Assembly (NCBI RefSeq): GCF_000613945.1
Contig: NZ_BAJY01000020.1
Coordinates: 1-50,187, forward strand
Source: Prevotella falsenii DSM 22864 = JCM 15124
GTDB taxonomy: Bacteria; Bacteroidota; Bacteroidia; Bacteroidales; Bacteroidaceae
DNA length: 50,187 nt
Direction: 5' to 3'
Position numbers and translations under genes: made by a program. The notes beneath the pieces are model-generated. The model was given only the letters and a program-made list of their open reading frames with translations. It was not told the origin of the DNA and made no database searches. The number at the start of each line of letters is the position of its first letter. Positions within the stretch are counted from its first letter, which is position 1. This document shows, one piece after another, positions 1-50,187 of this stretch.

Positions 1-143
1 ACTATAAAGTTACAAAAAAAACAAGCGAGATTACCAACTTTTACAAGGAATTTCTTAACCCGAACTGGCGTATTCCTGCACCAAAAATCGTGCAGCCTCA
101 TCGATTCATGCAGCTCTTCTCCGCCCCATCTTCCTATCTTTAA
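1..143 (+). CDS. C-terminal end of an unidentified protein (partial)
   Basis: The third forward frame is open from the window edge to a TAA at 141-143 and encodes 46 residues. The composition looks coding (for example NPNWRIPAPKIVQPHRF), and the other two forward frames do not give a similarly protein-like sequence. The start lies outside the window. I do not recognise the family. The gene converges on the export operon that ends at 279, with a 22-bp-period repeat array between the two 3' ends. Confidence 0.45.
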   Translation, partial: YKVTKKTSEITNFYKEFLNPNWRIPAPKIVQPHRFMQLFSAPSSYL

Positions 144-182
144 AGTACTTATATAGCACTAAAATGGTTATCACACAAATTA

Positions 183-270
183 TTTACACGTAAAGAAATA
201 TTTATTTACGTGTATGTAAATAATTACTTACGTGTAGAAAAATATTTATTTACGTGTAAATAATTTGGCA
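183..270 (+). repeat. 22-bp-period array, family A, copy 1
   Basis: Four units with cores at 186, 208, 230 and 252 are spaced exactly 22 bp. Each unit is approximately TTTAC-(AC or GT)-GTAAA. The cores read ACACGT, ACGTGT, ACGTGT, ACGTGT. Spacers are AT-rich (gaaatattta type). The right flank taatttggca recurs at the other family A copies. It lies between two convergent gene ends. Related copies are at 7456, 27942 and 40770. Confidence 0.9.
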
Positions 271-278
271 AACCTGCA

Positions 279-1363
279 TTAATTGTTCTTCTTATAGCTT
301 ATTACAGCCCAACCTCCCATAAAAAGAGCGATGCCTGAAAGGGCAAATACCTGATGAGCAATGCTGCTGAAGCTGCCTCCACGAATAAATACAGTGCGCA
401 TAGCCTCTATGAAATAGCTTACAGGATTAACGTATGTGGTGAGATAAGGCACGGACGGCATGGAACGTGTGGGGGTGAACAGACCGGAAAGCAACAGGAG
501 TATGACCACGAAGAACCACATTACGAAGATGGCTTGCTGCATGGTGTCGGAGTAATTGGATATAATCAGTCCGAAAGACGAGAAGAATAGTGCCAGCAAC
601 ATCGCCAGTAAATAGATGAGAGCGATATTCCCTACCGGAGTGATACCATATACAGCCCAAGCCAATACAAGACAGACGGTGATGATGAAGAAGCTATAAG
701 CCAGTAAGGAATGAGCTTTGCAAGAATGAATGTCCACTTGCTTACGGGGGTTACGTTTATCTGTTCTATCGTCCCCGTTTCTTTTTCGTTCACTATATTC
801 AGCGTTGGCAGGAAGCCGGTCATCAGCATCATCACGATGGCAAAGAGTGCAGGAATCATAAATAGCTTAAAGTTAAGGTGCTTGTTGTAAAGGTACAGCG
901 TAGCCACCTTCGTCTGAATGGCTGCAGCGGAGGGCAACGCATTGGCAGAAACAACTTGCGAAAGATAAACCGACCCTATGGAACCTTTTGTTCCATTGAC
1001 GGTATTGGCAGCAACAAGAACCTGTGGCATACGCCCCAAAGTAAGGTCGCGACTGTAATTCTGCGGTATAACCACTGCTATATCTGCCTCGGAACGCTCT
1101 ATATTGTTGAGTGCTGCGGCGTAGTTTGGTTGCTGACCGTGAAAGATAAAGTACTTGTTTGCTTCAATTTCGTGTACCAATTGTTGCGACTGCGTAGAGC
1201 GGTCGTTGTCCACAACATCTACTACGATGTTCTTTATCTCCATGTTCATTATCCACGGCATAACGCACATCATCAGAATTGGATAAACTATGATGAGCCG
1301 TGGAAGGAACGAGTTCCGGCGAATTTGAGTAAACTCTTTCCGTAAAAGATATTTCAGTGTCAT
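279..1363 (-). pseudogene. ABC-2 type transporter permease (frameshifted as sequenced)
   Basis: This is the second membrane subunit of the export operon. The N-terminal part (1363 down to about 692) has one membrane helix, a long periplasmic stretch and the start of the ABC-2 membrane domain; the rest continues in another frame from about 692 to a stop at 279 with the remaining helices (for example FFIITVCLVLAWAVYG). One extra T in the run at 691-692 would join WLIA to FFIITV and give one protein of about 361 residues, normal for the family. The gene starts 6 bp after the preceding permease. YhhJ/YbhS/YbhR-type permeases work as dimers with a cytoplasmic ATPase. The break is probably a sequencing error, but a real mutation cannot be excluded. 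Confidence 0.8.
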
Positions 1364-1369
1364 AGACTT

Positions 1370-2428
1370 CTATTCTAATCGTTTGTTGAACTTGGCGAGC
1401 GAGAGGGACAAAAGCACCACAAGCATACCTACAAGAATTGTTGTTTCACGGTACACTTGCTCTGCGCCAACCCCCATAATCATTAGTTTACGCATGGCAC
1501 TTGTATAATAGCGTGTGGGTATAATGGCTGATACATACTGCAATATTCGGGGCATTGACTCAATGGGGAATATCATACCGGAAAGCATTACAATGGGCAA
1601 CAGCAGCACCATTGCCGACAATAGCAATGCCACAAGCTGCGTTTTTGCAACGTTGGAAACAAGCAAACCCAACGAAAGAGCCAAGAGAATATATATCGTG
1701 GAAATAAGAAATATCCAGAACAAAGAACCTTGCAGCGGCACGTCTAACACGAAAATAGCCATAAGGAGTATCACTATCAGGATAACGAAAGCAAGCACCA
1801 AGTAGGGCACAACTTTGGCAACGATAATCATCAGCGGACGTATGGGCGAAACAAGAAGCACTTCCATAGTGCCTTTTTCCTTTTCGCGAACAATGGAAAT
1901 GGAAGTCATTATGGCGCAAACCAGCATCAGCAATGTTCCTATGATGGCAGGAACGAAGTTGTAGGCTGACTTCATCTGCGGATTATACAGCAACTTTGAG
2001 TTCACTATACTGCTTTCCGCATTCGTGATAACCGCACCGGCATAGGTCGTCCACAGCTGTGCCATGTTAGGGTCGGCACCGTCTGCAATGAGCTGAAATC
2101 CCGCTTTCTTGCTTGCAAAATCCTTCGCAAATACCACTGCCATGTCTGCTTTTTGGTTGCGGATAGTCTGTTCAGCCTCGGCAGGAGTATCAACCACCTT
2201 GGTTATGATGAAGTATTCCGATGCCGATAAGCGGTCTACAGCTTGCCGGGTGGCGTGGTCGGCATTGCTCATAACAACGATTGTCCGCACGTTTTTCACA
2301 TCGGTGGTAATGGCAAAGCCAAACAGAAGCATCAAGACTATGGGCATACCGAACAGCAACAGCATGGTGCGCTTGTCGCGAACAATGTGCTTGGTTTCCT
2401 TGACAACAAATGAAATAAACTGCTTCAT
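1370..2428 (-). CDS. ABC-2 type transporter permease
   Basis: 352 residues, the expected length for the YhhJ/YbhR-type ABC-2 membrane subunit. An N-terminal helix (about 23-42, LLLFGMPIVLMLLFGFAI) is followed by a roughly 130-residue extracytoplasmic domain and then five or six helices from about residue 165, with the typical VREKEKGTMEVLLVSP loop in between. It lies between the ATPase gene and a second permease gene and is probably co-transcribed with both. The pair would form the inner-membrane channel powered by the double ATPase. The substrate cannot be read from the sequence; relatives export drugs, bile-salt-like compounds or lipids. Confidence 0.9.
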   Translation of the reverse strand: MKQFISFVVKETKHIVRDKRTMLLLFGMPIVLMLLFGFAITTDVKNVRTIVVMSNADHATRQAVDRLSASEYFIITKVVDTPAEAEQTIRNQKADMAVVFAKDFASKKAGFQLIADGADPNMAQLWTTYAGAVITNAESSIVNSKLLYNPQMKSAYNFVPAIIGTLLMLVCAIMTSISIVREKEKGTMEVLLVSPIRPLMIIVAKVVPYLVLAFVILIVILLMAIFVLDVPLQGSLFWIFLISTIYILLALSLGLLVSNVAKTQLVALLLSAMVLLLPIVMLSGMIFPIESMPRILQYVSAIIPTRYYTSAMRKLMIMGVGAEQVYRETTILVGMLVVLLSLSLAKFNKRLE

Positions 2429-2459
2429 GTATATTGAACATTTATATTGAGATATATTC

Positions 2460-3935
2460 TTAATCCGAACTTCGCGTTGCCTGTCGTGCCAGATAGGTAA
2501 ACACGTGGTCCATATCGGGCTGGTTCAGCTCTCGTTTCAGTTCGTCGGGCGTGCCTAAAGCCTTGATTTTACCGTCCACCATAATGGAAATACGGTCGCA
2601 ATATTCAGCCTCGTCCATATAGTGAGTGGTTACAAAGACCGTTATTCCCCGTTCTGCAGCATCGTAAATCAGTTCCCAGAACTGGCGGCGCGTGGCAGGA
2701 TCGACTCCTCCCGTAGGCTCATCGAGGAACACAATCCCGGGTTCGTGGAAGATGCTGACAGAGAAAGCCAACTTCTGTTTCCACCCCAATGGCAGACCGG
2801 ACACCAAGTCGTTACGATGCTCCGCGAAGTTCAAACGCTGCAACAGAGCATCGGTCTTATGGCGTATCTCATCGTCTTGCATGCCGTAGATACCTGCAAA
2901 AAGACTTATATTCTCTGCAACGGTAAGGTCTTCGTAGAGCGAGAACTTCTGACTCATATAGCCAATGTGTTTCTTTATCTCCTCATACTCGGTGCGTATG
3001 TCGAAGTTCACCACTCTGCCTGTACCGCTTGTGGGTTGGTTAAGCCCCGTCAGCATGTGCATGGCAGTAGTTTTGCCGGCTCCGTTGGCACCGAGAAAAC
3101 CGAAGATTTCGCCTTTCTTAACGGTAAAGGAAATGTCGTCCACCGCACGGAAACTACCAAAAGCCTTTACAAGATGTTCTACTTCGATGACATTTTCAGC
3201 CTCATTGCCAACCTTATTGCTTCCTTCGTGCTCGATACCGGGTGGGTTAAATACATCTCTAAACTCCGTAAGAATGTCTTCGGGAGCCCCTATACCTTTT
3301 ATAATACCTTCTGAAAGAAAGGCTACACGCTCACAACTTCTCACCTCATCGAGGTAAGGTGTGGAAGCAATAATGGCTATATCGCGCGCTTTCAGTTGTG
3401 CCAATATCTCCCAAAACTCCTTACGGCTGACCGGATCAACGCCCGTTGTAGGCTCGTCAAGGAACAGTACGCTCGGCTGATGGACAAGGGCACAGCAGAG
3501 TGCCAGCTTCTGTTTCATACCACCGGAGAGTGCTCCTGCCTTTCTATTCTTAAATCGTTCAATCTGCGAATAGATGGCTTTGATGGAATCGTAGTTTTCT
3601 TCTATCGTTGTATTAAAGAGCGTTGCAAAGAACTTCAGGTTCTCTTCTACCGTCAAATCCTGATAGAGCGAGAACTTGCCGGGCATATATCCGACCCGCT
3701 TGCGTATCTCTTTCATTTGGCTCACCACGTCGTAACCATCTACCGTAGCAGTGCCGGCATCGGGAAGAAGCAGCGAGCAGAGAATGCGATACATAGACGT
3801 CTTGCCCGCTCCATCGGGACCAATGAGTCCGAACACCTCACCTTTGCCCACGGAAAAGCTGACATCGCGCAGTGCCTGCACTTTGCCATAGTGTTTGGAT
3901 ACATTATTTACTTCGATTGCATTCATCGCTTTCAA
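2460..3935 (-). CDS. ABC transporter ATP-binding protein with two nucleotide-binding domains
   Basis: 491 residues holding two fused ATPase domains, as in the YbhF/RbbA type. Domain 1 has Walker A GPDGAGKT (about 39-46), signature LSGGMKQK and Walker B LFLDEPTTGVDP, but its switch region reads ASTPYLDE, with no histidine. Domain 2 has Walker A GANGAGKT, an unusual signature LPLGWKQK instead of LSGG, Walker B VFLDEPTGGVDP and an intact switch histidine (TTHYMDE). The domains are therefore unequal and may form one competent composite site. It powers the two permeases encoded downstream and sits 7 bp after the HlyD gene. An internal Met at codon 4 is an alternative start. Confidence 0.92.
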   Translation of the reverse strand: MKAMNAIEVNNVSKHYGKVQALRDVSFSVGKGEVFGLIGPDGAGKTSMYRILCSLLLPDAGTATVDGYDVVSQMKEIRKRVGYMPGKFSLYQDLTVEENLKFFATLFNTTIEENYDSIKAIYSQIERFKNRKAGALSGGMKQKLALCCALVHQPSVLFLDEPTTGVDPVSRKEFWEILAQLKARDIAIIASTPYLDEVRSCERVAFLSEGIIKGIGAPEDILTEFRDVFNPPGIEHEGSNKVGNEAENVIEVEHLVKAFGSFRAVDDISFTVKKGEIFGFLGANGAGKTTAMHMLTGLNQPTSGTGRVVNFDIRTEYEEIKKHIGYMSQKFSLYEDLTVAENISLFAGIYGMQDDEIRHKTDALLQRLNFAEHRNDLVSGLPLGWKQKLAFSVSIFHEPGIVFLDEPTGGVDPATRRQFWELIYDAAERGITVFVTTHYMDEAEYCDRISIMVDGKIKALGTPDELKRELNQPDMDHVFTYLARQATRSSD

Positions 3936-3941
3936 TATGGC

Positions 3942-4958
3942 TTAAAACTTTACTTCGCCGTACATTCCTATCTTTACATAGCCGTCGTTTTGGAACTGTA
4001 TCTTGACAGCATAGACCAAATCGGCACGCTCATCGTCGGTAACGATGGTCTTAGGCGTGAACTCCGAGCGACTTGAAATCCAAGTAACGATGCCGTTATA
4101 CTGCTTTTTCTGCCCGTTTCCATAGTCTGCCATCACCTTAACCTTTTGCCCAAGGCGGACATTTTTCAATTGTTCTGAAGTGATATATGCCCGTATGAAC
4201 ATTCTCTTGGTATCGGCAATCTTGAACAGTGGTTTACCTATGGAAACAAATTCACCCTGCTCTGCATACTTTTCCAAGACAGTTCCGGTAAGCGGAGTCT
4301 TCACGAAGGTGTGGGCAATCTGGTCGTCGAGCTGTGCTTGTTGGGCACGCACGCCGGCTTGTTGAGCGCTTACGCCTGCCTGTTGTGAATTGATTCCATC
4401 GATTTGCGCAGCAATTCCCTTGTTCTGTTCGGCTAATGCAGCATTCTGACCGGCTATCTGTTCTTCGGTTGCTGCAAGCTGTTTCTGCAACACTTGTATC
4501 TGATAATCTATGTCATCGACCTGCTTTTGTGGTACAGCACCGTCGCGCAAGAGTTCCGAAAAACGCTGACGCTCCCGCTGTTGATTGGCTATCTGCTGAC
4601 GAATGGACGCCACTTGCTTCTTCAAATCCAATTGTTTGCTTGCCGTTGCCTGTCGGTTGGCAGCCAGCTGTCGCTTATTTGCATCGAGCTGACCGTGCGT
4701 AGCAACCAGTTGGTCGTTATTTGTTGCCAGCCGGGCACGCTGCAACGTGAGTTGTCGGGAGTCTATCTGCCCTACCGTAATTCCGCCGTCGAGCAACTGT
4801 CCTTCCTCTACGTGAAAGCTCATCAGCTGTCCTGAAGACTCGGCAGATACGGTAACTTCCGTAGCTTCGAATGTTCCCGTTGCATCATATTCCTTTTTAT
4901 CCTCTCCGCAAGATGCCATTATAAAGGCAAGACCGGCTAATAAAAATGTCTTTTTCAT
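3942..4958 (-). CDS. HlyD-family periplasmic adaptor (lipoprotein)
   Basis: 338 residues. The N-terminus is a lipoprotein signal ending AFIMASC, with the lipidated cysteine at residue 17, so the protein is probably membrane-anchored in the periplasm. A short biotinyl-lipoyl-like strand region (TVSAESSGQLMSFHVEEGQ) is followed by a long coiled coil (about 75-215) rich in Gln and Ala with repeated AQQAGV motifs, then the second lipoyl half and a beta-barrel (GTVLEKYAEQGEFVSIGKPL). This is the membrane-fusion protein that links inner-membrane ABC permeases to a TolC channel. The TolC gene lies 16 bp upstream and the ATPase gene just downstream, which supports a tripartite exporter. Confidence 0.92.
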   Translation of the reverse strand: MKKTFLLAGLAFIMASCGEDKKEYDATGTFEATEVTVSAESSGQLMSFHVEEGQLLDGGITVGQIDSRQLTLQRARLATNNDQLVATHGQLDANKRQLAANRQATASKQLDLKKQVASIRQQIANQQRERQRFSELLRDGAVPQKQVDDIDYQIQVLQKQLAATEEQIAGQNAALAEQNKGIAAQIDGINSQQAGVSAQQAGVRAQQAQLDDQIAHTFVKTPLTGTVLEKYAEQGEFVSIGKPLFKIADTKRMFIRAYITSEQLKNVRLGQKVKVMADYGNGQKKQYNGIVTWISSRSEFTPKTIVTDDERADLVYAVKIQFQNDGYVKIGMYGEVKF

Positions 4959-4974
4959 ATCTGTTGGTTGTTTT

Positions 4975-6246
4975 TTATTCGTTGTTGGTGTATTTCAGAT
5001 TATACATTTCCTTGAGCATATCTATCTCGTGGATAACCTGTTGAGTCTTGGCTGCATTCTCATTGTTTATCTCTCGCAGCAAGCTATTGACGTCAATGAT
5101 GCCGTGGACAAGCTTCGATTCGGCTGCTTTGCGTACGTTTGTGCGCAAAGCAATTATCTCGTCGTCGGCTTGCATCATTGTGCGGTATCGGTTTGCATTC
5201 TCTGTTTGCTGTATCTGTTCCATATTGTTGTTGAACAGGAACACCTCCCGTGTATTCTCAATCAGTTCGCGTTGCACCCTCAACTTGGCTTTATCGTTCT
5301 TGTGCGTATAGAGTGCGCCCACGTTCCAAGACAGTTTTATGCCCACCATGCCGTTGAAACTCCACTTGCGACTCATCATATCCTCGAACATATTAAGTCC
5401 CGGATAGCCGTAATAGCCTTGAGCATAAAGCCCCAACTTGGGTCGCAGCCTTGTGTCTAAGGCTTTCTCCTGCACTTCGGAAAGCTTCAGCTGATTGTCG
5501 AACAGCCGGATTTCCGGACGATTGCTTGCCGATGCACCGGGTTCAACAGCCGCCGGCTTTTCGGGATTGCTTATCTCTATGCCGCAAAAAACACTCAGCA
5601 TACGCTGCAACATCTGTCGTTGCGATTTCAGACTCTCGTTCTGTTGCACTACGCTCAACCGCTCCGCCTTCACGTTATCAAAGTCGCTTGTGGCTGCCGT
5701 ACCGCCTTTTACCATAGCGGCAAGTTTCTTTTCGCTCGACAGCAACAAAGCCTTTACGTCGTCGTTCAGTCTGATTTGTTCGTCGAGAAGCAAAAGCGAG
5801 AAGTACATTTCATTGACACGCTTGCGCACCTGATACAGGTTTACTTCGGTTTGTGCCTCCTGAACCTTTCCTTCCTGACGTGCTACGGTGCGCTGACTGC
5901 TTATGGCACCACCGTCATAGATGGTTTGCTGAAGGTCTACACCTATTTTATATTGGTCTTTGGTCAGCCCTTTCATGTTGAGTCCCATCTGTTGGTACAT
6001 ACTTTTCAGGCTTTCCGGCCACGACACGACGTCGCTTTGATAAGTTGCTTGCGCCGAAGCAGTAATCTGCGGTAACCACCCTTTCTGAATATTTCTGACT
6101 GTCAGCTCGGTTGTCTGAGCAATTAAGCCATACTGTTTGATAATGGGATAGTTCTTCTCAGCAGCCTGCCGGCATTCTTCCAACGTCTGTGCTTGGGCAA
6201 CAGATGCCAGCATTATCAAGCTAAGGGTTATTATTTTCTTTTTCAT
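4975..6246 (-). CDS. TolC-family outer-membrane efflux channel
   Basis: 423 residues with a cleavable signal peptide (MKKKIITLSLIMLASVAQAQ) and the two-fold repeated helical and beta architecture of outer-membrane efflux proteins; LEECRQAAEKNYP near the N-terminus is the usual first helix of the family. It is the first gene of the reverse-strand operon TolC, HlyD, ATPase, permease, permease. A Bacteroidetes-type -7 box lies at 6284-6291 about 40 bp upstream. Role: outer-membrane exit duct for the exporter. Substrate unknown. Confidence 0.92.
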   Translation of the reverse strand: MKKKIITLSLIMLASVAQAQTLEECRQAAEKNYPIIKQYGLIAQTTELTVRNIQKGWLPQITASAQATYQSDVVSWPESLKSMYQQMGLNMKGLTKDQYKIGVDLQQTIYDGGAISSQRTVARQEGKVQEAQTEVNLYQVRKRVNEMYFSLLLLDEQIRLNDDVKALLLSSEKKLAAMVKGGTAATSDFDNVKAERLSVVQQNESLKSQRQMLQRMLSVFCGIEISNPEKPAAVEPGASASNRPEIRLFDNQLKLSEVQEKALDTRLRPKLGLYAQGYYGYPGLNMFEDMMSRKWSFNGMVGIKLSWNVGALYTHKNDKAKLRVQRELIENTREVFLFNNNMEQIQQTENANRYRTMMQADDEIIALRTNVRKAAESKLVHGIIDVNSLLREINNENAAKTQQVIHEIDMLKEMYNLKYTNNE

Positions 6247-6283
6247 ATCGTTGAAATTATATTGCTCTTTCTACTTCATGGGA

Positions 6284-6291
6284 CAAAGATA
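6284..6291 (-). promoter_or_regulatory. -7 promoter box for the export operon
   Basis: On the reverse strand this reads TATCTTTG, a match to the Bacteroidetes -7 consensus TAnnTTTG, 38 bp upstream of the TolC start codon. No clear -33 element was assigned. Confidence 0.6.
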
Positions 6292-6388
6292 ACATTTTGT
6301 TCTGTTACTTCATTAACCAACACACCGATATTATTGCCCTTTTGTACGATTACTATTAAAATTCTTTTCTCATTCGATAGAATAATCT

Positions 6389-6396
6389 TAATTTTG
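6389..6396 (+). promoter_or_regulatory. -7 promoter box for the AraC-type regulator
   Basis: TAATTTTG matches TAnnTTTG, 29 bp before the start codon at 6425. It is divergent from the export-operon promoter, with about 100 bp between the two boxes, so the regulator could act on both. Confidence 0.6.
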
Positions 6397-6424
6397 CAAT
6401 TAATTCATACAAAAAGGCAAGTTC

Positions 6425-7291
6425 ATGGACAAAGTAAAGGCGGTAAATCACTTTTCGTTAGACAACATCGACTTAGAAGAAGTCCTCAGACAACAAGATA
6501 AGTTCTTCGTAAACGATGATGCTGTTATCATTTTCAATGGGAGCATACAACGAAGCCCTGTATTTCATAAAGAAGAAATATACCAAGTAGCAGAGCCTCG
6601 TATTGTTCTTGCGATGGAAGGTAGTGGCGATGTCTGCATCAATCTGCAAGATTACCATGTAGAAAAAGGTTGGATTATGCTGATTGGTGCCGACAATATC
6701 CTTGAAATCAATAAGATTTCTTCCGATGCCCGACTCACTGCCATCGTGCTACGCGACAATATGGAAATACCCGAAGAGATTGTATTTAAGGCTTCCCCCA
6801 CAGAAAACGACAGACTGCTGCGTATGTTTTATATTGTATGGGACATGATACAACTTACCCCTTATCGCAGAAAAACCGTACAGAACCTACTGAAAGCCAT
6901 TGTTTCCGATATTCAGGAGATGAAAGAAGCAGAGGAGAAAACCATAAAAAACGAGGGTTCGACACGTACAAAAGAGTTGTTTCTGCAATTCAAACGCTTG
7001 GTGCATCAGCACTGCATGCAGGAGCGTTCCATACCATTCTATGCTGATTTGCTTCATATTACACCACACCATCTCTCTGCCATTATTAAGAAAGCCAGCG
7101 GTCGAAGTGTAATGTACTGGATTAACCGTGCCACTATTCAAGAGGCAAAGTTGCTGTTGAAAACCGGCAAACTGATGGCTTACGAGATAGCAAACCGTAT
7201 GAATTTTCCAAGTGCTTCGGCTTTCTCTAAATTTTTCAAACGCGAAACGGGTATGACGCCTCGTGCCTATCAGGAAAACAAAAGCAAATAG
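6425..7291 (+). CDS. AraC-family transcriptional regulator
   Basis: 288 residues. The N-terminal ~170 residues look like a cupin-type sensing domain (IVLAMEGSGDVCINLQDYHV). The C-terminal ~100 residues are an AraC DNA-binding domain with two helix-turn-helix motifs; the second contains AYEIANRMNFPSASAFSKFF and ends in the usual family signature (FKRETGMTPRAYQE). It is transcribed divergently from the five-gene export operon, the usual arrangement for a local regulator, so control of that exporter is a fair inference. The ligand is unknown. Confidence 0.92.
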   Translation: MDKVKAVNHFSLDNIDLEEVLRQQDKFFVNDDAVIIFNGSIQRSPVFHKEEIYQVAEPRIVLAMEGSGDVCINLQDYHVEKGWIMLIGADNILEINKISSDARLTAIVLRDNMEIPEEIVFKASPTENDRLLRMFYIVWDMIQLTPYRRKTVQNLLKAIVSDIQEMKEAEEKTIKNEGSTRTKELFLQFKRLVHQHCMQERSIPFYADLLHITPHHLSAIIKKASGRSVMYWINRATIQEAKLLLKTGKLMAYEIANRMNFPSASAFSKFFKRETGMTPRAYQENKSK

Positions 7292-7455
7292 TTATGCCGT
7301 TTGCTCTGCACTATCCAACTCGCTGCAATAAGTATCAAAAGAATAGAATGAGAGAATGCAGCAAATAACAGTTACGATTTGTTCCTACCTCCGGCTATAT
7401 TTCAATCGTTCTTCCTTTATCGAATACCTCCCGATATATGCAGTTCGATATATTC
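7292..7455. other. Intergenic stretch without a recognised feature
   Basis: Between the AraC-type gene and the family A array I see no convincing ORF, RNA gene or strong terminator. The region from 7545 to the ddh promoter at 7800 is similarly empty; a 41-codon ORF there is listed among the rejected items. Confidence 0.6.
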
Positions 7456-7544
7456 TTTACACGTAAAGAAATATTTATTTACGTGTAGAGAAATATTTAC
7501 TTACACGTAGAAAAATATTTATTTACACGTAAAGAATTTGACAA
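7456..7544 (+). repeat. 22-bp-period array, family A, copy 2
   Basis: Cores at 7459, 7481, 7503 and 7525 are spaced exactly 22 bp and read ACACGT, ACGTGT, ACACGT, ACACGT. The right flank gaatttgaca matches the other copies. It is located between the AraC-type gene and ddh. Confidence 0.9.
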
Positions 7545-7799
7545 AGTTTTGCAAAAACAACATAAGCAACTAATAATGAGAAGGTTGAAAGATATATTTT
7601 ACTGCGCTCGTAAACAGCAGAAACAAGCCATCTTTTTAGCGCATGGAAAGAGAGACGGCAGAAAACGAAAAGCAAGGGTGGCATTGCGGAAAACCGTATG
7701 AAGAAAAACAACAGCGTGCGGACAAAGTCGTAAAATGGGAATGGAGAATATTTTCAAGAAAAAAACACAACTAATTTCTCGTTAATCACATTTTTGCAG

Positions 7800-7807
7800 T
7801 ACTTTTG
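7800..7807 (+). promoter_or_regulatory. -7 promoter box for ddh
   Basis: TACTTTTG matches TAnnTTTG, 45 bp before the ddh start codon. A purine-rich ribosome-binding region (aagggaaag) precedes the ATG. Confidence 0.55.
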
Positions 7808-7852
7808 CACTCTATAAAGAATAGGTAAAAATAATGTTTTAAGGGAAAGATT

Positions 7853-8752
7853 ATGAAGAAAATTAGAGCAGCGGTAGTGGGCTACGGCAACATCGGACAC
7901 TACGCTATTGAAGCACTCGAAGCTGCCAAAGACTTTGAGATAGCAGGCATTGTACGCCGTCAGGGCGACAAGGACAAACCATTGGAACTTACACCATACG
8001 ACGTTGTAGACGACATTGCAAAGCTGAAGAACGTTGATGTAGCCATTCTTGCTGCACCAACACGTAGCTGTCCTGAATATGCAGAACGCATTGTAGCCAT
8101 GGGAATCAACACGGTAGACTCGTTCGATATACATACAAGCATATCGGACTACCGCACAAAGCAAATGGAGAACTGCAAAAAAGCGGGCAAAGTGAGTGTC
8201 ATTGCAGCGGGTTGGGACCCCGGTTCCGACTCTGTTGTGCGCATCTTGCTGGAGAGCTTGGCACCAAAAGGCTTGTCGTACACCAACTTCGGACCCGGTA
8301 TGTCAATGGGACACTCCGTTTGCGTGCGCAGTAAGGAGGGCGTGAAGAATGCGCTTTCTGTAACTATCCCATTGGGCGAAGGCATTCACCGCCGTATGGT
8401 TTATGTGGAATTGGAAGACGGCGCAAAGCTCGAAGAGGTTACAAAGGCTGTCAAGGCTGACCCATATTTCGCCAACGACGAAACCCACGTGTTTGCAGTG
8501 GCAAGCGTAGACGACGTGCGCGATATGGGACACGGTGTCCACCTCGTTCGCAAAGGTGTGAGTGGCAAGACACAAAACCAGCATTTCGAGTTCAATATGA
8601 GCATCAACAACCCTGCACTGACAAGTCAGATACTCGTAAACTGCGCTCGTGCCACAATGCGTTTGGCAGCAGGTTGCTATACAATGCCCGAAATTCCGGT
8701 GATTGATTATTTGCCCGCAACGCGCGAGGAGATTATCAGCACGTTGGTATAG
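7853..8752 (+). CDS. ddh: meso-diaminopimelate D-dehydrogenase
   Basis: 299 residues, with a Rossmann NADP-binding motif VVGYGNIGHYA (GYGNIG at 10-15) and the characteristic Ddh segments IVRRQGDK, CPEYAE and AAGWDPGSDS. The enzyme reductively aminates L-2-amino-6-oxopimelate (from tetrahydrodipicolinate) directly to meso-diaminopimelate, giving a one-step route to lysine and the peptidoglycan cross-link residue in the cytoplasm. Length and motifs fit the Bacteroidetes form. It has its own promoter box and appears monocistronic; the next gene has a separate -7 box. Confidence 0.96.
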   Translation: MKKIRAAVVGYGNIGHYAIEALEAAKDFEIAGIVRRQGDKDKPLELTPYDVVDDIAKLKNVDVAILAAPTRSCPEYAERIVAMGINTVDSFDIHTSISDYRTKQMENCKKAGKVSVIAAGWDPGSDSVVRILLESLAPKGLSYTNFGPGMSMGHSVCVRSKEGVKNALSVTIPLGEGIHRRMVYVELEDGAKLEEVTKAVKADPYFANDETHVFAVASVDDVRDMGHGVHLVRKGVSGKTQNQHFEFNMSINNPALTSQILVNCARATMRLAAGCYTMPEIPVIDYLPATREEIISTLV

Positions 8753-8820
8753 AAACTCTAATTATTACGCACAAAATAGAAATAATAAAGAGGAAAACGC
8801 TTTATATTCCTGTCTTTTCG

Positions 8821-8828
8821 TAACTTTG
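8821..8828 (+). promoter_or_regulatory. -7 promoter box
   Basis: TAACTTTG matches the consensus, 28 bp before the small gene at 8857. Confidence 0.5.
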
Positions 8829-8856
8829 CACATAAATAAATGTTGAAATAACAGAA

Positions 8857-9156
8857 ATGGGAAAGGCATTGAAGCATTTTATTGCGGAGTTTCAGCATAA
8901 AATTCCGCAGCATATCAATCCGGCAGCCGACTACGAAAAGGTTTCGGCAAGGTTGAAACAGCATCATATAAACTTGGAGTCGAAGTCGTTGCAGAAACTC
9001 AGAGGCTATGTGCTGATGAAGGAAAAGCCATCGAAAAAAACGTTAGACCGATTGGCATTGTTTGCAGGTTTTCAGAACTGGAAAGACTTACAGACTGCTA
9101 TTCACGGCGGTGGCGACGGACAGTTGAATTACGAAGAGGAAGACAAAAAGGATTGA
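8857..9156 (+). CDS. Small conserved-looking protein of unknown function
   Basis: 99 residues, no signal peptide or membrane helix. The middle is basic and helical, with a segment (PSKKTLDRLALFAGFQNW) that could form a helix-turn-helix-like fold, and the C-terminus is a short acidic/basic tail (YEEEDKKD). A good -7 box 28 bp upstream and coding-like composition support a real gene. I cannot assign a family or function. It is followed directly by the structured repeat at 9180. Confidence 0.7.
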   Translation: MGKALKHFIAEFQHKIPQHINPAADYEKVSARLKQHHINLESKSLQKLRGYVLMKEKPSKKTLDRLALFAGFQNWKDLQTAIHGGGDGQLNYEEEDKKD

Positions 9157-9179
9157 ACTGAAAAGAAAAGCTACGATTT

Positions 9180-9357
9180 AAACCCCAATCGGCCATTAGG
9201 ACGCATTTATGCTTCCTTACCGGTTTCGTCCGCTTGCCGGCATCTGCGCAGCCATTACATCTCGACGTAGCCCGCTACGACTTCGATGAAATGTCGGCAC
9301 ATCTGCTCGACAATCGAACAAAACCGGTAAAGGACGCTAACGACCGATTGGGGTTAA
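9180..9357. repeat. Near-palindromic structured element R, copy 1
   Basis: About 175 bp with complementary ends (AACCCCAATCGG at 9181-9192 and its complement at 9344-9355). Inner helices include ACCGGTTT (9219-9226) with AAACCGGT (9321-9328), and TGCCGGCAT with ATGTCGGCA. A short apical hairpin (CGTAGC/GCTACG) sits near the middle. A second copy is at 34254-34453. Differences between the copies are compensatory in the stems. It lies between the small gene at 8857 and the rplS terminator. Confidence 0.85.
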
Positions 9358-9362
9358 AACAT

Positions 9363-9400
9363 AAAAAAAGTTCAGAACTATAAAGTTCCGAACTTTTTTT
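9363..9400 (-). terminator. Bidirectional intrinsic terminator downstream of rplS
   Basis: A hairpin with arms AGTTC-x-GAACT and a four-base loop is flanked by seven A on one side and seven T on the other. It ends the reverse-strand rplS transcript and could also stop forward transcription from 8857. Confidence 0.8.
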
Positions 9401-9424
9401 ATCTTTGGATTTCTCAAGATAGAA

Positions 9425-9793
9425 TTACTTATCTTTCTTAGCAGACACCACTCTTCTTTCCTTAATACGAGCAGCCTTACCTGTAAGTTTGCGCAAGTAG
9501 TAAAGCTTAGCACGACGTACCTTACCATACTTGTTCACCTCGATATACTCGATATTAGGTGATTCCATTGGGAAAATACGCTCAACACCGACGGTGCCCG
9601 ACATCTTACGAACAGTGAAACGCTTCTTTTCGCCCTCACCGTTAATCTTGATAACTACACCACGGTAAAGCTGAACACGTTGCTTATTACCCTCGACGAT
9701 TTTGTAAGCGACAGTTACAGTGTCTCCGGCTCTGAACTCCGGATGCTGTTTGCCGGTTGCAAATGCTTCTTCAGCAATTTTAATTAAATCCAT
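9425..9793 (-). CDS. rplS: 50S ribosomal protein L19
   Basis: 122 residues, matching bacterial L19, with the characteristic [37 protein letters not shown] and [14 protein letters not shown] segments. It is a structural protein of the large ribosomal subunit at the subunit interface. The gene appears monocistronic, with a -7 box at 9882-9889 and a strong terminator just downstream. Confidence 0.98.
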
Positions 9794-9881
9794 TTTTTAT
9801 ATTAATTAAATATTGTTTGTCGTTCCAATACAACATAGCACATGACTCTTCCACGACCAGCGGTTATACCGAAAAGCGGTG

Positions 9882-9889
9882 CAAAGTTA
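9882..9889 (-). promoter_or_regulatory. -7 promoter box for rplS
   Basis: The reverse strand reads TAACTTTG, matching TAnnTTTG, about 90 bp upstream of the L19 start. This leaves a fairly long leader, as is common for ribosomal protein genes. Confidence 0.5.
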
Positions 9890-10008
9890 CGACAAATTAT
9901 TCGATTAACGGCTGAAACTTTCTTCTTTGCAAACTTTCTTTAACTATATTTCACTTATACAGCGCAAAAACAAGATGCCTATAACACCATTGGCTGACAA
10001 GTTTTCAG

Positions 10009-10016
10009 TACCTTTG
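10009..10016 (+). promoter_or_regulatory. -7 promoter box
   Basis: TACCTTTG, 22 bp before the start codon at 10038. It supports that start over an upstream in-frame ATG at 9927, which lies before the promoter. Confidence 0.6.
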
Positions 10017-10037
10017 CAGAAAGTAAAAACGCAGATT

Positions 10038-10847
10038 ATGAATAAAAAGATGTTTCTAATAGGTGGTATGGCAGCTGTACTGACCTGTACGCCATGTGCA
10101 GCACAGCAGGGAAAATACCAACTTACAGGTGTGCAGCGCAGCAGAATACTGATTGACGCACGCTACGACAAGGCTAAAGACCCAAAGGCTGTGGAGTTTT
10201 TAGCACCTTATAAGCATGTTGTGGACAGCATTATGAGTCCGGTTGTGGCACAGTCCGACCACTACATGGTGGCGCATCGACCGGAGAGCGACCTATCTAA
10301 TCTGCTTGCCGATATATTGGTATGGGCAGCAAAAGGATACAACGAGAAAGTAGATTTTGCCGTTTACAATATGGGCGGTATCCGTGCAGCATTGCCCAAG
10401 GGCAATGTTACAGTGGGCGACGTAAACGATATTGCACCGTTTGAAAACAAAATATGCTTCCTTACGCTTAGCGGTGAGAAAGTGCTGGAGCTGTTCCGGC
10501 AGATTGCCCATACGGGTGGAGAAGGCGTCAGCAAAGGAGTGCTACTGGGTTTGACGAAGCACAACACGCTCCAATATGCGAGTCTGCACGGGAAACAGAT
10601 TGACCCAAAAGCGAAATACCGCATTGCTACAATCGACTACTTGGCAGAGGGCAACGACAAATTAGAGGCTTTCAAGGCTAAAACCGATTTCAATGCACCG
10701 CAAGACGCATCGAACAACTCGCGATACATCATTCTGAACTACTTCAAAGCGATGACGGCGGAGGGAAAAGCCATTAACAGCAAGACGGAGGGGCGCATTG
10801 CTTATTCTGGCAATGAAGAGAACCGACCTGCCGTGATGGCGATGTAA
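10038..10847 (+). CDS. 5'-nucleotidase C-terminal-domain protein, secreted
   Basis: 269 residues from ATG 10038, with a signal peptide (MNKKMFLIGGMAAVLTCTPCAAQ). The body matches the substrate-binding C-terminal domain of UshA-type 5'-nucleotidases: ESDLSNLLADIL, YNMGGIRAALPKG, GDVNDIAPFENK and ATIDYLAEG. This domain normally holds the nucleotide-specificity pocket and follows the metallophosphatase domain. Here it is a separate gene, and the catalytic domain follows 37 bp downstream as its own gene. The two products probably assemble in the periplasm to release phosphate from nucleotides. An upstream in-frame start (9927) would put extra residues before the signal peptide and lies before the -7 box, so I reject it. 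Confidence 0.9.
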   Translation: MNKKMFLIGGMAAVLTCTPCAAQQGKYQLTGVQRSRILIDARYDKAKDPKAVEFLAPYKHVVDSIMSPVVAQSDHYMVAHRPESDLSNLLADILVWAAKGYNEKVDFAVYNMGGIRAALPKGNVTVGDVNDIAPFENKICFLTLSGEKVLELFRQIAHTGGEGVSKGVLLGLTKHNTLQYASLHGKQIDPKAKYRIATIDYLAEGNDKLEAFKAKTDFNAPQDASNNSRYIILNYFKAMTAEGKAINSKTEGRIAYSGNEENRPAVMAM

Positions 10848-10884
10848 GGTGGATAAGTGGGACAATAAAAAAGGATAAGAAACA

Positions 10885-11724
10885 ATGAAAAAGAATATTT
10901 TACTGATAGCCTTGTGTATGTTCAGCGTAGTTGTCTTTGCACAGAAAAAGCAACTCACCATTCTGCATACAAACGATACGCACAGCCAGATAATGCCTTT
11001 CAACACTACGCTTGCCGATACGCTGCGAGCAGGACGGGCAGGTTTCGAGCGTCGCATAGCAATGTTGAAGGAAGAAAGAGCCAAAGACCCCGACTTGTTG
11101 CTGTTCGATAGCGGCGATTTCTGTCAAGGTTCGCCCTACTTCACCATGTTCAAGGGCGATGTGGAGGTAGGATTGATGAACCTGATGCACTACGATGCAG
11201 GCACAATAGGCAACCACGAGTTCGACTTCGGGCTTGATAATATGATACGAATGTTTAAGGGATTGAACTTTCCCATCGTATGTGCGAACTACGATTTTGC
11301 AGGTACGGAATTGGCAAAGATAGTAAAGCCCTACATTATATTAAAGCGCAAGGGACTGAAGATAGGCGTATTCGGCTTGTCGCCACAGCTCGATGGCTTG
11401 GTAGTAAAGGATAACTATGGTCCGCTGAAGTATATGGATCCGATAGCATGTGCGCAGAAATGTGTCAATGAACTAAAGGAAAAGAAATGCGACCTTATTA
11501 TCTGTATATCGCATTTAGGCTTGGACATCGAAGGCGTTAGCGACGAAGAACTGGTTGCAGGCACGCGTGGCATCGACTTGATATTAGGCGGACACTCGCA
11601 TACCTTCCTAAATGAACTCGCCTATGTGAAGAACTTGGACGGCAAGAAAATAGGTATCGACCAAAACGGAAAGTCGGCTATCTTTGTAGGAAAGATGGTT
11701 TTAGACTTGGAAAAGAAGAAATAG
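10885..11724 (+). CDS. 5'-nucleotidase catalytic (metallophosphatase) domain protein, secreted
   Basis: 279 residues with a signal peptide (MKKNILLIALCMFSVVVFAQ). All metal-binding motifs of the UshA-type metallophosphatase domain are present: HTNDTHS (28-34), FDSGDF (D75), GNHEFDFG (N110, H111), SHLG (H210) and GGHSHT (H237, H239). The protein ends where a fused enzyme would continue into the C-terminal domain; that domain is encoded by the gene immediately upstream. Co-transcription is likely because no terminator lies between them and a strong one follows at 11727. The order is reversed compared with the fused enzyme. Confidence 0.93.
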   Translation: MKKNILLIALCMFSVVVFAQKKQLTILHTNDTHSQIMPFNTTLADTLRAGRAGFERRIAMLKEERAKDPDLLLFDSGDFCQGSPYFTMFKGDVEVGLMNLMHYDAGTIGNHEFDFGLDNMIRMFKGLNFPIVCANYDFAGTELAKIVKPYIILKRKGLKIGVFGLSPQLDGLVVKDNYGPLKYMDPIACAQKCVNELKEKKCDLIICISHLGLDIEGVSDEELVAGTRGIDLILGGHSHTFLNELAYVKNLDGKKIGIDQNGKSAIFVGKMVLDLEKKK

Positions 11725-11726
11725 AA

Positions 11727-11773
11727 AAGCAAAAGGAGTTAAGACGGTACAACATCTTAACTCCTTTTGCTTT
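11727..11773. terminator. Bidirectional terminator between convergent genes
   Basis: A near-perfect stem of about 18 bp (AAGCAAAAGGAGTTAAGA and its complement) with a short loop lies between the converging 5'-nucleotidase and porT-like genes. A-rich and T-rich flanks on both sides suggest that it serves both. Confidence 0.8.
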
Positions 11774-11789
11774 ATATTCATTAATAAAA

Positions 11790-12536
11790 TCATTCGAAAT
11801 AGAATGTCAGAGCTATCATCTTAGAATGGGCTTCTTTCGCAAAATTGGCATACATCTGCATGTTTTTATCGCGCAATTCCTTTGCGTGATTGGCATCTAA
11901 GCTGTTCGACAAACCATACATAAACTTCAATTCAGGGCGCAATTTGAAGAAAGGAAGATAGAAGTCGCAACCTAATCCCACCTCCAAATAAGCATCGCCG
12001 CCTTTCAACTTTAAGTAATCGTCGCTCTTTCCCGACAGATTAGCCATCGGATTAATACCTAACATTAGGTAGGGACGATGATTGTTGAAACGCGGAGCAG
12101 CTGCAATAAGGTTGAAAGCGCACGAGATATAAACGGTTTTCAAGTCCTGTGTCCTCTCAATAGGTTGCCCTTTGGTGTTCAAATCCGTCAGGTTTCTGAA
12201 GGTAAGGTGGCGCGTACCAAAATACATGGTAGGTGCTATACGCAGCTGAAATGTTGTGTTCAGACGCAGTTCGCCCAACACTCCCACCGTAAAACCGGCG
12301 TCCCAGCGGTCTTGGTCTACCGAAATAACCTTCTGCACGGGTCCGTTACCATCGTCAAGGTCTACCATTTGCGGTCCTGTATTAACAATTTCAAGGTCTT
12401 GCAAGTGTGTACCGACCATAACACCGAAATGGAAAGGACGCAAGTCTGTGTAGGGACGGTTCTGCACAGTACGTTCTTGCGCAAAGCCAACCATTGATGT
12501 TGCTAACAATAATATTATGTATAGAAGTCTTTTCAT
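11790..12536 (-). CDS. porT: PorT-like outer-membrane beta-barrel protein (T9SS component)
   Basis: 248 residues, with a signal peptide (MKRLLYIILLLATSMVGFAQ) and a small outer-membrane beta-barrel, ending in an aromatic C-terminus (LTFYFE). The segment RPYTDLRPFHFGVMVGTHLQ near the mature N-terminus and the overall length fit PorT, required for type IX secretion in Porphyromonas gingivalis. A general porin-family (OMP_b-brl_2) relative is the alternative; the presence of sprA/sov in the same window favours PorT. Probably monocistronic, with a candidate -7 box at 12704. Confidence 0.72.
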   Translation of the reverse strand: MKRLLYIILLLATSMVGFAQERTVQNRPYTDLRPFHFGVMVGTHLQDLEIVNTGPQMVDLDDGNGPVQKVISVDQDRWDAGFTVGVLGELRLNTTFQLRIAPTMYFGTRHLTFRNLTDLNTKGQPIERTQDLKTVYISCAFNLIAAAPRFNNHRPYLMLGINPMANLSGKSDDYLKLKGGDAYLEVGLGCDFYLPFFKLRPELKFMYGLSNSLDANHAKELRDKNMQMYANFAKEAHSKMIALTFYFE

Positions 12537-12688
12537 ATCTGTTCTTATAACGTTTTCTCTATTTATTTATTGTAACACAAGGCTTTCATCTTTGCTTTCA
12601 AAGCCAACGAGACCATAGATTTTATTTGTATATTGTCTAAATATTTCATTTTCTTATCATCATTTGTAGGTATTAGGAAAATATTGTT

Positions 12689-12696
12689 TACCTTTG
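12689..12696 (+). promoter_or_regulatory. -7 promoter box for the ferredoxin gene
   Basis: TACCTTTG, 72 bp before the ferredoxin start. A reverse-strand TACTTTTG at 12704-12711 overlaps the region and could drive the divergent porT-like gene, although it would leave a leader of about 165 bp. Confidence 0.5.
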
Positions 12697-12768
12697 CACC
12701 ATACAAAAGTAGGTATTGAAGACAATCCTATACAAAAACATTATTAATATAATAAAAGATTTATAATT

Positions 12769-12936
12769 ATGGCTTATGTAATTAGCAATGACTGCATCGC
12801 TTGCGGTACATGTATTGACGAATGTCCGGTAGGAGCTATCTCTGAAGGCGACATCTACAAAATTGACGCTGATGCTTGCACAGAATGCGGCACATGCGCA
12901 AGTGTTTGTCCGAGCGAAGCTATTAGCTTAGGCTAA
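12769..12936 (+). CDS. 2x[4Fe-4S] ferredoxin
   Basis: 55 residues, shorter than usual ORF cut-offs. Two cluster-binding motifs CxxCxxCxxxCP are complete: CIACGTCIDECP (9-20) and CTECGTCASVCP (37-48). This is the clostridial-type small ferredoxin, a soluble low-potential electron carrier for anaerobic metabolism such as pyruvate:ferredoxin oxidoreductase or hydrogenase. It has its own -7 box and a strong terminator 33 bp after the stop, so it is a single-gene, probably highly expressed unit. Confidence 0.96.
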   Translation: MAYVISNDCIACGTCIDECPVGAISEGDIYKIDADACTECGTCASVCPSEAISLG

Positions 12937-12968
12937 GACAAAACTAATTGTTACTGATTAAATTTAGG

Positions 12969-12997
12969 CGGACTCTGCGGAGTCCGCTTTTCTTTTA
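12969..12997 (+). terminator. Intrinsic terminator of the ferredoxin gene
   Basis: A perfect 8-bp GC-rich stem (GCGGACTC/GAGTCCGC) with a four-base loop is followed by TTTTCTTTT. Confidence 0.85.
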
Positions 12998-13046
12998 GCC
13001 CTTCCCATTCATCTTTAACACCCGCCTTAACAACGAAAAGAAAATC

Positions 13047-13160
13047 GTTCGGTACTATCCTATAAAAATGTGTAAGCCCATTGTTTATCTTGTTATTATG
13101 TTTCAAATACAAAGATAATAAAATAATGAGCTTACACATTTTTATAGGATAGTACCGTTC
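13047..13160. mobile_element. 106-bp palindromic MITE with target duplication
   Basis: Perfect 27-bp terminal inverted repeats at 13051-13077 and 13130-13156 (outer end GGTACTATCC) enclose 52 bp that is itself largely self-complementary. A direct GTTC repeat flanks the element (13047-13050 and 13157-13160), consistent with a 4-bp target duplication. No transposase is encoded. It is probably a deletion derivative of an insertion sequence; a 4-bp duplication would fit IS1380-like elements among others, but I cannot name the parent. Confidence 0.8.
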
Positions 13161-13447
13161 GTTCTTCATCATTAGCCAGCATACCCATACCATTGAAGAG
13201 AAAATCCTCCACATTCCCTCAAGCCCCGACAAGCCATCATTGCAATCAGGGCTTTGCATTATAGTTCCGGTTTTCTTCCTCGAATATATCCGTCATTGAT
13301 TATCAGTGATTTATATTTGCGCGGTACAAAAATGTCCCCTCAATTTGAGTAGTATTGATTAGAAAACATCTTGGATGTTATTACCCTTTTAAGTATCTAT
13401 TTTTAGTATGTCGCTCATCGGCTTTCTTCATTCGAACATGATTATAT
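13161..13447. other. Gene-free stretch bordering the accessory region
   Basis: No ORF of note and no RNA gene seen. It contains short GC-richer sequence near 13200-13260 and then AT-rich sequence leading into the PIN-protein gene pair. It probably carries the 3' end of that transcript, but no clear terminator hairpin was found. Confidence 0.4.
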
Positions 13448-14218
13448 TTATTTGTTCTTAGATTTACTTCCTATAGTGAAATAGGATTTTTTTAACAAGG
13501 AATCCATCTTCTGAAGGTTATAATTCATTTTCATTATTATGGTTTCATATTGTTCTTGCTGTATTTCTGTTTTAGAAAACCTGTTATTGAAAAATGTCAT
13601 TCCAAAAGGCGAAAGCAATGAAATAATGCAAGCAGACCAAGCTAGATTTCTGCTAATCTTCGCTTCTTTAACTTCTCTTTGGTATGAAAGAATTTCTAAT
13701 GACACAAAATTGTTATCAACTAATACCCGTAATGAGTCGGAAGGGTAAATTAAGCTATTAAAATAGTAAGTAATTTTACTCAGAATAGGCTCCTCGACAA
13801 GTTCTCCACTGAGTATAATATCACCTTGATTATTTTTTAGAACAGCAGTATTTTCTTCAATTTTAATTTGTCCCCCAGTTATTGTTAATATCGTCCCGTC
13901 AGAGCCTATTCCCACACTAGTATCAGAAGGAGCATATATTATCTGATTCTGCTCTTTACTTAAACAATACACAAGTCCTTCTTTTTCCATTGTTTCTATC
14001 AATGAAATTATTCTTACGAGCAATGAATATATCTCATCTCTTTTATGTTCTGTACTATACAGGGTATATACCTTTCTTGTTGGCACTAAGATAAGAAGAG
14101 CTAATTCTTTATCATTAAAGTATTGCTTTAAAAGTTCTCCAAGTGTAGATACCTTTTTAGAAACCTGATTCAATATAATCTTGATGATTCCCTCATCCCA
14201 TTTATTTATCTTTCTCAT
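13448..14218 (-). CDS. Membrane protein of unknown function, partner of the PIN-domain protein
   Basis: 256 residues, strongly AT-rich. It has a soluble N-terminal ~185 residues (the N-terminal ~90 look helical, KINKWDEGIIKIILNQV), a beta-rich middle (SDGTILTITGGQIKIEENTA), one likely membrane helix at about 188-206 (NLAWSACIISLLSPFGMTFF) and a basic, helical C-terminal tail. No family recognised. The start overlaps the stop of the upstream PIN-domain gene by 4 bp, so the two are translationally coupled and probably work together. A membrane partner for a nuclease fits a defence or toxin-like module, but that is inference from context only. Confidence 0.75.
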   Translation of the reverse strand: MRKINKWDEGIIKIILNQVSKKVSTLGELLKQYFNDKELALLILVPTRKVYTLYSTEHKRDEIYSLLVRIISLIETMEKEGLVYCLSKEQNQIIYAPSDTSVGIGSDGTILTITGGQIKIEENTAVLKNNQGDIILSGELVEEPILSKITYYFNSLIYPSDSLRVLVDNNFVSLEILSYQREVKEAKISRNLAWSACIISLLSPFGMTFFNNRFSKTEIQQEQYETIIMKMNYNLQKMDSLLKKSYFTIGSKSKNK

Positions 14219-16107
14219 TGCCTTTTTGACTTTCTTTTTTTGAGAATCTTTCGGTTCTCATATTTCTTTTGATTAATAACTTTGTCTTTTCTCTCAATAA
14301 TTTGTTTTGCCTTTAAAAGTTCGTCCTGAAGAATGCGATTTTTCTCTTCTAATTCTTTTGACTTCTTTTCATTAGATTCCGCTTCTTTTTTTGCAGATTC
14401 TATAATGGGAGAGAAAAAGTAACCCTTTTCTTTTGTTTTTTTATATATTTCATTGCATTCTTCTTCAGACGGATTCGTTAAGAGCTTATTAATTTCATCT
14501 TGTAAGGCGAATCGCATTGTAATAATATTCTTTCCTGTAATTTCTATTCCTGATTTTAAAAGGATTTCTACATCTTTCCATATTGTTTTTGCTGTATGTT
14601 GTAGGAATGGATTTTCAAATAAGCTTTGTATCTTTATTTGATCATCTTGTATTAATCCTGTTTCAACTAAATATGCCATTAATGATGCGGGTTTACATAA
14701 GATATTAGCACTAACTCCTAGTTGCTTAGCACAATAATGCACCCTTGTTGAATTTGTTAAAATATAATATTTGTTTTTTAACAAATCTTGTCTATCGGCT
14801 AGCTTTCTGCCTATTCTTTCATTGTTAATCTCATTAAGAAGCTTAATTTCCAAATATAGTAGAGCATCAGTTTGCGCAATAGCTTCATTCTTATCTTCAT
14901 CACGATGCTGAGCTTTTTCTGTTTTGTATGTCTCATCTAGAGATGCATCTGCGAGTTTTGCCAACGATTTATCATCTACTTCTACCGATTCAGGCATGAT
15001 ACCATAATTAATTTTGTCACCTAGTTTTTCTTTGATTTGTTCACCAATAAAACCAACACCGTGATTTGAAGAGAAATAATTTTTTATATAAGTTTCCCAA
15101 GTAGGGCAACATGCATTATTTGAACGCCTAGTATAGTAGTAGTCTTCAATAAAAACATTCTTAAAGTCTTGACTTACCAAATCTTCTTTTGTGTCGATTA
15201 AGTAAGAAACATAAGGGTATCTTTTTTTGGCAGCTGCTGCATGGTTAAAAACTTCGGTAATAATTTCATTCGGTATATATATCTTACAGCCGCACCTTTG
15301 AAGCAATTCAATCATCTTTCTGTATTGTCTGCTCATTGATGCCTTCTCTGTAATCAAGTACAGCAGAACATCAGTGTCAACAATAAAGACTTTTTCCCTT
15401 ATTAAAGTACTCTTAAATTCGCTTAATAATGGGTCTATGTCCATTATTTGCATTGTTATATAAGTTCTTGCAAGAAGTTCAAGGATACACTTTTGCTCTT
15501 CTGTAGGTTTTTCTATAACACTGCCTATAGTATAAATAATTTGATTTGATAATTCTTCTTTCTCTCTAGAACTTAATCCATTCGATGCGATTTTTCCTAA
15601 TTGAGGAAGTTCTGTCGCTTCTTTTCTTTTATCTAGTTCAAAGAAAGAGAGACCAGTTACCACATAATAATAATCAATACAATCTTTGATATTAGATTTT
15701 ACTTGATTTTCATTACTAATCTTTTCCCCATAATCTCTTTGCACCATCTTGGAGATATCATCTATAAGATGCTTTTGCTGTTCCGATATCTGTTTTATAT
15801 CCTTCTCCAGATCCTGTTGAGATTCTGCTGTAAGAGCGAGTTCCCCATTTTCCTCTTTGATGAATTTATTCTTAATTAGCTCTTGTATTGCAAAATTTAT
15901 ATTATTCTCATCTATTAAATAACCCTTGTATTGTGTAGTAACCTTTTCCAATATTCCTTTACGGTTAGCAACTCCACCCCCTATAATAAGTGAAAGTAGA
16001 AATTTTTGAAAAATGACATTTCGCTTATTCTTAATCTCTTTGCTATTAAAGAGCAGACAAGATTTTAACATTGCTTCTTCTATATCTTTATCTTTAAAGT
16101 AACTCAT
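14215..16107 (-). CDS. Large PIN-like nuclease-domain protein
   Basis: 630 residues, strongly AT-rich. Residues ~30-110 look like a winged-helix domain (FLLSLIIGGGVANRKGILEK, then a basic strand-turn). Residues ~238-470 have PIN-domain features: VFIVDTDVLLYLI (D244, D246), IPNEIITEVFNH (E281/E285), AIAQTDALLYLE (D414) and YYILTNSTRV near 448-455. A long charged coiled coil fills ~570-630 and ends in a Lys/Arg-rich tail. PIN domains are usually Mg-dependent RNases. Downstream it overlaps the membrane-protein gene by 4 bp; upstream lies the Bro-N/Fic gene. The family is unknown to me. A role in defence or stress RNA cleavage is inference. Confidence 0.75.
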   Translation of the reverse strand: MSYFKDKDIEEAMLKSCLLFNSKEIKNKRNVIFQKFLLSLIIGGGVANRKGILEKVTTQYKGYLIDENNINFAIQELIKNKFIKEENGELALTAESQQDLEKDIKQISEQQKHLIDDISKMVQRDYGEKISNENQVKSNIKDCIDYYYVVTGLSFFELDKRKEATELPQLGKIASNGLSSREKEELSNQIIYTIGSVIEKPTEEQKCILELLARTYITMQIMDIDPLLSEFKSTLIREKVFIVDTDVLLYLITEKASMSRQYRKMIELLQRCGCKIYIPNEIITEVFNHAAAAKKRYPYVSYLIDTKEDLVSQDFKNVFIEDYYYTRRSNNACCPTWETYIKNYFSSNHGVGFIGEQIKEKLGDKINYGIMPESVEVDDKSLAKLADASLDETYKTEKAQHRDEDKNEAIAQTDALLYLEIKLLNEINNERIGRKLADRQDLLKNKYYILTNSTRVHYCAKQLGVSANILCKPASLMAYLVETGLIQDDQIKIQSLFENPFLQHTAKTIWKDVEILLKSGIEITGKNIITMRFALQDEINKLLTNPSEEECNEIYKKTKEKGYFFSPIIESAKKEAESNEKKSKELEEKNRILQDELLKAKQIIERKDKVINQKKYENRKILKKRKSKRQ

Positions 16108-16170
16108 AACAATACATTAATGATTTTATTTTACATTTCTTGCAATTACTTACATTTTGAAAGGACAATT

Positions 16171-17072
16171 TTATTTTATATTTATATCATTTTGCTCATA
16201 ATAGTACGAATAATCAATACCTTTCATGAACATTTCTCGGTCGTCAATCTTGGTGGTGAGTGCATGTTTTACCAAAGCTTTGATGTGGCTGCTATCAGAT
16301 ACACTCTCACGCATGGCTGACAGATACTCGTTCTTGTCTATCTGGCTCCAATCCACACACCATTTGAGAGAACGCTTCAGCATGAGGTCAAGCCAAATGC
16401 GAGTGCTGCGACCATTACCCTCCATAAAAGGGTGGGCAACATTCATTTCGATGTATTTATTATCTCATCAAAGGTTGTTTCTAGCATTCGCTCTATTGTT
16501 TGCAGCGTGGCAGGGAAGTGCATACAATTAGCAAATGTAAAGCCACCTTTGGATATATTCTTCGTACGGATTTGTCCTGCAAAGTCATATAATCCTCCAA
16601 AGAGATAGGCATGAATCTGTTGCAAACACTTGACGCTACCGGGCTCTGCTGTTTTCAATAGTCCACTCTCAAAGAGTTGGTAGGCTTTCTTCTTACTCTG
16701 TCCATCAATGGTGTTATCGCTGTAAGTAAACCAATCGAGAAATGCTCTTGCCTTGATGTTGGGTATTGCCTTTGCCAATAAGACTACGCCCTCACCATCC
16801 AACATATCTGTCAATCGTAGCTTCCCGTCAGGAGCTTGCAGTTTGAACCGGTTAGTGCCACTAACCAGTTCGTTCTTCTCCTTCTTCAATTTTGTTTTGA
16901 GATACTTCCAATAGTTTCTTGTCTTCTGATAATCATCCTGCTCGTTAATCGCTGCAATGATGTCAAGTACAGAGAACCACCATTTATTATCGTAATCGTC
17001 CCACACCGCCCTCACTTCACGGTCGTTGAAGAAACAGATAGATTTCTTATGTTGCTCTTTATGCGTTGCCAT
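16171..17072 (-). pseudogene. Bro-N/Fic-domain protein (frameshifted as sequenced)
   Basis: The N-terminal part (about 1-110) resembles a Bro-N/DinD-type domain ([20 protein letters not shown], then [27 protein letters not shown]). A Fic domain follows: [31 protein letters not shown] and the catalytic HPFMEGNGRSTR. The reading frame breaks just before the catalytic motif at 16456-16458; one extra A in that run joins TFDEII to [10 protein letters not shown] and restores about 300 residues. Fic domains usually transfer AMP to Ser/Thr/Tyr of target proteins. The complete active-site motif argues for a working protein if the break is a sequence error. It has a -7 box at 17124-17131. Confidence 0.82.
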
Positions 17073-17123
17073 AATGGAAACCGTTACTTGTCTTTAGTAT
17101 TGATTAACACAATAAGTCATTTG

Positions 17124-17131
17124 CAAATATA
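17124..17131 (-). promoter_or_regulatory. -7 promoter box for the Bro-N/Fic gene
   Basis: The reverse strand reads TATATTTG, a match to TAnnTTTG, about 50 bp upstream of the start codon at 17072. Confidence 0.45.
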
Positions 17132-17182
17132 GCAATTTTTCTTGTATAAGAGATTAAAAAACTCCTTTTTCTGTATGTCTTG

Positions 17183-17938
17183 TCAATATCTGCCACGCCC
17201 CCTTCGCAACTCATCAAGATAACGGGCGGTTATCACGCCGGAAGGTAGTGCGATTATGGCTATGCCCAATAGCGACGACAGCATGCTTACGAAGCGGCCG
17301 ACGTCGGTAACGGGGCACATATCGCCATAGCCTACGGTGGTGAGCGTTACGGTTGCCCAATACAAAGCATCGAAAAAGGAACGGAATGTCGGCTGATGGG
17401 TATATGGATTTACGTGCGGCTCGACATTGAACAGTATGAGTGCCGTTACAAAAATGTACAGCAGAGCCAACAGCAAAACGGAAGACAGCACCTGCCGTTC
17501 CTTGTAGAGTATGGAGAGGAACAGGCGCATCTTGCTCGATATTCCAAATATCTTCAGCACCCTTGTCAGCCTCAGCAGCCGCACGAAGCGGAACAGCTTG
17601 AACGCAGGGTTGAGCAGGGTAACGGCAGGCAAGATGGACAGTAGGTCTATGATTGCCATCACGGAAAACGGATAGGTAAGGAATGCCGTCTTGCGATTGT
17701 TGTTTCTTATGTCAGCCGTACCCCATCTCAGCAGGTAGTCGATGATGAACACGAGCACAGAGCCCAGTTCCGTGTACCAGAACGCCTTGTGCGACTTCAT
17801 GAACATAAGGGGAAGGAGGCTTACGAGAATGACAAGTAACATGAACCAGTCGTAAGCCGTGCATATCCGGTCGGTATGCGATTGTCGGTCGATAATGTTT
17901 GCTATTCTCTGTCTATTCATATTGTTGAGATGCCCCAT
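17183..17938 (-). CDS. Voltage-gated-type ion (potassium) channel
   Basis: 251 residues with six membrane segments. S4 carries regularly spaced arginines (FRFVRLLRLTRVLKIF, about 116-131), and the pore has the potassium filter TVGYGD (201-206) between S5 and S6. This is the bacterial ion-transport-protein/Kv-like fold and would form a tetrameric K+ channel in the inner membrane. It is richer in GC than its island neighbours. Its first codon at 17938 overlaps the end of the DUF6078-like gene by about 20 bp; an internal Met at codon 7 (17920) is an alternative start. Confidence 0.92.
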   Translation of the reverse strand: MGHLNNMNRQRIANIIDRQSHTDRICTAYDWFMLLVILVSLLPLMFMKSHKAFWYTELGSVLVFIIDYLLRWGTADIRNNNRKTAFLTYPFSVMAIIDLLSILPAVTLLNPAFKLFRFVRLLRLTRVLKIFGISSKMRLFLSILYKERQVLSSVLLLALLYIFVTALILFNVEPHVNPYTHQPTFRSFFDALYWATVTLTTVGYGDMCPVTDVGRFVSMLSSLLGIAIIALPSGVITARYLDELRRGRGRY

Positions 17939-18146
17939 GCGAAGCGTTCCTTGCAGTCAGGCTCGAAGAACGGGCAGGGCTGCACGCCTGTTATCACGCA
18001 GGGTTTACCACGGTATAGGTTTCATACCCATTCCCTGCCAGCATCGTGTGAGCTGTATGGTGCAGGCATTTGTCAGCTTTCTCGCAACGAGTGCCTGTGC
18101 AATGCGCAAAGTCGGCGTCTAATTGGTTGTATTCTTCTTGGGTCAT
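17917..18146 (-). pseudogene. Small Cys-rich DUF6078-like protein (frameshifted as sequenced)
   Basis: From ATG 18146 the protein starts MTQEEYNQLDADFAHC and contains several Cys and His residues (TRCEKADKCLHHTAHTM). A stop occurs after VVNPA at 17994. One extra base at 17997 restores VVNPAVITGVQPCPFFEPD and then KERFAWGIS to a stop at 17917, giving about 76 residues. The sequence resembles the N-terminal part of DUF6078-type Bacteroidales proteins (name from memory), which I recall as longer, so the gene may also be truncated by the overlapping channel gene. Function unknown; Cys/His spacing suggests metal binding. Confidence 0.6.
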
Positions 18147-18199
18147 AACGCTTTATTTGTTGTAGCAACAGAGCATTATATTATATTAAATTAAATTTA

Positions 18200-19170
18200 T
18201 TATGCTTCTGAGTCTTCTACTTTAATTTCCATTGCTGCTAAATCAAAATAGTTACGTATTCGATTAATGCAAGATATATATGATGTCCCCAGTTTATTAT
18301 TTTCATTTATACGTCTCTTGATTTTCTCTAAATTTGTTCGTTTGTAAATTCAGAGGATGAGCATGATGTCTCATTTCCATCTTTGATGTTAATACTCACT
18401 AAATTTACGCTTGTAGTGGCAATAAGGATACCATAGATATATTCTGAATCTGATTGAAATAACTCATCATTTTTGAACGACCTATTCTTTTCGCATGAAA
18501 GAATGCAAGCATAAATGGCAGCAAGCCCCATAGCGGACATTCTTACTAAAAAGTCTTCTTTTAATTTATCTAATTTATCTTTATTATTATGCTCTTGCGA
18601 GAAACGAGGCATAGTAGTTTCGTGATTGCTTAGACTCTGTTTTATAAAATCTTCATGATGAGATAAGCTACTATTTAATGTTTCTTTAACTTGTGGTAAG
18701 ATATTCTGAGAAACTTCTATAAGCCTTCCCGTGGATAGACCAATTTCTCCAGTTACCTTATTCACTTGACTTAATGTGGTATCAAGTTCTTCTGAAAGTT
18801 TCGTTATAATATTTGTTGCATTATCTATTTTCATCAACTGCTTTTCTAATCCAGAATTAGACTGCATAGTAACAAAAATTGCCAAGATAGATAATACGAA
18901 TGAAGTTATTGTAGAGGCAAACGAGATATAAGTAAATATATTACTTTTAGAGTCCCCTCCATATAATGATGTTATAAGAGATATTACTCCAAATAATAGA
19001 AATCCAACAATATAATTCCTATGGATTTTTGTCATCCTCTTTATCAAATATTGTTCATTACTAGACTCAAATTTTTTATTGCTCTTATAGTCATATACAA
19101 TAGAGACAACAAATATTATGGTGGAGCAAAGTATTAGAAAAAGTATAATAAAAAAATGATTAGTTTCCAT
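18200..19170 (-). pseudogene. Coiled-coil membrane protein of unknown function (frameshifted as sequenced)
   Basis: From 19170 the protein has an N-terminal membrane helix (residues ~6-27) and two more at ~53-70 and ~80-101, then a long coiled coil with regularly spaced hydrophobics (about 105-200) and a C-terminal domain (VRMSAMGLAAIYACILS). A TAG at 18328 ends the frame, but adding one T to the run at 18330-18332 continues it as EQILEKIKRRINENNKLG to a TAA at 18200, giving about 323 residues. AT-rich and without a recognised family. The layout recalls membrane-anchored sensor or defence-type proteins, but I assign no function. Confidence 0.65.
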
Positions 19171-19197
19171 AAAGGTATTTGATTTATATTACACAAT

Positions 19198-19230
19198 AAT
19201 CGCAGCAATCCATACAAATTGCTGCGATTA
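19198..19230. terminator. Hairpin between dnaK and the membrane-protein gene
   Basis: A 12-bp perfect stem (AATCGCAGCAAT and complement) with an 8-base loop lies 15 bp after the dnaK stop. The T-tract is weak, so efficiency as an intrinsic terminator is uncertain. Confidence 0.55.
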
Positions 19231-19244
19231 ATTTTAATTCTTAT

Positions 19245-21144
19245 TTACTTCACTTCCTCAAAATCTGCATCTTGAATAGTGTCGTCCTGCTTTGGTTGCT
19301 CTTGCTGTGCCTGCTGACCTGCGTCTGCTCCCGGCTGTGCACCTGCACCTTGATACATCTGTTGGCTGGCTGCCTGCATCACGGTGTTGAGGTTGTTGAT
19401 AGCCGTGTCGATTGCAGCAATGTCGGCTGCCTTGTGGGCGTCCTTGAGCTGTTGGAGGGCTGACTCGATAGCGGGCTTTTGGTCGGCCGGTATCTTGTCG
19501 CCGTTGTCCTTCAAGAAGTTCTCGGTGGTGAAAATCGTTGAGTCGGCTTGGTTGAGCTTGTCTATCTTCTCGCGCTCTGCCTTGTCGGCTGCTGCGTTCT
19601 GCTCTGCCTCTGCTTCATTCGGTTGATTTCTTCTTCGCTCAAACCGCTCGATGCTTCGATGCGTATGCTTTGTTCCTTGCCCGTAGCCTTATCCTTTGCC
19701 GATACACTCAGAATACCGTTGGCGTCGATGTCGAATGTTACTTCAATCTGTGGTTCTCCACGACGAGCAGGGGCTATGCCTGTGAGGTTGAACTGACCGA
19801 TGCTCTTGTTCTGCGCTGCCATCGGACGTTCGCCTTGAAGCACATGGATTGTTACTTCGGTTTGGTTGTCGGCAGCTGTCGAGAATACTTCGCTCTTCTT
19901 ACAAGGAATGGTAGAGTTGGCATCGATGAGCTTTGTCATTACGCCGCCCATTGTTTCGATACCGAGTGTCAGCGGAGTAACGTCGAGCAACACAATGTCG
20001 CCCACGCCGCTTTCCTTGTTAAGGATAGCACCTTGAATAGCTGCACCTACGGCTACCACTCGTCGGGGTTCACACCCTTTGAAGGTTCTTTGCCGAAGTA
20101 GTTCTTCACCAATGTCTGTACGGCAGGAATACGGCTCGAACCACCTACGAGGATTACTTCGTCGATGTCTGACGTAGAGAGCTTCGCATCGCGAATTGCG
20201 TTCTGACAAGGTACGAGGCAAGCCTGAATGAGGTTGTGTGCCAACTGTTCGAACTGCGCACGCGTCAAAGTCTTTACCAAGTGCTTCGGTACGCCGCCTT
20301 CAGCCGTGATGTACGGCAGGTTGATTTCGGTAGAAGTAGTGCTCGAAAGTTCTATCTTAGCCTTTTCGGCAGCTTCTTTCAAACGCTGCATAGCCATCGG
20401 GTCTTTGGTAAGGTCGATACCTTCGGCAGCTTTGAAGTCGTTTGCCAACCAGTCTATGATAACTTGGTCGAAGTCGTCGCCACCCAAGTGGGTATCGCCG
20501 TTTGTAGACAACACTTCAAACACGCCGCCACCAAACTCAAGGATAGAAATATCGAATGTACCGCCACCAAGGTCGAACACGGCAATCTTCATATCCTTAT
20601 TTGCCTTGTCTACACCGTAAGCCAATGCAGCTGCTGTAGGCTCGTTCACGATACGCTGAACATTCAAGCCTGCAATCTGACCGGCTTCCTTTGTAGCCTG
20701 ACGCTGTGAGTCGGAGAAGTAAGCAGGAACCGTGATAACAGCGTCTGTTACTTCCTGTCCGAGATAGTCTTCTGCGGTCTTCTTCATCTTCTGAAGTATC
20801 ATGGCAGATATTTCCTGCGGAGTGTATTTACGGTCGTCAATCTGTACGCGTGGATAGCCACCTTCGTCTACAACCGAGAATGGCACACGTGCAGCTTCTT
20901 TTGCACATTGTGCGTAAGTTTCGCCCATGAAACGCTTAATAGAGTAAACTGTTTTCTTGGGATTTGTGATAGCCTGACGCTTTGCAGGGTCGCCAATCTT
21001 GCGTTCGCCACCTTCAACGAAACCTACGACAGAAGGTGTCGTGCGCTTACCTTCGCTATTTGCGATTACAACAGGCTCGTTGCCTTCAAATACTGAAACA
21101 CAAGAGTTTGTTGTTCCTAAGTCAATTCCAATAATCTTTCCCAT
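19245..21144 (-). pseudogene. dnaK: Chaperone DnaK/Hsp70 (two frameshifts as sequenced)
   Basis: The start is the Met at 21144 ([20 protein letters not shown]); upstream in-frame codons are not part of DnaK. ATPase motifs IDLGTTNS and [14 protein letters not shown], substrate-binding segments ([29 protein letters not shown]) and the C-terminal DADFEEVK are all present. The frame is broken near 20059 (should read DEVVAVG) and 19613 (should read MKAEAEQN). Adding one base at each restores a protein of about 633 residues, standard for DnaK. DnaK folds and refolds proteins with DnaJ and GrpE and is practically indispensable, so both breaks are most likely sequencing errors. No dnaJ or grpE neighbour is seen. 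Confidence 0.95.
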
Positions 21145-21467
21145 AATGTATATTTTTTTGTTTTTATTATTATCAATTCCGTTATGCTTCTGTTTTTTCA
21201 GTTGCATTCGCTTCATTAATTACAAACGATATGCCAATGGGAGAGAACTGACAGATTGGCAGAGACGGCTGCTGTCGTTTCTTTTTAGCATAAAAATGGC
21301 TGTCTTTAACCCAAGTGGCAAGAGACTGCCAAAATAGGTGAAGTATCTTCGTCATCAAATTTCTACACCGAACTCATGTTGTTTATGGACGAAAAGAAGG
21401 CAATAAATACGTAAATATTTTTCGCAAGCGTAGCTACGGTTTAACTATCTATGTGTCAGCGCATTAT
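21145..21467. other. Intergenic region upstream of dnaK
   Basis: Presumably holds the dnaK promoter, but I did not find a clear TAnnTTTG box on the reverse strand and saw no CIRCE-like inverted repeat. Degenerate units resembling the family B array (for example AAGCGTAG at 21426-21433) extend left of the clear array. Confidence 0.4.
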
Positions 21468-21548
21468 AAAACCTATTGTTTTGCGTTCCAAAACCGTAGG
21501 TTTTGCACGGTAAAAGCGTAGGTTTTGCAATGCAAAACAGCCGCTTTC
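21468..21548 (+). repeat. 22-bp-period array, family B, copy 1
   Basis: Four units at 21468, 21490, 21512 and 21534, exactly 22 bp apart, each 15 bp with arms AAAA/TTTT and a 7-bp core, separated by 7-bp spacers. Cores: CCTATTG, CCGTAGG, GCGTAGG, CAGCCGC. Copy 2 at 34516 is the same array in reverse orientation with one unit different. Confidence 0.9.
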
Positions 21549-21770
21549 GCAATGCCAAAGCGCAGTTATCATTTTTTAAGGGAATTATCATTACAAAATA
21601 AGCGTAAATTAACTTGCTTGATTTAGTGCGAATAATTTGCTCATTCCGAGAAATTTTCGGAACTTTGCAGCCAAATATTATATGGCTATGCTTACTATGT
21701 TTTTACACATTAAATATTTTGAGCTTTAATTTTACCGACAGATAATATAAATAATTAAACCTATTAAAAG

Positions 21771-23210
21771 ATGAATAAGATTTTATCAAAAAACCTTACG
21801 CGCTATCTGTGTCTGACAGTAGCCGTTCTTCTTTCTGTTTCAGTTACTGCGCAGAAAGACTTTTCTTCTATCCGCACCGGCGTAGATGTCGCAGATGCAA
21901 AGATTATTGAGAGTGGAGTTAAATCTTTCAAAGAGATAGAAAAAGCACTTCCAAGGCGAGCTAACAGCTTCGACGACGACAATCCGGACCATCATGCAAC
22001 AACAGGTTGGGGCTTAAATTACGAATATTACAGATACACCTACCCCAGCATCAACACCAAAGGCGAGCCGGTAACGCTGACAGCCTTAGCAGCAATGCCA
22101 ACCGAATATAAAGTTCCTATCAGCAACATTATTTTGGGTTGCCATATTACGATAACCGATAATAAAAGCACTCCTTCAGAATACATAAAGAGCGGAGATT
22201 GGAAAAGCGACGTAGGTATGCTGATTATGCACGCAAGAAGTAAAAGTGCTTCAGAGCTGGCATACAACTGCTTGGTGATATTGCCGGACTATCAAGGATA
22301 CGGAATAACACAAAACGACGCTCATCCTTATTTGGCACAGGAAATAACAGCCCGACAGAGTGTTGATGCTCTCCGTTACGGTATCGAACTATACAAAAAC
22401 AGCAAGAAAGGACGTGCTAAAATAAGAGACAACTGGAAAACCATCTGTGTAGGCTACTCTCAAGGAGGCTCGGTGGCTATGGCTTCTCATAAGTTTATAG
22501 AAACCAACTTTCTCGATAAAGACCTTCAGTTGGGTGGCTCGGTATGCGGAGATGGTCCGTACGACCCTATCGCTACGTTGAAATTCTATATCACCGAAGA
22601 TAAAATATACATGCCCGTAGCTCTTCCTCTTATTATAAAAGGTATGCTCGACTACAATCCTTACATGGGAAGGCACAACATAAAAGATTACTTCAACGAG
22701 AAGTTTCTCAATACAGGAATACTCGATTGGATTGAGAAGAAAGAAAAAGATACCGAGGAAATACAAAAGGAACTAAAGAAAATATACGACTTCAAAAAAG
22801 ATGCAAAGGGAGAATATATAAAGGTATCCGAAATATTCACTCCCGAAGCATTTGCCTTTATGTCTAAGAAGGTGAAAGGAGAGGCAACGGAGAAAAATCC
22901 TAAGTTTGACGACTTGTACACAGCCTCAACCGTTAATAATCTTACAGAAGGTTGGAAACCCAAATACCCTATCTATCTTTTCCATTCCAAAGTAGACGAG
23001 GTTGTGCCTTTGAGCAATGCGGAGAGTGCTTACCAGAAAATGAGAACCGACGATAATCCTAACATTATCAAATACACCTACGTAGAAAAAGGCGGACATG
23101 TAAAGAGTGGAAGTACTTTCTACTTCGCACTCTTTGGCAAATGCTACGAACAACAAGGCGTAGAAGCCATTGCAGGCGGCGAGGACGCATGGAAGAAATT
23201 TAATCCATAA
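21771..23210 (+). CDS. Secreted alpha/beta hydrolase (lipase-like)
   Basis: 479 residues with a signal peptide (up to about residue 28, SVSVTAQ). The catalytic triad can be placed: nucleophile S230 in GYSQGG (228-233), D409 in HSKVDEVVP and H443 in KGGHVKSG. An oxyanion-type segment (NIILGCHIT) precedes it. The size and insertions resemble secretory lipase/LIP-type hydrolases, so ester or lipid hydrolysis outside the cytoplasm is likely; the exact substrate is unknown. No long T9SS C-terminal domain is evident. The LRR-protein gene follows 45 bp downstream and may be co-transcribed. A near-consensus -7 box (GAACTTTG, 21660-21667) lies about 100 bp upstream. Confidence 0.85.
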   Translation: MNKILSKNLTRYLCLTVAVLLSVSVTAQKDFSSIRTGVDVADAKIIESGVKSFKEIEKALPRRANSFDDDNPDHHATTGWGLNYEYYRYTYPSINTKGEPVTLTALAAMPTEYKVPISNIILGCHITITDNKSTPSEYIKSGDWKSDVGMLIMHARSKSASELAYNCLVILPDYQGYGITQNDAHPYLAQEITARQSVDALRYGIELYKNSKKGRAKIRDNWKTICVGYSQGGSVAMASHKFIETNFLDKDLQLGGSVCGDGPYDPIATLKFYITEDKIYMPVALPLIIKGMLDYNPYMGRHNIKDYFNEKFLNTGILDWIEKKEKDTEEIQKELKKIYDFKKDAKGEYIKVSEIFTPEAFAFMSKKVKGEATEKNPKFDDLYTASTVNNLTEGWKPKYPIYLFHSKVDEVVPLSNAESAYQKMRTDDNPNIIKYTYVEKGGHVKSGSTFYFALFGKCYEQQGVEAIAGGEDAWKKFNP

Positions 23211-23255
23211 CAGCATTAAACATCAAATTATATATAATCTTCAACACTGAAAGAA

Positions 23256-25235
23256 ATGAAAAAACAACATATATTAATATTTCTAATAGCAGTATGCGCA
23301 CAGCTTTCTGCCTTTGCCTCTGTTTTAGAAAAAGAAACGCTCGTAAAAGGTACAGCCAAACTGAACGGAACAGATATTCCTATTTGGTTTAACATTACAG
23401 GAGAAAGCACCGCAGAAGTTGGAAACGGCAAGAATGCAGCCATCAGTCAGTACGCTGCGGGAAAGCTTATCATTCCTGCTTCGTTCACCAACGCTACCGA
23501 AAACCGCCAATACAAGGTTACGAAAGTCGGCGATTTTGCATTCAGTCTTTGCGACAAACTGACAGAAGTAGTACTTGAAGAAGGAATTACGGAGATAGGC
23601 GAACAGACTTTCTTCGGCTGCAACGCCCTGCTGACCATCGGCTATCCTGCTTCGCTGACAACCATAGGCAGAGGTGCTTTCAGAGGCTGCAGAAACCTTA
23701 AGCACACCAATCTGCCTGAAAACCTTGCCACAATCGGACAGGAAACCTTCGCAGAAAACCAATTCGCCGACAACAAAATAGTTATTCCCAACAAGATAAC
23801 AACCATTCCGCTTGCTTCGTTTGAAGGCAGCAAACTGCAAATCGTGGTATTGCCGCCTTCGCTGACAAGCATTGAAGAAGATGCTTTCCTACATTCTGAA
23901 GATTGCGACTTCTATATGTTCGACGGAAAAACAGCACCAACGGTAAACGAAAAGAGCGTCAATCTGAAAGGGCATTGGTATGCCACAAACCCTGAAATCT
24001 ATACCGCAGACAACTTCTGCAAGGGTCTGCTGCCCGTCAGTGCAATGCTTCCGCAGAAGGAGTTTATCGCAGAAGGCATTACCTACAAAGTGCTGAAAGA
24101 AGGAACATACCCCGGCATCTTCACCGCTTCGGTTCACAAGAAAAGCGACGAAACAACTTGGAGCCACACTTTCGCCGAACTGAAAGAGAACGTATTCAAC
24201 AATTCTTTCGCAGGCAAGTGGAAACCAACATTCCGTGTAAACGGTATAACGCCGGACTTCTTTGCGGGTGAGGGCATAGAAAAGCTACACCACATTGCCC
24301 TGCCGGCAAACATAGAGGCAGCACAAGCCAAGAATGCGTTTGCGCAATGCAAGGCTCTCGTATCTCTCGACTTATCGAAGCTGAAGCCATTGGCGAAGAA
24401 CGAAAGCGACGAACTTTTAAGCAATCTGCCCGAAAACACCGTGGTGTATGCGCCAAAGGGACAAACCGAAGCGCATCGTGCCTATAATACGGTTCTGACA
24501 ACAGACAACGGAGAACGCCGCACAAGCCATTTCAAAATGAACATTGACGACAATTTCAACGAGTTGGCAATGAAAGGAAACATGAAGTACGACCTTCCCC
24601 ATAAGTTTATGGCAGACAAAGCCACCTTCTATCGCTCTTCTTTCCAAAACAAAAAGAAAGAAACGCTCGTGCTGCCCTTTACTGCAAAGCCAAGCGGAAA
24701 AGCCTATGCGTTCGATAAGATGCAAGGAGAGAACGGTGCAGAACAAACCATTCTCTTCTCCAAAGAAGAGCAAATGCAGGCAAACAAGCCCTATATTTAC
24801 GTATCTGACGGAGAGGTAATCTCGGGTGACAACGTGGAAATAAATCCGCAAACAGCCGAAACAACACCATCGGAAGCCACAAACCTATACGGCGTCTACG
24901 AGGCTGATTTCATTAAAAACATAGCAAAAAACCTACAACTTCAAGGTACAATATACGTTTACAGCTCTGCGGGAAACACGGGGAAAGGTGCTTTTGTGCG
25001 AGCCGGCGAAACTGCAAAAATCACTCCTTTCCACGCATTCTTCCACCTAAACAGAAACAATTCTGAAACAAAGCTAAACGTTTCGTTCGAGGGAGAAGAG
25101 CCAACAGAAATCGACACCCCATCGGCAAGCAACAGCAACGACAACAACGCTTGGTTCAACCTGCAAGGAATAAAGCTTAATGGCAAACCCAAGAAGGGCA
25201 TTTATATTCATAATGGCAAGAAAAAGATAATATGA
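23256..25235 (+). CDS. BspA-like leucine-rich-repeat surface protein
   Basis: 659 residues with a signal peptide (MKKQHILIFLIAVCAQLSAFA). Residues ~85-230 contain several LRR_5 (BspA/Treponema-type) repeats such as EVVLEEGITEIGEQTFFGC and TTIGRGAFRGC. The middle and C-terminal regions look like beta-rich domains. The last ~25 residues (WFNLQGIKLNG ... GIYIHNGKKKII) match a short C-terminal motif seen in many secreted Prevotella proteins and may be a sorting or anchoring signal. BspA-like proteins bind host matrix proteins and other bacteria; adhesion is inferred from the family. A strong terminator follows at 25317. Confidence 0.85.
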   Translation: MKKQHILIFLIAVCAQLSAFASVLEKETLVKGTAKLNGTDIPIWFNITGESTAEVGNGKNAAISQYAAGKLIIPASFTNATENRQYKVTKVGDFAFSLCDKLTEVVLEEGITEIGEQTFFGCNALLTIGYPASLTTIGRGAFRGCRNLKHTNLPENLATIGQETFAENQFADNKIVIPNKITTIPLASFEGSKLQIVVLPPSLTSIEEDAFLHSEDCDFYMFDGKTAPTVNEKSVNLKGHWYATNPEIYTADNFCKGLLPVSAMLPQKEFIAEGITYKVLKEGTYPGIFTASVHKKSDETTWSHTFAELKENVFNNSFAGKWKPTFRVNGITPDFFAGEGIEKLHHIALPANIEAAQAKNAFAQCKALVSLDLSKLKPLAKNESDELLSNLPENTVVYAPKGQTEAHRAYNTVLTTDNGERRTSHFKMNIDDNFNELAMKGNMKYDLPHKFMADKATFYRSSFQNKKKETLVLPFTAKPSGKAYAFDKMQGENGAEQTILFSKEEQMQANKPYIYVSDGEVISGDNVEINPQTAETTPSEATNLYGVYEADFIKNIAKNLQLQGTIYVYSSAGNTGKGAFVRAGETAKITPFHAFFHLNRNNSETKLNVSFEGEEPTEIDTPSASNSNDNNAWFNLQGIKLNGKPKKGIYIHNGKKKII

Positions 25236-25316
25236 TAATCCGCTATCATACCACCAAATTCTAACAAGAATAAAAGCTGGCAAGTTTCGCCAACCTTCTT
25301 GCATATATAAAATTGT

Positions 25317-25357
25317 ACAGCGGTTATGCGCCTTTCAGCACATAACCGCTGTTTTTG
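25317..25357 (+). terminator. Intrinsic terminator after the hydrolase/LRR genes
   Basis: A perfect 12-bp stem (ACAGCGGTTATG/CATAACCGCTGT) with a 12-base loop is followed by TTTTT. Confidence 0.85.
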
Positions 25358-25586
25358 TATGCAAAGTACACAAATTTTCATTAATTCCTATAACGAACTG
25401 CGGACGTATTTTCTTGATGCTCGCTTTATACTGTAACATCTGTATTCCGCTCATAGTTACGATGAGGGTCAGTGCCCTATCTGATATACAAGGCAAGAGT
25501 GCTTCCGGTAATTCACTGGTTATTATTGAATTGGCAAATAACCTCTAACTCTACATTTGTACAACCTATTTTCTTCTAATACTTCA
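25358..25586. other. Gene-free stretch downstream of dinD
   Basis: About 230 bp without a convincing ORF. Short open stretches on both strands (for example a reverse 39-codon ORF around 25340-25456) look like decayed coding sequence, but nothing was recognised. Confidence 0.35.
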
Positions 25587-26462
25587 TCATTTATCATTTT
25601 TACTTTTGGGGAAGTCTAACAATTTCCGTTTCTTCTTTTCTACAGTTTTAATACTTTCTACCGTCGGTAATTCCTCGGGCATGGTACCACCGAGTTCCTT
25701 TATGGTTTGACGAACTTTTGCACCAACTTCATAGTGCGTCTTATTTGCGTGTTGTTTCCCTTTGATATTTTCACGCCGTAGTTTTTCTTCTGTCTGGGTA
25801 GCACGGAAAAGATTTGCTGCAAGCTCCGTACTTCCCATATGATCCAATATCTTTTGGCTTTTCTTTGATCCCTTGCAAAGGTGAATATCATTTGCAGTCA
25901 TTCCACCATACAAGCCTTTGTAGCCCCAATTTTGAAATATAGCATAATCACGATTGTCTATAACACCTGCATCTTTTGCTGCACTTGCCAAAAGCGAATT
26001 GTGCTTCAGCATCTCTGTGCGCAAAAACAAGCGTTTTTCTTCTTCGTCTGTCAGAGTTTGATATTCTGACATTTGTTGAACCTCAGCTATACGAGTCTGT
26101 ATAGCAAAATAAGTCTGCCCTTGTGCAACTATTGTTTTGCTTGGATCTGCATTCTGAACTATCAGATAACAAGCATATCTGGAAAGTTTAACAGAATCGA
26201 CCGAACGCTCTGCCCCTGAACCAATCTCAACCATTTCGAGGATATCCTCGAAATGGTCTTCTATGCGTTGACCGCTATTTTCGCAGGCAAGTTTAGCTTT
26301 ATCAATGACTGGGAGGAAATGTCTATACTCAGTGTATTCCAAAACCTTCCATAAAGTACGTGAAGTCCAGTATTCAATATTGTTCTTATCAACATGCTTT
26401 ATACTCTCGAATAAGGACATTGTTTTCTTTGTAAGCCTTGTACTCATATCTGATTTATTCAA
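25587..26462 (-). CDS. dinD: DNA-damage-inducible protein D family (DinD)
   Basis: 291 residues. A Bro-N-like N-terminal region (SIKHVDKNNIEYWTSRTLWK) is followed by the DinD hallmark segments SVDSVKLSRYACYLIVQNAD, IVAQGQTYFAIQTR and NRDYAIFQNWGYKGLYGG. In E. coli DinD is SOS-induced and inhibits RecA activities. The tail (KKKRKLLDFPKSKNDK) is basic. The start could be Met 6 (26447) or Met 15 (26420) instead; the family core begins around LFESIKH. A 28-bp perfect palindrome lies inside the gene (26230-26257). Neighbouring genes do not suggest an operon. Confidence 0.88.
   Translation of the reverse strand: MNKSDMSTRLTKKTMSLFESIKHVDKNNIEYWTSRTLWKVLEYTEYRHFLPVIDKAKLACENSGQRIEDHFEDILEMVEIGSGAERSVDSVKLSRYACYLIVQNADPSKTIVAQGQTYFAIQTRIAEVQQMSEYQTLTDEEEKRLFLRTEMLKHNSLLASAAKDAGVIDNRDYAIFQNWGYKGLYGGMTANDIHLCKGSKKSQKILDHMGSTELAANLFRATQTEEKLRRENIKGKQHANKTHYEVGAKVRQTIKELGGTMPEELPTVESIKTVEKKKRKLLDFPKSKNDK
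26230..26257. repeat. 28-bp perfect palindrome inside dinD
   Basis: Every base from 26230 to 26257 pairs with its mirror position; the centre is GGATATCC and the arms contain CCATTTCGA. It encodes part of HFEDILEMVEI. Confidence 0.85.
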
Positions 26463-26734
26463 TTTCTATTGTTTATACAGCCTTGCGGCAAGCTGCTTCA
26501 TTAGGCAAATATTTGTTAAACTCAAAACTTTCATAAACTTTACTATTTTATAAATGCGTTACGAAGGTAGTAATTTTGGCAATGACTGCCAAGTAGAATC
26601 TTAGTTATTTTCAGTAAAAGGTGGAAATAATCACCTCAACAAATAAGAGAACAGATACTTTCACCAAAAAGTATTCTTACTTTCCACACACATCGGCAGA
26701 GATTTGGCAAGATTAAACAAAAGAGGTTGAACAC
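26463..26734. other. Gene-free AT-rich stretch upstream of dinD
   Basis: No ORF or RNA gene seen. On the reverse strand a near match to a -7 box (TACCTTCG, around 26563-26570) could be the dinD promoter. No obvious LexA-type palindrome was recognised. Confidence 0.35.
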
Positions 26735-26766
26735 AATAAAAGCACCTATCTTTTCAGATAGATGCT
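26735..26766 (-). terminator. Terminator of the DUF4468 gene
   Basis: On the reverse strand AGCATCTATC pairs with GATAGGTGCT (one U-G pair) across a short loop, followed by TTTATT. It lies 96 bp past the gene's stop. Confidence 0.6.
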
Positions 26767-26861
26767 GAATATCAAGAAAGCCAACAAGCCTAATACAACT
26801 GTTGAATGCTTCTTTTATAATTACATTTGCCTTATCTTATAAAACAAGACTGACAATATGA

Positions 26862-27542
26862 TTACCAATCTTCGGTTTCATTGCCAACTACTCCATTCTT
26901 AACGGCTTCTTCTATCTTATCTATTATAACGTTAGAATATGCATGAGCCATAATAAGGGCTTTCGCAGAGGTTTTCTTATGGCTGTCTCTTCTTGCAAAC
27001 GGATAGCAATTGTCCAAGAGCCACTTTTCTTGTACCATTGGTGCAATTGTACTTTCCAGTGCGCCCAAAATACCGTCCCCATACATTACGTCTACATTGT
27101 AGTATGGTACAGTGTATGTAACTCTGACCTTACCATCTTTTATATCGGTCTTGATGATTGATGTAAGATGTATTATGTATGAGTTTAGCCCGCCTGTATG
27201 AGAAGCAATGGCATCTACATACCCTTTAGCAATAATCACACCTGCGTCCTTGTCATTTAGCTGAATAACAGACTTACCACTTCCAAAAGTATTGGTGTAC
27301 CAATAGTTAAGGATTACGTAGAGTTGCGTTTTCGTTTTGTTTGGCGCATCGATAACTTGTGTATAGGTCAGCGCATTGTTCTTGTCTAATTGCAACTGAC
27401 CAGCAAGATTCTTCGCTGCATCAGTCCATCTTGTACCATACCTTCTTTTAGCATACTTTTCTAACTCTTCCGCCCTCATAATTTGGGCATTTACACAGAC
27501 TGCCAATAAGAGCATTACAGCACACAAAAATAGTTTTTTCAT
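26862..27542 (-). CDS. Secreted DUF4468-type protein
   Basis: 226 residues from Met 27542, chosen because a signal peptide starts there (MKKLFLCAVMLLLAVCVNAQ); the frame is open 26 codons further upstream. The mature part begins with a charged helix (RAEELEKYAKRRYG), followed by a TBP-like DUF4468 region with NALTYTQVIDAPNKTKTQL and NYWYTNTFGSGKSVIQLND. This family is common as secreted proteins in Bacteroidales and has no known function. It has its own promoter box (27765) and terminator (26735). Confidence 0.8.
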   Translation of the reverse strand: MKKLFLCAVMLLLAVCVNAQIMRAEELEKYAKRRYGTRWTDAAKNLAGQLQLDKNNALTYTQVIDAPNKTKTQLYVILNYWYTNTFGSGKSVIQLNDKDAGVIIAKGYVDAIASHTGGLNSYIIHLTSIIKTDIKDGKVRVTYTVPYYNVDVMYGDGILGALESTIAPMVQEKWLLDNCYPFARRDSHKKTSAKALIMAHAYSNVIIDKIEEAVKNGVVGNETEDW

Positions 27543-27764
27543 CTTTATCTGAATTAAGTTTAATAGTTCCGATTTTCCTTTGCCAATAGACAAGGCATAA
27601 GCTTTTGTCATACGCCTCACGGTTTACCAAAAGCTACAATTGTATATAGAAAAACCTGCAACCGTATGGTACAAGTAGCAATAACAATTGTTTTACTCTT
27701 TCTTGCGTGGTGATTGTTAGGCTATTGAGCAAATAAAACATAGTATTTCCAAAGAAACACAATG

Positions 27765-27772
27765 CAAAGATA
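27765..27772 (-). promoter_or_regulatory. -7 promoter box for the DUF4468 gene
   Basis: The reverse strand reads TATCTTTG, a match to TAnnTTTG, about 220 bp upstream of the start. This implies a long leader with no recognised structure. Confidence 0.4.
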
Positions 27773-27941
27773 ATGAATTTATTTTAAAATGCTGTTAAAA
27801 AAACAATATTCTTTCGGTATAAGAGCAAAAGTATTCTTTTGCAAACGTACAGCAGAAAAACTATCACAATAATTACAGAATACTATTTAAACAAAAGGAT
27901 AATAATGATTTAGCTCTTAATTTCTTTTCTCCGTAGAATTA

Positions 27942-28030
27942 CTTACACGTAAATAAATATTTCTTTACGTGTATGGAAATTATTATTTACGTGTAGAAAA
28001 ATATTTATTTACACGTAAATAAATTGGCTG
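27942..28030 (+). repeat. 22-bp-period array, family A, copy 3
   Basis: Cores at 27945, 27967, 27989 and 28011, exactly 22 bp apart, read ACACGT, ACGTGT, ACGTGT, ACACGT. The right flank taaattggct matches the other copies. It lies between the 3' end of pgk and the upstream region of the DUF4468 gene. Confidence 0.9.
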
Positions 28031-28113
28031 TGTGTCGCAAATAGGGGAACACATTGACTATCTTCTACGTCTTTTGGGCTTTTTTATATAATTCTATATA
28101 TTAAAATATTAGA

Positions 28114-28152
28114 GAAAAAAAAAGGAATAGACGATATATATCGTCTATTCCT
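28114..28152 (-). terminator. Intrinsic terminator of pgk
   Basis: A 30-bp perfect palindrome (28123-28152, arms AGGAATAGACGAT) on the reverse strand is followed by a long T-run (A-run at 28114-28123). Strong factor-independent terminator. Confidence 0.85.
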
Positions 28153-28211
28153 CGTTAATAGTTCTAATTACTTCAATTCTTCAAACATTCTGTTCTGCTT
28201 GAACAATAATT

Positions 28212-29462
28212 CTATTTCTCAATCGCTGCAACGCCCGGCAATACCTTACCTTCGATGGCTTCGAGCATCGCACCGCCACCTGTTGAAACGTAAGAAACTT
28301 TGTCTGCCAAGCCAAACTTGTTTACGGCAGCTACCGAGTCGCCACCACCAACGAGCGAGAACGCACCGTTCTTCTGTGTAGCTTCGGCAACATACTTTGC
28401 AATTTCGCCTGTACCGTGAGCGAAGTTCTCGAATTCAAACACACCAACAGGACCGTTCCAAAGGATAGTCTTTGAGTCGAGAATAATCTTCTTCCATGCT
28501 TCAAGACTTTCAGGGGCTGCGTCCATTCCTTCCCAACCGTCAGGAATTTGGTCGATAGGAAACTCTTTGCGTTCTGCATCGTTAGAGAACTGTTGTGCGC
28601 AGATTGTTGCAGCAGAGAGCGAAAGGTTTACGCCCTTTTCTTTTGCCGCTGCCATTACGTTCAATGCTTCGGGAATCAGGTCGTCTTCGTGGAGCGACAT
28701 ACCTATTTTTCCGCCTTGTGCTTTAATGAAAGTGTAGCCCATGCCGCCGCCAATGATAAGGTTGTCTACCTTGTCGAGCAGGTTTTTAATGACGCCGAGC
28801 TTGGAACTAACCTTCGAACCTCCGATAATGGCAGTGAAAGGGTGTTGCGCGTTCTTCAAAACGTTGTCGATTGCGGTTACTTCTTTTTCCATAAGGAAAC
28901 CCAGCATCTTGTGTCCGGCATCGAAATAGTCGGCTATAACAGCTGTTGAAGCGTGCTTGCGGTGAGCTGTACCGAAAGCATCGTTCACATATACGTCGGC
29001 GTATGAAGCCAGCTTCTTTGCGAAATCAGCCTGACGTGCCTTCATTTCTTTCTTGGCAGCGTCGTATTCCGGTGTGCCTTTTTCCACACCAACGGGCTTG
29101 CCTTCTTCTTCAGCGTAGAAACGAAGGTTCTCCAACAAGAGGGCTTCTCCGTTTTTCAATGCTGCAACTTCGGCTTCAGCGTTGCCTGCGTCCTTGGCAA
29201 ATTTAACGGGCACGCCGAGTGCGTCGCTTACGTTTTTCACTATCCGGCTCAATGATAGTTCAGCCTTCACCTTGCCTTTAGGCTTACCCATGTGGCTCAT
29301 CATAATGAGTGCACCACCGTCAGCAAGCACTTTCTTCAAAGTTGGTAAGGCACCACGGATACGTGTGTCGTCTGTTACATTACCATTCTCGTCCAATGGC
29401 ACATTAAAATCCACGCGAACAATTGCTTTCTGTCCGGCGAAGTTGAAATCATTAATCTTCAT
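28212..29462 (-). CDS. pgk: Phosphoglycerate kinase
   Basis: 416 residues, normal length. It has the N-terminal signature [13 protein letters not shown], the substrate-binding SHMGKPKG, the interdomain [13 protein letters not shown] and C-terminal nucleotide-binding GGGDSVAA. It transfers phosphate from 1,3-bisphosphoglycerate to ADP in glycolysis, in the cytoplasm. Monocistronic: a -7 box lies at 29506-29513 and a strong terminator at 28114. Confidence 0.98.
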
Positions 29463-29505
29463 CTGAATTGATTTTTATATTATTATAATGAATACATTCC
29501 TACGG

Positions 29506-29513
29506 CAAAAATA
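29506..29513 (-). promoter_or_regulatory. -7 promoter box for pgk
   Basis: The reverse strand reads TATTTTTG (TAnnTTTG), about 45 bp upstream of the pgk start. It is divergent from the queC promoter at 29557. Confidence 0.5.
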
Positions 29514-29556
29514 CGAAAAAATATCTTATTAGGAAAACGAAATACAATCTTTTTTG

Positions 29557-29564
29557 TAATTTTG
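29557..29564 (+). promoter_or_regulatory. -7 promoter box for queC
   Basis: TAATTTTG, 20 bp before the queC ATG. The resulting leader is too short for a preQ1 riboswitch. Confidence 0.6.
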
Positions 29565-29583
29565 CAGTAACAAACTGACATAA

Positions 29584-30237
29584 ATGAAAGATTCTATCAT
29601 CATCGTTAGCGGCGGACTCGACTCCATTACGCTCTTATACGACAAGGCTGAAACCATAGCCTTAGCCGTTTCGTTCGATTATGGGCAGAACCATGCCGGC
29701 AAGGAATTGCCTTTTGCGGCGTTGCATTGCAAACGCTTGGGCATACGCCACATTGTTATTCCTTTGCAGTTCATGCAACAATACTTTAAGAGTTCGCTCT
29801 TGGAAGGGTCGGACAAAATTCCCGAAGGGCATTACGAAGAGGAGAATATGAAATCGACGGTTGTTCCATTCCGCAACGGCATCATGCTTGCCATAGCGGC
29901 AGGCATTGCCGAAAGCCACAATCTCAGCCGCATTTACATTGCCAATCATGGGGGCGACCATACTATCTATCCCGACTGTCGCCCCGATTTTATCGACGCC
30001 ATGACTGCTGCCACCCAAGCCGGCACGTTCAACAACACGCACATAGAAGCTGCTTTTACCAACATAACCAAAGCCGATATAGTACGCATCGGTACAAAAC
30101 TCGGCATCAACTATGCCGAAACGTGGAGTTGCTATAAAGCGGGCAAACATCATTGCGGTAAGTGCGGCACTTGCATCGAACGGAAAGAAGCCTTCGGCGA
30201 AGCAGGATTGGCAGACCCAACGGAATACGAGGAATAA
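29584..30237 (+). CDS. queC: 7-cyano-7-deazaguanine synthase (QueC)
   Basis: 217 residues. PP-loop ATP-binding motif VSGGLDSIT (SGGLDS at 9-14), the FDYGQNH segment and the C-terminal zinc site C183, C191, C194, C197 (SCYKAGKHHCGKCGTC) identify QueC. It converts 7-carboxy-7-deazaguanine to preQ0 with ammonia and ATP in queuosine synthesis. It is followed by a membrane-protein gene and mnmA, so this forward cluster includes two tRNA-modification enzymes; no queD or queE is in the window. Confidence 0.96.
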   Translation: MKDSIIIVSGGLDSITLLYDKAETIALAVSFDYGQNHAGKELPFAALHCKRLGIRHIVIPLQFMQQYFKSSLLEGSDKIPEGHYEEENMKSTVVPFRNGIMLAIAAGIAESHNLSRIYIANHGGDHTIYPDCRPDFIDAMTAATQAGTFNNTHIEAAFTNITKADIVRIGTKLGINYAETWSCYKAGKHHCGKCGTCIERKEAFGEAGLADPTEYEE

Positions 30238-30364
30238 GGCAAAGCAACCGACAGACAGGAATAACAAAAAGGTTTCTGCCACCAAGCAGTGCTTTTTTAC
30301 TTTGAAAGAACCAACACATTGTTTTATTACACAACATGAATTAAAAATAAACGAGAGTATAATA

Positions 30365-31291
30365 ATGGGAGAAATTACACAAAAGCAGGTTTTCAGAGAG
30401 ATTAAAAGTTTATTAATTATTGCCATTGCCATATCCATAGGGTGCTTTGGGTGGTGCGCATTCGTATTGCCTCATAAAATTCCAATCGGCGGTGTTGCCG
30501 GTCTTTCATCGGTACTTTATTGGGGCACGGACATTCCTGTGCAAGCCACTTATTTTGTTCTGAACATATCATTATTATTGGTAGCACTGAAAATCTTGGG
30601 CTGGCGGTTTTGCATTCGCACTATTTTTGCCGTAACAGTGTTTACCATTGCCAGCACCATATTTCAAGATTTAATGGCCGACAAGACCTTATTCCCCGAT
30701 GAACCTTTCCTCGCCAGCGTTATTGGCGGCGTACTTTTAGGTTTCAGCACGGGCATAGCCTTGCAATACAACGCCAGTACGGGCGGTTCAGATGTAATTG
30801 CATCAATGATAAACAAGCACCACGATGTATCGTTGGGTAAGATTATATTGGGTTGCGACCTTATTATTATTACCTCCGGCTACTTGGTTCTGCACAATTG
30901 GGAGAATATTATATATGGCTATATCACACTTTTCATTATGACGGCAGTAGTCGATTATGTCGTCAATGGTATGCGCGGCTCGGTTCAATTCTTTGTTGTT
31001 TCCGACAAATGGAAGGAAATTGGCAATGCCATCAACAGCGATGTGGAGCGCGGCTGTACGCTTATCGACGCCCGCGGCTTCTATACGGGCAAGGAATTGG
31101 GTATGCTTTTCATACTTGCGCGCCGTTCCGAAACCCGCGATATATTCCGTGTCATCGACGAAATAGACCCCGAAGCCTTTGTTTCGCAAAGCGCAGTAAA
31201 CGGTGTTTATGGCATTGGGTTCGACAGAATGAAGGTGGGAAAACGCAAAAAGATAGCCGATGATAGCACAAAAGTTAATGAAAATCAGTAA
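30365..31291 (+). CDS. YitT-family membrane protein
   Basis: 308 residues from ATG 30365. The frame is open further upstream, but that part overlaps queC and has no membrane-protein character. Five or six membrane segments (first ~17-37, IIAIAISIGCFGWCAFVLP) include the YitT/DUF161 motif PIGGVAGLSSVLYW and NASTGGSDVIASMIN. A cytoplasmic C-terminal DUF2179 domain follows (RGCTLIDARGFYTGKELGMLF). Function not established; proposed to be transporters or ligand-responsive membrane proteins. It lies 10 bp before mnmA, but mnmA has a -7 box of its own. Confidence 0.88.
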   Translation: MGEITQKQVFREIKSLLIIAIAISIGCFGWCAFVLPHKIPIGGVAGLSSVLYWGTDIPVQATYFVLNISLLLVALKILGWRFCIRTIFAVTVFTIASTIFQDLMADKTLFPDEPFLASVIGGVLLGFSTGIALQYNASTGGSDVIASMINKHHDVSLGKIILGCDLIIITSGYLVLHNWENIIYGYITLFIMTAVVDYVVNGMRGSVQFFVVSDKWKEIGNAINSDVERGCTLIDARGFYTGKELGMLFILARRSETRDIFRVIDEIDPEAFVSQSAVNGVYGIGFDRMKVGKRKKIADDSTKVNENQ

Positions 31292-31296
31292 CTTTG
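31289..31296 (+). promoter_or_regulatory. -7 promoter box directly in front of mnmA
   Basis: TAACTTTG spans the YitT stop codon and ends 4 bp before the mnmA ATG. If used, transcription would start at or next to the ATG, giving a leaderless mRNA. Confidence 0.45.
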
Positions 31297-31300
31297 CCGT

Positions 31301-32431
31301 ATGAATTATGATGAAATAAAGGATAAACGCATTGCGGTACTGCTTTCCGGCGGTGTCGATAGTTCTGTTGTTGTCTACGAATTTGCACGGTTAGGGCTTA
31401 CCCCCGACTGCTTTTATATCCGCATCGGACCCGAAGAAAAAGAGGAATGGGACTGCAATTCGGAAGAAGACGTAGAGATGGCAACGGCTGTGGCGCGGCG
31501 TTATGGCTGCCGATTCAATGTGATAGACTGTCATAAGGAATACTGGAGTCAGGTAACGAAGTACACGATGGAGAAGGTGCGTGCGGGTTTCACACCCAAC
31601 CCCGATGTTATGTGCAACCGTCTCATTAAGTTCGGGGCATTCGACGAGAAGTGCGGGCACGATTACGACTTGATTGCTACAGGGCATTATGCGCAAACAA
31701 AATGGATTGACGGTAAGAAATGGCTCTGCACAAGTCCCGACCCGGTGAAAGACCAAACCGACTTTCTTGCACAGATATACGACTGGCAACTCAAGAAAGC
31801 CATATTTCCAATAGGGCATTATGCAAAAAACGAGGTGCGCGAAATAGCCGAACGCGAACATCTTATCAATGCAAAGCGTAAAGATTCGCAAGGCATTTGC
31901 TTCTTGGGCAATATCGACTACAACGAGTATGTGCGCCGCTATCTTGGCGAACAAGCAGGCGATGTTGTTGAACTTGAGACCGGAAAGAAGATAGGACAGC
32001 ACAAAGGGCTGTGGTTTCACACCATCGGACAACGCAAGGGCTTGGGCTTTGGCGGCGGTCCTTGGTTTGTTGTAAAGAAAGATGTGGCTGCCAATGTGTT
32101 GTTTGTCAGCCACGGCTACGACCCCGAAACGGCGTACAAGAAAGACTTTAAGGTGCACGGCTTGCATTGGCTCACCGAAACGCCACGCCCCGAAGCAGGC
32201 GACAGCGATGCTGAAACAGCCGGACGTATTTCCATTTGCTTTAAAATCAGGCACACTCCGGAGTTCCATAAGGGCTGTTTGGAGTTGCTTTCTCCCAATG
32301 ATGACAGCGAGAAAGCAGAAGCCATCGTACATTCCGAAGACAAGATACACGGTGTAGCACCCGGTCAGTTCTGCGTTATTTACGACAAAGACCACAATCG
32401 CTGCTTCGGTTCGGCAGAGATTACAGTATAA
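31301..32431 (+). CDS. mnmA: tRNA-specific 2-thiouridylase MnmA
   Basis: 376 residues. PP-loop LLSGGVDSSVV (SGGVDSS at 16-22), catalytic cysteine in NPDVMCNRLIKF, second cysteine in SQGICFLG and the MnmA-specific LATGHYAQ and HTIGQRKGLG segments. It thiolates U34 of tRNA Lys, Glu and Gln, improving decoding. The start is supported by the close -7 box and by the family N-terminus. A terminator follows at 32452. Confidence 0.97.
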   Translation: MNYDEIKDKRIAVLLSGGVDSSVVVYEFARLGLTPDCFYIRIGPEEKEEWDCNSEEDVEMATAVARRYGCRFNVIDCHKEYWSQVTKYTMEKVRAGFTPNPDVMCNRLIKFGAFDEKCGHDYDLIATGHYAQTKWIDGKKWLCTSPDPVKDQTDFLAQIYDWQLKKAIFPIGHYAKNEVREIAEREHLINAKRKDSQGICFLGNIDYNEYVRRYLGEQAGDVVELETGKKIGQHKGLWFHTIGQRKGLGFGGGPWFVVKKDVAANVLFVSHGYDPETAYKKDFKVHGLHWLTETPRPEAGDSDAETAGRISICFKIRHTPEFHKGCLELLSPNDDSEKAEAIVHSEDKIHGVAPGQFCVIYDKDHNRCFGSAEITV

Positions 32432-32451
32432 TAGAAAAGCGCAAATACGGA

Positions 32452-32476
32452 GTGCAGATACGTCTGCACGCTTTTT
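32452..32476 (+). terminator. Intrinsic terminator of mnmA
   Basis: A perfect 7-bp stem (GTGCAGA/TCTGCAC) with a four-base loop is followed by GCTTTTT. Confidence 0.75.
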
Positions 32477-32532
32477 CTATTGCACACTTTCACAATTGTC
32501 CTTATAAAGTTGTGGGATTAAAGTTTTTTATC

Positions 32533-32540
32533 TATCTTTG
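32533..32540 (+). promoter_or_regulatory. -7 promoter box for the C1 peptidase
   Basis: TATCTTTG, about 115 bp upstream of the start codon at 32656. Confidence 0.5.
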
Positions 32541-32655
32541 CAAAATCGTCCGGTCGGGCAGTTATCTCTGCATTTTCGGCACAGATAGAAACTGTCAGCG
32601 GCGACCATCAGAATACTATTAATACAGAAAAATCTAAAAGTTACAAACAAATTCT

Positions 32656-34059
32656 ATGAACAAAAAGACTTTAATGGTCTGTGGTTTGATGGCTCTTTCG
32701 CTTTCAATGCAGGCACAGACAAAAGGCGGCGGAATTGACAAGCAGATGATGGAGAAAATCACCGCAGGGCATTCTTCAACTGCCAACCGTGCGCTTGCGA
32801 ATGCTATTGCAACAAACGCTATCGACAATCTTGCTCGCAACTTCAAGAAAGCAGGCGATTTCGACACTCATTTCAGCGTTGAAACAACCAAACAGAACAT
32901 TCACGACCAAAAGAGTTCGGGACGTTGCTGGCTCTTTACAGGACTGAACGTGTTGCGTTCCAACTTTGCACACAAGCACAAGGACAGCCTTCGTGTAGAA
33001 CTTTCGCATGTTTACCTGAGCTTCCACGACCAATTGGAAAAGTCTAACCTTATGCTTCAGGGCGTTATTGACAATGCCAACAAACCCATAAACGACCCTA
33101 TCGTGCAGTTCTTCTTTAAGAATCCTATTAGCGATGGCGGTACTTTCTGCGGTGTTTCCGACCTTGTAGACAAGTACGGACTTGTGCCGATGGAGGTAAT
33201 GCCGGAGAGCTATTCAGCCGAAAACACCTCTCGCATGGCGTCAATCATTTCTTCCAAGCTCCGCGAATATGGTTTGGAATTGCGCAAAATGGTAGCCGAA
33301 AAGAAGTCGGCAGCAGCCATTAAGGCACGCAAGACAGAGATGTTGGGCAACATCTACCGCATTCTCGTTCTCGCATTGGGCGAACCGGTAAAGACCTTCG
33401 AGTATGCTTTCAAGGACAAGAACGGCAACAGCGTTGGCAAACCAAAGACATATACCCCACAATCGTTCCGCGACGAAGTGGTCGGACGCAAACTCAACGG
33501 CACTTTCATCATGGCGATGAACGACCCACGCCGTGAGTACTACAAGACTTACGAAGTGGAATACGACCGCCATACCTACGACGGACACAACTGGAAGTAC
33601 ATCAACCTTCCGATGGAAGACATCGCAAAGATGGCTATCGCTTCCTTGAAAGACGACACAAAGATATATTCAAGCTACGACGTGGGCAAGCAGTTAGACC
33701 GCAAGCGTGGCTACTTGGACTTGGACAACTTCGACTACGGTACACTCTTTGGTACATCTTTCCCAATGAACAAGGCAGAACGCATCTCTACATTCGATAG
33801 CGGTTCTACCCACGCCATGACACTTTCGGCTGTAGACCTCGACGAGAACGGACAGCCAAAGAAGTGGAAGGTGGAAAACAGCTGGGGACCAACAAACGGG
33901 CACAACGGCTGTCTGATTATGACAAACCCTTGGTTCAACGAATACAGCTTCCGCCTTGTGGTAGACAAGAAGTATGTTCCCGAGAACATCTTGAAGGCAG
34001 AACAGCAAAAGCCTATCATGGTAATGCCTGACGACCCTTTGTTCCAAGAAGACAAATAA
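32656..34059 (+). CDS. Secreted C1-family cysteine aminopeptidase (bleomycin hydrolase/PepC type)
   Basis: 467 residues with a signal peptide (MNKKTLMVCGLMALSLSMQAQ), so exported, unlike cytoplasmic PepC. The catalytic residues are visible: C91 in SSGRCWLF, H386 in GSTHAMT and N408 in KVENSWG. The bleomycin-hydrolase fold usually forms a hexameric barrel in which the C-terminus trims peptides from the N-terminus. In oral Bacteroidales such enzymes help degrade peptides for asaccharolytic growth. Flanked by terminators on both sides, so it is a single-gene unit. Confidence 0.94.
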   Translation: MNKKTLMVCGLMALSLSMQAQTKGGGIDKQMMEKITAGHSSTANRALANAIATNAIDNLARNFKKAGDFDTHFSVETTKQNIHDQKSSGRCWLFTGLNVLRSNFAHKHKDSLRVELSHVYLSFHDQLEKSNLMLQGVIDNANKPINDPIVQFFFKNPISDGGTFCGVSDLVDKYGLVPMEVMPESYSAENTSRMASIISSKLREYGLELRKMVAEKKSAAAIKARKTEMLGNIYRILVLALGEPVKTFEYAFKDKNGNSVGKPKTYTPQSFRDEVVGRKLNGTFIMAMNDPRREYYKTYEVEYDRHTYDGHNWKYINLPMEDIAKMAIASLKDDTKIYSSYDVGKQLDRKRGYLDLDNFDYGTLFGTSFPMNKAERISTFDSGSTHAMTLSAVDLDENGQPKKWKVENSWGPTNGHNGCLIMTNPWFNEYSFRLVVDKKYVPENILKAEQQKPIMVMPDDPLFQEDK

Positions 34060-34137
34060 AACAATCCGCATAAAGGAGTGTAGGGCGTTTGCCCATATAA
34101 ATACTTTCCTTTTTTACTTCAAATTCTATCATATTTG

Positions 34138-34168
34138 CCCTTGCTCGTACCATCGAGCAAGGGTTTTT
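34138..34168 (+). terminator. Intrinsic terminator of the C1 peptidase
   Basis: A 9-10-bp stem (CCTTGCTCG/CGAGCAAGG) with a short loop is followed by TTTTT. Confidence 0.85.
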
Positions 34169-34253
34169 ATATTATAATGTACGCACGTAAAAAGTTCAGT
34201 TGAAAGGTATAAGATAAAGAGTTGTTTTTCTTTTTCTCACTGGAGGCAGCCGT

Positions 34254-34453
34254 TAAACCCCAATCGTTCATTAGGACGCATTTGCTTGGATTTGTTATTA
34301 CCGTCATGCTTCCTTACTGCTTTCGTCCGCTTGCCGGCATCTGCGCAGCCATTACATCTCGACGTAGCCCGCTACGCCTTCGATGAAATGCCGGCACATC
34401 TGCTCAACAATCGAACAAAAGCAGTCAAGGACGCTAATGAACGATTGGGGTTT
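34254..34453. repeat. Near-palindromic structured element R, copy 2
   Basis: About 200 bp, homologous to 9180-9357 with a 24-bp insertion in the left arm. The outer stem is longer than in copy 1 (15 consecutive pairs ending in AACCCCAATCG). Where the left arm has TT instead of GG, the right arm has AA instead of CC. The inner helix is ACTGCTTT (34316-34323) with AAAGCAGT (34418-34425). TGCCGGCAT and ATGCCGGCA pair perfectly. The family B array follows 60 bp downstream. Confidence 0.85.
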
Positions 34454-34515
34454 AAAAAACTTTTGCCTTGTAAAGATAATTCCGAAGCAAAATGATAATT
34501 TCGATTGGGCATTGC

Positions 34516-34596
34516 GAAAGCGGCTGTTTTGCAACGCAAAACCTACGCTTTTACCGTGCAAAACAGCCGCTTTTGGAATACGAAACAATAGGTTTT
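34516..34596 (-). repeat. 22-bp-period array, family B, copy 2 (inverted)
   Basis: Units at 34516, 34538, 34560 and 34582, exactly 22 bp apart. Cores on the forward strand: GCGGCTG, CCTACGC, CAGCCGC, CAATAGG. Read on the reverse strand this is the array at 21468, except that one unit is GCGGCTG instead of CCGTAGG. Confidence 0.9.
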
Positions 34597-34842
34597 GTAA
34601 TGCGCTGATAAAAAGTCAGTTAAGCAGCAGATATTCCTCTTAAAAGTATTTACGGTTTTGTTGTTTATTTTCTGCTTATATAATGGGGAAAGTATGTTCG
34701 CTTTTCATATACCTTTGATGTAATATTTTTAGTGTTGTTACTTTTCTATTATTCTATTTTGTTGCCGTTTTAAAAGACTGATATATCGTGTTTGGTAGTC
34801 TTAAAGTTTCCTAAAAAGGCTGCATTTTCCTTACAAAACTAC
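34597..34842. other. Gene-free AT-rich upstream region
   Basis: No ORF, RNA gene or further repeat recognised between the family B array and the -7 box (TATCTTTG, 34843-34850) of the following gene. Confidence 0.4.
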
Positions 34843-34850
34843 TATCTTTG
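34843..34850 (+). promoter_or_regulatory. -7 promoter box for the secreted protein at 34871
   Basis: TATCTTTG, 20 bp before the start codon. Confidence 0.55.
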
Positions 34851-34870
34851 CTTTTAAAATACATGAACTT

Positions 34871-36526
34871 ATGCGAAGAATAGTTTTTCTTTTATTCCTC
34901 TATTACTGCACTGCAGCGAGTCTTTATGCCCAGCAACGCCTATCTTTGCCCGATGCAGATGCCATCGGTTACGACGAAGACGGCTATTGGATTGAAGTCT
35001 ATACAAAAGTTGGCAACGACCGTTATACCCGAAGATACCTGCGGAAAGAAGTAAAAAAAGCAAGCTTAGACAAAACTTCTGAAATGGGAATGATAGGTTG
35101 GAACTTAAGCTCTGTAGAGGATACGCTAAGTAGAAGTGGTATTGAAAAGGAAGGACAACGTTTAGTTCATGCCGACAGTCTGCGCGCCATATCTCTCGAA
35201 GACTATGTTGGCAAGACGTTCGACATTAACGAAGACGGCAAATGGAAGCGTAATGCAGTAAACTCGAACTATGTTTTGAAATTCCTACGATCCGACCTTG
35301 CTTTCGTTCAACAATTGCGTTACACCGACACAAAAAAGTATGACTACGACAATTCTACTACTTCTATCTTTGTTCCAGACTCGGTTACAACATGGCGAAC
35401 CAAAAACTCTGAGCCATTGCTTCCGCTTGTTTTGGAGCTTAAAGGAGGCAAAAACGTTTTACTTTTCTCCTATAGATCATTCGATTATATGTTGCTTCCA
35501 ACTATTAAAAGCGACCAGTTTGTGAAAATTTTTCGCAGACACCAACCTGCAGAACTAACAGTAGCAGGAAATAAATACGATGCTGCTGCACCCTACGACT
35601 TCTGGAGATTTAATATTAAAGGCTTCTTTGGAGTTAAGAAAACAGCAGCAGGCAGATGCCAATTGGTAAACGCTTTCGGCGAAAATGTATTGAAACAAGA
35701 TTACGATAATATTGTCTATGTAGATCGTTTTATTATTGCAAAGGCAGGCAATTCGGTTGATGTGTACAACCTTTATCTTAAGAAGCTCAACTTAGGGACT
35801 ATTATGGCTGCGTATGAAATACCTAATTGTATAATTGGGTGCGTAAATGTGCTGAACAGAAATGGTGCTTTCTACTACAACGAAATGGGGATAAAGATGA
35901 AGAATCCTTGGAAAATACGACTTGGAGTTTGCGGTACTGTACCTGTTTGGACATATAGTTTGCTAAAGAAACGTGAGCAACACCAGCTGAAATACTACAC
36001 TGGTGGACCCGGTGTAACGTGCGAAGAAGACAAACGTTACGTGCTTTCAGACTGCCAATCTTCTGACTCTGTTACCTTTCTTAATGGTAAAAAGGAGTAT
36101 AGTTGCAATGGAAACAGTTGGATTCTTGGCGATACCAGTGTGTGTCCGGAATGGATAAGAGTAGGAAGAAATGGCAAATTCGGCATTCTCGCCTACGATT
36201 ATAAACAGCCAAACAATGTGAAGCCTAAGAAAGGTACGAAGGATTATGGTGGTTGGAAAAGACCATTAGAGACTTATCCTGTGCAGATTCTAAAAGGTAA
36301 AACTATTCTTCCGATGATCTACGATTCTATTATTGTACGCAACGATGGGTCTATTTATTTATACAAGGATGGCAAAGTGGGACTCTATCCGCGCGACAAG
36401 GCACCTGTGTACGACGAGTTAGAACAGAACACTTGCTACTTTTACCATATTGTAAAGAATGGTGTAAGTGGCTGGCTTGACATCAAAACCAACGAAGAGT
36501 ATTTTCTTCCATCACTCCGCCAATAG
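34871..36526 (+). CDS. Secreted protein of unknown function with WG-repeat-like segments
   Basis: 551 residues with a signal peptide (MRRIVFLLFLYYCTAASLYAQ). The body is beta-rich and aromatic-rich, with several short motifs reminiscent of WG/propeller-type repeats (FGVKKTAAGRCQLVNAFGEN, KVGLYPRDK, VSGWLDIKTNE near the C-terminus). Several cysteines cluster in the C-terminal half. I do not recognise a family. It has its own -7 box and terminator, so it is a single-gene unit. The out-of-frame ATG at 34864 is not used. Confidence 0.7.
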   Translation: MRRIVFLLFLYYCTAASLYAQQRLSLPDADAIGYDEDGYWIEVYTKVGNDRYTRRYLRKEVKKASLDKTSEMGMIGWNLSSVEDTLSRSGIEKEGQRLVHADSLRAISLEDYVGKTFDINEDGKWKRNAVNSNYVLKFLRSDLAFVQQLRYTDTKKYDYDNSTTSIFVPDSVTTWRTKNSEPLLPLVLELKGGKNVLLFSYRSFDYMLLPTIKSDQFVKIFRRHQPAELTVAGNKYDAAAPYDFWRFNIKGFFGVKKTAAGRCQLVNAFGENVLKQDYDNIVYVDRFIIAKAGNSVDVYNLYLKKLNLGTIMAAYEIPNCIIGCVNVLNRNGAFYYNEMGIKMKNPWKIRLGVCGTVPVWTYSLLKKREQHQLKYYTGGPGVTCEEDKRYVLSDCQSSDSVTFLNGKKEYSCNGNSWILGDTSVCPEWIRVGRNGKFGILAYDYKQPNNVKPKKGTKDYGGWKRPLETYPVQILKGKTILPMIYDSIIVRNDGSIYLYKDGKVGLYPRDKAPVYDELEQNTCYFYHIVKNGVSGWLDIKTNEEYFLPSLRQ

Positions 36527-36565
36527 GTTATGGCTGGATAAAGACAGATAACAACCGTTCCTTAA

Positions 36566-36625
36566 CAAACAAATACAGTGTTCAGAGAAGTTTATAACTA
36601 CTACTTTGAATGCTGTATTTGTTTG
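36566..36625 (+). terminator. Long hairpin after the secreted unknown gene
   Basis: A 13-bp perfect stem (36566-36578 with 36613-36625, arm CAAACAAATACAG) and an inner TTCA/TGAA pair. The following T-run is broken (GCAAAAAGGCTTTTTC), so termination efficiency is uncertain. Confidence 0.6.
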
Positions 36626-36822
36626 CAAAAAGGCTTTTTCTGACAAGAGAAACACATTGTTAGTTTTTCCCGGTTCTTAGATATGGGTTTTCAAATAGGT
36701 TAAAACCAAGATTGTGTCTGTAGTTATCTCTGCTTTGCAAACTGTAATTGAATGTCATTTTCCGGGCATTTGGTCTTTTTGTACCGTTGCTATGTTAAGA
36801 AAGCCATATAAGAAAGCTAACT
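36626..36822. other. Gene-free stretch before the tandem repeat
   Basis: No ORF, RNA gene or strong structure recognised in about 200 bp. Confidence 0.4.
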
Positions 36823-36972
36823 CGGAATAGCTGCAACACCATATCAATAATGTAATCAGCCTATTTTATTGCTAAATATCGACTGTTTCGGAATAGCTGC
36901 AACACCATATCAATAATGTAATCAGCCTATTTTATTGCTAAATATCGACTGTTTCGGAATAGCTGAAACACC
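36823..36972. repeat. 66-bp tandem duplication (2.3 copies)
   Basis: Two identical 66-bp copies start at 36823 and 36889, with a partial third at 36955 (unit starts CGGAATAGCTGCAACACC). 66 is 3 x 22, and the second 22-bp third resembles the reverse complement of the first (AATAGxCTG against CAGCCTATT), so this may be a diverged member of the 22-bp arrays. It ends 7 bp before the SprT-like gene's stop codon. Confidence 0.85.
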
Positions 36973-36978
36973 CTTTAT

Positions 36979-37644
36979 TTATAATGTTCTAACCCACCCG
37001 TTTTTATCTTTTACAAGCGTCATTTTTGCAGTAAGGTTGGTAAAAAACTCTGCAGAAACCGAGCGGGCACGGAGGGTTCGCACTTTCGGGAAGTTGCGGA
37101 AATAGGCGTCTTGCGTAATATACCAACAGAAATTTCTTATCTTCTCCACTCTTTTTATTTGTCTTTCCAAATCTGCCAACATTGTGCGGGCTACGGAACT
37201 AAGCAGGTGTGAGCCGTCGTTCATTTCTATTGCCAGCACCAAATAGGTTTCCGTTTGGTTGCTCTTGCGTGGCGCATAGTCCGTCATTCGCTTGCTTACG
37301 GTAATGTCGCGGTGGTAGTTTCGGTTTATTTCCTCCATTCTTTGGCGAAACAACGTGCCGTGTGCCGATGTGTCTTTCAGGTTTTTGTATGCTATTTCGT
37401 AGTGTATCATTTCGTGAATAAGGGTGTCTTCGATAAGCGAAAGCGGCACATCGTAGTAGTTCGACACCACAATGGTGAAACTGCGGTGTGTCTTTCCCCA
37501 TATTTTTTGTATGCGATGGTGCATCGAACCCAACCTCCGTTTGGCATTAGATACCCTCAAATTAGGCATGGGAAGGGCGTTCCCGAAGATCTCTTCGTTG
37601 TATTTTCTGAAGGTTTCTTGAAGAGACGCTACTGTAATTTCCAT
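36979..37644 (-). CDS. SprT-like zinc metalloprotease-fold protein
   Basis: 221 residues from Met 37644. The zinc motif is HEMIHYE (H77, E78, H81), with a likely third ligand H95 in TSAHG. Upstream IQKIWGKTHRSFTIVVSN fits the SprT-like fold. The frame is open far upstream within the helicase gene, but that part is an antisense-like shadow; this start overlaps the helicase stop by one base (TAATG), so the two are translationally coupled. SprT/Spartan-type proteases cleave DNA-protein cross-links in eukaryotes; the bacterial role is unproven. Coupling to a RecD-like helicase fits DNA repair. Confidence 0.85.
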   Translation of the reverse strand: MEITVASLQETFRKYNEEIFGNALPMPNLRVSNAKRRLGSMHHRIQKIWGKTHRSFTIVVSNYYDVPLSLIEDTLIHEMIHYEIAYKNLKDTSAHGTLFRQRMEEINRNYHRDITVSKRMTDYAPRKSNQTETYLVLAIEMNDGSHLLSSVARTMLADLERQIKRVEKIRNFCWYITQDAYFRNFPKVRTLRARSVSAEFFTNLTAKMTLVKDKNGWVRTL

Positions 37645-39065
37645 TATTCTGCGGTTTGTTTCCGGCTCCAGTTCACCAAATAAAGGTGTTCGGTGGCACG
37701 TGTAAAGGCTGTGTAGAGCCAGTGAATATAGTCGGGTGTAAGCATTTCGTCGGTCATATAACCTTGGTCGAGATAGATGTGCGCCCACTGTCCGCCCTGT
37801 GCTTTGTGGCAAGTAACGGCATAGCCGAACTTTATTTGCATGGCATTGAAATACCGGTCTTCGCGCAACTGCTTCATGCGGTCGGCTTTCCGGGGTACGT
37901 CGGCATAGTCGTCCATTACGTTCTGAAAAAGTTTGTCGTTCTGTTCCCGTGTCAGTGCGGGGGCTTCCGTTGCAAGCGTGTCGAGCACAACAACCGTGTC
38001 TAACTCGGTATTGTCGTAATCGGGAAACTCCAAAGCGACGTCGGCAAAGCGGAAACCATACAGTTCGCGCACATTGCGCACACGCCGCACCACGGCATGG
38101 TCGCCGTTGGCAATAAACGAAATATCGGTGCTGCGGTCTTTTTCCAAGTATTTGTTCTTCACTACCATTACCAAATCGCCCGTTGTAAGTTCTTCTTCGC
38201 GTCCGAGAATGGTGTTGCGAATGCCTTGATTGAAGATGTTTGCCCGCTTGTTCGACCGTGTTATCACCATTGTTTCGTCTATTCCCACTGCCGAATAGCT
38301 CGATGCAAGGCTTTCTATGAGTTCGTTTCCCTGCACAATGGATATGTCGGCAAACCCTTTCAAATGTATTCGTGGTAGCTGTGTTGCCGTGTTGTGGGTT
38401 ATCATCTCGCGAATGGCGGTGGCATTCCACAGTATTCCCGAATGCTGACTTTGGCGCAATACTTCGTTTAAATCGCATTCGTAGACTTGCAAGCCGTATG
38501 CTTTCAGCACGTCGGCACGCAACGCCGGACTTTCCTGTTCGCCCACCGGGGGCAGCTGTGCCTTGTCGCCGATGAGCAACAGACGGCAATTTGCCCCGCT
38601 GCTGTAAACATATTGCACCAAATCGTCGAGCAATCTGCCGCTGCCAAAAACGGTATTGCTTTGCGAAAGACTAATCATCGATGCCTCGTCCACCATAAAC
38701 AGCATGTCGCGGAACATGTTGTTGTTCAGCTGAAACTGACCGTCGGCACCGTTGAAAGCCTTCTCCCGATAGATTTTGCGGTGAATTGTCGAAGCTGCCA
38801 AGCCGGCATTGAGCGAGAAAACCTTTGCCGCCCTGCCCGTAGGTGCAAGCAACGACACCTTAATGCGCAATCGGTTCACGGCTCTTACAATTGCGCCGGC
38901 AAGCGAAGTCTTGCCCGTGCCGGCACTTCCGCGCAGTATCATCACTGCGTTTTCGCTTCTGTCGGTCATAAACCGAGCAAAGGTTTGCAAGGCGTTCCGT
39001 TGGTCTTGCGTGGGTTCAAAGCCGAAGTCGTGCAGTATTTGGTAAACCAATTCGTCTTGTATCAT
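37644..39065 (-). CDS. RecD-like ATP-dependent DNA helicase
   Basis: 473 residues. Walker A LRGSAGTGKTSLAG (GSAGTGKT at 46-53), Walker B LFMVDEASMIS (D126, E127), motif GDKAQLPPVGEQESPAL and the C-terminal UvrD_C_2 motif YAVTCHKAQGGQW place it in superfamily 1 near RecD/RecD2. It lacks the N-terminal domain of RecD2, as Bacteroidetes relatives of this length do. Probable 5'-to-3' helicase in DNA repair. First gene of a two-gene unit with the SprT-like protease; -7 box at 39093-39100. Confidence 0.9.
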   Translation of the reverse strand: MIQDELVYQILHDFGFEPTQDQRNALQTFARFMTDRSENAVMILRGSAGTGKTSLAGAIVRAVNRLRIKVSLLAPTGRAAKVFSLNAGLAASTIHRKIYREKAFNGADGQFQLNNNMFRDMLFMVDEASMISLSQSNTVFGSGRLLDDLVQYVYSSGANCRLLLIGDKAQLPPVGEQESPALRADVLKAYGLQVYECDLNEVLRQSQHSGILWNATAIREMITHNTATQLPRIHLKGFADISIVQGNELIESLASSYSAVGIDETMVITRSNKRANIFNQGIRNTILGREEELTTGDLVMVVKNKYLEKDRSTDISFIANGDHAVVRRVRNVRELYGFRFADVALEFPDYDNTELDTVVVLDTLATEAPALTREQNDKLFQNVMDDYADVPRKADRMKQLREDRYFNAMQIKFGYAVTCHKAQGGQWAHIYLDQGYMTDEMLTPDYIHWLYTAFTRATEHLYLVNWSRKQTAE

Positions 39066-39092
39066 GCCTTAATGTGTTTCTTTCTCGCCGTG

Positions 39093-39100
39093 CAAAGTTA
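39093..39100 (-). promoter_or_regulatory. -7 promoter box for the helicase/SprT-like unit
   Basis: The reverse strand reads TAACTTTG, 27 bp upstream of the helicase start. Confidence 0.55.
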
Positions 39101-39209
39101 GCCATTTTTTATTCGTCAGCTTGCCATTTATGCAGGAAATTACTCCCGAACCACTCTTTATATACAATATTTATAATGCGAAAGGCAGCATAATCGGAAA
39201 AAAAATGCG

Positions 39210-39217
39210 TAAGTTTG
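39210..39217 (+). promoter_or_regulatory. -7 promoter box for the DUF3822/rsmD unit
   Basis: TAAGTTTG, 15 bp before the start at 39233. Confidence 0.5.
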
Positions 39218-39232
39218 CAGCACTTATAAACA

Positions 39233-40045
39233 ATGGTTCAGATAGACAACAACATATCCGATAAACGCATACGCCTCACCATACGTATTGGAGAAGGCAG
39301 TATGATGTTCGCCGTTGGCGACCCGCAAGCCGACGGCAGCATCGTGTTTGAGCCTTATGAGCTGAACAACAGCATATCCATAGCCGCCAATCTGCGCGAG
39401 GCTTTCAAGAAGTCGGAGCTTTTGCAGAGCGGCTATAAGCGTGCGTTGGTGGTCGTAGATACGCCTGCAATGCTTGTTCCGTTAGACGAATATCGGGAGC
39501 AAGACGTGGAAACGCTCTACAAGCATACCTATAAATGGCAGCGCAGCGAAGACATTGTAACGAGCATACTGCCCGAACTGAACGCCGTAGCGGTATTTGC
39601 GGTGAACAAAGACCTCAAGATGGTGGCAGACGACCACTTCGCCGACATACGCGTGCAGCCCCTGATGCAGGCGGTATGGACGCATCTGTACCGCCGTGCC
39701 TTTACAGGCACCCGCCAAAAGCTCTTTGCCTACTTCCACGACAAGCGTATGGAGGTGATGAGATTTCAGCGTAACAGGTTCGATTTCAGCAATTCGTACG
39801 AAGCAACAGGCACAAGCGACATTCTCTATTTTCTGCTTTACGTGTGGAAACTGATGGGAATGGACCATGGCGACAACGAACTTTATATGGTGGGCGATGT
39901 TCCCAATCGCGACGAACTGCGTGGCGAGCTGCAGCAATTCATCAGCCGGAACTACATTATAAATACGGAAACCGACTTCAACAATGCTGAAATGGCAAAG
40001 CGAAACGATATTCCATACGATTTGAAAGCGTTGTATTTGGATTAA
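39233..40045 (+). CDS. DUF3822 family protein
   Basis: 270 residues with the Bacteroidetes DUF3822 pattern: two actin-like/ATPase-fold halves with RIGEGSMMFAVGD near the N-terminus and YFLLYVWKLMGMDHGDNELY in the second half. No signal peptide or membrane segment, so cytoplasmic. Function unknown. It lies 22 bp upstream of rsmD, an arrangement I believe is common in Bacteroidetes, and the two are probably co-transcribed from the -7 box at 39210. Confidence 0.85.
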   Translation: MVQIDNNISDKRIRLTIRIGEGSMMFAVGDPQADGSIVFEPYELNNSISIAANLREAFKKSELLQSGYKRALVVVDTPAMLVPLDEYREQDVETLYKHTYKWQRSEDIVTSILPELNAVAVFAVNKDLKMVADDHFADIRVQPLMQAVWTHLYRRAFTGTRQKLFAYFHDKRMEVMRFQRNRFDFSNSYEATGTSDILYFLLYVWKLMGMDHGDNELYMVGDVPNRDELRGELQQFISRNYIINTETDFNNAEMAKRNDIPYDLKALYLD

Positions 40046-40067
40046 AAGAAACCACAAACAATACTCT

Positions 40068-40598
40068 ATGCGCATAATAACAGGACAGTTCAAAGGCAGA
40101 CGTTTCGATATTCCGCGTACCTTCAAGGCACGCCCGACAACCGATTTCGCAAAGGAAAACATATTCAATGTGCTTAACGGATATATCGATTTCGACGGTA
40201 TTACCGCGCTCGACCTCTTTGCCGGTACGGGAAGCATCAGCTTGGAATTGATTTCCCGAGGTTGCAAAGAAGTGGTGAGCATAGAGAAAGACCGCGACCA
40301 CGCACACTTCATAGTCGAGTGCATGAAGAAGATAAATGTTGAAAACAACATTCTGATACGTGGCGACGTGTTCCGATTTCTCAAGTCTTGTCGCCAAAAG
40401 TTCGGCTTTATCTTCGCCGACCCGCCATACGCATTGCCCGAACTCGACACCCTACCCGACCTCATCTTCGAGTACGACCTGCTCACAGCCGATGGCGTGT
40501 TCGTCTTTGAGCACGGTAAGCACAACGATTTCTCGGCTCACACGCACTTTAAAGAACACCGCAGCTATGGCAGCGTAAACTTTTCCATCTTCCGATAG
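40068..40598 (+). CDS. rsmD: 16S rRNA (guanine-966-N2)-methyltransferase RsmD
   Basis: 176 residues. SAM-binding motif LDLFAGTGSISLE (48-60) and catalytic DPPY (118-121), with the N-terminal GQFKGRRFDIPRTFKARPTT typical of the family. It methylates G966 of 16S rRNA in the assembled 30S head. Downstream of the DUF3822 gene and followed by a terminator at 40664. Confidence 0.96.
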   Translation: MRIITGQFKGRRFDIPRTFKARPTTDFAKENIFNVLNGYIDFDGITALDLFAGTGSISLELISRGCKEVVSIEKDRDHAHFIVECMKKINVENNILIRGDVFRFLKSCRQKFGFIFADPPYALPELDTLPDLIFEYDLLTADGVFVFEHGKHNDFSAHTHFKEHRSYGSVNFSIFR

Positions 40599-40663
40599 CC
40601 GTTGTTCGTGTTTCCCCAAAAACTACACAAACGCTTATTCCTTATAGAAACAGCAATTGCAAC

Positions 40664-40707
40664 AAACGCCCCCAAACCTTATTCCAACAGGTATCAGGGC
40701 GTTTTTC
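40664..40707 (+). terminator. Terminator of the DUF3822/rsmD unit
   Basis: AAACGCCC pairs with GGGCGTTT across a roughly 24-base loop, followed by further T residues. The long loop lowers certainty. Confidence 0.65.
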
Positions 40708-40743
40708 TTTCTGTTTTCTCTTGCATTTGCTAAGAGAATTTAT

Positions 40744-40751
40744 TATCTTTG
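40744..40751 (+). promoter_or_regulatory. -7 promoter box for the HU-like gene
   Basis: TATCTTTG. Transcription from here would run through the whole family A array (40770-40847), placing the array in the 5' leader of the HU-like gene. Confidence 0.55.
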
Positions 40752-40769
40752 CACTACAACTATGATTTT

Positions 40770-40860
40770 TCTACACGTAAATAATAATTTTTCTACACGT
40801 AAATAAATATTTCTTTACGTGTAAGTAAATATTTCTCTACGTGTAAATAATTTGGCAGAC
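40770..40860 (+). repeat. 22-bp-period array, family A, copy 4
   Basis: Cores at 40773, 40795, 40817 and 40839, exactly 22 bp apart, read ACACGT, ACACGT, ACGTGT, ACGTGT. The right flank taatttggca matches copy 1 exactly. It lies between the -7 box and the start codon of the HU-like gene. Confidence 0.9.
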
Positions 40861-40905
40861 AATAAAAAATATAAGTATAAACCCCTTAAAATCAGGAGAA
40901 AAACT

Positions 40906-41508
40906 ATGGCAGTATTTTATAAGTTGATAAAGACACACGGTGCTTTGCCCAAGAATACAGAGTACAGAGTTGTTGCAGTAGAGAACGAAACCGTAGGAGT
41001 GAAACACCTTGCGCAACGCATACAGGAAGCTACATCGCTTACGCCAAGCGACGTTGTTGCAGCCGTGAGTGCATTGAAAAACGAAATGGCAGCGGAATTG
41101 AAGATGGGCAACAACGTTCATCTGCCGGGATTAGGCTACTTTTCGCTCGCTGTGAAAGGCGACATCTACGAAGACCCGCACACACACCACCGCCGGTTGC
41201 GCAATCCGAAAGTGAGAACGGTGAAGTTCCGCCCCGATACCGAGTTCCTTGAGTCGCTCGACGACACCCAATTCGAGAATATGACCTACCGTCTTGGCAC
41301 ATCGTCGGTTCCCACAACCGAAGCTGTCGATGCCGCACTCGACGAGTTGTTTACCGAAAAACCTATCATCACCGTTGCCGACCTGCGCCAAAGCCTCAGC
41401 CTTTCCCAATCGTATGCCTACCAACTGACTGCCCGCTTGGAAGCAAATGGCAAGCTCAGCAGTGTGGGCACGCGATACAGAAAGCTCTATACAAGAGGAA
41501 AGAAGTAA
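40906..41508 (+). CDS. HU-like DNA-binding protein (HU-HIG type) with C-terminal winged helix
   Basis: 200 residues from ATG 40906, preceded by a good ribosome-binding site (aggag); an upstream in-frame ATG at 40852 would start inside the repeat flank. The N-terminal ~120 residues are an HU-like fold (TPSDVVAAVSALKNEMAAEL, GNNVHLPGLGYFSL). The C-terminal ~55 residues look like a winged helix (ITVADLRQSLSLSQSYAYQL). It probably binds and bends DNA. The leader contains a family A array, so autoregulation through the array is conceivable. Function in vivo unknown. Confidence 0.85.
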   Translation: MAVFYKLIKTHGALPKNTEYRVVAVENETVGVKHLAQRIQEATSLTPSDVVAAVSALKNEMAAELKMGNNVHLPGLGYFSLAVKGDIYEDPHTHHRRLRNPKVRTVKFRPDTEFLESLDDTQFENMTYRLGTSSVPTTEAVDAALDELFTEKPIITVADLRQSLSLSQSYAYQLTARLEANGKLSSVGTRYRKLYTRGKK

Positions 41509-41555
41509 GCGTGTTGCAGCGGAGCACAGCTTTTTACGGCTCGAATGCAATAAAA

Positions 41556-41599
41556 GGCAGGGCGCATCGTTTATAAAGATGTATATACAAAGCCCTGCT
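41556..41599 (+). terminator. Possible hairpin before ruvA
   Basis: GCAGGGC (41557-41563) pairs with GCCCTGC (41592-41598), with an inner CATC/GATG helix, but no T-run follows, so it may be only a leader or attenuator structure. Confidence 0.35.
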
Positions 41600-41629
41600 T
41601 GAGCGGGCAAAGACAAAGAAAAGTTTTTT

Positions 41630-42247
41630 ATGATAGAATATATAAAAGGTGAACTTATCGAGCTTTCGCCGGCATTGGCAGTTGTAGAAGCGCACGGCGT
41701 GGGCTACGGACTGAATATTTCGCTCAATACTTACAGTGCCGTTCAAGGCAAACAGAGCACAAAACTGTTTGTGCACGAAGCCATTATGACGGGTGGGCGC
41801 GACGATAACTACACGCTGTACGGCTTTGCCACAAAGCAGGAACGTTCGCTCTACCGTCTGCTCATCACCGTGTCGGGGGTGGGGGCAAACACCGCACGCA
41901 TGATACTGTCGTCGCTCACGCCCGCAGAACTGTGCAACGTGATTGCCAACGGCGACGATAAGATGCTGAAAACCGTAAAGGGAATAGGACTGAAAACAGC
42001 ACAACGCATCATCGTGGACTTGAAAGACAAGATAGTACAAAGCGGTATAGCCGACGAATTGCACGTCAGCAGCCAACCAACGACAACGAACGTGAACAAC
42101 GCCGTAAAGGACGAAGCTGTGGGAGCACTTACTATGTTGGGCTTCTCGCCCGCACCATCGGCAAAGGTTGTGGTAGCCATCTTGACCGAACAGCCCGATT
42201 TGCCTGTGGAACAGGTAGTGAAATTGGCCTTGAAACAAATAAAATAG
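41630..42247 (+). CDS. ruvA: Holliday junction branch-migration protein RuvA
   Basis: 205 residues, normal length. The N-terminal OB-fold ([20 protein letters not shown]) is followed by two helix-hairpin-helix motifs ([17 protein letters not shown] and [19 protein letters not shown]), then the C-terminal RuvB-contacting domain. It binds four-way junctions as a tetramer and loads RuvB. ruvB is not adjacent. It is followed 76 bp later by sprA/sov, an order I recall as common in Bacteroidetes. Confidence 0.97.
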
Positions 42248-42323
42248 ACAAACCGTTGTGCGTTCGTTTTTTCATCGTTGAAAGAATTTCGGAAAGGGAA
42301 AGCGTCGGACAGAGTTTTCATCA

Positions 42324-45300
42324 ATGAAACAAAGAAAATACATATTATCCGCTCTTCTGCTGCTTGCAGGCGTCAGCTTGTTGGCTTTGGGACGCTCGTT
42401 TGTGAATGTGTTGCCATTTGTAAGCACATTGCAGACGTTGATTGCGCCACCCGACACAACGAAGAAAGTGAATGTATTGGACGTTGAATTGGAGAACGAA
42501 GACATTCCCGACTCGCTGCTGCACCCACGTTGGAAGGTGCAACGCACCACACCCGTAACCCACGACGACTTGCAGCAAGGCTCTTACGACCTCGCTCGCC
42601 CCGAAAATCTGAAGCAAAGCGTGGAATACAACGACACGCTCAACATGTATATAATAGGTAACAAGATAGGCGACACCTACATTACCACACCTATTATGAT
42701 GACGCCCGAAGAGTACAGGGCATGGAGCGAGAAGCGTAGCTTTGCCGATTACTACCGCCAAAAGAACAAGGAGATATTAGAAAAGAAAGGAAAAGAGAAG
42801 TTCGACTTCACGGATATGCACTTCGCACTCGGTCCGGCAGAGAAGATATTCGGTCCGGGTGGTGTGCGTGTAAGGACACAGGGAACAGCCGAACTGCGCT
42901 TTGGTGCTACGCTGAAAAACATCGACAACCCATCGTTGCCCATCAGAAACCGTAAGATGACAACGATGAACTTCGACGAAAAGATAAATCTGAATGTGAA
43001 CGGAAAGGTCGGCGACAAGGTGAATATGAACCTTAACTACAACACCGACGCTACATTCGACTTTGATACACAAAACTTCAAGCTGCGCTACGAAGGCAAG
43101 GAAGACGAAATAATAAAACTTGTGGAAGGCGGTAATGTTTCGTTTCCGTCGAACAACTCGTTGGTACAGGGCGCATCGTCGCTCTTTGGTATCAGAACCG
43201 ATATGCAGTTTGGCAAGCTGAAGCTGCAAACGGTGTTGTCGCAGAAGAAGTCTTCCAACAAGAGCGTAAGCTCAAAAGGCGGCAAACAGCTTACACCGTT
43301 CGAGATTTCAGCTGCCGACTACGAAGAAAACCGACACTTCTTCCTGTCTCATACGTTCCGTTCGCGCTACGACGATGCGATGAAAACCTTGCCCAACCTA
43401 ACCACAGGCATTACGATAAACCGTGTGGAAATATGGGTAACCAACAAGACGGGCGTAACCAGCAATACCCGAAACATTATAGCACTGAGCGATTTGGGAG
43501 AGAATGCAAAGGTGAGCCGTACCGATTTGTGGGGCAGCGGAGCAGGCAATGTACCATCGAACAATGCCAACAGCGAATATAGCACCATTGCACAGGGGCA
43601 CCCACAGGCTCGCAACATAGACCAAACGTCTACCGTGCTCGACGGTTTAGGACTTGTGGGCGGCACTGACTACGAGAAGCTATCGAGTGCCCGTTTGCTC
43701 AATAGTTCGGAGTACACCGTCAATCAGGCGTTGGGTTATGTGTCTTTGCGCACAGGATTGCAAACCGACCAAGTGCTTGCCATCGCCTACGAATACACCT
43801 CCGGAGGTGTAACTTACCAAGTGGGAGAGTTCTCAAGCGACCGCACCGAAGTTTCGGAAGCGTTGATTGTAAAGTCGCTGAAGAACACAAGCAACAACCC
43901 AAAGCAAGCCAACTGGGACTTGATGATGAAGAATGTTTATTATCTTGCCTCAACAGTTGAGCGCGATAAGTTCCGCTTGGACGTCAAGTTTCAGAGCGAT
44001 ACGGCAGGTGTCTACCTTCCTTATATACCCGAACCACAGGTGAAAAGCCAACCGATAATAAGAATATTAGGGGCAGACCGCTTAGACAACAATAACAATC
44101 CACACCCGAACGGATACTTCGACTATGTAGAAGGCTACACGATTTCTAACGGTCGTGTGTTCTTTCCTGCAGCCGAACCTTTTGGCGAATATATGTATAA
44201 CTACTTGGTTTCAAAAGGTGTTGCAGCTGCAACGGCAAGCAAGTATGCTTTCATGGAACTGTACGATTCGACCAAAACCATAGCAAAACAAATTGCAGAG
44301 AAAGACAAATACCAGCTTGTGGGACAATATAGAGGAACAAGTGCCAACGTTATTTCGTTGGGCGCATACAACGTTCCGCAAGGTTCGGTTGTAGTAACGG
44401 CAGGCGGCGTACGACTGACGGAAGGCTCGGATTATAGCGTCGATTACAATGCGGGCGAGGTTACGATATTAAATCAGAGCATTATAGATGCCGGTACCTC
44501 GGTAAACGTTTCGTTGGAAAGCCAAAGCGATTATGGGCAACAGCGCAAAACGATGTTCGGATTGAACTGGGAATACGACTTCTCAAAGAACTTTATGATT
44601 GGCGGTACGTTTATGCACCTGTCCGAACAGGCACTTACAACAAAGGTGAACATGGGTGCCGAACCGCTCAACAACACCATTTGGGGACTCAATATGAGTT
44701 GGAAGAAGGAAAGCCAGTGGCTCACGAACATGCTCGACAAGATTCCTTTCCTGCATCTTACGCAGCCTTCTCATATCTCGTTCTCCGCCGAATTTGCACA
44801 GTTGATAGCAGGTCAGAGCAGCGGAACACAAGATAGGGCATCGTATCTGGACGACTTCGAGAATACAAAGAATACAATTGATGTAAGCCAACCTACTACT
44901 TGGGTTATATCGAGTGTGCCCTCCGACTTCCCCGAATCTACCGATAAGACAACACTTGGCAGCGGTTTCAACCGCAGTTTGCTGGCGTGGTACAACATCG
45001 ACCCGCTGTTTACACGTATCAGCAGTTCGCTGACGCCTGCCCATATCAAGAGCGACCTTGAACAATTGTCGAACTTCTACGTTCGAGAGGTTTATACGCG
45101 CGAGCTGTTTCCTAACCGTGAACAAAGCAATTACAACGGTTCAACGTCTACTTTGTCGGTTCTTAACCTTGCTTACTATCCAACTGAGCGTGGTCCTTAC
45201 AACTTCAGTCCGACACTCGACATCAACGGACGCTTGCCCAACCCACGCCAAAAGTGGGGAGGTATGATGCGCAAGCTCGATACGAACGACTTTGAGATGG

Positions 45301-48300
45301 CGAATATCGAATACATTGAGTTCTGGTTGCTCGACCCATTCATCTATTCAAGCAAAGAACCTGATGGCAATCTCTACGGTGGCGACTTCTATATAAACCT
45401 TGGCGAGGTGTCGGAAGATATATTGCGCGACGGCAAGAAATTCTACGAAAGCGGTATGCCGGTAGATGGCAGTCAGGCGTGGACAACCACTCAATGGGGT
45501 AAGATACCGACACAGACCACTGTAACATACGCTTTTGCCACCACAAGCGGCAGCCGTGCTTTGCAAGATGTCGGTTTCAACGGACTCAATGACGAAGAAG
45601 AACGCAACTTCCCTTCTTATCAAGCGTTCCTGACATACGCTCGCAGCCATACCAATCAGGCTGTGTTCGACTCTATTTGGGCTGACCCTGCCAACGACAA
45701 CTATCATTATTTCCGTGGTTCGGACTGGGATAGAATACAAGCACCCATACTTCAACGCTACAAGTATATTAACAATCCGCAAGGAAACTCGCCCGATAGC
45801 GAAAGCCGCAACGAACGTTACGACACGTCGTACAAGGCAGGACCTGACGTTGAAGATATAAATCAAGACTATACGCTCAACGAATACGAAAAGTACTATC
45901 AGTATAAGATAAGCATTCGACCGGAAGACTTGGTGGTGGGACAAAACTATATCGTTGATAAAAGAGAAACCGTTGCACCGTTGCGCAAAGGCGGAAGCGC
46001 ACCTGTTACGTGGTATCAGTTCCGCATTCCTGTGCGAGAATATCAGAAACGTGTAGGCGGCATCAACGATTTCACGAGCATTCGCTTTATGCGCATGTTC
46101 CTTACAAACTTTGAAAAGCCTATCGTGATGCGCTTTGCAACGCTCGACCTCGTGCGTGGAGAGTGGCGTCAGTATCAGCAAAACCTTACCAACTCTGCTT
46201 CAACATCAGGAACAATGTCTGTCGGTGCGGTGAGCATAGAGGAAAACAACGATAAAACACCTGTAAACTATGTACTTCCTCCGGGCATTTCGCGTGAGCA
46301 AGACCCCTCACAACCACAACTTGTGCAGAGCAACGAGCAGGCGTTGGCTATGACGGTACACAATTTGGGCAACAAAGAGTCGAAAGCGGTTTACAAAAAC
46401 ACCACGCTCGACATTCGCCAATACAAGCGTTTGCAGATGTTCGTGCACGCCAATGCACTTAAACCGGACGTTACCAACCTTACCGACAATCAGTTGGCAG
46501 TGTTTGTTCGTTTGGGTTCTGACTACAAGAACAACTACTATGAATACGAAATACCATTGAAACTGACGCCCGAAGGCAGTACGACAAGTATTCGCGACAG
46601 GATTGTGAGGCGGTTTGGCCGGCAGAAAATATGCTCGATGTGCCTATTTCGGTATTCACAGATGTGAAGAAGAAACGCAACGAAGGGCGCGGAAACGGCA
46701 CGGCAAGCTATAATAAGGAGTTCTCTGTGTACGACGATAAACGCCCTGCCAACCGTGTCAGTGTGATGGGTAACCCGACATTGGGCGAAATAAAGACAAT
46801 GATAATCGGTGTGCGCAACCTCTCGAACAGCGAGAAGAGCGGTGAAGTGTGGGTGAACGAAATGCGTTTGCTCGAATTCAATAACGAAGGTGGCTGGGCT
46901 GCACGCGGGCAACTCAACATTCAACTGTCGGATTTCGGTACGGTGGACATCAATGCCAGCCACAGCACCGACGGCTTTGGTGGTCTTGAACAAGGTGTAA
47001 ACGCACGTAAGAAGGAAACCAATACCGATGTTACGGTTACTACAAGTCTGGAGTTGGGTAAGTTCTTCCCCGACAAGGCAAAGGTTACCGCACCTTTATA
47101 TTATAGTGTAACGAAAAACGAAAGCCGTCCGAAGTACAATCCGCTCGATACGGATATGCAGTTAGATGCTGCGCTCGACGGTGCTGCCAACGAACACGAG
47201 CGCGACTCGATAGAGTCTATCGCCGTTACAAAGCGTACAACCACCAACTTCTCGCTGTCGAATGCACGTGTGGGAATACAGAACAAACGCCACCCAATGC
47301 CTTACGACCCAGCCAACTTCTCGTTCTCTTACAGTCATTCGCATGCACATACGACGGGCGAAACAACCGTGTACGAGAATGAAGACAACTGGCGCGGTGC
47401 GATAAATTACAATTGGACACCTGTCTACAAGCCGTTGAGTCCTTTCAAGAAACTTATCAAGAGCAAGTCGAAATGGTTTGATATAATGAAGCGTTTCGAG
47501 ATGAATTGGTTGCCACAGAATGTTGCTTTCAACACGGAAATTACGCGTAACTACTACGAACTGCAACAACGAGATATGGATTCGGCAGAGAAGAATATGT
47601 TGCCGCTGACGTTTAGCGAACAGTTCTTGTGGAACCGCGACTTTGCCGTGCGTTGGGATTTGACACGCAACCTGCACTTAAACTTCCAAAGTGCTACGCA
47701 TGCGGAGATAGAAGAGCCTTACACGCCAATCAACAAAGACCTTTATCCCGACCGTTATCAGGCGTGGAAAGATTCTGTATGGACGAGTTTGAAGAATTTT
47801 GGTACGCCGTTGGACTACCAACAGAACTTCACGCTTTCTTATCAGTTGCCGCTTAACATGCTGCCTATATTCGATTGGGTGAACGCCGATGCGAATTACA
47901 ATTCCGCTTATACTTGGGTACGTGGTGCAAAACTGGAGAACGGTACATCGTTGGGCAACACGATTACGACCAACCGCACATTGAATATAAACGGTACGTT
48001 CAATTTAGAGCGACTCTACAACCATATTCCTTTCTTGAAAAAGACCAATGAAAGGTTTAACAAGTCGCGTCCGAGCATTAGCAGAGGTGGTTCGCTTGAA
48101 GGCCGAGGGCGCATTGATACTGGTAATTTAGCCGACCAACTGAGCAAGGAATTGGGAGGAGACGCCAAGACAAAGAAAGATAACGACAAAGACAAGAAGA
48201 AGGCTTTGCCTAAGAATGCAAAGAGTTTTGAGCAGGAAGTAACGATACCTGCCGATACGGCGATTGTTGTTTCGCACTCGAAGAAGACCAAGCGTATTGT

Positions 48301-49933
48301 TGTTTCGCTGAAAGATGCTGACGGACATTCGGTGAAATTGAAGTGGAAGAAGATGGACGAAAACAGACTGAAGTTGTACAACAAGGCTGATTCTGTTATG
48401 CGCTTGAAACTCACCGTTACACCGAAGGAACCGCTCGACGACAAGGGTTGGTACAAAACAGCGCAATGTGTGGCACGTGCTTTAATGATGGTGCGCACTG
48501 CCAGCATATCTTACCGCAACCAGTATTCTATGTCGTTGCCGGGCTTTATGCCGATGATTGGCGATGCGTTTGGGCAGACTCGCCAAAGCGGAGTGATGTC
48601 GCCGGGTCTGAATTTTGCTTTCGGTGCCATCGACGACAGCTATATCGAACGGGCAAGAGAAAAAGGTTGGCTACTTGTTTCTGACAGTATTGCTACGCCC
48701 GCATCGACAAACAAGACGGAAGATTTGCAGCTTCGGGCAACGCTTGAGCCTGTCCGCGACCTGAAGATAGACCTCAATGCAAGCCGCATGGAAACGGTTT
48801 CAAAGAGCGTGCAATATATGTATGCAGGCAATCCTACTACGCAAAGCGGTACGCTGACGATGACTACAATCTCAATAGGTACGGCTTTCGAGAGTCAGGG
48901 CAATGCCAACAACGGTTATCGCAGTGCGACTTTCGAGAAGTTTGCCAAGTCGCTCGATGGTTATCGTAACCGTGTCGAGGCTCGCTACATCGGTGCCAAC
49001 TATCCGATGTCGATGGGTGGAGGTAAGTTCGACCCACGTGTGGGAACGGTAAATAAGTACAGTTCCGATGTAATGATACCCGCTTTCCTGAACGCTTATA
49101 CAAGTATGAGCGGCAACGGACTGAATATATTCCCCAAGCTGAAGAGCTTGTTGCCCAACTGGACCATTCGTTACAGCGGACTGTCGCGCTTGCCGTTCTT
49201 CCAGAATATCTTCAAGAGCGTGAACATCAACCACTCTTACAAGAGCATCTTTGCCATTGGCTCTTACCAAAGTTTCAGCACGTGGCAGGAATATATGAAT
49301 GGTTTGGGATTTGTGAAAGACGCTACATCGGGTGCACCCGTACCAAGTTCGATGTATAACATTTCGCAAGTGAGCATAAACGAGGCATTCTCGCCATTGC
49401 TCGGAATCGATGTTACCTTGCAAAACAACCTTACGGCTCGTTTGGAATATCGCCAGACGCGTGTTCTGTCGCTCTCCATGACGAGTGTTCAGATAAACGA
49501 AGCAATGTCGAAAGACTGGGTTATCGGTTTTGGCTATCGCATCAATAACGTGAATTTGTTTGGCGGTCGCAACTCACGATTGGTAAAGAATACCAAGAAG
49601 AAAGACAACCGGCAAGACCAGCAGAATAGCAATACGCAGAGCACAAGCAATAAAAACAGTGGCGGCATCAACCGCGACCTGAACCTTCGTCTCGATTTAA
49701 GCTATCGCAAACAAGCCTCTATCACGCGCGATATTGCAACCGTAACATCGGCTGCATCGAGTGGGAACACTGCTTTCAAGGCTTCTTTCGTTGGCGATTA
49801 TACGTTGAGTCGCCTTATCACGGCAAGCATTTATTACGACATTCAAATCAATACGCCGTTACTTTCTTCGAGCAGCTACCCTACAACAACCCACGATTTC
49901 GGTATCAGCCTGAAACTCAGCCTCACCCGATAA
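42324..49933 (+). pseudogene. sprA: SprA/Sov type IX secretion outer-membrane translocon (frameshifted as sequenced)
   Basis: The two open segments together cover about 2,536 residues, the size of SprA/Sov. The N-terminus has a signal-like helix (YILSALLLLAGVSLLALG). The body is the large beta-barrel with many repeats of aromatic-ended strands and SprA-family segments such as FGPGGVRVRTQGTAELRFG and QLIAGQSSGTQDRASYLDDF; it ends in a beta-strand (GISLKLSLTR). The frame breaks at 46577; one extra C restores EGQYDKYSRQDCEAVWPAEN and joins both halves. SprA forms the giant channel through which T9SS cargo crosses the outer membrane. The break is most likely a sequence error. Confidence 0.93.
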
Positions 49934-49959
49934 GGTTTGTTTTATTATAAACAAGCCTT
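49932..49959 (+). terminator. Terminator hairpin overlapping the sprA stop
   Basis: AAGGTTTGTTT pairs with AAACAAGCCTT (one G-U pair) around ATTATA. The following T-run is short (CTTTC). Confidence 0.5.
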
Positions 49960-50078
49960 CTTTCGCAATAGAAATATTCTTCTATCTTTCTGTATGTTCA
50001 ACGTGTAGCAGGCTATACGTTGAACGTCTATCATCGATATACTTGACCGCCCGCTATCAAATAACCGAATAGCCTACA

Positions 50079-50187
50079 CTGGACACGTTTGTCCAACTTA
50101 TTGGACACACTTGTCCGGTCGGTTGGACACGTTAGTCCAATTAATTGGACAAGTGTGTCCAATCGGTTGGATTAACGTGTCCAATGG
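50079..50187 (+). repeat. 22-bp-period array, family C (runs to the window end)
   Basis: Five units at 50081, 50103, 50125, 50147 and 50169 (numbering the GGA of each), exactly 22 bp apart. Each is 18 bp, TTGGAC-N6-GTCCAA with small variations, plus a 4-bp spacer. Cores: ACGTTT, ACACTT, ACGTTA, AAGTGT, TAACGT. Core 4 is the reverse complement of core 2, and core 5 of core 3. Confidence 0.9.

Follow-up and report, generated by a model that had tools for sequence, protein, structure and literature searches.

Intergenic arrays of short repeats in Prevotella falsenii share a pitch of 22 bp across families that are unrelated in sequence, and may represent rows of about four symmetric dimers of a predicted protein, each 11 bp taking one monomer, located where transcription units end (a reading to which we assign a probability of about 0.4). 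Bacterial repeat families are normally defined by their sequence; here a geometric rule unites sequence-unrelated families both within a genome and across species, which provides a direct means of searching for a binding partner or for the copying machinery.

The window analysed is a whole stretch of 50,187 nucleotides from P. falsenii DSM 22864 = JCM 15124 (contig NZ_BAJY01000020.1, positions 1 to 50,187). A sequence-only reading had described 22-bp arrays of three families in this window (A, B and C), all of them intergenic, and we recovered all seven arrays (four of family A, two of B and one of C; Table 1), which the ORF list places between the main ORFs. Each family A array in the window has four TAC-RY-GTA cores in 22-bp steps, and TRF reported period 22 for all four. 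The core flips noted in that reading were also borne out: GT and AC cores occur within one family A array, family C has cores CACGTT and CACACT together with their reversals, and the sixth core of family B was found in both orientations. An Rfam search of the window at the gathering score cut-off returned no matches.

Table 1. Arrays in the window. Family A core orientation is coded F for AC and R for GT, and array bounds lie 9 bp beyond the first and last core; the unit number of family C is a minimum, the array being interrupted by the contig end.
Feature	Positions	Strand	TRF
Family A array, four 22-bp units, core order F R R R	176..267		180-260
Family A array, four units, core order F R F F	7449..7540		7448-7536
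Family B element (probable PINSR), ~184-bp conserved block	21411..21593	+	21478-21559 (mid array)
Family A array, four units, core order F R R F, 3' of pgk, past a terminator-like hairpin	27935..28026		27939-28024
Second family B element (within 34462-34671)	34471..34653	-	not detected
Family A array, four units, core order F F R R, immediately preceding an HU-domain ORF (HU-HIG)	40763..40854		40765-40850
Family C array, at least 5 units, TGGACA/TGTCCA arms, ends at contig end	50080..50187		50080-50185

A scan of the genome against shuffled DNA, set beforehand as the refuting test, was strongly positive. In 824,516 bp of the P. falsenii genome (29% of the total, a non-random sample of mostly long contigs), 91 of 117 TRF rows had period 22, as against none among the 2, 0 and 3 rows obtained from three dinucleotide shuffles. 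As TRF rows overlap and thus outnumber arrays, rows of period 22 and 44 were merged, giving 78 arrays that fall into 11 unrelated families, mostly with 3 to 5 units, which upholds the proposal of a sequence-independent class with a 22-bp pitch. Mirror-image units are found in 68 of the 78 arrays, the other 10 being under the palindromy threshold of 0.6, and four 22-bp families have no clear palindromes; self-complementary arms, proposed as a trait of the class, are therefore the rule in this genome but absent from some 22-bp families. Distances between mirror axes in the 824 kb peak at 11, 22, 33, 44, 55 and 66 bp (counts of 202, 147, 129, 100, 88 and 50, respectively) over a background median of 7 for distances of 15-60; the 11-bp spacing is no separate evidence, because any mirror axis in a period-22 array implies a second axis 11 bp off.

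Family A cores (TACRYGTA) up to 70 bp apart are spaced by 22, 44 or 66 bp only (41, 26 and 11 cases), with none at 20, 21, 23 or 24, and all 41 adjacent pairs within 43 bp have a spacing of 22. Core types in the genome sample were GT (33), AC (21) and AT (2), and the 33 spacers from 11 four-unit elements comprise 22 distinct sequences; these elements were chosen by exact 22-bp steps, so that their equal length of 92 bp is no evidence. The suggestion that the spacing does not tolerate change needs correction, the pitch of the class being near-fixed rather than fixed: the GCAAAA arms of family B are 22 bp apart in 48 cases, 21 in 2, 23 in 2 and 24 in 1, and the GGGAA/TTCCC family of P. multiformis has both 22 and 23 bp.

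Whole elements of families A and B are dispersed through the genome, and three arrays each belong to family D (AAATATGACGTCATATTT) and to family K (GTAATCGGATTACC), suggesting that some copying process spreads all four. The whole P. falsenii genome contains 102 matches to a family A pair pattern and 0 to a backward control pattern; the pair pattern was present in only 3 of 60 genus genomes, the other two with one match each. This scatter and narrow distribution are as expected of selfish or neutral repeats, produced by a copying or duplication process of the lineage that proceeds in 22-bp steps and serves no host function; dispersed families would then be MITE-like, single-copy families would be local duplications, and mirror units would arise because hairpin-forming repeats duplicate more easily. 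We regard this as a serious possibility, though a less than even one, as core spacing is held even though spacer sequence varies, and we know of no mechanism that sets 22 bp for unrelated sequences. Searches for a transposase and for phage carriage also count against it. The Y1 transposase (RAYT, PF01797) had no match in the P. falsenii genome, a 94% complete draft, with 5 of 14 control genomes matching, and a RAYT/REP origin of the arrays was rejected on this basis. Phage carriage was likewise rejected, since one A and one B pattern had no match in the viral contigs searched, nor the B pattern in the phage records. A recombinase site, as suggested by the sequence-only reading, is not indicated, given the missing transposase and a core orientation that looks neutral.

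Family B is, as read from the alignment, a conserved block of ~184 bp with ends GTAAA../..TTTAC and a 22-bp palindromic array in its middle; the copy at 21411..21593 ends ..TCATTTAC. There are 65 anchor matches at 64 places in the 824,516 bp (the register filter retained 56 of the 65, of which 55 entered the alignment, one being left out of the list), which extrapolates to ~217 per genome. Records of P. nigrescens contain relatives of family B (79 and 71%), and the two matching plasmid records are labelled as P. nigrescens plasmids, which would be second replicons like those known from P. intermedia. Family B is probably PINSR, an intergenic repeat of 188 bp with 177-184 copies in P. intermedia that is also present in P. 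nigrescens (Naito 2015, PMC4755523). The two agree in length (~184 vs 188 bp), intergenic location, copy number near 180 per genome and presence in P. nigrescens, a likeness of properties and not of compared sequence, the published consensus being shown as a figure. A PINSR copy has been reported downstream of tnaA in P. intermedia; B arm and core patterns had no match in C91:1-4000 around tnaA (G000:C91:180-1529), a weak test of one locus in one genome. The supposition that the class was undescribed is therefore only partly sustained: family B resembles a published element, whereas no paper was found on the shared pitch, and the passages describing PINSR (PMC4755523) mention neither an array of 22 bp nor mirror units, nor any further families of the same pitch.

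Simple ORF calls (≥100 aa, longest first) indicate that arrays favour gene 3' ends. Among co-directional arrays, counted after dropping those with pooled palindromy <0.6, 26 of 31 are closer to the upstream stop. Intergenic stretches of ≥250 bp hold an array in 27 of 51 convergent, 33 of 99 tandem and 12 of 50 divergent cases; regions before gene starts are thus avoided, as would also be the case for tolerated insertions of selfish repeats. Arrays between convergent genes make up 28 of the 79 classed (20 of 99 were unclassed and dropped) against 18.7 expected, a modest excess on approximate gene calls (binomial p 0.017). Together with mirror-image units, varying orientation and intergenic location, this excess is compatible with topology sites at which gyrase or an HU/IHF-type protein would relieve or trap supercoils between convergent genes, as E. 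coli BIMEs do; gyrase binds BIME-2, and REPs there are regularly spaced and alternate in orientation (PMC2817692). However, the excess is modest and no RAYT-type transposase was found in this genome, and we consider such sites distinctly unlikely.

Of 80 stretches between a gene end and its array, 27 contain a terminator-like hairpin ahead of the array (one hairpin being counted twice for two adjacent arrays), compared to 4.6 +/- 1.9 in ten shuffles, and in the other 53 none was found. If the arrays were instead RNA hairpins that stabilise or terminate transcripts, their closeness to upstream stops would be explained, as would their strong folding (z -3.1 to -12.6 in all 8 tested) and the polarity of family B, which in 21 of 26 cases is oriented against co-directional genes; cores 3 and 7 of family B also tend to match, 9 of 55 copies doing so through changes in both. 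This covariation is weak, however, with a term of only -0.64 and three pairs broken in 11 of 55 copies, and an RNA structure of family B was rejected. Moreover, whole-array hairpins average no better than those of shuffled-unit arrays, the folding energy of the P. falsenii arrays equalling that of unit-shuffled and flipped versions (mean z -0.16 for n=68 and 0.04 for n=56). A single long hairpin as the cause of core flips fits family C (z -2.5) and two B arrays, but not the whole set. No G.U enrichment was found on the sense strand of 27 co-directional arrays, where arm mismatches comprise 75 G.T vs 94 A.C (29 vs 52 in family B), and both family D and the AAATATTT axis of family A are perfect palindromes across the axis, leaving no room for a loop. 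The hairpins ahead of arrays, a core order that does not favour long hairpins and the lack of sense-strand G.U enrichment favour arrays that act as DNA rather than RNA. The RNA structure offered as one option in the sequence-only reading is accordingly disfavoured, and we rate it as very improbable. Orientation-neutral folding is what would be predicted for units that are each read by a symmetric dimer.

Related species carry the class too, mostly under other sequences. Period 22 is likewise the leading one in P. nigrescens, P. vespertina, P. multiformis and a number of further relatives, and among the scanned genomes it does not lead in S. copri or in Bacteroidales outside the Prevotellaceae; S. 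baroniae and one further genome (G113) have period 22 without a mirror-axis peak. Core flipping is seen in P. falsenii but is not favoured in 13 palindromic arrays of other species, whose units mostly run in the same direction (mean z +1.1 and +1.0), as plain tandem duplication of selfish repeats would give. Array positions are labile. A 22-bp array lies 3' of pgk in 3 of 75 regions from other genomes, including P. multiformis (one further region has 23), which fits repeats that come and go at an orthologous site, and 3' of an ABC permease the window has family A where P. nigrescens has a B-like array, the orthologous stretches having been selected visually at block ends. No array with both flanks matched came out of synteny searches against P. 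nigrescens. On the pgk regions and the family difference at the ABC permease, a conserved array position was rejected.

In the dimer-row reading that we prefer, protein would bind the arrays, with dimers docking side by side on one helix face, and the row may act on DNA topology or block read-through between genes. The readers of different families could be related proteins that share a fold, or a single sequence-tolerant protein could read them all; a nucleoid or other DNA-binding protein, another of the original suggestions, is a possible reader. This reading draws on the sequence-independent pitch, the mirror-image units that most families of P. falsenii possess, the constant core spacing against variable spacers, the free core orientation in this genome, the 3'-end and convergent bias, the precedent of BvgA~P discussed below, and the location of roughly a third of the arrays past a terminator-like hairpin. 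Several observations sit less easily with it. At 10.5 bp per turn two turns take 21 bp, and over four 22-bp units the phase would shift by roughly one third of a turn if the bound DNA were not slightly unwound. The polarity of family B is not predicted by a purely symmetric site, and the mixed 22/23 pitch in P. multiformis, the non-palindromic families, the unconserved positions, the one-way units of other species and the majority of stretches free of a hairpin also count against it. A broader extension, which we think unlikely, is a lineage-wide pitch code, in which Prevotella and related genera turn over array sequence and keep the 22-bp dimer pitch, the nucleoid system of the lineage reading geometry and not sequence.

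Several known systems share part of this geometry. Iterons of plasmids R6K and pPS10 are tandem 22-bp units on one helix face, and are direct repeats at a single replication origin, neither palindromic nor dispersed. Phosphorylated BvgA (BvgA~P) binds DNA as head-to-head dimers whose centres lie 22 bp apart, with each turn taking one monomer, and it occupies weak sites as well (PMC7250471). The arrays have this geometry, and the geometry only, in their inverted half-sites, 22-bp centre-to-centre distance and tolerance of sequence; BvgA-type dimer rows are described at promoters, however, whereas the arrays are found at gene 3' ends by the hundred. REPs and BIMEs are intergenic palindromes of 20-40 bp, alternating in orientation in BIMEs (PMC2817692, PMC3733652), and the arrays are likewise intergenic palindromes of varying orientation. 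REPs are linked to RAYT transposases, of which none was found here, and a 22-bp pitch shared across unrelated sequences goes unmentioned in the passages describing them. BrickBuilt, a MITE of the oral Bacteroidales species Porphyromonas gingivalis, is intergenic and dispersed and has tandem 23-nt units with predicted stem-loops (Klein 2015, PMC4596501); 22-nt repeats in W83 are mentioned besides it in the same article. BrickBuilt is one sequence family of 1 to 22.8 units with a leader and a tail bearing IS5-type TIRs, in contrast to the many 22-bp families described here, and the ends of family A (e.g. CAAATTATT..AATAATTTG) and B (GTAAA..TTTAC) are unlike the published TIRs, which together with the period of 22 sets the arrays apart from BrickBuilt and IS5-derived MITEs. 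By the geometric rule, PINSR and perhaps also BrickBuilt belong to a broader class.

We examined the window, all of contig C73 (50,187 bp), together with 39 further stretches of the Prevotella falsenii genome (2.80 Mb, 92 contigs, 94% complete), giving a sample of 824,516 bp (29% of the genome) from which TRF rows of 2.4 or more copies and a period above 9 were kept. By phosphoglycerate kinase, the nearest named relatives among the matches listed, where very near records may be absent, are Prevotella aurantiaca and P. multiformis (91%), followed by P. vespertina and P. brunnea (90%). The sequence-only reading had proposed that the unrelated families A, B and C share a 22-bp architecture, to be checked by a genome scan against shuffled DNA, and the scan bears this out: period 22 accounts for 91 of 117 rows (21 in 5, 23 in 1), while none of the 2, 0 and 3 rows from three dinucleotide shuffles has this period. 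Merging period-22 and period-44 rows resulted in 78 arrays in 11 sequence families, comprising B (47), A (15), three families of 3, one of 2 and five singletons. A search for mirror axes without regard to sequence produced peaks at 11, 22, 33, 44, 55 and 66 bp (202, 147, 129, 100, 88 and 50 pairs; median 7 at distances of 15-60), although the 11-bp peak is not independent evidence because period 22 with one mirror axis implies it. Of the 78 arrays, 68 have a pooled palindromy above 0.6. The seven window arrays are sited between main ORFs, intergenic as originally claimed, and the family C unit count is a minimum because the contig end cuts the array. Also in the window are a 66-bp tandem repeat (three times 22) of again different sequence, an ORF with an HU domain, and split frames of dnaK, sprA and an ABC permease, the latter suggesting frameshift errors in the draft.

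Arrays and other features (window coordinates unless prefixed by an L-handle, a sampled locus)
Feature	Location	Observation
Family A arrays	four in window	period 22 (TRF)
Family B array	one in window	period 22 (TRF)
Family B, second copy	34471-34653	minus strand
Family C array	window	truncated by contig end; period 22 (TRF)
66-bp tandem repeat	36822-36972	2.3 copies, 98%; adjoins ORF 3' end
HU-domain ORF (HU-HIG)	40852-41508	start directly at family A array end
dnaK	20053-21216, 19562-20221	two overlapping frames
sprA	42324-46667, 46631-49933	two overlapping frames
ABC permease	632-1363, 279-737	two overlapping frames
Family F, all three arrays	CTCGGTATCTTTTTGCAGATTG, L016 and L115	palindromy below threshold
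Family G, singleton	L022:9794	palindromy below threshold
Family J, singleton	L006:8936	palindromy below threshold
Family L, singleton	L011:14337	palindromy below threshold
Family K, 2/3 arrays		palindromy below threshold
Family H, 1/2 arrays		palindromy below threshold
Family B, one array		palindromy below threshold
22-bp array, Phocaeicola abscessus	L138:88-161	arms AAAATTGTCT..AGAGAATT
22-bp array, different genus	L117:2507-2572	same arms, different cores

TACRYGTA cores of family A lying up to 70 bp apart are spaced by 22, 44 or 66 bp only (41, 26 and 11), so the strict pitch first proposed holds for this family, but it does not extend to P. multiformis, where GGGAA pairs of one family are 22 bp apart in 10 cases and 23 bp in 7. 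The 15 family A chains in the sample have four units (11) or three exact cores (4), with 22 of 33 spacers distinct in the four-unit elements and cores reading GT (33), AC (21) or AT (2) and nothing else. Conserved ends ~184 bp apart flank a central array in family B; across 61 copies the outer pair of the sixth core is AC (33), GT (16), AT (11) or AG (1), and never GC. Two discrete words, CGTAG and CGGCT, predominate in cores 3, 5 and 7, as if cores had been exchanged between units by conversion.

Judged by its share of rows in relatives, period 22 is strongly preferred by certain species, whereas others show little preference for it or none. P. vespertina has clear mirror-axis peaks (28, 25, 20 and 19 at 11, 22, 33 and 44; median 2), as does P. 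nigrescens (14, 14 and 10 at 11, 22 and 33; median 2); those of P. multiformis are weaker (9, 7 and 7, with 13 at 11.5; median 1), and neither S. baroniae nor the outer Bacteroidales showed any.

TRF rows with period 22 in relatives (G-handles are genomes)
Source	Period 22/all rows
P. vespertina	15/25
P. nigrescens	16/26
P. multiformis	5/15
S. baroniae	5/10
Other Prevotella and Prevotellaceae MAG loci	6/18
Leyella	2/3
H. enoeca	1/2
Three other Prevotella, pooled	1/2
P. abscessus	1/6
S. copri	0/12
Muribaculaceae, Paludibacteraceae or other Bacteroidales loci by label, 717 kb	3/53
G113 (other genus)	5/9
G253 (genus of G113)	0/5
G126 (own genus)	6/23
G162 (own genus)	3/11
G058 (own genus)	1/10
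G261 (own genus)	0/3
G233 (own genus)	0/1
Genus 3	3/8
Genus 13	1/5
Eight further genera, pooled	2/16

Array sequences for the most part differ between species, being GGGAA..TTCCC in P. multiformis, TTATAC..GTATAA in P. vespertina and GCACC..GGTGC in G162. The family A pair pattern matched in 3 of 60 genomes of the genus, once each in the two besides P. falsenii, and the exact B core pattern in none of 11 genomes of named loci. Relatives of family B are present in P. nigrescens records. This species has B-like arms joined to other cores, and at sites orthologous to P. falsenii copies the arms CAAAA/TTTTG are retained and the core words changed; TTTTGC/GCAAAA arrays also occur in P. aurantiaca and S. 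baroniae. The family H pattern (AACGATAGTACTTT) had some match in 57 of 251 genomes, many being single hits, and recurs at 22-bp spacing in G113, with H-like arrays in P. vespertina and H. enoeca. A backward control pattern (ATGYRCAT twice, 22 bp apart) matched 13 times in the genus relative G032, which looks like a further 22-bp palindromic family.

Gene context could be classed for 79 of 99 arrays: 28 convergent, 38 tandem and 13 divergent, where 18.7, 41.5 and 18.8 would be expected from length (p 0.034). Among intergenic stretches that are 250 bp or longer, arrays occupy 27 of 51 between convergent genes, 33 of 99 between tandem genes and 12 of 50 between divergent genes, and the upstream stop is nearer in 26 of 31 co-directional cases. 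In the window an array lies 3' of pgk; among 75 other loci this site is occupied in 3, and the array sequences are unrelated.

That the arrays act as RNA structure would accord with strong folds in all eight arrays tested, with a family B polarity opposed to co-directional genes in 21 of 26 cases and with the partial match of B cores 3 and 7, but three tests count against it and we consider it improbable. Firstly, real unit order and orientation brings no folding gain over unit-shuffled and flipped versions of P. falsenii arrays (two cutting phases: mean z -0.16 with n=68, and 0.04 with n=56); a gain at p 0.05 is confined to C and two B arrays. The 13 palindromic arrays of other species fold worse than their shuffled versions (mean z +1.1 and +1.0) because units there mostly run one way. 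Secondly, G.T does not exceed A.C among sense-strand arm mismatches (75 vs 94 in 27 co-directional arrays; 29 vs 52 in family B). Thirdly, a terminator-like hairpin already precedes the array in 27 of 80 stretches from gene 3' end to array (ten shuffles, 4.6 +/- 1.9).

A near-fixed pitch combined with free sequence and, in P. falsenii, cores in free orientation matches the requirements of a row of symmetric dimers, and we tentatively read the arrays as rows of putative binding sites for such protein dimers (probability roughly 0.4). A copying process that is specific to the lineage and serves no function for the host accounts for the data almost equally well and is a possible alternative. Among open-licence papers on a class of 22-bp repeats in Prevotella or other Bacteroidales, on PINSR, on REP/BIME and on repeat periods, none was found whose accessible text describes the shared pitch. 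Family B is probably PINSR (PMC4755523), and BrickBuilt, with units of 23 nt, is of a related kind (PMC4596501). A precedent for a dimer row at 22-bp pitch is provided by BvgA~P, for which head-to-head dimers were experimentally mapped 22 bp apart with one monomer per turn, occupying sites of weak sequence match (PMC7250471).
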